Shown here one piece after another: positions 1 to 64,000 of a DNA stretch of 64,000 nt. How positions within the stretch are numbered: position 1 is the first letter of the stretch; every line of letters begins with the position of its first letter. The translations under genes were made by a program, and so were the position numbers. The notes beneath the pieces were generated by a model. That model saw only the letters and a program-made list of their open reading frames with translations. It was not told the DNA's origin and did no database searches. The stretch is from assembly GCA_032358255.1 (NCBI GenBank), contig JAULBX010014537.1, positions 31,170-95,169 on the forward strand. Direction: 5' to 3'. The DNA is from Heterotrichella gracilis (Eukaryota; Sar; Xanthophyceae; Tribonematales; Xanthonemataceae).

Positions 1-199
1 GCAGATCAGTGAAGTTTAAACGGTGTACCCAGGTATAAATGATTGTGCCGCATACTATCTATTAGAAAACTTCTAGGTTGTCAGCCCCGTCACGGCGGTC
101 AAGTAAATTGCCATTAAACCTGCCTGCAGTCAAGGAAAATAAATTTTGCTGGAATGCAGCCACCTGGTGGGAAGACTCTTTCAACTACCCAGCACATGT

Positions 200-790
200 G
201 TTTTTGAACGGTTATATACAGTGCCGCGTTGCCCCACTGGCACTAGGCAGCCGGGTTTGCAGCCCTGGCAGCTTGCATGCTGCCCAGCTGGCTAAGTCAA
301 GCCAACTCCCCCGTCGCCACCACCGCAAGGGAGGGATGACACCTGCAACCACCTTGCACATGTCAAACACCCTCTAGGAAAATATGCACAGCGCTATGAA
401 GTGCGGCACTGCCCCCATTAGCGCTAGGCAGGTGGGTTTGCTGTCATGGCAGCGTGTGTGCTGCGCACCATCTAAACCTTACTGGACGCCCCGTCGCCAG
501 CACCGCAAGGGAGATATGACACCTGCAACCATCTTGTACATGTCAAACACCCTCTAGAATACTATGCACAGGGATATGAAGTGCTGCATTGCCCCCACTA
601 GCACCTGCATGCTGCGCAGCTGGCTATATCACCCTGCACACAAGGAGCTCCCCGCCACCACCGCATGGGGAGGTTGGACACTTGCAGCCACCTTGCACAT
701 GTCAAACACTCTCTTAGCACTATTGCGCATGAAAGTAGTTGCTGCATCGCCCTTAGTGCCATCATGCGCGGCTTTGCACCTGCAGTTCCC
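200..790. repeat. diverged tandem repeat, about 3.5 units
   Basis: A unit of about 160-180 bp recurs with much divergence. The landmark ACATGTCAAACACYCTCT occurs at about 358, 538 and 697, spaced 179 and 159 bp. Each copy is preceded by a CCGTCGCCACCACCGCA-like stretch and followed by a GTGC(G/T)GCA(C/T)TGCCCC-like stretch. No coding potential is convincing here. The rest of 1-1113 holds no gene I can support, apart from a short CCCTAAA block near 1070-1088. Confidence 0.75.
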
Positions 791-1069
791 AACCTGGTTT
801 TGCACATCAATAATAGACTTGACGTTTTTCACCACCCACCATCAACCCCCCAGAAAGAGTACTGGCAGTGCAAACACCACCACCTATGTCTACTACGTCT
901 CAAACATTTGGTCATTAATAACCCAAATAATAATGTGAAAACAGACAATATCCACTTATTCCCATACCGTTGTTGGTCCCCATAGCACAGGAGAAGTAGC
1001 CGCCTTCACCGCTGCCACTCACTGTGGGTTTGTGTCCTGGATTGCAATTGTTTCGAGTATAATGTGCCA

Positions 1070-1088
1070 AAACCCTAAACCCTAAACC
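1070..1088. repeat. interstitial telomere-like repeat (CCCTAAA)n
   Basis: Two and a half CCCTAAA units just upstream of the first gene. Longer blocks lie at about 1775-1808 (five units) and 2430-2467, and similar blocks recur in introns throughout the window, for example near 4360, 9049, 16160, 38120, 41835, 46655, 51080, 52940 and 53050. The unit is the Arabidopsis/Chlorella-type heptamer, not the octamer known from Chlamydomonas. Flanking genes continue on both sides, so this is not a chromosome end. Confidence 0.9.
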
Positions 1089-1196
1089 GCCGTCGCCTCA
1101 CGGAGGGTTGGCAATGCAACCACCACCACCCACCTATCAAATAGCAAGATCGCAGTATGCAGTACATGCTGCCCTTTTCACCCTTTTCTCACCCAC

Positions 1197-1314
1197 ACTC
1201 ACCCACACCCACACCCACACCCACACCCACACCCACCCCCCCACCCCCCCCCACCCCCCCACCCACCCCCCCACCCCCACACCCACTCCCACCCCCCCAC
1301 CCCCCACCCCCCAG
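1197..1314. repeat. (CACACC)n / polypyrimidine tract before an exon
   Basis: A CCCACA/CCCCCCA low-complexity tract ending in CCCCCCAG directly before the exon starting at 1315. It probably serves as the polypyrimidine tract of that acceptor. Reading frames through it give only His/Thr/Pro runs and are not treated as protein. Confidence 0.7.
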
Positions 1315-4300
1315 GGCACCGACACCAAGCTCTCAGGCCACTTCACCTATTCCTCCCTCCCCGACTTCACCGCCGGTACCCCTCTGCGATGCACCAACCG
1401 GGGGGAGGTCCTGGCCTGGTTGGCGGCACTGGGTGCAGTCGACCCCGCCAATGAGCTCACCCTTAACCTGCCCATGCTGTCCCCCGATGCCATGCGGCGC
1501 CTGCAGTCCCGGGACCCCCTGTGGGCGCGGCCCGAGCTGGATAGGACATATGACTCGTACAGGTGGGGAGTGATGGTGGGGGGGGGGGGCGGCTGTGGTG
1601 GTGGTGTGGTGGTGGTGGTGGTGCAAGGTTGGGTCCGGAGGTCATGGTGCGGGATCCGCTGTGGGCTGATCCGGAGCTACAACTCTTAGGATGGGGGGCG
1701 TGGTGTGGCGCTGGTGCTGGTGCTGATGATGAAGCACTGGCTCAAGCCATAGGGCACGTGGCTGAAACCTCAGAAAAACCCTAAACCCTAAACCCTAAAC
1801 CCTAAATCTAAGAGTTATAGAGAGGGCCCTTTGGGGCATGTCACTCGCATTCCCCTTGCGTGAGAGGCAAAAATGCTCTTAATGGACTGAAACCCTGTAC
1901 AAACCCTAAGCCCTGCCTTGAGGGAGGAGAGCGGCAAGCGCCCTTAAGCGACCGAAACCTTAGACAAACCCTACACCCTTGCTTTGCAGGGAGGAGAGCG
2001 GCAAGTACCCCGACGGGCGCCATTACAAGCGGTTCTACCTCATTGACGAGGCCACGGGGGCGGAGCGGCTGGCGGTGAAGGCTGAGGATGGCGTGCGGAG
2101 GGATCGCAGGTGGGTGGTGGTGGTGGTGGTGGTCATGGTGGTTGTGGTAAGGGGGGGTGGAGTGGGGGGTGAGGACCCCAAGGACCAGTGTGGCCCCTGG
2201 TGGGGTGTGAGCACGTTGCATGAACCAGCTGGGGTGTGGTGCGGTCTGGGTGGTGTGCACATTGAACATCCAAACCCTAGAACCCCCTACAGAACAAAGT
2301 GGTGCTGGGTGTGGATCTGACATGGGTGCCCTGTAGTGTGGTGTGGGCAACGTGAATGCGTATATAGAAGCCCGGAACTCTCAACCTTCAATTGCGGAGT
2401 AGGTGCCAGTACAGGGCCACGAAGGGCCTCAACCCTAAATCCTAACCCTAAACCCTAAACCCTAAATCTGCGCAGGTATCAGTACAAGGCTGACGAGAGC
2501 CTGGGGGGCTGCAGCTTTGAGAATGGGCGGGAGGTGCTGGAATGGATTAGCTTCCTCATCGGCAAGCACATACCGGCCCTAGCGGTGCCACCACGGGTGA
2601 GTGCAGGGCTGTGGTGGGTGTCGGCGTGGGAGCAGACATGATCTATATGATATATCAGTGGTGGTGGGTGCCAGCCCATGTGCACGGGGGTGGCGGTGGC
2701 GCGTGTGTGAGCGAGTGTGGTTTGTTTGAGAAATGCGGGAGTGGATCAGCTTTGTGTAAAAAACTATGGGATTGAATGTAAACTTTAAAAACAAGTCAAA
2801 CAATCAGCGCTATTTCTAGCAGATACTGTGCCATGCCGGTTGCTGTCGACAGAAGCTTTGTGTTTACAATAGCACAACGTGTGACTTGGCTCCACCCTCC
2901 CCTCGTGCAGCCCACCAACCCCGGCAAGCGACGAGAGAGGGCCTCAAAAGCCCAACCCATGCTGGCCGGGGCTGCGTACGACAGGTGCGGCACTAGCCCT
3001 TTGCCCCTGTGTACCCCACATCTGCAACTGTTTAGGGTTTAGGGTTTACAATGCTGCCCAGTCCAATGTGCCTGGGCCGGCTCCATCGTGACTGTCCTCA
3101 AAATTCCTGGGGATCCATAGAAACCATTCAATCCCTGGAATCCCTGAAACTCCCTGTTGTCTGCAACTGGTCTTGCTCCTGCTGTCCTGCTCCCCCAAAA
3201 TGATACGGGGTCAAACTGGGTTGCACATCCTGTTGATGCGCACATCTGGGGCCCTGTGCAAGCATGGGCTGTCATCTTGATCCACGATGAGCTCATCGTT
3301 TTAGGGAGCATCCACCAGTACGGCACGAGGACCTGATTGTTTTATTTCTCATTCCCAGGTGCGGCGTGTGCGGGGGGTTGGGCCACGCAGCCCAGCAGTG
3401 CCCCTCGGCAGCCACCTTCGCCCACATGCAGCAGCAGCAGCAGCAACAGCAAGGGGGAAGGGGGATGCAGCAACAACAGGGCGGGGCTCACCAGCCGCCG
3501 CTGTATGCCGTCAGCCCCAGCCAGGAAGTCAGGGTGCGTGACCTAAGCCTATGCTATAATTCTAACCCCAAAGTGTTGTGAGTTAGGGCAAGGTGCGTGG
3601 GGAGCCCAATTTGAGCATTCAAGTTGGGTGACTAATCAGAGTTGTGTGTCAATTTGGCCGCATACAATTGTCTGGTACAATATTGGTAATCGACAAAAAC
3701 GGGTTGTACCACATGGTATTTGGCTATGGGTTGAAAGCCCACCACCACCACCTCCTCACGCAGCCTCACATCACCCCTTCCCCACCCTTGGACAATCCTC
3801 CCCCCCTCGCCCCACCCTGTTAACCACCCAACACACAAACCTCCACCACCCCCCGCCTACCCTCTCCCTGGTTTTACACCCCCCAGCCAACCCCCCTGCC
3901 AGGCTTGCTTCCAGCCCTACCCTGACCTCCTCCAGTGCATGACCGCAATGCCGTGTGACCCCACAGTGACCCAATTCAGGGCATGGGGGGTGCAGCTATC
4001 ATGCCGCATCAGCGATTCGCCCCCACCCGCTAATAATACCCACCACCCCTCCACCCATGCTTGAACAAACACCTCCTCTCCCGACCACATCGCCCATTTC
4101 TAACACCCCACCCCCACCCCCAAGGCTTGCTTCCAGCCCTACCCCGACCTCCTGCAGTGGGTGACCGCCATGCCTGACGACCCCACAGTGACCCAGTTCA
4201 GGGCCTGGGGGGTGCAGTTATCGTGCCACATCAGCGACGCCCCCCCCTCCGACCCCTCGGTACCCTGGACACCCACCCAGGAGGCGGTGGCTGCGCTGCG

Positions 4301-5021
4301 CCGCATGGCCGACTACCCGGTGTCGCTGGAGCTGCTGGAGCAGAGCCAGGTGGGTTTAGGTTTTAGGGTCCAGGGTCCAGGGTTTAGGGCTTCTATTTGA
4401 AGTATCGGGTTTCGCTTGCGCCGCATGGCTGACTACCCGGTCTCGCTGGCCCTACTGGGACAGAGCCAGGTGGGTTTAGGGTCCAGGGTTTAGGGTGCAG
4501 GGTTTAGGGTTTCTATTTGAAGTGTCCGGTGTTGCTGGCGCTGGTGGTGGTGGTGGTGGTGGTTGGGTTGTGGGTGTGAGTGTGGTTCTGGTGGGATAGT
4601 TTGATCACTGTGTTGCTGGCTGTGCTTGGGTGGTGCTGCTGGTGGTGATGTGGTGGGAATCTGTTTGGCGTATCCAGCGTCGTTGGTGCTGCTGGAGCAG
4701 AGCCAGGTGAGTTAGGGTTTAGGGTTCAGGATTTAGGGTTCATATGCGAAGTGTCCGGTGTCGATTGGGCTGCTGGTGCCGGGGACGATTGCGTACATGC
4801 CTGCACCACTGCCCCACAACGCCACGAACACCCACCGCCACACACCCACCCACCCACCCACCCCACCCCTCCAGGTGTCGCGCCCCGTCGCGCTGCTGCG
4901 CACCCACCCGAGCCACGAGGTTGCCTCACACGCAGAGTCCCTCGCTGCCAGGTGGCGCGCGTCTGCCGCTGCGGCGCTGCAGCACGCGACAGCCGCCCTG
5001 CAAGGGGGGGAGTATAAGTAA
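1315..5021 (+). CDS. TFIIS N-terminal (LW) domain protein with CCHC zinc knuckle, 5' end unresolved
   Basis: Seven exons join in one frame: about 1315-1562, 1990-2109, 2476-2596, 2911-2984, 3359-3533, 4125-4349 and 4875-5021 (370 codons including the stop). The last two exons encode a TFIIS N-terminal/LW-type helical bundle: an ALRRMADYPVSLELLEQS segment, then VSRPVALLRTHP and LAARWRASA. That fold is found in transcription elongation and Mediator-associated factors, so a nuclear role is inferred. Exon 5 holds a CCHC zinc knuckle (CGVC-x4-H-x4-C) followed by a Gln/Gly-rich stretch. The N-terminal part has two related segments (see findings) with no family I recognise. An ATG at 1114 is in frame through the CACACC tract, but the tract looks like an acceptor, so the true start may lie upstream. 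Introns carry partial exon copies and CCCTAAA blocks. Confidence 0.75.
1849..1945 (+). repeat. two partial copies of the exon-2 start
   Basis: The acceptor and first bases of the exon at 1990 (GGAGGAGAGCGGCAAG) are repeated at about 1918, and more weakly at about 1850. Each copy is followed by an AAACCY-rich stretch before the next unit, with a period of about 65-70 bp. Confidence 0.65.
3899..4024 (+). repeat. upstream copy of the exon at 4125
   Basis: About 125 bp, starting with the CAGGCTTGCTTCCAGCCCTA acceptor region, closely repeats the first part of the exon at 4125-4349 but stops partway. It has several substitutions. It could act as a decoy or alternative acceptor. Confidence 0.85.
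4417..4706 (+). repeat. downstream copies of the end of the exon at 4349
   Basis: The 3' end of the exon, with its CAGAGCCAG|GT donor, is repeated at 4417-4469 and again, shorter, at 4679-4706. Each copy is followed by GTTTAGGG-type repeats. The intervening intron is GGT-rich. Confidence 0.85.
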
Positions 5022-6842
5022 AGAAGCAGCGTTTTATTTATTTATGCGTGGGTCCCTGGGCGGGGTGAGGGGGGGCGCCATGTGGCGCATGCAGCCGCGG
5101 CGGGGCAGTGGGGGTTGGGGATTGGGTCAGCAGGCAGCATGGACTCTCGGCACACGTGCAGGAGCAAGCGAGCAGCAGCGTTGACAGGTGCAGCTGTGGG
5201 CACCACGCCACAGGTGCCCTGCAGAGCTAACAGTCTTGCGCAGGCCCTGCGGGGTGTGGTGGAGCACCCATGTGCCTGGGCTGCGGCATGCAACAGCCTT
5301 CCTGAGGTGCCTTCCTGAGGTGCCTTCCTGAGGTGCCTTACGGCGCCGGTGATGCATGCATGTGGCATGTGGGTTAACCCCCTGACATGGGAGCGGTGGA
5401 CCTCCAAGGGGGTGCTTCGTCGCCCCTTTCTTTTGCACCTTTTCTCTTGCAATCCAGCGCATTTGCTTCCGCGCTGCGACTCGCGAATCAATAATCGCTG
5501 GCGCTGCGCGTCCAGATGAGCCCACCATCTCATGCGATTGGGCTTTGGTGCCTTGTGAGTTGGCTTGCTCCTTGTTTTGCCCAATGTGAGCGAGGGTTTC
5601 TTAGGGTATTGTGGTCATGTTTAGGCAGAGGCTCTGTCCCCTACATGGCAGAATTCACGTGTTTTGAATGTCGCACTGCCTGTTGACGATGGCACACATG
5701 AGTATGGTGGGGGTGTGTTTTTGGGTGATGGGGGGGGCATGGCGCAGCACACCAAATGGCTTGATATCGCTGATGTGATGCGTGTGGGTTTTGAACCTCA
5801 AAATTGGCAGGTGTGAGATCAGTTGGGATTCAGCAACTTCTCATGGCGTACGGCAGTGCGCACGCACATCGCAACCCTTCCAGTGGCTTGCATAATTTTT
5901 CCAATGAATTTTTCGAAATGTACTTTGACGGCAGACGGTTGGCTTTTCCAGTCAATTTGCGTTCTGCAAAATGCGCCTGGGTTGCCTGGCATGCACCTGG
6001 CAGATGGCTTGGCACAACTGCTTGACGGTTTAATTTGCATGGTACTGCCAATATGCTTTTGCGGAACATTTGTTCTTACCCATTGGGATGGCATCCCTTC
6101 ATAACTCTACGCCTGTTTAATAGTCGGCACCCACAGCGTAATGCAGCTACTGAGCTAACTAGCTAGGTGGTTCTGGTACCATGTGGCTGAACCTGTGTGT
6201 GTTAGGCAGCCCGCAAGTGTGTTGATGAAACAAGGTGACTATCGGCGAGCAGTGGGGCACTTGGGAGGTGGGTGGGTGGGGCCCCCGGGGCCGAATTTCT
6301 TTTCAAAAGAATAGACTGGGCCAAGCCTAGCTATTGCAAGGAAGCTTCCAATGATTGTGACCACCTGAGAGGACAAGTAACAGCACGGGGCTTGTCAGAA
6401 GCTGGGAAGGTCCACGCCATAGTGGGCGGTTTCTGGAATGTGGTGCCTCCTGGGTGGGTGTTCTGTTGCGCAAGGATTTGGTCCATCCCTGCATGCGTTT
6501 CAGTTCCTCTCACAGTCGACTTTCAGATGGACAACCCTATACTTTACCCTGTTTTGTAGCTCAGCAGTAAGTCATTGGCAACTATCATGGAATAAGAGCT
6601 GATAAAATTTCAAAATGGCTCCAAATTTTAAAAATATAGTGAAGGTTGTCACACTCGTATCCAGAGACTACTTTCACACCCCTTGGTCACCTGTGGAATG
6701 CATGCATGGTGGAAGAGATATTAGAGCACCCACACGCCAGTGATAGGCAAACCCAATACACGCTTTCCTCAACCGAACGAACGACTGCTCCTGACGTCTA
6801 TCATCACCGTTTGAGGAGCAGCATCCGTCGCAGCACCACCCA
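5022..6842. other. intergenic region
   Basis: No gene is supported between the TFIIS-domain gene and HISN5, which are in the same orientation. It holds the 3' flank of the first gene, a 13-bp triplicate at 5297-5335, and the promoter side of HISN5. Open frames here are short and show no family resemblance. Confidence 0.6.
5297..5335. repeat. 13-bp tandem triplicate
   Basis: CCTTCCTGAGGTG occurs three times in perfect tandem, followed by a partial fourth (CCTTA). Confidence 0.9.
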
Positions 6843-9218
6843 ATGGCATTCACCTGCTTGCAAGCGCAGCCTTTTACGGCCAGCAAAGTCAGCAGCGTGC
6901 AAAACAGCCCCAGCAGGGTGACTGGGTTGCAACGGACACGCGTGGCCCGCCAAAACAGGGCAATGCTATCAGTGAGCAACGTGGCCGAGGGGGTTAAGGT
7001 GGAGAGCAAGCCAGGTACGAGGGCATCTTAACCCTGGACTGAACTGCCGAGGAGGGTGTGTTCTACTCCCTTGTTTTGTCAGCAGTTTGGGTAGAACATC
7101 CTTAGAAAACCTGTGTTTCCTGCTGGGGAGGCTATGGTTGTGTTGGGCGTGGTTTGAAACCGCAGCTTGGGTTTATGAACCCATGCCGCACTCCTCACTT
7201 CGCAGTGAGGAGTGCTACGGTGACACGTCAGACCAAGGAAACCAAGGTGGAGGTTTCAATCAACCTGGATGGCACCGGCGTGTGTACCTCCAGTTCTCAG
7301 ATCCCGTTCCTGGACCACATGATGGACGTGAGTTCTGCAGCCATATGCATGCATGTGCACAGCGCTTGCTCAGCCTAGGCACAAGCAGTGGGCAAGACCA
7401 GGTGGGCACCCTGCTTTGCACAAGCAACTCCAAGCAGGTGCATACTTGGCAGTGCTTGTACCAAGTCGCCCTGGGCACAGCACTTGCTTATACAGTTTTA
7501 CATGGTCCAGCCTTGACAGGTGCTGGGTGGGTGGAGGGCATGGTATTGCAAGCAAAACCTCAACTATTGTCGTTCTGGAACGCAACCTACCCTTTTCACT
7601 ATCTGCCTGCACCACAACCACGCCATTCCTCCTCGCTGTAGCCACTGGCTTTCCCAAACCCTATATTCTCAACCCTAAACTCTTCCTGCAGCAACTGGCC
7701 TCCCACGGCCTGTTCAACGTGATGGTGCAAGCAGAGGGCGACACCTGGATCGATGACCACCACACCAACGAGGACATCGGCCTGGCACTGGGGACAGCGC
7801 TGGCGCAGGCGCTGGGCGACCGTAAGGGGATTGTGCGGTTCGGGGACTTCTCTGCGCCCCTGGATGAGGCGCTGGTGCACGTGGTGCTGGTAGGTGGTGG
7901 GTGGTGGTGGTGGTGGTGGTGGTGGTGGTGGTGGTGGTGGTGGTGGGTGCACGGCGGGGGTGGGGGATGGTGGGTTCCGGGTGGCAAAGGCGGTGCATGG
8001 CGTTTGGTGGGCGTTGGGTGGTGACGGGTGGCCGGGGACAGCCCTGGCGCAGGCGCTGGGCGACCGCAAGAGGAGGGTTTAGGAACGTTTTTGCTCCCCT
8101 GGATGAGGCGCTGGTGCACGTGGTGCTGGTAGGTGGCGGTGGGGTGGAGTGTGGTGGGTGGCGTTTGGTGGTGGTGGGTGGCTTAGGATCCGGCTGGCAC
8201 AGAGCCGCAAGGGGATTGTGCGGTTTGGGGACCTCTCTGCGCCTCTGGATGAGGTGGTGGTAGGTGGGGGTGGGGTGATGAGTGAGTATTTGCTTTCCAG
8301 CTTCGAAGCTAGCATGTCTGGGTATGCCTCACCCCAGTCCTAAAGCCAAGGCTTAACCGACACTGTTTCCAGTGTGGCAGGTGGTGGCCAACCAGTCGTG
8401 CCGCTTACCGCACTTTCATGCTCCCCATTTTATCCCGTCGCAAAGTTCAGGGAAATTCGAAAAGTATTGCTACCGTGAGTATTCGAACCTGCGACCCCTT
8501 GCTTAGTTGACCTCAAGACTCAACTCAAACTCAGGTGCTGAGCCAACGGCTGGGTCGACCGTTGGAGGGTAGGGTGATGATGCTGGGTTACTAGCGTTGG
8601 TCCCTGCCGAATGTGGGTGGGGTGGGGGTTGCACAGTGAGAGTTTGGTATATAGAGTACACTTTGGCCTACTGGTAACTATTCTCGGACTGACCATTCTC
8701 GCATCCTCTCCCCAGGACCTGTCCGGGCGCCCCCACCTGAGCTGTGACCTGGACATCCCCACTGAGCGCATCGGCACCTATGACACGCAGCTTGTGGAGC
8801 ACTTTTTCCAGTCCATGGTCAACACATCGGGCATGACGCTGCACATACGGCAGGTGGGTGGGGCTTGTGGTGGGTGAGTAGCTGGTGGGGGTGGGGGGTG
8901 GGTTGGTGCATTGCTGATGTCGCTTGTGGTTGGCTCAATGCTCGGTTTGCTTTTGTATGTTTTCTCGGTAGGTTTCACGTGTTTCTGGAGACTTTTTCCA
9001 TGTGGTTGTTCAACACGCATCAGGCATGACGCTGCATGTATAGTACGCGTTTAAACCCTAAACCCTATCCCCCTCTGCAGCTTGCTGGGAAGAACTCCCA
9101 CCACATAGTGGAGGCCACCTTTAAGGCGTTTGCGCGCGCGCTGCGGCAGGCATGCGAGGCAGACCCGCGCAGGGGGGGCCAGATCGCAAGCTCCAAGGGG
9201 GTGCTCACACAGCAATGA
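6843..9218 (+). CDS. HISN5: imidazoleglycerol-phosphate dehydratase, plastid
   Basis: Five exons (about 6843-7014, 7206-7327, 7692-7889, 8716-8853, 9081-9218) give 255 aa in one frame. The enzyme dehydrates imidazole glycerol phosphate to imidazole acetol phosphate in histidine synthesis. Family marks are FLDHMMD in exon 2, the metal-binding [14 protein letters not shown] in exon 3, HLSCDLDIP and HFFQSMVN in exon 4, and [19 protein letters not shown] in exon 5. The first 50 or so residues are rich in Ser, Thr, Arg and Gln and poor in acidic residues, fitting a chloroplast transit peptide; import is inferred. The ATG at 6843 is the first that gives this leader. Intron 3 holds a SINE copy and two partial copies of exon 3; intron 4 holds a degraded copy of the end of exon 4. 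Confidence 0.95.
7893..7948. repeat. (GGT)n microsatellite at an intron start
   Basis: About 15 GGT/TGG units directly follow the donor of HISN5 exon 3. Confidence 0.9.
8037..8262 (+). repeat. two partial copies of HISN5 exon 3 in its downstream intron
   Basis: At 8037-8128 and 8196-8262 the sequence repeats the end of exon 3, from the ACAGC(G/C)CTGGCGCAG region to the CTGGTAGGTGG donor, with small deletions. The second copy has lost part of the middle. A further copy of the end of exon 4 lies at about 8985-9040. Confidence 0.85.
8400..8569 (-). mobile_element. tRNA-derived SINE-like element
   Basis: The 89 bp at 8481-8569, read on the minus strand, match 63911-63999 (plus strand) at about 87 of 89 positions. 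The unit has an RNA polymerase III A-box-like TGGCTCAGCACCTGAG and a B-box-like GGTTCGAAT at tRNA-like spacing, so it derives from a tRNA. Sequence beyond the B box (about 8400-8480) may be the element body. It sits in HISN5 intron 3. I see no poly(A) tail or clear target-site duplication, so the 3' boundary is unsure. Confidence 0.7.
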
Positions 9219-10697
9219 GGGCAGGGGAGGAGAAGCTAGCTAGCTACAGGGAGGTAGTTATGGGTCCTGGATGGGGGGCTCCCATGGGATTGTATCCACC
9301 ATCCTAGGGGGCTTGGTATGGTGTTTTTGCATTCCAAGAGGGGGTTTCGTCAGGGGTAAATGACTGGGAGGAGGGGAGGTTACAGCTGCATTGGTAGGCC
9401 CTAGCCTGAGGTTAGCTCTATTATGCGCTGACCCTAGCCTAGGGTTGGCCTCAGGGCAGGGCATGTGGCGCCACCTAGGTTTATGGTTTAGGTTTTGGGG
9501 TGGCGCTGCTGGGTCGGGGCAGCAAGCATACTGTCAACTGTTATTGCGCAATCACTGAAATATCAATAATTGCAATGAGTTGGGTAGGAGGGGGCGTGCG
9601 GCTGGGGATGCGTCAGCATCTAGGGGGTACATATGATATCATAATGGCAGCATTGCAATTAGATGCCACCCCTCGGAATGTTCAGTTTGTGGTTGTAAGC
9701 AATGTGGTCTAGGTGTGGGCATTCCAGCTTCGTGATGATTTATCGATTTAGCTCGCGCGCTGATAACCGGCCGGGGCAACTGTAAATGTATTATGCTGAT
9801 TAGCAATGATTGCAAATCCATGGTCACTGATAAGTCACTTTCGTGAGCATGCTGCAAGCTTGGCAATGCACGATGCACTGGCAGTGTGACATGACCAAAG
9901 CTCAGAGCAAACAATGACTACCAACGACTGTACCAACTTCAATAGATTTGGATTTCACAAATCCAATGATTGTAAAGACTTTACACCTTGACCGAAGCTC
10001 ATGCAATAGATAGTCTATAACTTTTGGCCTTGGCCTCTCAGAGTGCCACATTGAAACTTTCCCCTGAAGGTTTATATAATATGGATCTTGGACCAATCAT
10101 TCAATGTCAGACACTTGGTCCAAAGATCACTAATGAGATCATGGCCCTATTTGACATGCACACAGGAACGTCAGCCAGTGCACAGTCGGATCATGCCATT
10201 GCTTGACCTTCGCACTACCTATTCTAAACTACTGCACCCAGCCACATCACAAATGTGCGCCAAGCCACACAACATTGAGGCAGCATTTGCAGTTGGACCC
10301 GCATTCATGCGGCGTACCCGAGCGCGTTGACAGCTGACACCACCATTAGCACCCTAGACAGCTCGCTTGGGTAAAATCACTAACAGTGTTCAGCTGCGCC
10401 CCGGGACCTTTCCCACTTAGCTTCTGTGATAAGGTGGCAGCAACGCACCAACCCAGGTACTGGTCCTGAGACACATTTGCATATCCACCTCGAATCTCCA
10501 CCTCCCTGCCATGGAGTGAATCAGCACTGCACTACCCACCATGGCGACAACCGTCTGAGCCAGCCTCGGACGACATGATGCTGCAATTGAACCACCCAAT
10601 GCCCAATCAGCTCCTCGCCCTTCCTGCCTCCTCATTTGTCAATGCAGGAAATCTAAGAAAAAGAACGGCCCGATCCTGCTCCCGATCCCAATCCCAA
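9219..10697. other. intergenic region between convergent HISN5 and LETM1
   Basis: The two genes end facing each other. No coding sequence with support is seen; the stretch is less GC-rich than the genes. It must contain both 3' untranslated regions. Confidence 0.6.
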
Positions 10698-18620
<7,923 letters not shown>

Positions 18621-19463
18621 CTTATACTGTTACGGTCCCCATTGGCAAATTCCTTGCACGATGCCGATGGGACAGATGCAGGCGGTGCCTTGGGCGATGT
18701 ATCGCTTGTTGGCAATCGAATAAGGTTGATGTATCTACTCGTGAGTTTTTCCATATCCAGTTTAGGTGCCCAGGATAGCATCGGTCTCGCTAACTGTAGC
18801 AACGAGGCTGCCGACTTGCCCGTTCCCTCGGGTTTCATATTTCGTTCTGCCACACCTTGGCAACACCATCTCACCAACAATACGTGTACGACGCCCACGC
18901 CTCGGGCAGCGGGTTATATGTAAAAAAACAGTGCCTGTGCCGTTTCCACACCCTCCCGAGACCCGATTGACGGCCTTCGGATCGCCTCGACAGCTTATAT
19001 GCATGCAAACGAATGCATGCATGCATGCGTTCGAAGCTGCTTTGGAAACCAACCTTGACACAAACGTCCAGCAGTGTGGTTAATCGGTAGTTTGAGGGTA
19101 TAAGTATGTTGTCTGGACATATAGCACCGGCTGTGGAGGGGCACAGTGCCAGCACAAGCAGAGCGGACCTCTGCACCAGTGGCCACCAATTCCCAAGGCA
19201 AGGCTGGCCCCAGTTCCACACCAAAACAGTCGGCATGCAGCATATGAAAAGATGATACCCCTGTTTCTTACACCTTGGGTCGTTGGTGGTGCAGGTGGGT
19301 GCCTAGGATTCACACACCTAGACACACCAAGGCCCGGCAGTGGCACCCACCAGCAGCCTTGGGATCAAACCCGGGCCCTCCAGACGAAGCACTACCCTCC
19401 ACCTCGCAGCAAACTGCGCCTTCAACCCACGCCTCCCTGCAAGCAAAATCGCCATGGGTTCTC
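18621..19463. other. divergent promoter region between LETM1 and the mTERF-like gene
   Basis: The genes point away from each other. The stretch includes a GCATGCATGCATGCATGC tract near 19010-19028 and a weak tRNA-like B box (minus strand, GGGTTTGATCCC near 19365). No clear TATA box or coding exon was found, but a short 5' exon of the mTERF-like gene cannot be excluded. Confidence 0.5.
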
Positions 19464-21941
19464 ATGAAGCGCATGGCGCACAGCCAAAACCTTGTGCTGG
19501 GGGACACCTTCAAGACTGGGATGGTGGTCAGCGCTGCAGCCAAACTGTGCAACCTGTCGCAGGAGGAGTTTGACCAAAACCTGCAGGTAGGTCAGTGCCT
19601 CCTCCTTGTGGTTACCCACCCACCCACCCGCCACCCGCCCACACCCACATAAGACCCATACTCCCACACCACACGCACACCCCTACACAATCGCCACCCA
19701 TACATGCCCCAGCACTCACAAGTCCCACTGGGTGCTGCGCCTCTCCACAGCAAAATTTTGTTTTCTGTAAGTCCCTGTACCATGCACATACCCACACCAG
19801 TATGGGGGACATATAAAGTGTCACTAAAGGCTCCTTTATCCGTTTGTTTTTCTATCGGCAACCGCGTTTTGCCCCGCAGGGTCTGCTGGCGCTCGTGCCT
19901 GGCATGGCCACTCGGGTGGTGCGCATGAAGCCGCAGATGCTGGCTGAGCTGGTGGGCAACACGCGCCAGGTGGCGGTCCGGCTCATCGCCCTCAAGGAGA
20001 TGTTTCCTACCGCTGATGTGGGCGCTATGGTGGTCAATAGGTGGGGACAGGAAGTAGTCGAGGGCCACATGGGGTCAAGTGCATTGCATGTGGCCTGGCC
20101 ATGTCGCATACGGCAGGGGGGTATTACTTACTAAGGGCATATGCGGATATCCCTATTTAAGGTCATGCGCCAGGTGGCCATAGCCCTCAAGAAGATGTTC
20201 CCGCTAATTTGTGGGCGCCATGGTGGTCAATAGGTGAGACTGGCATGGAGACGAGAGGGCATTGCATGGGATACAGCGCCCTTCAAGGGGCGCCCTCCCA
20301 CCCTATGTTTTTAATCCCAAAATCGCTGGTGTGGGCGATGGCGAGGTTACATTGGGTCATGTGTTCACTCGTCCCCCGCAAAGGGATGTCCCTCACTGGA
20401 GATGCGGGCGCCATGATTGTCAGGCGCATGGTTGTTGACAGGTGGGGGCTGGCAGTAGTTGAGGGCCACATGGGGTCAAGTGTGTTGCATGTGGGCGAGC
20501 GATTCGCCATGCCACTTTATCTATTCAATAAATTGGCAATTTCACTTGTTTCTTTTACTCATCCCCACAGGCCAACCCTTTTGACCGATGCCGAGTTTGG
20601 CCAGCTGGCTGGGGGCAGGGCCAAGATGCGTGAGCACTACAGCGATGCAGACATTGACCGCATGGTGCAGGCAGAGCCCATGCTGCTGGTTGAGGACCTG
20701 GAGGAAGTGCTTAAGCTGATTGAATGGTAAAGGTTGAGGGCCTAGAGGTCTAAAGGGTCTAGGGTTTGGCTGGATGGTGCAGAGCAAGCCAATGCTGGAG
20801 CTGGTACAATGGTGGGGGTCAGGGTCTAGGGTTTAGGTTTAACATTGCAAGGACCTACATTCCCATTGGCTGAAGATGCGGCAAGTGCAGTCGCAGCCGC
20901 AGCCATGCAAGGGTGAGCACAGGAGGACTTGGATATATCACAGATGGTATATAAAAGTCCTCCTGAGGGACATATGAGATCGTCACATGCTGCATGTGGG
21001 GAGTGGGGGACCCGGAGTGAGTGCTGAATGGAGTGCATGCGCCACCCTTTTCGATGGCAGGAATGGGCCCCGCGGTTACCTTAAACCTACTACTCTGAGT
21101 GCACAATTTTACATCAACAGAACAAACATATTGGTTTGACAACAACATGGTAGTGTCAGCGTGTGCGTCCCCTCCATGCAGTGTGTTTGGAGTCACCAGC
21201 ACAATTACACCTGCCCAGCGGCTGCGAAACCATCCAGGCGCCCTGCCGTCGCTGGTCCATAATAGGGGCCTCAGCTAGTGGTGGTGCAGTGGCTAGTGCC
21301 ACTGGCAGTGGCTTGATTTGAAGGTGAGGGCGGTCACGTTTTGAGTGCGCTCGTATGGTACACCTCATTTACCTGATCCACTTTCCTGCTCAAGCTGGGT
21401 GGCTGACATGGGTGCGTACACGTGGCACAGTGTGGCATGTCTGGGGTACATATTTTTTATAATACCCCTCGGCACGTCCCGCGCTAAAAATCTTCCCACG
21501 TGCAGGTAGTGCACTCGGTGTGAAGTGAAGAGTTTAGGGTCAAGGTTAACGCCCTAGATACAACCCTCACCCCTCGACAATCGAGTTGCAAATGCTTGAA
21601 ACACCGGGTTTGTTGTCGGCGGATTTTGCTCCCCAGCGCAACCCCACTAGGGTTCTCCCCACTAATGTCGTCTTCTAGGGTTTCCCGCTGCCAACCTTGC
21701 TAGAAAGACGTTGTGCAGGTGTCAATTCTGCCGACGTTTCCCACGTCATGGCCACATTTGCTTTTCGCAGGAAACCCCTAAACCCTAAATTACAAACTCG
21801 TTGCTGACGGTGTGCCTTTCCTGTCATGCCTGCAGGATGACCAAGACTAAGGACCCAGCTGCTGTCCTGAGGATCAACCCGAGTGCCATCTATTCGGTGC
21901 AGTCGGGGACCCGGGCGATGGGGCCAGGCGCAGAGTTCTGA
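19464..21941 (+). CDS. mTERF-like helical-repeat protein, probably organellar
   Basis: Four exons (about 19464-19586, 19880-20040, 20571-20726, 21836-21941) join to an in-frame 181-aa product. Repeated ~30-residue helical units are visible: LVPGMATRVVRMKPQMLAEL, VAVRLIALKEMFPTADV then a NRPTLLT step, IDRMVQAEPMLLVEDLEEVL, and LRINPSAIYSVQSG at the end. This Pro-containing pattern and the final IYSVQSG resemble short plant mTERF-like proteins of chloroplasts or mitochondria. Nucleic-acid binding is inferred from the family. No transit peptide is evident from ATG 19464 (first residues MKRMAHSQ), so a 5' exon may be missing. The intron at 20041-20570 holds degraded copies of exon 2. Confidence 0.65.
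20165..20452 (+). repeat. two degraded copies of mTERF-like exon 2
   Basis: At 20165-20232 the end of exon 2 recurs (GTCATGCGCCAGGTGGC through GGTGGTCAATAGGTGA). At about 20330-20452 it recurs with more change, including the following intron motif AGGGCCACATGGGGTCAAGT. Both keep a GT donor after the copied exon end. Confidence 0.8.
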
Positions 21942-22689
21942 CGGAACACTTTGCGGTGGCGAGGGGCAGGTACCTATGGCTGCCATGCCAGAAAGCTGCT
22001 GGCCACGTCAGCTGTACTTCAAGTGTAGAACGGTGCCACATTGTTTGCTCTTTTTTTGGTCGTAGAGAGCTGGTTTCTGCTTGTATGCGTGGGTAAAGCA
22101 GTTATTGATAGGTGCTGCGGTGTTGCACTTGGCCATCTCATGTGGACCAGCACCGGGCAGCCAGTTTTGAGCAGCAGGCTTTTGCCCACTGACTTGTTTG
22201 TAAAGACACTGCTCAGCATTTATTGGGTTCTTTACATGTGGGTTGCCATTGTGGACACTTTGACAGCATGGCCTGGCACAAAGTAGGATACAGAAGCTTG
22301 GAAGTCTTGTACAAAGTGTGTTTCAAGGTTAGCTGAATCAGGAATGTGCAGGTTGCACTCATGGCCAAGCTTTCTTTTAGGAGTCTTTCAATTGAGCTGG
22401 TTGTATTAGGTACGGTAGTAACTGACACTGCAAACCTCTGTTCATGTATGGCGTTGGGACTATGCCACGTTCCCAACAAATAGACTGTGGAGCATGGCTG
22501 CTTTGTCCGGCTTGAGGTGTTTAGCAGTACAGTGGGGTGAGTGGAGTCTTTTAAACAGGCCCAGTGACCATGCTACAAGGTCATGGTTTGCAGCGCAGTC
22601 AGCATTGCGGGCAGCGCCCAACATGGACATGAACTGGGTACAGTGCACTGTGTCAATGGACACCTGGGAGATGGTTTCCAACAGCAGGT
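21942..22689. other. intergenic region, mTERF-like gene to H2B
   Basis: The neighbouring genes are convergent. No gene is supported. A TGTAA motif at about 22199 would fit the green algal polyadenylation signal for the mTERF-like transcript. Confidence 0.5.
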
Positions 22690-22705
22690 GGTGTTAAAAA
22701 ACACC
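22690..22705 (-). terminator. histone 3' stem-loop of H2B
   Basis: On the minus strand GGTGTTTTTTAACACC: a 6-bp stem (GGTGTT/AACACC) with a TTTT loop, about 31 nt past the H2B stop. The same 16 bases follow all four histone genes. By position and form it is the processing hairpin of replication-dependent histone mRNA. Confidence 0.93.
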
Positions 22706-22736
22706 AGTTTTGTTGGCGTGGGGCAAGGGAAGACGC

Positions 22737-23299
<563 letters not shown>

Positions 23300-23380
23300 T
23301 GCGACAGGTTGGGAGTGGATGTGTGACTGGAAGTGAACGGCAAAAGTGGGGATATGGTTTCGAAGTGGGCGCTGTTGACC

Positions 23381-23387
23381 TTTTATA
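23381..23387 (-). promoter_or_regulatory. TATA box of H2B
   Basis: TATAAAA on the minus strand, about 82 bp upstream of the H2B ATG. Confidence 0.75.
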
Positions 23388-23451
23388 TGCAGGCGGATCG
23401 CCCACTTTGACTTGCTGCAGCACCGAAATTTCAAACCTGCCAGCAGCTGCG

Positions 23452-23540
23452 GGCCAATGAGCGTGCAGCATTGACCAAGGCACGGATTCACAGACCGTCC
23501 TCCTGAGTCGGGCCTCGCCAATGCTGCACGCTCATTGGCC
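23452..23540. promoter_or_regulatory. mirrored CCAAT element pair of the H2B/H2A promoter
   Basis: GCCAATGAGCGTGCAGCATT on the plus strand (core 23452-23472) and the same core on the minus strand (23520-23540) face each other. In both, GCAGCATT is followed after about four bases by an ARG(G/C)C(A/C)CG-type segment. The same arrangement is present between H3 and H4. It likely coordinates expression of the pair. Confidence 0.85.
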
Positions 23541-23608
23541 CCCAGTTGCCACGCTGGCAACTGTGGGCGTTGACTCGAGTGGCTCGCTGCAAGCAACGTT
23601 TGAACTCG

Positions 23609-23614
23609 TATAAA
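23609..23614 (+). promoter_or_regulatory. TATA box of H2A
   Basis: TATAAA, about 86 bp before the H2A ATG. Confidence 0.75.
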
Positions 23615-23699
23615 CGCACAATGGGCCACCAGCCACAGGCATAACTCTCCTTCAACCCCTCCCATCTCGTACCCCCCGTCCCCTACAAACTCGTTCAAG

Positions 23700-24387
23700 A
23701 TGTCTGGCAAGGGCAAGCGCGCTCCGGCGAAGAAGTCGGTCTCAAAGTACGTTGTCATACCCAAGTATAGCACGTTGCATTGTGCCCACACACCATTTTT
23801 GACTGACATATGCCTGGCCTGCACCTTGCTCGAACTTTGCAGTAGATCTGGACATCCATGCTGACCCCACATCCCTTTCCACCACTGCAGGTCCGCCAAG
23901 GCCGGGCTCCAGTTCCCAGTGGGGCGTGTGGCCCGCTACCTGAAGAAGGGCAAGTATGCCACCCGCATCGGTGCCGGCGCCCCAGTGTACCTGGCAGCCG
24001 TCCTTGAGTACCTCGCAGCTGAGGTGCTGGAGCTGGCAGGCAACGCCGCCCGCGACAACAAGAAGACCCGCATCATCCCCCGCCACATCCAGGTAAACTG
24101 GCTCCTTGGTACAAGAGCTTCTGTGCCCTTGCCTGCCTGGTTGACCTGCCAAGTGTTGCTGTGCTTGTTGCCCACTGCCCACCTGTGTCCACAACAATTT
24201 CACCGCCAATGCACTCCCAGCTCCAGCTAACTTACCTCTCAATGTTCCCTTTGCACAGCTGGCTGTGAGGAACGACGAGGAGCTGAGCAAGCTGCTGGGC
24301 GAGGTGACCATCGCCGCTGGTGGTGTGCTGCCCAACATCCATTCTGTGCTGCTGCCCAAGAGCTCCAAGAAGGACAAGGAGGCATAA
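23700..24387 (+). CDS. H2A: histone H2A
   Basis: Three exons (23700-23746, 23891-24092, 24259-24387) encode 125 aa. The short basic tail ([16 protein letters not shown]) leads into [20 protein letters not shown], then [37 protein letters not shown] and [19 protein letters not shown]. It ends [12 protein letters not shown], without an SQEY/F motif, so it is canonical H2A rather than H2A.X, and it lacks H2A.Z features. Introns split the tail and the RHIQ|LAVRN junction. It ends in the shared histone hairpin. Confidence 0.97.
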
Positions 24388-24417
24388 GCGCCCTGCCCAC
24401 TACTTCCAACCCAAACT

Positions 24418-24433
24418 GGTGTTTTTTAACACC
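24418..24433 (+). terminator. histone 3' stem-loop of H2A
   Basis: GGTGTTTTTTAACACC, 31 nt after the stop codon; identical to the hairpins of H2B, H3 and H4. Confidence 0.93.
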
Positions 24434-25016
24434 ACCACAAATGGAAAAACACCCAACTGAACACATCTGCACTGTGTGCTACACTGTTGAGCAAGCTTTC
24501 CAGCAGCTATGGTTGGCAAAATAGCCATTGTTGGCAAAACCTGGCTGGCATAGCATGTCCACAAGTGTTTGATTCTGCCAACTCAGGGCTGGCGCAACCG
24601 ATGCTGTTTAAAAATTGCCTCGCCACAACTTGAAGCACAAGGCAAAACCTGATAACCGTATCAACTGAACCAACCAGGTTCATGTTGTTGGTCAGAATCT
24701 GAACCATTCTCAAGACCCTTAATAGGACCTCTTCAAAGGGTTGGGCAATGAAGGTACACAGTGTCGTTAGAGCACAACAGCTGGGATGCAACGCAGCGCT
24801 ACAGGATATGGGTTTTGTACTTGGAGTACGGACATTTTTTGGCTGGATAGCACAGTACTGAGAGATTCTCAGAGAGAAGCAGTATTGCAATAGCCCAAGT
24901 CACATTCAGCTGTTCATGCAAGTGGGCTGCAACTTGCAGTGCAAGCAGGGGTGTTGTTGACAACAATCCTACTGTTGTGCCCAAGACACAGGTGGGTAGG
25001 GTTTCCAAGAGAAGGT
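24434..25016. other. intergenic region between convergent H2A and H3
   Basis: About 580 bp lies between the two 3' hairpins. No gene is seen. Confidence 0.6.
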
Positions 25017-25032
25017 GGTGTTAAAAAACACC
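25017..25032 (-). terminator. histone 3' stem-loop of H3
   Basis: Minus-strand GGTGTTTTTTAACACC, about 37 nt after the H3 stop. Confidence 0.93.
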
Positions 25033-25069
25033 AGTTTTGTTGTGCTGTGGACAAGCCTAAGCGGGGAGC

Positions 25070-25740
<671 letters not shown>

Positions 25741-25821
25741 GCGAGCGATTTCCTCCTGCTGATTCTGGTGTGCAGTTTGAACTTGTGCGAATCTGGCCGC
25801 AGGTGAATCCGTGCCCTGTGG

Positions 25822-25885
25822 AATGCTGCACGCCCATTGGCTGCAACTTGGCCTCCCAACCCTCGGCCAATGGGCGTGCAGCATT
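25822..25885. promoter_or_regulatory. mirrored CCAAT element pair of the H3/H4 promoter
   Basis: The minus-strand copy is at 25822-25840 and the plus-strand copy GCCAATGGGCGTGCAGCATT at 25865-25885. The core differs from the H2A/H2B copies at one base (G for A). The downstream GGCACGGATTC segment of the minus-strand copy is also found after copy 1 of the H2A/H2B pair. Confidence 0.85.
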
Positions 25886-25957
25886 TGGTAGGGCACGACT
25901 TGACCCGGTCTGGGCCAAATTTCAAACAGCAGCTGGTCAGCTGCAAGTCGGGCGAGG

Positions 25958-25964
25958 TATAAAG
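25958..25964 (+). promoter_or_regulatory. TATA box of H4
   Basis: TATAAAG, about 81 bp before the H4 ATG. Confidence 0.75.
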
Positions 25965-26044
25965 CCTCGCGCCCTGCACTTTGCACAGCAACAACTCACA
26001 ACAACCTCCTCTGTTTCCACTCATCTCCCAAACAACTAGCAACC

Positions 26045-26577
<533 letters not shown>

Positions 26578-26609
26578 ACACCTGCCTTGCCTCGCCCAAC
26601 AACAAAACT

Positions 26610-26625
26610 GGTGTTTTTTAACACC
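26610..26625 (+). terminator. histone 3' stem-loop of H4
   Basis: GGTGTTTTTTAACACC, about 33 nt after the stop. Confidence 0.93.
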
Positions 26626-27501
26626 ACCTCTTATGGAAACACTTAACACCACCATTGGCACACTTTGCTTAACCTGGCATACCCCAACACCTTGCTATGG
26701 AGTCAGTAGAATATGTGCAAGGGCCCAACTAGGTTGCCGTGCAGGATTGTTCTCCAATGCATGCGATACCCAAGTGGTGACACAAGAGGGTAGCCAACCT
26801 GCCAGGCTTTACCACTGGTCCAAACAGGGGCACCACGACTCTTGGCACGAGCCAGAGCTGTTACAACTGAAATAAGTTTGATATTCTTGCCTCACTCTTC
26901 ACAGTGGCTGTGAATAACCAGGGCCACAGTGCCACCCAACAATGGCACATGTGTACCAGTGACTGTTGGACACCTGCTACCAGATAACAATGTCCTATCG
27001 CTGCTAGTACCGTCCCAGGATAGTTACTGAGGTGGCTTTGCTTCCATTCACTCTTGCCAAGCGCCATTATTGAACGGGCTGCCTGGGATTGCGTCGTGTC
27101 AATACGTTCCCGAGCAAAACATGCATACAAACTGGCAGGTGGAGTGGCATCGTAAACATGCCCAGCCTGTGAACCCCAAATAGGAGCTCCGTGCATGAGT
27201 CAGAGCTGATATAAACTGAAAGAAGTTCAACAAACTTGTGTCAGTCTTCAGAGTGGATGCCAGCAATCACTTGCCAGCAGTGCCCACAGAAAAGACCTCA
27301 GATTGAGTTCAACAAAACTGGCAAAAACGCACGGTGGTGGCTTCAGTCACTGCTGGCATTGCAGTGCACAGGTTCCAAACCTAGCCTATGCTCTTAATAA
27401 GATAATATCGGTCGCTTCTCGGTAACCCAGACACACCCAGCCGTACAGCTACTGCAGCCAGGCATATGCCATACTGCCTCCGAACTGGATCTCCACCCTA
27501 G
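26626..27501. other. intergenic region between convergent H4 and ICME
   Basis: No gene is supported. Two stretches (about 26835-26905 and 27185-27260) share the words GAGCCAGAGCTG/GAGTCAGAGCTG, an ACTGAAA-type word and a following TTCA-GTG pattern, suggesting an old duplication. Confidence 0.5.
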
Positions 27502-30500
27502 CTAGAAAGGGTTCACCAGCTTTGCCAGCCACAGCTCTACTCTGACCACCCAGCCCAACACACGCTCTCCAGCTCTGACCAACACCACCGGCACACGCCA
27601 CCGCCACCTCCCCACCTCAACCTCGTTCCCCCGTGCTCGCTGCCATTGGGAAACCCTTGGTGAGGGTTTCAACGTGGCTGCCGACCCTGCTTTGACGCTT
27701 TGTGGTTCCCCTCCCTTGCGCATGTCTGCTGCTGCGCTGCTGCCAGGTGTCGGCACTGCGCTGCTGCATGCGCTCGCGGCTGCCACGAGTGTGCACAGGT
27801 ACTCCACCAGGGGTGCATGTGACCCATGGGCAACCAGGTCCTCAATGACCAGGTCGGTGTGCCCCTTGCCCTGCACACAGAGGCCACACCATGCGGTCAG
27901 TGCACAGAAATGACACCAACACCAGTGACCTGATTGCATGGGTATGTGCCCTTCATCCATGTCGTCCTTCATCCCCGGCAAGCACATGCACATATGCCCT
28001 TGACCTCTGCCAGCCACGCGCCCTTTCTCCCACCGCTGTATGCACCCCATGAGCCTCCAAGCTCTCCAATCCCCCAATCCTTGCACTTGTGTAAGCTCGT
28101 GATGCTCGGCTACGTAGGGCTGCATGCATGCCCCTCAACCAACGCCAAATGCACTCCGCATGCCACATGTCCCGCACCATACCTCCAGCACCTCCAGCGT
28201 GATGTTCACCCTCTGCGACTCCAGCGCCCGGTGCAGCAGCAGGCTCTGGCTGATGGGCATGGTGGCGTCAAGCGACCCGTGTAGGAGGTGCACAGAGGGC
28301 ATGAAGCGGGCTGCCGCCGCATGCGAGAAGGCTGGGGACTCGACGATGAAGGTGGGGGAGTGGCGAGGGAGGGCCTCGTTGGCGCGTGCACCTGCAAGTG
28401 CATTGATTCCTTGGTGACATGCGTTCCATTTGTGCAGCCAGATCTGAACCACCACGGTGGTGTAATGCCGTTCAATGGATGCATGCAAGCTGCAGCAAGT
28501 GCACAGAGGGCATGCAGCGGGCAACAGCAGCGAGAAGGCCAGGGACTTGACGATGAAGGTGGGGGAGTAGCGCGGGAGGGCCTCGTTGGCGCGCGCCCCT
28601 GCAGCACGTTAAATATGTGCACCGTCAATGCCATATGGTGGCAAGCTTTGCAGTACTGTAGCCAGGTGTGCACATTGCATCGCTATGGGGCGCCACACAT
28701 CGCCGCAAGTGCAGCACCATGTGGCACCATAAGCACTGCACCCCATGCCTTGCCCATTACGGTTCAGGCCTGTCTCCATTTCAGACAGGAAAACCCTAAA
28801 CCCTAACTACCATCACCTGTCAGTCCTGCCTCCATGACAGACAGGAACATGGACTTGTACAGCCCCCGCTGGTGGAAGTGGTTAACCAGCGCCTGCACGC
28901 TGTAGGCACCAGAGACACCCACTGCGGCAATGGCTTGCGCAGGGTTCCAGGCAGGGACGCCATTGGAATCGAACCGCATCAGCTGGACCACAGAGAGAGA
29001 GAAAGTTAGTTATTTGGGATAAATGAAGAACCGTCACATATTTAAATGTAGCTATTGTAAGTATAGATTCATTCAATCCATCCAGCTAAACTCAAATCCC
29101 GTTCATTCCAGCTGATTGTGCAGCCATTCAGTCCAGCGATACAGCATTTAGCTGATTTAAATCATATATTCCAGCCATTCAGCTACAGTACCAGCCTGCA
29201 TGGCGCATTCAGTGCCACACACTTCACTCCTGGCATACCCATACCATGGCGGGGTGCGGCGGCTGGCGGTGGGTGGGTGTGGTGCCTGGCGAGGAGTGGG
29301 GGCTGGCCAGGCTGCGCGGGGAGCTCCTGCCATTGAGGGAGGGCTGTGGCTTGGAGGTGGGGCGGTGGAACGTGGCGGATTGCGATGCTACGTCTGCTGC
29401 CAGATGTTGGGCTTGGCGCAGGATCGAGAGGAACAGGAGGTGCGCGCCTGACCCCTGGCCAACCAGGATCACCTGCAGGGGCCAACCAAGAAATCAGCAC
29501 CTCTGCTGCACACACATGAGTGTACAAGACAGGCTTATATGTCAAGCAATGAATTGGGCGTTCCTGTTTGCATGAAAGGGCTGACAACAAGACACACATA
29601 CTGGATATGTTACCTGGGACGTCCCGAGCCTGAACTTTCTTACCTCATATTTCATATGCTGCATTGAGCACTTCCAAACAATTCACGGATGTACAACGGA
29701 ATGCATGTGGTGGTAGTGTGTGTGCCCGCCACCCACCTTGTTTGGGTCTCCGTGGTGCGCCTGCATGTTGTTCAGCACCCAGGAGGTGGCGGTGCTGACA
29801 TCCATGATCATGTCACTGGCAGTGGCCTGAGGGAAGTTGCGGTGGTCTACGCTAAACACCAGGATGCCCTGGCCTGCAAGCACCCGTGCCAGCATGGTGC
29901 CCCATCCCTGTGGAAAAAGGAGCGATCTAATTGGGAATTGGGAATATAGACATGTACAACAGAATATAAATTATATGAGAAATGCATTCACCCACAAGCA
30001 TCCGCGGCAGCTCGGCGCCCCATCCCTGTGGAAAAGGGTGGCGTTTGGTTGGTAAAATCTAGTGTAGAATTTTAAGCCATTACCTAAAATTGGTGCAAAT
30101 TAAATATAATTTGCACTATTCTCTAGAGCAAAGCTTGGGCATGTGGCTGCATATTGTGGATGGTTGCATGGTGCAGATGTTGAACACCAGCGTCAACCTG
30201 CAAGCGCCAGCATGGTGCCCCATCCCTGCGCAATGTACGTGGTTGTATGCTGCAGGTGCGGGTGCAGGGTATGGTAGGTGTATGGGTGGGCTGTGGATGC
30301 AAGTGCAGCTTTGTGGAGCAGATGCAGGAGTGGCTACAGGCGTTGTGGCTGTGGTGGGCTGTGTGCAGGTGCAGGTTTGTGCGCAGGTGCAGGTGCAAGT
30401 GGGAGGATGCACCTCGCGAAATTTAGGTGCAGGTGCAGGGTTGCGCACCCAACGTTCATCGGATAAACGGAATACGCTGACCTTCTAAACCTCATACCTT

Positions 30501-30788
30501 ATAGCCGATGGTCCACGCCCCACCCATCACCAGCACCACGGTTGGGTGGCCGGCAGCTGCAGAGCTGGTTACGGTGGGAATGTAAATGTCGAGAAAATTC
30601 CTGGCACTGGGTCCATACCGCACAGCTCGCTTTATGCTCTTGCTGGTAAAGTACAACACAGTGTTGTAGAGGATGATTGGGCCCAGGATGGTGGCGTACA
30701 GTAGGGTGAACAGCAGGCGTATCAACCACGATAGCCCAAAGTTGAGGTGGCCAAGCAGCAGCAGGGTGAGGCGGGTGTACAGCCACGC
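27502..30788 (-). CDS. ICME: isoprenylcysteine methylesterase-like alpha/beta hydrolase, N-terminus unresolved
   Basis: Six exons are clear: about 30788-30498, 29907-29737, 29472-29245, 28982-28817, 28391-28193 and 27870-27502. ICME removes the methyl ester from prenylated, methylated C-terminal cysteines at ER/Golgi membranes. Exon 1 has two hydrophobic stretches (LLLLGHLNFGLSWLIRLLFT; ATILGPIILYNTVLYFT), then ARNFLDIYIP and the oxyanion motif VMGGAWTIGYK. Next come SVDHRNFPQAT, the nucleophile elbow GQGSGAH, ALVNHFHQRGLYKSMFLSVM, the acid site HGSLDATMP and the catalytic His in GKGHTDLVIEDL. The third exon carries a Ser/Pro-rich insert of about 50 residues. The C-terminal tail is basic. No ATG is seen at 30788, so at least one upstream exon is missing. 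Confidence 0.88.
28500..28606 (-). repeat. near copy of the 5' half of an ICME exon
   Basis: About 105 bp upstream of the exon at 28391-28193 repeat its acceptor and first half (GGGGGAGTRGCGMGGGAGGG, CCTCGTTGGCGCG). The reading frame is largely kept, so it could be an alternative exon or acceptor. Shorter copies of the start of the 29907 exon lie at about 30005-30035 and 30200-30232. Confidence 0.85.
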
Positions 30789-31442
30789 CTGTGCAAGGAA
30801 ACAGAGCTTTGAGCGGTTGGGTGTCAGGTGGCAAACACCAGTGGGAGGACTGGCTGTCCAACGAGAAAACATCCTAGTGATTGTCTCAAGGGATGGGGGG
30901 ACCTGGCATGCTTCAAGGGATGCATGATGGCCAGCCAGAGTGGCGTGTGCAAAATACAGGCGCGTCTCAAGTGGTAAGGTCACCTAACAGTGCACCAAGT
31001 GGTAGCCATGGCGGAAGGTATGTGTATGTACCTCGGTTATCCACAATGCCATGTGGTCCAAGGATGCCACAAGTGTTCAGGTGCCCGAGAGGTTGGAAAG
31101 TGCAGCACGCACGGACTCTGGATTTGCCTGTGCCCCTGCCGTTCCAGGTTGTTGGCAAGAGGCGTCCCTTCTAAAGCACAGTAGTCATGGGCTTTTTGTA
31201 TAAACCCACTCTCGAAATGCTGAATAGTACGCCTCGAGTTGACGCCATAGGTGTCCGCAAACCCAATCTGTTCACTTATTCGTGGCAATCAAGCCGTTAC
31301 ATCAACGTGCCTCAACACAACAAAGAGTTTACTACCCAGAATTTGATCGTTAGAGACTAAACTCCTTATGCATGCATTTCGTTTTTTTGCATGCATGCAC
31401 ATGCCGCTGGTTTGTCTAGGCGTTTTCGTGGCAGCGGAGTGA
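30789..31442. other. probable 5' region shared by ICME and the next gene
   Basis: The stretch must contain the missing ICME 5' exon(s) and the promoter of the plus-strand gene, but no exon can be assigned. A GCATGCATGC tract lies near 31370-31400. Confidence 0.4.
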
Positions 31443-34400
31443 ATGAAGCCACACAACAAGACTCCCGTGCAGCGCAAACTACTGGGTGCCTTGGACAAGC
31501 CTCGACAGGTATGTTTTTGCCCTGGGTGACTCGTTGCATTGGCCAAAAAACGGACCTAATGTTAACAAGCTTTTTGCCCACAGCTTGACTTGGAGAACGC
31601 CATATGGAGTCGGCTGAAAGGGTCTGGCGCGGTTCCCAGGTATTCTGTTCGGTTCAATCCCTTGTGCGCTACCCATCACAGCTTGATGCTTTCCTTTCAT
31701 GGTTGAGTTCATTTGTAACTGGCTTACACAGCTTGGTGGAAGACGTTCTGGAGCACAAGAGGCCGACCGAAGCCACCGTGCAACTGCCAGTTTCCACCAG
31801 CCTAACGTGGGTACAGCAACCAGTTCCAGTATGGAACCCAAACCTGCCACAGGTACTGTACTTTACCCACAAGGCACCCCTATCTGCGTGTCGAATTTGC
31901 CCAGCAACGCCACTGCCAGCACGTCAACCCGCAGCTTCTTTTATGTGGTACAGCTCTGTCGTGTTGTGTATATTGATCATTCCGTCTTCACACACTTGCT
32001 CATTGGATTCACCGAATGCCAGAATGTGTGCCGTGCACCACGAAACCCAACTCTATAGGGACCACCACTGCCCCCAGCACTGCTTCACAATGGGGTTCAA
32101 AATCCCTGCACTGCTTTCTCCAGGAGCAGACCCTCAGCCTCCAACTCAACAGGCCATTGGTGCCGCACGGCTTTGCCAACGCCTCCTCTGGGTACCACAA
32201 CACCACAGGCCTCACCCTCAATACCCTAATGGAGGGTGATGTGGGGCGGGACATGACTGCCACAGCGGGGTTGAGCCGGCCACCCAAGGGGGCTGTGACT
32301 GGGGAGCTGGGCCTGGAGCAGAGGTGCGGCGTAGCAATAGCTATATAGGGCTTGGTGCTTAGGGTTTACAGGTTGGGTTTCAAACCCTAAACCGTTAACA
32401 AAGGGTTGTGATTTGGGAGCTGGGCTTGGGGCAGAGGTGGGACTCTGATCCTGTGCATTCTTTAACATACTTCAACAAGTGCACCAGCCTGGCAGGCACT
32501 TGTGGGATCAAAGAAACTCGGAGTTGGGACTTTCTGAAATTGCTCTCATCATCAGCATGTAAATGTTCTCCCGGGAGTGCGCAGCATGCGGCCACCATTA
32601 CAACGGAAACGTGCATGACAATATGTGTGCATGGCGATGGTGCTGCAGGCCAAACTGAAATGCAAATGGAACTGTTGGTGCAGGCCCGACAAGCCCGCCG
32701 CCACCTCCTGCGCCACCTTTGGCATGCGGGCCTCCACCAGCAGCTCCCACCCCACGAGGGACCTGAGCCACACCACCGCCCTGCAAATACCCCTGCAGCG
32801 ATCAACCCTGCGCATCACCAGCCGGCACCAGCCAATGAAATGCGAGCGCTGGATAGACTGCAAACTCGATGTCCGTCGGAGGGACGCCTCAAAGCCAGGG
32901 GGTACGCCAGCCAAGGGGGAGTGTGTGGAGGGGCAGTGTGAGGGGAGTGGGGCGGGGGTGGCGCAGGAGGGGCGCCACGGCGGCGCACTAGAGCAAGGCG
33001 TGCGCTGCATGGCGGGGTGGGTGAGGGGGGCAGCTGCTGCAGCCTTGAAGACCCCGATTGGGGTGCGGGCCTTGAGCCTAGTGCGCCCCTGGAACGATGG
33101 CGATCGCTTCATGCGCATCGCGTCGCCCGGGGCTGGATTCTCGGTGGCGGGCCCCAGGGATTCATCCCAGCATCTGTGGCAAGCTGGTGGTGCACCGTCC
33201 CCGCACCCCACACCCCCGCCACAGCCTGGCAACACCCTCCCCGCGAAAGCCGTCAAACAGCTCCCGCCCTCACCCCAACGTGGCAACACCCCCTGCGCTA
33301 GTTCTTCCAAGGGTTTGGGGACCAGGCAGCCGCAGCGGCAGCCGTTGGGGGCTGAATCCCATCCCGGGGAGCGCCAGGGGTGGGATCCCTGCGCCTCCAG
33401 GTTGCCGAGCGGAGCACACAGGGGCCTGCATGGGCAGTCGGGGCCCCGGAGGCATGGCGGTGCAGGTGATCATGGGAATAAACCACCGTGGTAATTAGCC
33501 AACCATTGGTGATCCACAGTGCAGCGACATCTCCTTTCCCTCTCCACTACTATGGCAACTGTTTGCTTAGGTGATTGATTGGCATTCATCAGGCATTTTA
33601 CTGGTAATTCCCTGATTAACCACGTGCATTCAGGTGATTGGAACGAGGCGGATGGCAAGGGGAAGGGCCGCTGCACATGTGGTAATTAGCTAATGAAAAG
33701 TAATTAAATTATTGACCATGTGGGGTGCATGCAGGTGACCGCAACGAGGCGGGGGGGAAAGGCGAGGAGAAGGGCCCTTGGGCCTGCCTAGCTGCACACC
33801 TGCACCATTCCCCCAGCAAGCGCAAGTTGGGGCTGACCATGAAGCTGCCTGACGAGTGGCACCGGGTGCAGGTAGGAAACTTTCATTCAACGCTGGCAAC
33901 AAATAATAAAATCCATTTCAGAGTAATACACGAAAGGAAACGTATTGTGAATTACAAATGCATTACACTAGGCAAAGCCAAAGGCACTTCTGGGTGACAG
34001 TCATGTGCCCCTCCTTGGCAGGTGAAGGCCGGCGTGACCCAGGTCATTGGCAAGGCGGCATCACAGCGGGTGGAGTGCCGGGGGCAGGTAAGGTGGTGGG
34101 ATATATTGTACAACTGACAGGGGGGTACCCCATCTCATTGCTGATTCCATTTCCTTACCAGCATGCCTGTTTGAACCACACTCGTAGTTGTCTGCTTCTG
34201 AGCATATATAGGTATTTTCTTTTGTCAAAATTGTATAAATGCACGTAACTGACCAAGTACATTATTTTACTTTGCATTGCGTATTTATTGGCTATGTTTT
34301 GCGTGTGGCAGGTTGGGTCCCACCCCCTGCAGCTCACCTGGCAGCGCATGGGGGAGCAGGGGGGCAGCGTCAGCATCGGCAGGCCCTGGGCAAACAAGGG

Positions 34401-34748
34401 GGATAGGGAGGTGTCGTGGGCGGTGACCAGGAGCGAGAAGCAAGGTAGGGGGCGGGAGTTCGGGTCGGGGCCAGTGGCATATTTGCTTGTTTGGAGTTGC
34501 TTGAGCAGGTAGTCCATTTTGCACTCATCACCAGAAACCCGCCATTGGGGAGCTGCATTGGGTAAAACAAATGGATTGGTTTCATTCGCCCAACCCCGTG
34601 CGCAGGCCTGTCCGTCTCCTTGGAATTGCGCCACCAGCGCAGCTCCATGCTGGCCGGCTATGCGCAGCCCCACAACCGGGTGTGCCTGCAGTGGCAGCAC
34701 CCGGAGCGGTCAATGAACGTGACCTTCTACCTGCTGCAACCAGCCTAG
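31443..34748 (+). CDS. unrecognised 567-aa protein, beta-strand-like pattern
   Basis: Nine exons (about 31443-31508, 31584-31639, 31732-31852, 32124-32323, 32684-33465, 33735-33871, 34022-34087, 34312-34444, 34606-34748) join with matching phases from ATG 31443 to TAG 34748, which argues strongly for a real gene. The N-terminus is basic (MKPHNKTPVQRKLLGALDK). Large parts alternate polar and hydrophobic residues, as in EQTLSLQLNRPLVPHGF, TATAGLSRPPKGAVTGELGL, LGLTMKLPDEWHRVQVKAGV, GLSVSLELR and SMNVTFYLLQPA, which suggests a beta-rich or barrel-like fold; this is inference only. The middle of exon 5 is Pro/Gly-rich and probably disordered. No signal peptide or helical membrane span is seen. 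I do not recognise the family. Confidence 0.7.
33461..33690 (+). repeat. two degraded copies of the exon-6 start
   Basis: The acceptor and first codons of the exon at 33735 (GCAGGTGACCGCAACGAGGC) recur at about 33633 (TCAGGTGATTGGAACGAGGC) and weakly at 33463. The first two copies are each followed by a shared intron piece containing GTGGTAATTAGC. Confidence 0.75.
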
Positions 34749-34861
34749 GCCAGCTGAGGAGCCGCAATGGGAAGGATTTGACATGCTGGCTGCAAGCAGT
34801 GCAGCCACCCATGCAACAGTACTCATGGTGGTGGTGCGAATGACCAACCTCTGCACAGCAA

Positions 34862-34945
34862 AGCTACCGGGTGTGCGTGCAGTGGCAGCACCCGAAGCGG
34901 TCAATGAACGTCACCTTCTTGCTGCACCCAGCCTGGGGAGCTGCA
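34862..34945 (+). repeat. copy of the last exon downstream of its stop
   Basis: About 80 bp repeat the end of the gene (GTGCAGTGGCAGCACCCG, CGGTCAATGAACGT, CTGCACCCAGCCTGG). The copy has lost the stop codon position (TGG for TAG). It lies about 115 bp after the true stop. A copy of the exon-4 end also occurs at about 32400-32436. Confidence 0.85.
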
Positions 34946-36010
34946 ACGGTTAGTTTGGCAGTATGTATGGAGCAGCCTGGTGCCACTGGCCTATCCTTGT
35001 GGCCAAGGGCGGTGTGCATGTGCCTTGGGAGGCGCACAGGACACTACTGCAGTTGGTGATTAAACATGCTTGGCAATACACGCAATACAGGTAGATTAGC
35101 AGTCAGCCTTGCACATGCAGCACCAGCCAGCCCCCTGCCCTGCCACCTTATCTGGATCGCGCGTGTATTGCCTGGGGAGGCGCACAGCCCTAGGTCACAG
35201 CTACTCCGCCATACAGCGACAGCTAGCTTGTTATGGGGAAAATCTGGCTGCTTGACCGTCACTGGAAGTGGGTGGGATTTCTACGGTTTTAGGGTATTTT
35301 TTAGTTGTAGGGTTAGCGAGTTGCATTTGGACCCAAACTTGGGGCATTACAGGCAAAGGGATGCCATATTGGTACCCAGTGTTGAGTAGAGAGCAGAGGT
35401 ATGGTGCATATACTGTGCCTGGGAAGGGTGGGTGCAGGACCATGCAGTGTGTAACCAAGGTGTAGCTCCAGAAGAGGGGGGCACAACCCCATGGCATTAT
35501 GACGGGGAGGTTTGTGGGTCTCCCCTGGCGGTGGCAACGGTGGGGCAGCCGCCGTGCACCCCCTGGACCGCCGTTTGTTCACGTGCTTCCAGACGCTTCC
35601 ACTTGTCGGTGGGTGTCCCCTTACAGTGGCATTTGCAACCCTCCTGCATAGGGGTCTAAATCGATATCTAGTACTGAAGCAGCCCCAAATGGGTCCTGCC
35701 CCCTTGCAATCTGTGGCTATCAACTCACTCCCTGTTCCCCCCTGTTCCGTCCAGAACTTCTGGAGTTCACTTTCGTTTTGCACCGAACTTTGAAACGATC
35801 CACATAGTGGTCGACCTCGGTCGTCGTGTGCAGAAAGCTTCGAAACATTGAATCAGTCATTGCAGTGACTGGTGAGGTTGCGCAACTCCAAGCCTGCTTG
35901 CAATTCGTCCTGTCGTCGCTGCAGTGAAGCGATCGAATTACCGGGTCCAACAGAGGTCTGTGCTGCACCTCGCCCTTGATCTCTCCGTTTGCTGAAAAGA
36001 TCTCGCCGCG
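34946..36010. other. intergenic region and DnaJ promoter
   Basis: No coding exon is supported. Two similar pieces (about 34978-35045 and 35140-35190) share TGGGAGGCGCACAG-type words. The last 250 bp precede the DnaJ ATG and probably contain its 5' untranslated region. Confidence 0.5.
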
Positions 36011-39000
36011 ATGTTCTTCGGCGGAGGTGGCGGTGGCTTTCCCTTCGGGGAGATGCCTGAAATGCGACCCAAGAAGTCCAACAACACCCGGTACTACGAG
36101 GTGTTGGGCGTGGACCGTAACGCCACTGAGCAGGAGCTCAAGAAAGCGCACAGAAAGCTGGCGCTGAAGCACCACCCAGACAAGGGTGAGTGGACCAACA
36201 ACAGCTGGAAAAGTGTCTTTTGGTGTTGCGTTCTCTGGTTAACCCTCCAGCGATGTATGTTGGTTTGTCAGCAACTGGCCGCCTTTCCAAGGGCCACCCC
36301 CCAATTGCCTTGTTTTTGAGCTGGTGAAACCCATCGTTGATTGCCTGCTCAAAAGCAGCCTGTCATACACCTCCTATTTATATGTGTTTTCGCCTTGTCT
36401 GGTCCATCTGTGCCGTTCGGCCCTCTGGGTCGGTGCATTGTCACCCAGCATCCTCCACATGTCTGCTCATGCCCACCCATGCATGACGATCAGGCGTTGC
36501 CAACACAGCACCTGTATCTGCTGTTCTCCGTCCAGCTGGTATGTTTTCCAATTGCATCCTATGTTTCATGGCCAGTGGGGCACTGCCCACTCAGGTGCTG
36601 TGTGTACATGGAGTGGGTCAGTATAGTGGAGGCTAATGGCCTCCTCTTCCCTCCTCAACCAATGCACCTGTTCAGGGGCAGGCTGCGTGGTATCTGTATT
36701 TCTCTTGGATTTTCTAATATGGATTCCTCTGTTTCCCTGCTGTAGGTGGCGAGTCTGACACCTTCAAGAACATCAACGAAGCCTACGACGTGCTGAGGGA
36801 CCCCGAGAAGAGGAAGATCTATGACCAGGTATGCACCGCCCGTGTCCTCTGCTCAACCACCAGCAAGCCCTCACAAAACTGCCAGCTCAACCCATTTGCC
36901 GCAGCTGTGTGGCTCAGGCACTGCGAGGCTTATATTGGACACATGTGGTGCCCCTTGTGTATATGGCAGTGGAACATTACCCTCCATAGGCCTGTGAGGA
37001 GAGGGCAGTGCCTTCCTCTTCGCCAACTTTTCTACTTTGACAACGCGCCTGTGGAGTCATAAAAAATGGGTTTAAAGTTGCTGGTTTTCCTAAAATATTG
37101 TCCTGCGTGCAGTATGGCGAGGATGCCCTCAAGGAGGGCATGGGAGGCGGCCCACCAGGCGGCGGCATGGCGGACATCTTTGCCGACCTGTTTGGCGGTG
37201 GCGGTGGTGGCAGCCGCAGGGGGAGCGCACGCGAGCGCAGGGGGGAGGACGTGGTGCACCGCCTCAAGTGCACGCTGGAGGAGTTCTACAACGGCAACAC
37301 GAGGTAAACCCTTGAACCCCGAAGACCCTGCACCCTATCACGGCAGGGGCTTGGATGGCGCAAGGTCAGCGGTAATTAGGCCAGGATGTTACTGTTTGGC
37401 GCTGCCCTGGTCCGCATTTCCCCCTCCTTTTTTGGCTGTTTTGCTGGAGGGCTTGTGAGAAAGGAAAGAACTGTGTTATGTGGACCCCTGCCTTGCTGCA
37501 TCGGCCTCTGAATAAAGTGCATTGACCTGTGCAAGAAGCTGTCCCTGCCATGGAACCAGTAACCCTGAACCATATAGTTTTGAGCCCTAAGCCCCGGCTT
37601 GCTGGCGTGTGCAGGAAGCTGTCCCTGTCCAGGAACGTCAAGTGCGAGACCTGCTCAGGCTCAGGGACCAAGTCAGGGCGGCAATACGAGTGCCAGGTGG
37701 GTGGGGTGCTACCTCTCCGCACGTGGTGCTGAGCTCTTGACAACCTCAATACATTCTTCTAGTGCACGGAGAACGGTGCCCTTTTGCTGCATTTAGTGCC
37801 ACCACCTCTCGCTGTCAGTCTCGCTTGCCTGCCAGTGAGTGCGGTACTGCCAGCGGACAGGCTAGGAATCGACCCTCCCTCCCCCCCATGTAACTGACAA
37901 AACCCTCTCCTCCCCGCCCCGCAGCACTGCCAAGGCACAGGCGTGCAGGTGATGATGCGCCCCCTGGGCCCCGGCATGATGCAGCAAATACAGCAGCCCT
38001 GCTCCAACTGCAACCGCACAGGCTACGCGGTGCCCCCCAACGACAGGTGCAACAAGTGCAGCGGCAAGGGGCTGGTGCAGGAGAAGAAGGTGTTCGAGGT
38101 GCGCTCTAGGGCTTTGGGATTTAGGGTTTAGGGGTTTGCGGTGCCCTCAAGCGGCTGTTGTAATAAGCGCAGCGGCAAGGGGCTGGTGCAGGAGAAGAAG
38201 GTGTTCGAGGTGCGCTCTAGGGCTTTGGGATTTAGGGTTTAGGGTTTTGCGGTGCCCTCAAGCGGCTTTTGTAATAAGCGCAGCGGCATGGGGCTGGTGC
38301 GGGGGAGAGGCGTGGAGGTGCGCTTCAGGGTATTGGGTTTTCAACCTGAGTGTTTAGGGTTTTTCAGCAAGGGGCTGTGCGGTGCCGCCCAGCGACAGGT
38401 GCCCCGTTGATCTACCATCAACCCTAACTGAATATCACGCGCAGGTGCACATCGAGCGGGGCCACAAGCATGGCTCCAAGGTGGTGCTGCGCGGCGAGGC
38501 GGGGTGCAACGAGCCCAACGTGCAGCCGGGCGACGTCATCTTCGTGCTGGAGCAGAAGGAGCACCCCACCTTCAAGCGCATCGGCTGCGACCTGGTCATC
38601 GTGCGCCACATCACGCTGCGCGAGGCGCTGTGCGGGGTGGCGTTCACCATCAACGCGCTGGACAACCGGGTGCTGCACATCCAGAACACGCCTGGGGAGG
38701 TGATCAAGCCCGACAGCTGGAAGTCAATCGCGGTAAGTGCATGCACCATGGTTTCCTCTTTGAGAGCATGCTAGCGAGGTCAATAAGCTGCAAGCTTGCC
38801 TCCTGTTCCCTACTTTCCTTTGCTCCTCGCTCACCCCCCTCCCCCCCCCTGCAGAGCGAGGGCATGCCCATCCAGGGCCGCCCCTACGAGCGCGGCAACC
38901 TGTACATTCGCTTTGTGGTGGACTTCCCAGACAGCCTGGGCGAGGGGGAGAGGAACACGGTGGCACAGATCCTGCCAGCAGCCACACAGGTGCGTGCAGG

Positions 39001-39557
39001 GTTTGGGGTAGGGTTGTTGTGAATGTGGGAGGTGAGGGTAGGTCCTTTCAGATAAGGAGCCTACCATGTGTCATGGATGTCATGCCCGCTAACAGTACCT
39101 GTGGGATGCCAAAATTTTCATCATGTTGCTGTAAGTTCAATTTCAAACCCTCCATTGTCTTTTGGATATAAACGAGGCGGATGCAAACCAAACACCATCC
39201 CGTATGATAAATCCAGAGTTTTAACCTCTGGCATTGAACCCTTCAACCCTCGCCCACAGTCCAATGGCGGCCTGGACATGGACGAGGCGGAGGAGTGCCG
39301 GCTGCAGATGCAAATACAAACTCAAACCCCAGAATATTGGTTGAAACCCTAATTCTAAAACCCCAAAACCTCATTTGCAGTCCAACGGCGCCATGGACAT
39401 GGACGAGGCGGAGGAGTGCCGGCTGCGCGATGTGGCGGACATCGAGAACGAGCTCAAGTCGCGCAAGCAGTTTGGCGCGGGCTCGGGCCCACAAGACAGC
39501 GACTCGGATGATGATGGCCCACGCGGGTCGCAGAGGGTGCAGTGCGCGCAGCAGTAG
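36011..39557 (+). CDS. type-A DnaJ (Hsp40) co-chaperone with CaaX box
   Basis: Eight exons (about 36011-36185, 36746-36828, 37113-37303, 37615-37696, 37925-38098, 38445-38732, 38855-38989, 39381-39557) give 434 aa. It stimulates Hsp70 ATPase activity and delivers substrates. The J domain has [20 protein letters not shown] and the HPD motif (LKHHPDKGG). A Gly-rich linker with [11 protein letters not shown] follows, then four zinc-finger CxxCxGxG-type repeats ([29 protein letters not shown]), the C-terminal substrate domain ([16 protein letters not shown]), and an acidic tail ending VQCAQQ. CAQQ is the plant DnaJ farnesylation motif, so membrane association through a farnesyl group is likely. 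Introns 5 and 7 hold exon copies. Confidence 0.97.
38135..38400 (+). repeat. three to four tandem copies of the DnaJ exon-5 end
   Basis: The zinc-finger exon end (AGCGGCAAGGGGCTGGTGCA, GAGAAGAAGGTGTTCGAG|GT) is repeated at about 38140-38205 and 38250-38325, with a short remnant at 38370-38400. The intron start with GATTTAGGGTTTAGG is copied too. The first copy is nearly perfect over its last 50 bp. Confidence 0.92.
39261..39312 (+). repeat. upstream copy of the DnaJ last-exon start
   Basis: About 50 bp (CAGTCCAATGGCGGCCTGGA, GACGAGGCGGAGGAGTGCCG) match the start of the exon at 39381, then run into CAAACCCTAATTCTAAAACCC before the true acceptor. Confidence 0.92.
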
Positions 39558-41355
39558 GGGGCTAGGACGCCGTTCTCAGTAGCTTGCTGAGCGGGGGTTG
39601 GAGGGGGCTGGCGCTCAGATCCAACAGGCGGCAGCGCAGCGTGGGGGGGTCAGATGGGCCAGTGTGCGCAGCAGGACCGGGTGGGTGATGGGGGACACAC
39701 ACGTGTAGGAGGGCCACCTCTTTCCAGGCCGGTGGGGAGTGGGGAGTGGTGTGGGAAGGGCGGCCACTACGCATTGTTGTTCGGGTGCAGGAGGGCACTG
39801 GGCGGGTGGTAGGGGGAGATGCCATGCGCTGCTGGCTTCAATGGAGACTCCGCTTAGCTGGAGCGATGCATCTACCTGCGGTGCCTGCAAGGGTCATTTA
39901 AGGGAAGGGGCGGGTTGGGTTGGGTACCTCTGCTAGCTAGCTGCATCCACTGCAGGAGATTGGCCAGCGGGGATCCCACGCTAGCTGCTGCTGGGGCAGC
40001 GATGGGAAGGGCTTATCTAGTGCTGAAGGGTTTACATGGTGCCCGTAGACAGCCTGTTCTGGGCTGGTTAATATTTGTCTGTCGTGACAAATGGGGCAAG
40101 CGGCAGTGTGGTGGGTAGCTGGTGTACTGTGTTGGATATTTTAGGGCGCGGGATGACCATAGCAATCGCATAGCTTTTGCAGTGAAGCTTACAGCATGCA
40201 TCCAGGACTAAACAATGGCCCGCCTTTGCTGGGCCAGCCAGTATGACGGATCCAGGGTGCTGATATGAGTCCTTGGGGTGAATCTGGCATACCTGGTGGG
40301 GATCTCCCTGCCAATGGCCCATTCAGTGAGGTTTTGGCATCGCTCAGTGGTTGCATGTGCTGGCCATTAAGTTCAAGCTTCTGGGCACAGCTCCGTTGTC
40401 GGGTGCATACCGCAGGTGTGCGGCTTTGAGACTCTTAAGTCATGCGCGATATTGCAGCTGATTTTAGTTTAATTTGACTCAGCCAATTTGACAAGTGTAT
40501 GTATACACTGCGGCAACTCGTATAATCCTATCAAGGAAAAGGTTTTAGGCTGAACGTGGGCACCCCAAATGGTAGTGATTGATTGTCCATTGGATTTGAA
40601 ATCAGACGGCGCTGGCCGCACCCCTTAGTTGTACAGTGTACGCTTAACACCGTGTAAGCAATGCAGTTGCCTTTGTCAAATTTCGGAAATTTGTGGTCCC
40701 ATTATACAGAAGTGCTGCCGCAACGGTGCCACCGTGCCGCGCAGATATATCGGGCCCCACCGTGCCACGCAGATATATAGGGCCCCATTGGATGTATGCA
40801 TGCATGCCGCTGCAATGGTGAACAAATGGCTGCCGGTGGCGTTATAATTGGACCAATCGATTCAATCTATTGCCAACATGGACAGCGGCTGATTCCTGCC
40901 CAAGTATTGCAACGGTAACAGATATATCTTGCCATTATGTGCTCCCACGCTGTGCTGCCGGCAGAAGTCTTAGAATAGAAAGAAGATAAATAAGAGAGAA
41001 GAAGAAATAAAGGGGACGGAGGTAGGGGCCACTGGATCGCACCAGGGCACCAACCAGCCAGAACGGCTGGTCATAAATAAGGTATGCATCAAGCCTACGG
41101 TAGGAAAAACAGGCCAAAAGTATGGGTCCTCACTGCCTAGGAAGACTGCGAGGGGTAAACTGTATTGCTAATAGCCATAAAAAACATGGCTCTCCGAGTC
41201 AACAATTAAACCAAATGGAAAGTGCAGGGGTGAGAGATCAGATGCCCTCCCTTTCTGCTTACCCCTTGGGCCAAAGTACGTCCAAGCCGCCTGAGGTACA
41301 GCTTGCACCAAGCGCTGGACTCCTGGCGAGATACCGCATGGGTTCAGTGCCAACG
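39558..41355. other. intergenic region between convergent DnaJ and DUF268 gene
   Basis: No gene is supported. An A/G-rich patch lies at about 40975-41015, and a duplicated GATATAT-GGGCCCCA-type 30-mer at about 40742-40795. Confidence 0.55.
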
Positions 41356-43587
41356 CTAGCTTGAAGATACCCCACGTGTGGGACGAGTTTTCTGTATTGC
41401 ACTCCCGTACCCCTTTGCGCTGCAATGCTGGCCAGGCGCCCTCCTGAGCACCACCACAGGCTGCATCTCATACATGGTGGGATCCGTCGCGGTAACCAAG
41501 CGCAGCGCAGCACAGAAATCCCCAAAGTTGCCGCTTCCGGGAATCCCGCCCTCCCTGGAGTACACTTTGCCATCCAGGAAGATGGCCTCAGGCACCAGAT
41601 TGGCTGCCATCATGGGCCAGCGCACCGGGCCGTAGATGCGGTGCGCGTTCCACACCACCACGTCGTGGTACAGCGATGGCACCGCCGCAAGGAGGAGCCC
41701 GCCGTCCGCCAGCATGCAGGTCAGTCGCAGCATGTACTCCAGGTCCCCAACGGGATTGAGCGGGTCCCCGTACCTGCGCGAAAGCAGCTTGAATACATTA
41801 GCTTCACAACATTACTGGATTGGAGGAATAATGGGGTTTAGGGTTTAGGGTTCCGATTGTGAGGGAGGGTGAGTTCCAGTTGTGAGGGTTCCCCTTGGAG
41901 GTATAATGAGGAGGGTACCAGTTGTGAGGGACCCATCCCGCCGGGCCTGTTTCTTCCTTTCAGCCATTTACTGGCACTGTTGTATTAACAATGTGGTTTA
42001 GGGTTTCAAAGTGACGGGTTTAGGGGTTCAGCGGGTGCCCGGTAAGGCGGGTGGGTGTTCACACCCCAAACACATAACAATACCTGCCCAGCCCGTCGTG
42101 CTCCAAGCTGGAGTAAGTCACGATGAAGTCGAATTTCTTGGCTGTGCCCTGGCGCCAGCTGGCACAATACTCCTTGGGGGTGGTGGTGGTGATGCCATCC
42201 GCTGAGCAGGCGATGGGCCGGTACTCGATGGTGGTCACGTGCTTGGCGCCTAGGGACAAGGCCAGCAGGAGGTTAGGGTTTAGGGTTTATGCAAGGGGTT
42301 TGGGGTCAGGCTGGGGATAGGGCGAGGGCTAATCTGGCTACATTGCTGGAATGCTGACTGCTTATCTGGTTATATTGCTGGAATACATGTCACTAACTAA
42401 AATGACTTTAGGGCGAGGGCAAGCATAACGTTAGGTGAAGAAACCACCAGGGGCGCTGCAGGGCCGGGTGTATGGTTTGGGACCCGCTGAGGCTATGGTG
42501 GCAGTGCAAGCTGATTACCCTAATGGTGGTGGTGGTGCGTAGCGCCTGGGGGATCACCAGTGGGATGGGTTGGGATGGGATTGAGCACAGGGTCAGGGTC
42601 AGGGCAAGGGCGAGGGCAAGAGTTGGTATACCCTAGGGTTTTTAGATGAAAGGGTAAGGGTAAGGGTAAGGGTAAGGGAGAGACATCGAAGGCCTTGGCC
42701 GTATGTATGCAAAGCAAATACCGCAGTCATGGGACCGGGTGAGTAGTTCAGTGGAAAGAGTTATTGCATACAGCGCGGCTTGCATGCATACTACCGGATT
42801 CGGATGAACAGCTTGCCGCAGCTTAAAAGAACCTTAGGCAACTCCCAGTGGAGAGCGGGGATCGATCATGCACGCCTTCGCGGTTAGGCTAGCCCTGGGC
42901 AGCGCGCAGTACTCCCGCATGATTGTGACCGTACGCATATGCATGCTTGCGGCGTATGCATGCATGCAACTAGTGCTACACCCTGCATCGCAAAGGAGGT
43001 GTGCACCATCACCCACCGTGTTTCAGCAGTAGTCCCTCCACCCAGAGAGTCCCGCTGCCTATCACCGCCCCCACCAGCCCCGTCACTCACAGGGCCTCCA
43101 GCGCTGCAGCAAGGTCTAAACTGCCCTTGCCATAGCTGCCTGTGCCTTGTAACGCACGGTCGGTGAGGTCATGCAAGAGCTCATTGGTCCACTCCTCTTG
43201 CTGTGGAAGCTGGGTTTGCTCGGATATAAAGTACCAGCTAGCTGTGGTGGCGTGACCGAACATGGTGTAGTGGGCCCGCATGGCATCCGGGACCTCCTTC
43301 GGAGGGGGCCACTCCACCTTGGCCTGCGGCCCGACGCCTTCCCATGCCTCGAAGAGAGACGAGCACTGCGGCTCTCTTCGGAGCGGGAGCCACGGCAAGT
43401 GGGTGTGGTGGCCGGAGCTGGGCTCGTACCCCAGCGGCTTGTACACAGTTTGCGCCACGCCATGGTAGGAGAAGGTCACGAGGGGCTGGAGCTGGTCGAA
43501 CTGGAGCCCCAGGCTCTGCTGCTGCCCGGAGGTGTGGAGTAGCCGAAGCGCATAAAGGAGCAGCACGGCTGGTGTCCATCCCCCAAC
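41356..43587 (-). CDS. DUF268-family protein with an in-frame TGA, 5' end unresolved
   Basis: Three exons are seen: about 43587-43017, 42249-42084 and 41773-41356. Family motifs are VIGSGTLWVEGLLLKHG|AKHVTTIEY across the first junction, FDFIVTYSSLEHDGLGRYGD across the second, then PLNPVGDLEYMLRLTCMLAD, VPSLYHDVVVWNAHRIYGP and NFGDFCAALRLV. DUF268 proteins are of unknown function; the GxG and acidic motifs resemble a methyltransferase fold. A hydrophobic segment near the start (AVLLLYALRLL) could be a signal anchor. The first exon is open except for one TGA at 43087-43089, between LDLAAALEAL and VTGLVGAVIGS. The product may therefore be truncated, recoded or misread. Upstream exon(s) were not found. 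Confidence 0.75.
42327..42400. repeat. dispersed repeat, copy 2 of 3
   Basis: Two tandem pieces (AATCTGGCTACATTGCTGGA and TTATCTGGTTATATTGCTGG), related to 12760-12830 and 63770-63835. It lies in a DUF268 intron. Confidence 0.55.
42595..42680. repeat. (AGGGTA)n / GGGTCA simple repeats
   Basis: AAGGGT is repeated about four times near 42655-42678, next to GGGTCAGGGTCAGGGCAAGG near 42590. It resembles a degenerate telomere-like block inside an intron. Confidence 0.75.
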
Positions 43588-44846
43588 CTGTGTAGCCCCG
43601 GAGATGCCGGACGGTAGCAGGCAAGTTTAGAACCACTGTGCATCCCTCGCTCTAAAATACGTGTGTGTCCCAGCACTACAGTAACTTGCATAAATCACAG
43701 ACATCTTGAGACCCTCTATGCCACTGCACAAAAGCCACGGTGTCGTTGCAAATCTGGTACTTTGAAAGATGTGCTCTCGCTGTGAAGTCTGGGGGAGAGG
43801 GGAGAGGGGAAGAGGCACCTTTGGGGTGGACCTGGAGTGCGCTTCTAGATGTTGGTTTCTGGTTGGTTGCTTGGAATGGTTGGTGGTTTTTAACCCACTA
43901 CCGTATTGGTGGAAGGCAAACTCCAATATGTGCTCGCAGCACGCCCGAAATGGCATGAGGCACCATTGCAACCATGCACATTGCACTGGCTGGCGAAATA
44001 TGGGTTCCACACTCCTTTCTGTCTGCCAAAGCCCCACCATCATCAAAGCAGCCGCTGTCAGGAGGAGAAAAGATTGATACTAGCAGGATGAACCCTCAAT
44101 TTCCGATGCCATGCTCAGCAAGGTCGTTTTGCCGCCATGCCCATGCTCAGCCATGGTATTGCCCAGCCAGGGTTGTTTTGCCACCGTGTGCTAGCCAACC
44201 AGTCACAACAATTACACAACTAGATTCTTACAATGATTCTGTATTCTGATGACATGTGGAGGATATTAACTGCATTAAACATTGCCAAGCAAGTTGACAG
44301 TCACAGACCGGTCTAGATGTTGGCGGGTCCTTCCCCAACAGCTGTTAAGGGTTTCTGAAGGGTTCAATCATGTACCTTCACCACAGCTCAATGACAGGTA
44401 GCAAGATCACAGTACTGCCTACAGAGTTTCATCCTCTCCTACAAATGCGCCACAGAACGCCAGCCAAACCGCTACTGTCCCTGGCTGCTTGTGCTTTATT
44501 GAGCGCTGTGGCCCAAGACTGTGTACTTCTACAACTCAGTGTGGGCTACTCCACAGGCCCAAACCCTTGCGCAGGGTCCCCACGCCCTTGCAAACCATCG
44601 CTCCACCCTAGCGCAGGGACGACAAAACCCTTGCCTGAAATCGCTGGAGCCCATATGCTTTGCACCCAAATGCTGTCGCCATCACCCAGTCAGCCCGATT
44701 GGACCCACGGCATAGAAACCCTAGCCAGGGAAGTGGACATGGCGCAAATTCCTCCCTCACTGCGCTGCGGCCATCGTCCAGTGAGGCCGATGGAGCCATC
44801 CTTGGATAAGGGGAGCAGAGCAGCAAATCCACAGCAACTCCCCCCC
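43588..44846. other. region between DUF268 5' side and the DUF3411 gene
   Basis: Missing 5' exon(s) of the DUF268 gene should be here, but none could be assigned. A direct repeat containing CCATGCTCAGC and GTTTTGCC lies at about 44107-44190. Confidence 0.4.
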
Positions 44847-47844
44847 TCACTGCGCCCCTATCCTCTCCCTAAACACCGGCTCCTGCACCCTGCCTGCCCT
44901 GGGCTGCGCCAGGTGCATGGCCTTGGCCAACCTCACCCAGGAGTAGGCGCCCACCCAGTTGTTTGCAAAGCGCAGCCCAATGGATCCCGCCTTGGACAGC
45001 GGGCCAGGGAAGTATGTGTAGAGCAGGTCCTCCCCTGCATTCACCAGGTTGTAGCGCAGGTTGCTGCTGACCGCCATGAAGTAGAGCCAGCCGATGCCTG
45101 GAGGGAGGGGGAGGGAAGGGGATGAGCTCGCGAGTGGATGGGCGGGTAACTTTGCGGGTGGGTGTGACCTGGTTCAACCATAAAACCAACCCTAAACCCT
45201 ACGCACTTGTGCAGAGCTGGCAGACAGAGTGACGCAGCCACTGAGCAGGGCGGGTAGATATATAAAAAAACGTGTAATGAACAATTGCCTTCTATTGTGA
45301 GCGGCTCCCTTCTGGCATCAACTCCTACCAACATCCCATGCATCACACTTCCCAGCACCCACATGCATACCACACAATCTCCAGCACCGCACCTGTGCCC
45401 AGCACCGACAGCGTCATGGCAGGGGCAGGGAACGCAGGGTGCAGCCTCTCCCTCACATTGGTCAGCCCCATGACCCTGACCATGACCACAACCTCCACAC
45501 ACCCACCACCACATAATCCCCCATACACACTGCCACCACCACACAACCGCCATCATATCCCTCCCTCCCCCAAACCAACCCACACCCACCTGTGCCCAGC
45601 ACTGACTGCGTCATGGCAGGCGCAGAGAAGGCGGGGTCCAGGCGCTCATCCACATTAGTCAGCCCCATGACCATGAACATGACCACAACCTCCACACACC
45701 CCCCTTACACCCCACCGCCGCCACCATCCACCACCAGCACCGCACCTGTGCCCAGCACCGACTGCGTCATGGCAGGCGCAGAGAAGGCGGGGTCCAGGCG
45801 CTCCCTCACATTGGTCAGCCCCGTCACCAGCGCTGTGCCCATGCAGCCCATGGCAAAGCCGATGCACCCGTACTGCACCGCCTTCACTGCAAGGCAGGAG
45901 CAGCGCTGCAGGAGGGAGGGTGGGCTGGTTACTACTCACTCGAGACAGACGTGCTCCAACACAGCCAATACTTTTAGGCACGTAAATTATTAGCACACGC
46001 CAGAGATATGCATACAGCCAGATGAGCAGCCATGCATCAACCATCCTCATCGGATGGGCAGCTGTGGATGTATCGATGTTTGAATTGCACGAGCAGGGGT
46101 CCTGCTAAGTGAAAGCAGCCCATGCGCCCCTGGGCTAACATGCTCCCTAAAACCCGAGCCCTGTTCAGGGTGAGGGCTCATATTTTAGGATGTATCGCAC
46201 CTGTAGGAGGGTGAAGGCGGGCTTGCCAAGGGGGGGTCGCTGGAAGAAGTGCGAGGGGAGGGAGGCCAGGTGGGAGCGCAGGGGTCCTCGGGCGGGGGCC
46301 GCGGGGCGGAGCGTGGGCGCCAGTAGGTACACCAGTGCAAAATCGTTCAGCAGGGAGACGGCAATCTGCGGTGCAGCATGTTGAGTGTGTGAGGTGGAAT
46401 TGCGTGGTGGTGATGAGTATGATGGGGGGAAATGGATGTGCATTTGGGGCCAGCTTGAGGGGGTACAGGGTGGGGCTATGCGGGCTTGTGAGATCTAGTG
46501 CATGCGCTGCGCGCGTGGTGCTGCAAGCAGTGGCCAGCTATGCTTCCTAGACAAGCATGGCAGGCCCCAATGTTGCGAGGTCGGCGCTTGTGCCACCCAC
46601 CCGCCTGGCAGCACACAATCCCTACACCCTACACCTGGCAGCACAAGCACACAAACCCTAAACCCTGAACCCACCTGGCAGAACACAACCCCAGCTCGTG
46701 CAGGAAGCGCTGCCCACGGCCCGCCCACAAACCCTGAACCCTAAATCTGGCAGCACACAAACCCTAACCTTCACACTTGACCCCAAACCCACCTGGCAGA
46801 ACACAAACTCCAGCTCGTGCAGGAAGCGCTGACCGCGCGCCGCCCAGTTCACCCCCAGTATGATTGCGCAGTCAATGCCGCACTCCACTGCCAGCTTGTA
46901 CACAAAGTCGGGGTCGGCGGCCATGCGGTCCCGCACGCCAACAGCCACGCTGCGGTGGTGGGAGAGAGGGGTGGGTGGCGGTAGAGGGAAGAGGGGGGCA
47001 ATGGCCTCGGTGGTGGGGTGAGGGATGTGAGGGAGCATATGCCACAGGAGGTGCATGGCTACTAAGGTGGTGCATTGCAAATGTGATCCTCAAGCCAGCG
47101 GCATCGCATTAGAGCCCGGCTGCATGTGCGACACCGGTGCAGCATATGTGCGGCGCGCCAAGCAGGCAACCATGCACAGCAGTGAGGGGTCAAGGGGACA
47201 GGCACGTACGATTTGAAGGGGTTGACCTGCCAGGTGTCGTCATCCGCGTCCCCAAACGAGTGGTGGTCCCCGTTGCCCCCGCCGCCGCCCCCCGTGGGGG
47301 GCTTGCCGCGCCCGTCCCCGCCCCCCCCGCCCCCCTCCGCCTGCGTTGTGGGCTGCTCCACCACCACCGTCGGCTGCGGGTGGTGGTGGCGGCGATACTT
47401 GTTCTGCATGACTGAGCTCCCCGCCTCCAGTGTGGCTGCGTGCACGTGTGCACTCCCCCTGCCAGAGGCTGTTACCACCGCCTGCGGCGGCGCTGGCGAT
47501 GCTCCGCCCAGCTGACTAAATTTGGCGTGGCGGACAGGTGGGAAATGGCGCACACTCGAGTGCGCACACCCCCTGCCCCAGACTGCGGTCAAAGGCGCCC
47601 CTGGTCGCGGCGCTGGTGCTGATGCTGGTGATGCTCCACCCGTGCAAGGAGACCGAGTGTGCACCCCCTTGCCAGACGCTAGGGTCAGCGCTGGTGGTGG
47701 TGGCGCTGGTGCTATTGCTGTTCCAGCCAATCGATGGGTGCGATGGGGAGGAGGGAAGTGTCTCGCGGTCAGGTAGGGTGGGTGGGATACAAATGCGGCC
47801 GGCGGGCTGCGAGGGGGTTGTATGCCGCCATGGTGCGCGCGCAT
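44847..47844 (-). CDS. RETICULATA-related (DUF3411) plastid membrane protein
   Basis: Five exons (about 47844-47210, 46949-46793, 46365-46201, 45905-45746, 45097-44847) give 455 aa in frame from ATG 47844. The family acts in plastid development and metabolite supply in plants; its exact activity is unknown. A long, Pro/Ser/Arg-rich leader fits a transit peptide. It is followed by the Gly/Asp-rich stretch typical of the family, then FVYKLAVECGIDCAIILGV, FLHELEFVFCQ, IAVSLLNDFALVYLLAPTL, VQYGCIGFAMGCMGTALVTG, FMAVSSNLRYNLVNAGEDLL and ANNWVGAYSWVRLAKAM. Several of these are hydrophobic enough to span a membrane. Introns 2 and 4 contain well-preserved partial exon copies. Confidence 0.9.
45375..45695 (-). 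repeat. two in-frame copies of the 3' half of DUF3411 exon 4
   Basis: Copies at about 45375-45485 and 45590-45695 repeat the exon end plus donor at 45746 (CACCTGTGCCCAGCAC(C/T)GAC, GTCATGGCAGG, CATT(A/G)GTCAGCCCC). The second copy is nearly identical over 90 bp. The flanking ACCACAACCTCCACACACC intron piece is duplicated as well. Both keep the open frame and a donor. Confidence 0.92.
46598..46730 (-). repeat. copies of the DUF3411 exon-2 end
   Basis: At 46676-46730 the exon end and donor recur (CACCTGGCAGAACACAA, CAGCTCGTGCAGGAAGCGCTG), followed by AAACCCTAAACCC-like sequence. A shorter remnant lies at about 46598-46625. Confidence 0.9.
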
Positions 47845-47877
47845 CCTGGTGTCACGCGCGGGGTTTTAGGGTTTTCC

Positions 47878-48402
47878 TCACTCCGGTCCCGGGGGAGTGG
47901 GTGGGGATTTGGATGCCTGCGGGGGCTCCCTTGCCTCTGCGTCCTTGAGTATGGAGACTATCTTCTGCTCGCACTCGATCTGCTTCTTGCGGTTGTCTTT
48001 CTGGGACCGGGTGAGCTTGGAGAGTCCCCAGGGCTTGTTCCAGAGCCTGCCACCTGCGAAGAAGGTGGGGGTAGGTATGGGTTCAGGGTTTGGGCTTGGG
48101 ATTTGGGGTTACAGTGCAGGATTGAGGGAGGCTGCAGGGCGTGTTCCAGAGCCACCTGCAGGAGGGTATAGGGTATGGGGTTCAGGGTTTGGGTGAGGGA
48201 TTTGGGGTTGTGGTGTAGGGTTGAGGGTGGCCCCCCAGGGCTTGTTACCAGAGCCCGCCACCCGCGGGAGGGTATAGGTTTGAGGGGGCTGGCTTGCTAG
48301 TGCGAAGCTAAGGAGGCCCCAGGGGCATGTAAAAGAGCCCCCTGTACCTTTCACCCACGGGTGGTTGGCAAGGTCAGCGGTTGCATGCATACATACGACG
48401 AT
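47878..48402 (-). CDS. short unrecognised protein, two exons, tentative
   Basis: An exon at about 48056-47878 reads GGRLWNKPWGLSKLTRSQKD, then NRKKQIECEQKIVSILKDAE and a Pro-rich tail to TGA. It joins in phase to an upstream exon ending in DLANHPWVK|G (donor near 48345). If it starts at the ATG near 48387 the product is about 75 aa. It is Lys/Glu-rich and probably helical. Family unknown. The exon start is copied twice in the intron (about 48130-48165 and 48235-48272), which supports it being a genuine exon edge. It could instead belong to a longer gene with exons upstream. Confidence 0.45.
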
Positions 48403-49704
48403 GCATGGCAGGAAAAGGCTACATTTCAAAGCAGTGCACATAGAAGGCGCAGTACTTTGCGTGCACCAGGCGATCACGCTGTTAAAACCAGCGGGTGGAT
48501 GCGATCCAGGGGAGAGGACCACCACACTCCACATGCATACGAATGGGCAGCTACACCCAGACCAGCGCACGTCTGTACCAATATGCGTCACTTGAAAGAC
48601 GTGTGACCAAGCGAACAAACTCGCGTAAGAGAGGGATCCGGGGGGTGCGGAACGATTGGTAGCTGGGCAGCGGTCAGCCAATGTGTGAAGGAGAGTGGCT
48701 GTGATGCAATTGGATTGGATGTCAACCGTGGCATAACCCACGCACCTGTAGTCTTGTAAACGACGAGCAAGCTACGTGTGCCAAACACCATCAGGCTTCA
48801 CGGCACATCGGCGTGCGAGCAAGTGCCAGTTGGGTAGAGTGGAAGTGATGCTGTGTCGCATGCACAGGGACGGTTTATACGGCGGAAGGGTTGCCAGAAC
48901 ACAATGTGCAGGTTGATATATCCGATAACGGTAGAGTAGAGGCTGGATCGGGTTCGTTGGGATGCGCGAGTCGAAACGTAGAGACGTGCACCGCAGCGGT
49001 CCAACGACAGCTTTTGTGTGTGCTCCCTTTGGCCAGGAAGCTTTGCGAACACCACTCGAGCTTTCGGGCGCGTATGACCGACATACAGGCTGATTTTCCC
49101 TCCCCGTCATTGCAACAGTTGAATTCCCACCTGGAGCGGTGGAGGGTGGGCCGCCCAGCGCCGACGGCGCCATGTGGAGTGTGATAGGGTTGATGAGAAC
49201 CACTTCCAGTTCAAGGCCGATGGACGTTTCGCTCCAAGTTGACGTCTTCAACACCGCAACCGTGCAAAACGTGGCTGCTAGGAGTTATCTTATTGCACGT
49301 TGCTGCTCGCTGCCTGTGCACACACCGCTTCGCCTAGTTTCGAAAGTGGGCATCTGCACATTGCGTTCAAACTTCAAATATTTGGCGGGTAAAGCTTGTC
49401 ACTCACCTCGCTGCGTACTTGGGCTCGCCAAGGGCAATCCGCGTTTGCTTTGTGTGAAGAATATCTTTTTACTGGGTACCTTGTTGCTGCACAGCGTGCT
49501 TGCTCTAGCAATGCTTCGCGGGTGCTTCCACGAAACCATATGCATGCATAGTCCCTGCCTCGGTGCTCCTTTTTGCTAAGAAAGCCCCCGCATCGCCAGC
49601 CTCTTAACCTAATCCTTTTCGAAACTCAAGCGCGACAGTATCGGGTTTTCATGCGCCTTGTGCGCGGCTGAGGCGTGACCTCCGAACGCAGCACGCCCCG
49701 CAGC
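48403..49704. other. intergenic region before SMC1
   Basis: The region is divergent between the short minus-strand gene and SMC1. Open frames on both strands are present but show no family features; no gene is supported. Confidence 0.45.
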
Positions 49705-52700
49705 ATGGCATCGCCAATTTCCACCTCCAGCGATGGCGAGCCCTCCACCTCTGGGGGCGCGCCGCCCGCCGTCCAGGGCAGGATAGTCCGCCTGGAGGTG
49801 GACAACTTCAAATCCTACCGTGGGTTTCAGCACATCGGCCCCTTCCACGACTTCACAGCGGTGATCGGGCCCAACGGGTCTGGCAAGTCCAACCTCATGG
49901 ACGCCATCAGCTTCGTCCTGGGGGTCCCCACCAGCCACCTGCGAGGAAACCTGAAGGAGCTGCTGTACAGTAACTCTGACGGAGGGACGGAGGAAGACCG
50001 GCCTAAGAGGGGGTATGTCAAGCTAGTGTTCCAACCAGGGCCATCGGAGCCCCTGCTGAACTTCACGAGGCATATCGTGCCGTCTGGGTCGGAGGAGACC
50101 TACTCCTCAGCCTACAAAATCAACGACAGGACGGTGAGCAGGGAGGCCTACAACTCCAAGCTGGAGTCGTATGGCATCCTGGTGAAAGCCAGGAACTTCC
50201 TGGTGTTCCAGGTAAGGACTGCAAGCCAGTGTAAGCCAACACAAGTCGCCCAGACTGAGTTGCTGACTCTCACAACTGCCCTCAACCCTAGCGCTTGCCT
50301 ACTGGCACTTGTTCCCTTCTGTTGCTGGACATACCACTTCTGCATCTTTCGTATAGTTGGTTATTGATAAGACGCACAAGCCATATAGCAAGATTTTAGG
50401 AGTCAGCTTGGCACCCACAAAACTAGGCAGTCCTTGACCATCCTGCCACCACTCTGCTGGTTCATGTACGCACAGAAGGTGAAACATTCCAAATACCTGG
50501 GTAGCCAACGTGGCCCTGGGCCCCCACCTTTGCCCCCAAAGCACCCTACTCACCATGGTCCGAAGCACCACCCCACCCACCTTTGTCCCACGCACCAAGC
50601 ACCACACCACCCACTGGCGCAGGGCGACATCGAGAGCGTGGCTGGCATGAACGCCAAGGGCCTGACCCAGCTGTTTGAGCACTACACTTGAAATACCCCA
50701 ATCAATGGGTAGCCAATGTGGCCCTGGGCCCCGATCTAGTTCCAAACACCCTACCTACCGTTGTTTCATGCACCCTACCCACCTTTTACCACGCCTCACC
50801 CCACCACCCACCCACCACTGCCGCAGGGCGACATCGAGAGCGTGGCAGGCATGAACGCCAAGGGCCTGACCCAGCTGTTTGAGCACGTGTGCGGGTCGGA
50901 CCTGCTGAAGAAGGAGTATGAGGAGCTGGAGCTCAAGGTGAAGGAGTGCGAGAGCCAGACCGCCTACGTGTTTGCCAAGAAGAAGAACCTGAACGCCGAG
51001 ACGAAGCAGAAGAAGGAGCAAAAGGAGGAGGCGGAGAGGCACATTAAGCTGCAGGAGGAGCTGGTGCGGGCGCTGAATACCCTAAACCCTGAACCCTCAG
51101 CCTTAAACCCTATACCTAAAACCCTGAAGGAGCTGGTGGGTGCACGTGCAAGGCACCGGGATGAAAGGGGCACCTTTGGAGTGCAGGGTTTGTGCCAGAA
51201 GCATCTGGGACAATCCTCCAACCCACCAGCTATACCGCGTGGGCCATGACACCCTTTGAGGATTTACACTTACATGGACATTTACAACAGCATCCACATC
51301 CATGTCCAAATGGGCATTCACACTAAGATTCACTACTCAATCCACATCCCCATCCGCTTCCAAGAATACACTAACACTCCATCCACATCTAAGCTCACAC
51401 TCCATTCACATTCCTATCGCAGGAGGAGCTGAAGCAGTACTACCTGTTCCGGCTCTACCACATGGACCAGGATACACATGAGTGAACTTAGCATTCATAC
51501 TTTCATCACCACCTCATCAACATCCATACCCACTTTCACACTCCATCCACATCCAAGTTCAACTCCCCTCCCTTTCAGTCCTTGCATCCAGTCCCCTGCC
51601 CGGGATCCCCCCCCCCCCCCCCCAATATTCGAATATCGCACTCATTCCACTCTCCTCGCTGCCGCAGGAGGAACTGAAGCAGCAGTACTACCTGTTCCAG
51701 CTGTACCACGTTGACCAGGACATCGCCCGCGCCACGTCAGCGCTGGAGGATCAGGAGAGGGCACTGGAGGAGGCGCAGGCCCAGGTGGACAGCGTGGGTG
51801 CGGAGGTTGAGGCCAGGACGCGGGAGCAGGCCAAGGTTGTCAAGGAGAAGCTGCTGCTGGAGAAGGGCAACAAGAAGAAGCTGGGGGAGGTGGAGAAGCT
51901 GGTGCGTACATAGCAATGTAAAGAAAATGGATAAGAAACAGCTTTATGAACATGCCACGTGCTGGCGTCTCCTTGAACTTTGAGGGGCCATGCAAATGTC
52001 CTTCCTACCTGCTTCATTTCTCCTCTGCAGCTCAGGGCGTCTGGAGGCTGAAGCCAGCAAAATTGGGTAGTCAAAACGAGAAATACTAATGCGTAGTATT
52101 TACTAACGAAATTATTACTGTTATATAGGTCATGAACTTAATGAGTGTAGTATACTATCTGATACCCCTTATTATTTACAAGGTAATATTCATTTAATAT
52201 ACCTAATCATCTCCTGCAGCGCCCTGCCATGTTGCGCCTGGAGGCGGAGGTGAAGACGCTTGGGCGCAAGGTGGACCAGGGGAAGAAGGCGCTGGCAGCA
52301 AAGGGGAAGGCGTGCGCTGAGCAGGGGGCCAAACTGGCGCAGCTGAAGCAGCAGATGCACAAGCTGAAGGAAGGTGGGGCGCAAATTCACAGCAATACTG
52401 TTAATCCTGTTGCGCCTGTCACAGAAAGCACAGTTTTTTAGATTGAGACGTAGTGCATGCTTTTCAATGTTAGCATACCTACATAAAAGGTGGGGCAACG
52501 GGCCATGCTGGCGTAGCTGAGGCAGCAGATGCACAAGCTGCAGGAGGTGGGGTTCAAAATCCAGAGCAATACTGCTGAATCCTGTTGCGCCTGTCATAGC
52601 AGGCACAGGTTTTCGTTTGCATGCTTCCAGGCCTCGCCCCCACTGTCACCCACAGACAGCCCCATGTCATCCATCCTCCACTCAAAACCCCACCTCACCC

Positions 52701-55700
52701 CCCCACCCGCAGCCCGCGAGGAGCACGCCGCCTCCACCTCTGCTGCCGCCAGCGGCCAGGGCAAGCTTCGGTTATCTGATGAGCTTGATCGCGAGTATGA
52801 GGCAATCAAGGCGGAAGCTGCCGCTAAGACGGCGGGCCCGGCGCAGCAGCGGGCCATGCTGGAGAGTGCACTGCAGGTAGGGTTTTGTGGTGAAGGTGGG
52901 TGCATCGCCAGGGGTTTCGGTGGGCCAGGCCGCTAAAACCTCAATCCTAAACCCTAAACTTGAAACCCTGTGTGCTGCTCCTTGGGGCTCAGGTGCTTAG
53001 CCTGCACACCAAGGAGCAGGAGCTACAAACCCTATACCCTAAACCTCAGACTTCAAACCCTAAACCCTAAACTTCTCTGTGTGTGTGTGTGTGTTGCAGG
53101 CCCAGGTGCTGAGCCTGCGTACTAAGGAGCAGGAGCTACGAACCCTATGCCCTAAACCTCAGACTTAAAACCCTCAACCCTAAACTTCAATGTGTGTATG
53201 TGTTGCAGGCCCAGGTGCTTAGCCTGCACACCAAGGAGCAGGAGCTGCAAGGCATTGTGGACAGGATGGCGGAGCTAGGTGCGTGGGGGTGGGGGTGTGC
53301 GGGTGTGGGGTGGGTGGGGAGTATGGCGGGTCCGGGGGGATGCGTGTAGATGGACGGGAATGGGTACATGCCGTGGTTGCGGTGGGTTTTGGAGGAGGCA
53401 AAGCATATTCTGAGCGCTGAACACGTCACACTCTAGCGAAGCGTTTCCCGCCATGCAAACCCTCCCCAATCGCCAAAACCGCCCTACACCCTAATTAAGG
53501 GTTTCCCTTCCCCGTCCCCCTGCAGAGGCCGAGCTGCAGGAGAGCAAGCGCATCCAGGGGGAGCTTAATAAGATTATGCCTGAGAAGCAGCAGAAGAAGG
53601 CTGAGCTGGAGCAGGAAATTGGCAGGCTGGATGACGACTACCGCAAGCACGGGTGCGCACAATCCCTACATGCTAAAACCGGAAACCCTAAACCCCAAAC
53701 TGCCAACTGGAGCAGGAGATTGGCAGGCTGGATGACGACTACCGCAAGCACGGGTGTGGGGGAAATGAAATTTATAACGATAAATATAGATTGCGATCAT
53801 GTTAGAAATGACTTCAGCTAGTTATATTACAGAATCCAAGGTTTAGGGTTTATTGACATGGTCCAAGCATTGCAGCTGTTTGTGCCCTACACACCCTGGG
53901 CAAGACTGCAAAAGCTTTTCCCTATTATGTTGCGCCAGGGCCCGAGTCAGAAACCCTAAACCCTAGACCCCTACTCGCAGTGGCCAGGCTGAGGTGCTGC
54001 GGAAGCGCACAAGGGCCACTTGGAATGGCTGCCCGAGTCAGAATCCCTAAACCCTAAAACCCTCACTCGCAGGGGTCAGACTGAGGTGCTGCGCCTGAAG
54101 CTGAGCCGCGTGGTTGAGGAACTGGGTGAGGCGCGGCGCGATCGTGGTCAGAACCAGCAGCTGGTGGAGCGCATGCGGGTGGTGGAGGAGCTAAAGGGGA
54201 GCATACCAGGTGGGGGGGTGGGGGAGGAAATGGTGGGCGTGTCAGGTGGGGTGGCAGAAAGAGGGGTGTGGGCGGTGGGTGATGCGGTGGCTGAGACCAA
54301 GGTGTGAGCGTGGTCAGAACCAGCAGCTGGTGGAGGGCATGCGGGTGGTGGAGGAGATCAAGGGGAGCATACCAGGTGGGTGTGGGGGGTGGGAGAGGAG
54401 GGCACCGGGGTATTGGGTTGGTGGTGAGAAGGGTAAGACTCTTGTGCGCAAGATGCTTCGTAGGGAGGTTCATTTGGGTGGTGGCGGCAATCAAGAGTGG
54501 CGGGAATGACAAGCTGTCCCCCCTGTGTGCAGGCGTGTACGGACCATAATTAAGTATACACCTATTAAAGTGACAAAATACTGCAAATGCACTTTGGGCA
54601 TTGACAACGTGCTCGTTCTACCCCTGTGCTCAGGCGTGTTTGGGCGGGTGTGCGACCTCTCCAAGGTCGATTCCTCCACCTATCAGACAGCCATGGGGTT
54701 GGTCATGGGCCACAACTCTACTCATAATAATTGTACCCACCAAAATTGACCAAAAAACAACGGAAATCCCACAACTGCAAATTGACCATTGCCAACCTCC
54801 TCGTTCTTCCCCTGTGTGCAGGCGTGTTTGGGCGCGTGTGCGACCTCTCCAAGGTGGTCTCCTCCACCTACCACACAGCGATGGGTGTGGTCATGGGCCA
54901 CAACTTCGACGCAGTTCTTGTAGACACCGATGAGACTGTGAAGGCAGTGCTGCGGGCCCTCAAGGGGAGGGAGGGGGGGGTGGACAGGGAGGGGAGGGCG
55001 CGGGGGGGGCTGGGGCGCATGCAGGTCATCCCGCTCAGTACCATCAAGGTGGGTGGGTGGCGATGGCGTTTTCAGGCTTTTAGGGGTTGTTTCTGTTGTT
55101 GTGGGGTGTTGTGTCGTGTGTAGGGGCTGGGTGCATTGTGCACCCTGTTGAGCAATTCAAGGTAGGCGGGTAATATATGAGAAGCGCATGTAGGCTACTA
55201 TGTATGTTATTGCATGTTGCTCAACCTCTTAAATCCTATGAACAGATTGCCTACATGCCGTTTTACCAATATTGGTGCCGTGTACAAAAATAGACTTATC
55301 GACAGTTCCCACCCTGTCCCAGGCCAAGCCCATCAACGACCAGCTGCGGTCCCTGGGATGCGGCTCCAAGTTGGCAATCGACCTGCTGGAATTTGATAAG
55401 AAGTACGAGCGCGCCTTCAACTACATCTGCGGGTAAGGAGTCGCAGGGAACGCTCATTGCTTGTGAATTCGTACTTACATGTGTTCCAGCGCTGCCATAA
55501 ATCCTTAGTGCACAGGAATAACCAAATTGCTTGTTTTTTGCTCTCTATTGTGTGTTCCCAGTTTATGTATTCTGCCCACTCCTTCCCCCCTTGCCGCAAC
55601 ACTCTCGTATGCGACACTGCCGCAGAGGCCAAGCATCTCGCCTGAGATCAAATCTACATCGTTCTATTTCCTTTTTACCTCTTTCCTTAATCATGCCACC

Positions 55701-58700
55701 CCCCCTTGCAGTAACACGCTCATTTGCGACACCGACGCAGAGGCGAAACACCTTGCCTGGGATGGGGCCACGCGCCGACAGACCGTGTCCCTGGAGGGCA
55801 CCAAATTTGCCAAAAATGGGGCCGTGACGGGGGGGTCGGTGGCGGGGCCCAAAAAGGGGGACAAGGGGAAGAAGGGAGGGGACGGCAAGCGGGGGAACAA
55901 GTTTGATGCGGTGGAGATTGAGAGGAAGATCGCTGCGCTGAAGAAGGTGGGTGTGGATTGCATGGGACCTTACACACTAACCCCTACCCTCCCACCCGCA
56001 GCACCTTTGCCCCCCAGCTCTTTGTGCAGCAACTGGGGAGTGAGAGGCTGCCAACACTTCCCTAACCCTAAACCCTGAACAGCGGCTCTGCGCAGTACCG
56101 ATCGGCCTCGGGGCCTTTCACCCCTTCCCTTCCCTCACATATCTCCCCCCACCCAACCCCACGCGGTACCGTACCTCTCCTCCCCTCTATCTTCCTTGAT
56201 TCACCCGCACCCTTCCCCCCCACCCCGTTTCCCCCCTTGTCCAGCAGTGCGAGGAGTGCGACGCCAAGCTCCAGCAGCTCCCCGACCTGCGCATCACCGA
56301 AACTCGCAAGCGCCAGGGCTCAGGTGGCGGAGCAGCCTCCGCCCTACCCTCCCCACCTCCCCTTGCCATTCCCCCCCTTACCTCCTTCCCCGGTTCCCCA
56401 TATCCCCCCATTTTTACCTGTTTTACCTTGTTCAGCAACGCGAGGAGTGCGACGCCAGGCTCCAGCAGCTGCCCGACCTGCGCACCACCGAGACCCGCAA
56501 GCGCGATCTGGCTGCTGAGGTGGCGGAGCTGCAGGGGGTGGTGGACCGCCAGGGGGCGGAGCTGCGCAGGGCGCAGGAGAAGGAGGGGGAGTGCAGCGCT
56601 GACCTAGCGTCGCTGGCAACGGTGCGGAGGGGGGGTGGGGGTGCCTCATATACTTGGGTAGTCACATGCTTTCCAGCTTCATGTAAGGCTACGGTAAGTA
56701 TCCCGTAAAATATACACCACGTTTGCGCACTAAAGGCTCCTTGGCGGCGAAACCCTGCAGGGTTTAGGGTCTATGTAAAGATTGCGCCGCGTGAACAACA
56801 TCTTCAGCAACATCACCGACTGTAAGCCACCCGTGGCCAGCAGGCGTATGTACTCCCCCTCCATTATATCAATAAAATCCCAAACCCTAAAGGTGAATCT
56901 CTAAATCCTTGCAGGAGCGCGCTACCAAGGAGCCTGCGGTGATCGAGCTGCGGAAGCAGGTTGCGGCTGACGAGGCGCGCCTGGCCAAGATCCGCGCGCG
57001 CGTGAACGACATCTCTGACCGCATGTTTGCCCCTTTCAGCGCCAAAGTGGGTGTGGCGAACATTCGGGAGTATGAGGAGGGGGCTATCAAGGCCAAGAGG
57101 GAAGCCGCGGAGCAGGAGGCCAAGTTTGCAGCGCAGGTGCGCAACTGATCAATATAAAGTAAACTGAAAATTAAATGCTAAAGTGATCAGGTGTGAAACT
57201 GTCTTATTTATCTTTCCTACTGTAGTGATATTGAAATTTATTGAATGAATGAATGTCACACAGTCCTTAACATTGTGCCACAGTAGGAATACACAAGACA
57301 AAATGGTTGATTGGTAATTGACGACTTTTATCACCTCCACAGACACCCTAATTCTTACCCTACACGCCTGAATTCTTACCCTACACCCTAATTCTTACCC
57401 TACAAGCTGACGTGGCACTTGGGACATGTCTGCAGATGGTCAAGGTGGAAAACGAAATCCAGTTTGCTGAGCGCACTGATCCCCAGAAGGAGGTGGACAA
57501 GGCCGAGAAGGCATTGGAGAAGGACACAGCGGCACTGGCAAAGGCCAACGAGGTGCGTACGCAGCCCTGATACCCTAATGGAAACCCTAATCAAAGTTCT
57601 AATAAAAGTGGCATTGGAGTAGGATGAAGCTGCGCTGGCCAATGCCAACGAGGTAAGCAGCCCTGGAACGGAACCCTGATGAATTCCCTAATGACAACCC
57701 TAATCAAACAGGCGCCGCCTCAGGTACCAGTACTTTTGCTACCCCTTAAACAGCGCAGAAAGCTGTCGCTACCTATCCATTTTTGCGAAGAAAATGGCCT
57801 GTTGGGTCGCTTCATCTTTGTGAGAGAAGGCATAACTGGCAACTACAGTAATCATTCTGACTTCTGCAGTAATAATACCAATCGTTGTAATCATTGCAGG
57901 AGCAAGGTGAAATGACAGCGTGAAGCTGCAGCTAATAGTAATCATTGTAATTCTTGCAGTAATCATACCAGTGATTGTAATCATTGCAGGAGCAAGGTGA
58001 ATGACAGCGTGAGGCTGCAGTAACCATTGTAATTTCTGTAGTAATCGTTGCAACCTGCAATAATTTAATACCAATACGTTGTGATCGTTGCAGGAGCTGT
58101 TCAATGTGAAAGAACAGTCTGATGCCGCCCAAGGGGAGATTGACAAGGTGCTTGCCAGGGCAGGGGAGCTGCAGGCACAGGCGGAGGCCCTGGGGGAGGA
58201 GATTGCGGAAATCAAGAAGAAGGGGACAAGGGCGAAGAATGAGGGTAGGTCCATCCCATTGTTTTTGGCCGCCCAGGTTACCTTGCGTTAGGGTTTAGGG
58301 TTTGGGGTTTGTAGCTGCACCTGTTTTTGGTGGCTGTTGTGCAGTTAATGATGTCAGGTGTGGCATCAGCAGCCAATAGGGTGTGTCAATGGGGCCATGT
58401 TGGCAATGATACAGGCCAACTGTAGTAGACCGTGCCTGTAGGGATTGATTAACATTAATTCTCCGTATTTTCTCCTACACAATCTGTTACAATAGGGAAT
58501 TGCCTGTAGACAGGGGTCAAGCTGTGTGCTTGCATGTGATCGCATGTGATCACATTGTAATGACCTGTCTAATGGTGGGTTGTATCTTTGCAGTTGACAA
58601 GGTGCGGCGCGGCATCAACAGCAAGCAGGGGGCGCTGGGCAACCTGAGGAGTAGGAGGAAGGACATTGTGGAGGCGGCAACTATCGCACAGGTGCGCAGC

Positions 58701-60848
58701 CAAAACCCCCAGGCTAGGGTATGGCAGTCCTCGCTATGTAGGGATATATGCTTGCCAGCTCTACCACATGCGAGGGTGTTGAAGGTAACGATGAGCATAG
58801 GTATTTTAGGTTAAGAGTATCGACAGCATACCTACCTTCAGGCATACCTACCTCCGGCATAGGCTCGTTGCTCAAGCCCTCTTATGGTTTTGGTACGCCG
58901 TTCATGGGCATATAGTGGCAATTGCTGCTATAGTTACACAGCTGCCCCTGGTATACATGGAAACAAAGTGCTTTGTCCAAAAGGAAGTGCTGGGAAGAAA
59001 ATGCTGTTTTCATTTATGTATTTGTTGTCTCACTAATATTTTTACATCCCTGTTTAAGGTGGAGCTGCCCCGTGGCTCCCAAGGGGATGAAGAAGACGAC
59101 ATGGAGGTGGACGGGGAGGAAAACGAGGAGGAAGCGGAGGAGGGGGTTCCGCCTGTGTTTGACTACTCCGCACTCCAGCGCCACCACCAGGGGGTGGAAG
59201 GGGAGAGGGAGAGGGAGAGGCTTGCGGGGGAGATCCAGGGCTCGATCGAGGCCCTGCAAACGCAGCTGGAGAAGGCAAACCCTAACCTCAAGGTAGGGTT
59301 TTTGTGGCGCGTGCATCTGCTGTGGCTTGGTGGGATGTGGCGCATGCAAGGGTAAACTGACGCGCGGCAGAGTGTACTCCGGCATCTTCCACAAAAATAA
59401 ACTAGTGAAAAGTAACAGAAATGTGCACTGCCACCTCTGTGTGGGTCAGTACATTGTCAAAGGCCTTTAGAAAGCAGCAGGAGTCCGGGATCCTGGCAGG
59501 GCTGGCAGGGCTCGGAGCTTAAGGGTGCTCTCCAGGGGATGGTGGAGCTGAAGGGTGCGCAGCAGTCCATCCCATGGATCTGTAACCCGTACCCCAAAAA
59601 AAACCGAATAAAAAAAGGTAAATAAAATCCCCAAGAAAATTAGTAAAGAAATAATAATGATCTTGTGCAGGCCATGGAGCAGTACGAGGGCGTAAAGCAG
59701 CGTGAGAGGGAGATACTGGCGGAGCTGGAGGGCGAGCGTGCGGCGCAGCAGTCCGCCACCAAGGCCTTTGAGGCGCTGCGCCTGAGGCGCCAAGACCTGT
59801 TCACCTCAGCGTTTGAACACACGGCGGAAGTCATTGACTCGATTTACAAGGTGAGCGGCGGGGATGCATGCTGTGGAAATGATGGTGCAATTGAAGGGCA
59901 TGCTGTATAGCGCATGCTGTTCAATGATTTTTAAGAAACGCTGCGCTTACCTGTTACTCACTCCAGCAGCACCTGTGCTATTCCCCCACTGAACACTGAA
60001 ACCCTTCGAAAAGTTACCCTAGCGAAAACCCTAAACCTCTGATTCCGTCCCACGGACCACCCCACACACACACACACACACGCGCACACCCACCACCCGC
60101 AGCACCTGACCAAGAGCGCCACCCACCCCATCGGCGGCACCGCTGGGCTGCACCTGGAGACCCAGGAGGAGCCCTACCTGGGTGGCGTGACCTACACCGC
60201 CATGCCCCCATCCAAGCGCTACCGACAGATGGACCAGCTGAGTGGGGGGGAGAAGACGGTGGCGGCGCTGGCGCTGCTGTTTGCGATACACAGGTGGGGG
60301 GTGGGGGTGGTGGAGGGGGTGGTGGGTGGTGTGTGTGTTTGGGAAGGAGGTTTCTGGAGCGTGGGTGCTTCGCACATCGTTGCAGGTGCTGGCATGGGCG
60401 CTGACATTGGGCATTGGTGTTTTGCCATTTATATGTACTTTGCATTATTCGGGTGGCGGTGGGTGACGTCCCCCCCTCGTCTTGTTTTCACATTCTCCAG
60501 GCCAACCTTCTGTCCCCTGCACCCTGACCCCTTTTCCTCCCCTCTCCTCCTGCACCTGACCCCTTTTCCCTCCCCTCCTCCCCCAGTTTCCAGCCCTCCC
60601 CCTTCTTCGTGCTGGACGAGGTGGACGCGGCACTCGACGCAAACAACGTGGCCAAGGTGGCGAACTACATCAGGGAAAAAACCAGGGAGGGCGCCAGCCA
60701 CAGGTTCCAGGGGATCGTCATATCGCTAAAGGACAGCTTTTTCCACAAGGCGGATGCGCTGATCGGGGTGGCCAAGAATACTGCCCAGGGGTGCAGCGCC
60801 ACATTTACGTTTGATTTGAGTAAATTCCCAGAGCCCGACGGGAGGTGA
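49705..60848 (+). CDS. SMC1: cohesin subunit SMC1
   Basis: About 21 exons from ATG 49705 to TGA 60848 give roughly 1,290 aa. SMC1 pairs with SMC3 in the cohesin ring, which holds sister chromatids together. Exon 1 has VDNFKSYRG and the Walker [17 protein letters not shown], ending at the Q-loop (NFLVFQ|GDIES). The arms are coiled coil (exons 2-9 and 12-19). The hinge lies in exons 10-12 ([46 protein letters not shown]). The C-terminal head has the ABC signature [18 protein letters not shown] in exon 20 and Walker [16 protein letters not shown] in exon 21. Exon 18 carries an acidic insert ([16 protein letters not shown]). The small exon at about 52029-52064 is out of frame as written. Nearly every intron holds partial exon copies. 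Confidence 0.96.
50499..50900 (+). repeat. ~205-bp tandem duplication across the SMC1 exon-2 acceptor
   Basis: GGGTAGCCAAYGTGGCCCTG at about 50499 and 50707 begins two units. Each runs through CACCCACC-rich intron into GCAGGGCGACATCGAGAGCG. The first unit stops after GAGCACTACACTTGA, the second is the true exon 2. So intron end and exon start were duplicated together. Confidence 0.92.
51421..51480 (+). repeat. copy of the SMC1 exon-3 start
   Basis: CGCAGGAGGAGCTGAAGCAG to about ACCAGGAT repeats the first 55 bp of the exon at 51668, then breaks off. Confidence 0.88.
52493..52610 (+). repeat. copy of the SMC1 exon-5 end and its intron
   Basis: GCAGCAGATGCACAAGCTG and the following intron words CAGCAATACTG, AATCCTGTTGCGCCTGTCA and GCACAG recur in the same order as at 52349-52437. 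The copy includes coding and intron sequence and has a stop in frame. Confidence 0.88.
52985..53206 (+). repeat. two truncated copies of SMC1 exon 7 joined to CCCTAAA repeats
   Basis: The exon start (CAGGTGCTKAGCCTGC, ACCAAGGAGCAGGAGCT) occurs at about 52992 and 53099, and the true exon is at 53209. Both copies are cut after GAGCTAC and run straight into a telomere-like ACCCTA/AAACCC stretch; the second is also preceded by a (GT)n tract. Period about 108 bp. Confidence 0.93.
53704..54382 (+). repeat. copies of SMC1 exon-8 end, exon-9 start and exon-9 end
   Basis: The exon-8 end (GACGACTACCGCAAGCACGG) recurs at 53704-53757. The exon-9 start (CAGRCTGAGGTGCTGCG) recurs at about 53981-54025. The exon-9 end (CAGAACCAGCAGCTGGTGGA, GGGGAGCATACCAG|GT) recurs at 54306-54382. 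Confidence 0.9.
54527..54720 (+). repeat. copies of the SMC1 hinge-exon start
   Basis: At 54632-54720 about 85 bp (CAGGCGTGTTTGGGCG, TGTGCGACCTCTCCAAGGTC, GTCATGGGCCACAACT) repeat the start of exon 10. A fragment (GTGTGCAGGCGTGTACGG) lies at about 54525. Both are preceded by the same CCCCTGTG intron end. Confidence 0.9.
55590..55650 (+). repeat. copy of the SMC1 exon-12 start
   Basis: AACACTCTCGTATGCGACAC to CATCTCGCCTGAGAT matches the exon at 55712 with a stop created near its end. Confidence 0.85.
56237..56345 (+). repeat. copy of the SMC1 exon-13 start
   Basis: About 105 bp (CAGTGCGAGGAGTGCGACGC, CCTGCGCATCACCGAAACTC) match the exon at 56436, including its TTGTCCAG acceptor, with one shift and several changes. 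Confidence 0.9.
57608..58020 (+). repeat. copy of the SMC1 exon-15 end and triplicated acceptor region of exon 16
   Basis: GCATTGGAG-AGGA-GCTGCGCTGGC-AATGCCAACGAG|GT at about 57608-57655 repeats the exon-15 end. Then a roughly 95-bp unit (AATAATACCAATCGTTGTAA, ATTGCAGGAGCAAGGTGA) occurs twice (about 57865 and 57950) before the true acceptor at 58094. Confidence 0.82.
60064..60082. repeat. (CA)n microsatellite
   Basis: About nine CA units shortly before the acceptor of SMC1 exon 20. Confidence 0.85.
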
Positions 60849-61940
60849 TTTTGGGCCGCTAAGTCAACAGCAGTCAGATAAGAGGGAGTATCACGGGGGT
60901 GTCGGGGAGGAAGGGGGGAAGGGGAGTCTAGCCAGGGGTGCATGCCTGCGCGTGTGCCTTCCCTAGGGGAATTAGCGCACCTGGGATGATCAATACGTGT
61001 TGGGACCAAATGGTGTGTGTGTACATCAAGTCACTCACATGATTTGCATTCACCAATTGACCCCGGGAACCAATGTGGCCAACAATGCTTGATGCCACTT
61101 GCATAAGGGTATAATTCAGGGATGGTTGTCATGCTGTCTTTCTACCATGGCATGCTGCATAGGGCTGTCCGACCAGCCTGCTACTTTTGCTTTTATTTTC
61201 CGCTCCTTGCTCTTCAAATGTCTCGCTGTTTTTGGTTCAATAGTCCTCACAATTCGATGGTCACCGTTATGATAATGGTTCAATGCATGCTCAACTGGAC
61301 CAGGTGCCAGCTGCCAGACTTTTGCTTCAAGCTTCAGTGAAGCCTTTGGCCAAGTAGGCTGGCTGTACAACGCTCTCTTGTTCCCAGAATGGGCCATGGC
61401 CTCCTAAGAAAATGACTACATGTAAGAAAAAATAAAGAAGTCTCCTGGAAACTTGCTTGAAGCCTTCTGAGAACTTTCCCACGGGCAAACACGTGTGCAG
61501 CACCGTTGACAATGCCATTATGTGTCAAACTGGAATAATCCCTAAATTAATTAACTTTAAATGTTCAAAAAGTAGAACTGACAACATGTTATTGAGTGCT
61601 GCGCATTGCAAACTCAGTCTGCCAGTGCCTGCCATTCTTTCTTCCAACCGTTATGGAATCACCAGGTCTCCTTCAATAAAGTTTAACTGCCATGGGGCCA
61701 GCGATATTGCCTGCAGGCGGTCTCTAGACATGGCATCTTTGGGCTACGCCCTGCAAGCCTTGCAGTGTAACTGCACGATGGGCGTGCCGTGCACTGTGGC
61801 ACACCCTTTGCCCCATGTTCACACAGTCAGCTGGCAGTGCCACGCATACACTCCCTGGGTGGTGCCATTCTTTACAAACCCTAGACCCTGACCTAAACCC
61901 TTCCCCTATTAGTAAACCATCAACATGACACGCCACCGCT
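60849..61940. other. intergenic region between convergent SMC1 and glycosyltransferase
   Basis: AT-richer sequence; no gene is supported. It holds both 3' untranslated regions. Confidence 0.6.
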
Positions 61941-63600
61941 TCACGTCCCCACCACCTTGGTGTAGTTCATCCACCCCCTCACCCTCTCAAACAGCTTGGG
62001 ACCATAACACCGATCATCATCCCACTCGGTGGGCCACCGCAGCCCCTCCCCCGCCTTCTCTCCCCCTCCCTCCCCCTGCCTCGCCCGCTCCACCGCCACC
62101 CGCAACCCCCCCACCAGGTCCCTAATCGAGGGTTTCACGGCGATGATGTTCTCACTGATTTCCCGGAGCTGCCACGCGGGTTTTGCTTTAAATTCGTTGG
62201 TGACCGTGGCCATCCCCGCGGCTGCAAAATCCAGGGGGGGCAAGCTGGGATGGGGCGAAATCATGAGGGATAGGCCCACGTCCCCGGTCCCCAGGAGCTG
62301 GAAATATTCTGGCTCAGTCATGCTCTCCAGCATCTTCAAGCACGCTATGGCGGTCCCATTGGCCGGGGACCCCAAATCGGTCGAATTTCGGGGTTTTCCC
62401 CCACCCCCAAAGCACTGGTCGGGGTAGTCCCCGGGGGCCCCCACCCCCAGGAATTCCCATTCCTCCACGGGATCAAACACCCCCTCCAAAAGGGCGGATT
62501 CCAGCACAGCCATGGTCAGGCCAAAGGCATTTCGGGGCTTGTGGGGGCGGGCGTAGGTGATGAGGCGGCGGCGGCGGGGGGGGTAGTGGGGGGTGCGGGG
62601 GATGTGTGCTGCGCGTATGGCGGGGAGGGCGGACCACTGGAGGGGGGCGCAGTGGGGGGGCGTGCAGCGCGCAAAGAGGCCCATGCGTTCTTCTTGGAAG
62701 AATTGGCTGCAAGGTTGGGGGTTTGAACACTTAGTTAATTCCACATTTAAAGTACACATAAACATACAAACACAAGGCATTCCCAGCCGTCAGCAGCTTA
62801 CTGCCGTGTGTGCCCTAGTTTTAATACTTATTTTAATTGCAGAGGCACAGGGTGTGCCTGCAAGGATTTGTGCTCGCGCAGGGTTTGGGGCCAAGGGTGT
62901 GGATGCAGGTGGCTTTGCCTGCGGCCTTTTGCTGGCTCCAAGTTGAAAATTGGCCTTGATACAACCATATTACAATGATTCACACTGGACCCCTTGTCAG
63001 AAATGATGATGCTGCCCTTGCCAGCCACATTAGGCCCCTTTGCGCACCTGAGGAAATGTGTGCTGAATATCGGGAAATGCGGGGGGTTGTAGGTGTCCAC
63101 CGCGTTGCTCCACTCGCTTGACCAGGGGTAGAAATTGGGCTCGAAATCTTGGATGAAATAGATGAAATTGGGGTTCTCCATGAGGGCCTGCAACATGCAC
63201 CACACATTGGATGAAATTAGATTTTCCAGTATTTTCCGGCCAATTTTATACTCCTCTTCCAATTTAGCATTTCCCGCCAACCTAGACTGTTTTTAATGGA
63301 CAGGGTTTTTGCATGACAGGTTTCTACTGCGCTGGCGTGAGGTATACCCCAGCATGCTACCCTGTAGTTGGACCCCAACAGGGTTTATCATATCCCAACT
63401 GATGAGACAAGCTATGGAGTTCCTCACCCTCCCTCCCGTCATCACTCACCTGCGTTGCAGCTGCGGCATGCGCTGTGCCTTGGTGTGTGGCCACAAACAC
63501 ATCCCTGGGACTGCAGGGGATGGGCTTGGGCATGGGGGTGGGGACGGTGACGGTTTTCACGTACTTTGCAAAATTCGAGAACCCGTCGTAGTGCTTCAGC
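61941..63600 (-). CDS. WsaF-like glycosyltransferase, C-terminal part
   Basis: Three exons are seen: about 63600-63450, 63286-63048 and 62706-61941. The middle exon has NFIYFIQDFEPNFYPWSSEW, the last has RRRLITYARPHKPRNAFGL, LKMLESMTEPEYFQLLGTGD, then VGLSLMISPHPSLPPLDFAA, AGMATVTNEF and ISENIIAVKPSIRDLV. This order (YFIQDYEP, then Y-ARP--RN, then SPHPSYPPLE-AA-G) is that of bacterial WsaF-type rhamnosyl/glycan transferases with a GT-B fold. The substrate cannot be told. The first visible exon carries DVFVATHQGTAHAAAA. No start is seen, and earlier exons should lie beyond 63600, possibly past the window end. The last exon is a single uninterrupted 766-bp block, unlike most genes here. Confidence 0.72.
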
Positions 63601-63769
63601 CTGCAAGGGGACGGGGGGCGGTCTAATTAAGGTGTAAGGTTTTAAGGTTTAGGGTTCAAGGCTTAGGTTTCAGCCTGCATGTGGGATGGGGGTAGGTTGC
63701 ATTTGGATGGGGGGAGGTGGCGGTGGGATCAATCGATGGTTCAAACAGTGCCAGGAAAGAGCTGCGTGG

Positions 63770-63835
63770 CGCCGCATGTGCAAGACTGACTGCTAATCTA
63801 GCTATTTTGCTGGAATGCATCTAACTAACCAAGGT
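63770..63835. repeat. dispersed repeat, copy 3 of 3
   Basis: TGCAAGACTGACTGCTAATC followed by TTGCTGGAATGCATCTAACT; related to 12760-12830 and 42327-42400. Confidence 0.6.
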
Positions 63836-63910
63836 GGCGGTGGGTGTGTGGCAGGAAGGTCGTATACCTCATTGTCAAAACCCATTACAGGGATTATAAT
63901 TACATACGAT

Positions 63911-64000
63911 CCCTCCAACGGTTGACCCAGCCGTTGGCTCAGCACCTGAGTTTGAGTTGAGTCTTGAGTTCAACTAAGCAAGGGGTCGCAGGTTCGAATC
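63911..64000 (+). mobile_element. tRNA-derived SINE-like element, cut by the window end
   Basis: The first 89 bp match the minus-strand copy at 8481-8569 at about 87 positions. A-box-like TGGCTCAGCACCTGAG and B-box-like GGTTCGAATC are both present. Everything after the B box lies outside the window. Confidence 0.7.

Follow-up and report, generated by a model that had tools for sequence, protein, structure and literature searches.

Introns of the xanthophyte alga Heterotrichella gracilis carry neutrally decaying copies of their own exon edges, associated with telomere-like repeats

Introns of Heterotrichella gracilis contain copies of the edges of their own exons, which lie in direct orientation, are commonly set off from the original edge by filler sequence, concentrate on exon edges and decay neutrally. 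The main sample comprised 224 kb, namely the 64-kb window (the whole stretch of 64,000 nucleotides) and eight 20-kb regions, with 320 introns and 640 edges, and was complemented by a 50-kb replicate with 65 introns (loci L033–L037). The assembly consists of 903 contigs, some of them bacterial-looking, and two bacterial-looking regions (C100 and C180) were excluded from the counts. Gene models were self-trained on DNA sequence alone; some copies are called as exons, and H3 is joined to the ICME model.

Of the 320 introns, 45 contain a match to their own 5′ edge and 34 a match to their own 3′ edge (79/640 edges in total), whereas the same queries matched none of 3200 targets in other introns at the same score, and reversed own introns were matched by 1 of 640. 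After refinement, 1 of these 79 matches and 3 of the 23 replicate matches lacked an exon part. A control with exon middles yielded 0/87 matches, although its power is weak, since in these long exons the edges themselves gave a match in just 3/87. At least one detectable copy was present in 73 of 320 introns, and in 19 of 65 in the replicate; outside the window, copies occurred in C3, C20, C40, C60, C80, C120, C250, and L033–L036, with none found in region C10 or locus L037. Exon-edge copies are thus confirmed as real and not confined to the window. The original prediction, made from the window, held that introns of unrelated genes are built from copies of neighboring exon edges by a recurrent process. 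The copies themselves, their excess over chance, and the recurrence are borne out, since density, edge focus relative to a simulated null, and telomere association all survive controls; “built from” is overstated as a general description because copies are detectable in just 73 of the 320.

The window has 32 edge matches, of which one, at 653–714, was discounted, as it lies behind a doubtful first exon and has no exon part. Of the 13 gene models, 10 contain matches, and their positions correspond to the ten genes named in the prediction; the models for H2B, H2A, and 61.9–63.6 kb have zero edge copies. Self-BLAST of the window returned 61 near pairs, of which 56 are direct. The 5 inverted ones comprise one telomere-block pair, three pairs of a histone 3′ element, and one other 39-bp pair in the histone cluster; by position, none of the five is an exon-edge copy. 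Over all nine regions, 130 direct pairs contrast with 6 inverted ones. The predicted occurrence “on both strands” applies to the genes and not to the copies, which are direct (1/640 edges with a reversed match).

The copies extend along most of the window. The first repeats acceptor edge 1990 of the TFIIS-domain gene (1875..1938, + strand, 0.84 identity); acceptor edge 4137 recurs at 3876..4009 (+; 95 exon and 34 intron bases, 0.90), and donor edge 4349 has a head-to-tail copy with TTTAGGG within the unit (4413..4530, +) and a second copy from ∼4671. HISN5 repeats its donor edges 7889 (8039..8180, +) and 8853 (8983..9036, +), and LETM1 its donor edges 11227 (11048..11089, −, with telomere-like filler) and 11665 (11555..11618, −). 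Further copies on the minus strand derive from donor edge 14322 (14043..14161, with a shorter 97% copy in between), acceptor edges 13735 (13777..13836) and 16352 (16422..16526), and donor edge 17192 (17053..17102), while the exon end at 16183–16224 is repeated at 97.6% in 16084..16125 (−), with a 57-bp filler that includes TTTAGGG repeats between. Next follow donor edge 20040 of the mTERF-like gene (20423..20507, +), donor edge 28817, copied after a 25-bp TTTAGGG-type filler (28764..28791, −), donor edge 32323 (32403..32439, +), and acceptor edge 33735 (33624..33669, +). The DnaJ gene holds copies of acceptor edges 37615 (37528..37556, +, 0.96) and 39381 (39257..39305, +, 0.94) and, in units of ∼111 bp with TTTAGGG, of donor edge 38098 (38138..38363, +). 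On the minus strand lie copies of donor edge 45590 in the RETICULATA-like region (45381..45471), donor edge 46793 (head-to-tail, 46616..46727), and acceptor edge 48053, after telomere-like filler (48233..48266, 0.94).

SMC1 (+) repeats acceptor edges 50827 (50498..50682), 51668 (51418..51472), 54073 (53940..54006), 54822 (54576..54717), 55712 (55585..55648), and 56436 (56235..56328), acceptor edge 53209 head-to-tail with CCCTAAA within the unit (53025..53137), and donor edges 52373 (52500..52613) and 57552 (57610..57708). A telomere-like filler at 53656..53706 (+) separates donor edge 53652 from its 98% copy at 53707..53756 (+; 47 exon and 3 intron bases), and tandem copies at 57847..58046 (+) also match 58040–58128 across acceptor edge 58094. 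A search for a second haplotype of the SMC1 region found none. An assembly artefact is scarcely credible as a source of the copies: fragmentation into 903 contigs and the inclusion of bacterial-looking ones speak for it, but the copies have diverged to many different degrees, through both substitutions and indels, their filler is unique, and unrelated contigs contain them as well.

In the exon parts of the alignments, mismatch rates by codon position were 0.098, 0.085, and 0.188, and 7 of 56 indels were multiples of three, a pattern of a free copy facing a constrained exon; the copies decay neutrally. The suggestion that they supply spare splice sites is accordingly left without support, given that mutation affects the first two codon positions to a similar degree and indels shift the frame. 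We consider retention as spare splice sites or regulatory decoys highly improbable, even though GT or AG is still present in many young copies among those displayed. In introns with several copies, the one nearest the edge was more similar in 10 of 14 cases, which is not decisive on the order of ages.

Ordinary random tandem duplication, with edges made conspicuous by exon conservation and short introns, would account for several features. Head-to-tail copies, of which the first sample has 18, extend symmetrically to both sides of the edge (the exon part is the larger one in 8/18), as random placement yields; replicate copies with filler are unskewed to the edge (intron part ≤ 15 bases in 5/16); 17 of 60 fillers resemble sequence beyond the copy; and a circular-shift null was exceeded just mildly (62 edge-spanning pairs vs 46, sd 6.5). 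Against it, a simulation in which viable duplications arose at random, decayed, and were detected as in the real data, with uniform ages and with wholly exonic and whole-exon duplications set lethal, predicts intron-only and exon-to-intron pairs at ∼1:1 (462:429), whereas 13:79 were observed (p = 7e-14). The exon-edge focus exceeds this null, and random duplication, which also leaves the telomere association unexplained, is disfavored as a full account even with ascertainment bias; we regard it as unlikely. An apparent hugging of the splice site by the inner end of the copy (intron part ≤ 15 bases in 45/61) differed from the replicate value of 5/16 (p = 0.003) and, having failed there, is not relied on.

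Copying from mRNA was also rejected. Exon–exon junction queries matched 60 introns, and in four the match reached > 8 bases to either side of the junction, overrunning it by short, consensus-like, or gapped stretches. A donor-edge copy is recorded for each of these four introns (4/320), two of which adjoin pseudo-exon models. If an introner-like or retro element inserted at splice sites and made long target-site duplications, it would leave filler flanked by direct repeats, which is the anatomy observed. However, filler length ranges from 0 to 315 bases, none of the 320 introns begins with the start of the downstream exon (introns < 60 bases skipped), and a limited comparison of 56 fillers with their own and up to 12 other neighborhoods returned no filler family besides telomere repeats, making such an element very improbable.

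Six contigs open with CCCTAAA arrays, at most 7 bases from the first position, identifying the heptamer as the telomere repeat of the species. Telomere-like blocks are largely intron-specific: 107 occur in 110.7 kb of intron and 4 in the 35 kb that separate complete gene models (p = 9e-9), with none in exons or in shuffled introns. As predicted, they are linked to the copies, being present in 43 of 73 introns with a copy and in 51 of 247 without one (odds ratio 5.5, p = 1.5e-9), and the association persists within genes (odds ratio 3.1, z = 4.3).

Alternatively, the blocks could predate the copies, either as splicing elements or as remnants close to splice sites; being fragile or stalling replication, they would then cause the edge to be duplicated by slippage or re-replication. 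Introns without copies also show blocks clustered around splice sites (30/47 within 50 bases vs 18 expected); there, G-type blocks lie closer to the 5′ site in 19/21 and C-type blocks closer to the 3′ site in 18/26 (p = 7e-5), as a splicing role would yield. Units of head-to-tail copies reach a telomere score ≥ 24 in 10 of 18 vs 1.4 expected; a block inside the repeated unit is there older than the duplication. Yet a cause residing in the blocks should make intron-side duplications equally common, and non-exonic near pairs are rare (16/130, and 3/38 at ≥ 88% identity). Moreover, 6 of 26 C-type blocks lie 7–25 bases from 5′ sites, and the block is unrepeated in the 60 nt beyond copies, where a score ≥ 24 occurs in 3/76 vs 2.2 expected. 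Overall, we consider a causal role of pre-existing blocks possible but rather doubtful.

Regarding the joints, the prediction of telomere-like sequence holds for about one third of fillers (21/65); the remainder are not telomere-like. Among fillers ≥ 20 bp, 20 of 61 scored ≥ 24, roughly fourfold above the 5.15 expected from position- and length-matched segments of copy-free introns. The replicate gave raw counts, without matched expectation, of 5/16 telomere-like fillers and 3/23 beyond the copy. At p ≤ 0.05, 17 of 60 fillers are similar to what lies beyond the copy (3 expected), indicating that some of them represent degenerated portions of a plain tandem unit. Template switching as a filler source, also suggested in the prediction, found little support: 14 of 56 fillers exceeded the control in direct matches to local sequence and 2 of 56 in inverted ones, and several of the strongest direct matches fall in multi-copy introns.

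The account we consider most likely, albeit at slightly under an even chance, is the predicted repair of breaks with telomere-like filler, which we infer as the best reading. Breaks would arise preferentially at or near exon–intron edges and leave single-stranded ends that overlap, each tens to a few hundred bases long; filling in and joining both ends would double the overlap, that is, the exon edge with its splice site, and telomerase-type repeat addition or telomere-derived filler would often be placed at the joint. The original edge would stay coding while the displaced intronic copy decays, and breaks entirely within exons would be purged. Counting against break repair, two thirds of fillers are not telomere-like, the mean rank of all 65 against matched segments is 0.39 (chance 0.5), and 17/60 resemble sequence beyond the copy. 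A telomere excess is present at 60–160 nt beyond copies as well (10/73 vs 4.4), the block in head-to-tail copies is older than the duplication, the junction polarity predicted for telomerase is seen in part only, and nothing in the data explains why exon edges should be fragile. Filler telomere score also shows no fall with copy age (rho = 0.11, p = 0.39), whereas insertion at the joint might predict one. More tentatively, exon–intron junctions may be break hot spots in this lineage, with telomerase and fill-in repair growing introns outward from their own edges.

Both components of break repair with telomere-type filler are known elsewhere, while their concentration at exon edges was not found in the literature searched. 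Small tandem duplications arise by CST–Pol alpha fill-in of 3′ overhangs (PMC8355091); the passages of that report compared here share with the alga a short direct duplication at an end-joined joint, but concern induced breaks in human and mouse cells, whereas the alga shows exon-edge focus and telomere-like filler. Telomeric repeats inserted at breaks carry target-site duplications at 6/130 rodent and 4/25 primate sites (PMC2246262). Judging from excerpts of that work and PMC8537989, telomerase-mediated interstitial telomeric sequences are short internal repeats as in the alga, whose intron blocks share the heptamer with its telomere; duplications are a minority elsewhere, whereas many blocks in the alga have them and are concentrated in introns near splice sites. 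Between duplicated edges in the alga, 20 of 61 fillers are telomere-like, and these duplications may be target-site duplications of inserted repeats. Intron creation by exonic AGGT duplication, as outlined in the accounts drawn on, likewise involves direct repeats at introns or the duplication of exon pieces, but in the alga existing introns copy their own edges, and new-intron anatomy was not found among 320 introns (those < 60 bases skipped). Introners (Huff 2016, Gozashti 2022, as cited in PMC12730881) resemble the algal case as a genome-wide intron-building process; in the alga no shared element was seen, and filler is telomere-like or unique.

The origin of most intron sequence is unknown, and decayed edge copies offer a datable residue that ties intron growth to DNA repair and telomere-type sequence, at high density in one species. 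They form a natural record of break positions in genes, by which a link between splicing, breaks, and telomerase becomes testable. Median lengths fit the predicted lengthening, at 397 bases in copy-bearing vs 274 in copy-free introns, but longer introns are also bigger targets.

Exon edges recur as decayed copies within their own introns in the Heterotrichella gracilis assembly (68.5 Mb, 903 contigs). A purpose-written gene finder, self-trained on 224 kb of sequence comprising the window and eight further regions of 20 kb each, predicted 320 introns with a median length of 296 bases and splice consensuses CAG|GTGNG and TGCAG|G. When edges (80 exon plus 10 intron bases) were aligned to their own introns, 45/320 donors and 34/320 acceptors matched at a score of ≥ 36. 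Across other introns the same queries gave 0/3200 matches at that score, and reversed own introns gave 0/320 and 1/320 for the two edge types. A replicate of 50 kb, run with the gene-model parameters and threshold of the first sample unchanged, yielded 23 matches spread over 19 of 65 introns, with 0/650 in other introns and none in reversed introns. The original prediction that introns hold copies of adjacent exon edges is thus borne out by 79 own-intron matches, and self-alignment of introns against flanking exons finds such copies beyond the window.

We compared this edge focus with random duplication. Direct near pairs numbered 130 in the 224 kb, and the share of bases covered by repeats was 1.8% in intergenic DNA, 9.3% in exons and 8.7% in introns. 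Edge pairs stay detectable for longer because exon constraint preserves one member; our null comprised 1500 simulated viable random duplications, with decay and with detection as for the real data. The simulation detected 462 intron-only and 429 edge events, compared with 13 intron-only and 79 exon-to-intron pairs in the real data (p = 7e-14). At ≥ 88% identity, 3 of 38 pairs were non-exonic, two being telomere tracts and one lying in an acceptor-like context. Because exons are dense, the signal was weaker when the pairs were circularly shifted relative to the gene models: 62 pairs lay over an edge where 46 (sd 6.5) were expected, a count matching the highest among 1000 shifts.

The 79 matches form two groups, 18 head-to-tail copies (< 20 bases of filler between edge and copy), whose exon and intron parts are similar in length, and 61 copies with filler of ≥ 20 bases. 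In the latter the repeated block is chiefly exon, with an intron part of ≤ 15 bases in 45/61, but we treat this asymmetry as unproven because the replicate shows it in only 5/16. Fillers resembled the sequence beyond the copy in 17/60 cases vs 3 expected; therefore, some filler copies are decayed head-to-tail duplications. Exon parts of filler copies differed from their exons at 0.098, 0.085 and 0.188 of first, second and third codon positions, respectively. Of the 56 exon-part indels (51 in filler copies, 5 in head-to-tail copies), 7 were multiples of three. These patterns fit a freely mutating copy and an exon under protein constraint, and the copies are therefore debris rather than alternative exons.

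The heptamer CCCTAAA is the telomere repeat, since its arrays start ≤ 7 bases from the beginning of six contigs (C70, C140, C526, C609, C717 and C770); further arrays of similar length lie elsewhere, at least one of them (contig C120) internal. Introns contained 107 telomere-like blocks in 110.7 kb, and the stretches separating complete gene models contained 4 in 35 kb; exons and shuffled introns had none. The predicted link between copies and such repeats also held: blocks occurred in 43/73 copy-bearing vs 51/247 copy-free introns, an excess that persists within genes. It is located between the edge and its copy, where fillers were telomere-like in 20/61 cases vs 5.15 expected. Past the copy, telomere-like sequence was found in 3/76 cases within 60 nt (2.2 expected) and in 10/73 farther out (4.4 expected). 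Among copy-free introns, blocks lay ≤ 50 bases from a splice site in 30/47 vs 18 expected, G-type (TTTAGGG-like) mostly at 5' ends and C-type (CCCTAAA-like) mostly at 3' ends, with 6/26 C-type blocks ≤ 25 bases from 5' ends. Copies and blocks are thus both edge-focused, each in a separate test. Copy load varies widely among genes and correlates with telomere-like blocks (rho 0.72, 28 genes); 73/320 introns carry a copy overall, and one 20-kb region (C10) has none in its 21 introns.

Introns are known to be gained by tandem duplication and by the repair of staggered breaks (excerpts of PMC4974935 and PMC3443670), but the anatomy described there was not found in this alga. Among the 320 introns examined, none of ≥ 60 bases opened with the downstream exon start, and four ended in an upstream-exon match, each already with a donor copy. 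The intron-gain review PMC3443670 contains no word starting with "telomer", and among the papers listed from a mostly open-access collection, none described exon-edge copies joined to telomere-like filler in its title or the opening of its abstract.

Overlapping overhangs that were filled in and then end-joined would leave a duplicated overlap plus filler, and fill-in together with telomere repeats laid into breaks would account for the direct orientation, filler and decay. CST-Pol alpha fills telomere ends, and the same machinery produces small tandem duplications at 3'-overhang breaks (PMC8355091, in part); during mammalian evolution, telomere repeats were placed into breaks, with target-site duplication in 6/130 rodent and 4/25 primate cases (PMC2246262, in part). 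The scheme itself offers no reason for edges, where breakage through transcription-linked structures would be a guess. Counting against it, filler telomere score shows no trend with copy age, telomere-like blocks sit inside head-to-tail units, and block polarity at joints is mixed.

Because the window DnaJ model is ∼65% identical to green algal proteins (e.g. Elliptochloris, Coccomyxa, Symbiochloris), protein similarity leads us to take the source as a chlorophyte, with no close relative among the DnaJ matches. Of the ten contigs sampled, C100 and C180 were excluded as low in GC and bacterial-looking; they have 36–37% GC, long open frames and a Bacteroidetes-like appearance by eye. Pfam, applied to 8 of 13 window models, matched IGPD (HISN5), LETM1, DnaJ, a TFIIS-type helical bundle and a RETICULATA-like domain, which we take to be DUF3411; the model labelled ICME matched alpha/beta hydrolase, and the Pfam search gave no match for the mTERF-like model. 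The RETICULATA-like domain is divided between adjoining models at 39872-45668 and 45705-49173, the part in the former being short, under the Pfam cut-off and fused to a DUF268 domain; the gene finder possibly mistook an edge copy for coding sequence.

At 16183, the LETM1 exon end reads CAG|GCAAGG and its copy CAG|GTAAGG; the exon may use a GC donor, with GT retained in the copy. Upstream of the first gene, 220-714 holds a degenerate ∼200-bp direct repeat unrelated to any exon edge. An Rfam search of the window returned no family at or above cut-off. Near-identical copies of a stem-loop element with a CTGGTGTTTTTTAACACCACC core lie at 22673-22715, 24405-24450, 25000-25042 and 26599-26643. Three histone genes, assigned by eye to H2B, H2A and H3, each have one directly after the stop codon, and there is an extra copy at 26.6 kb; the element probably serves as the signal for 3' processing of histone mRNA.
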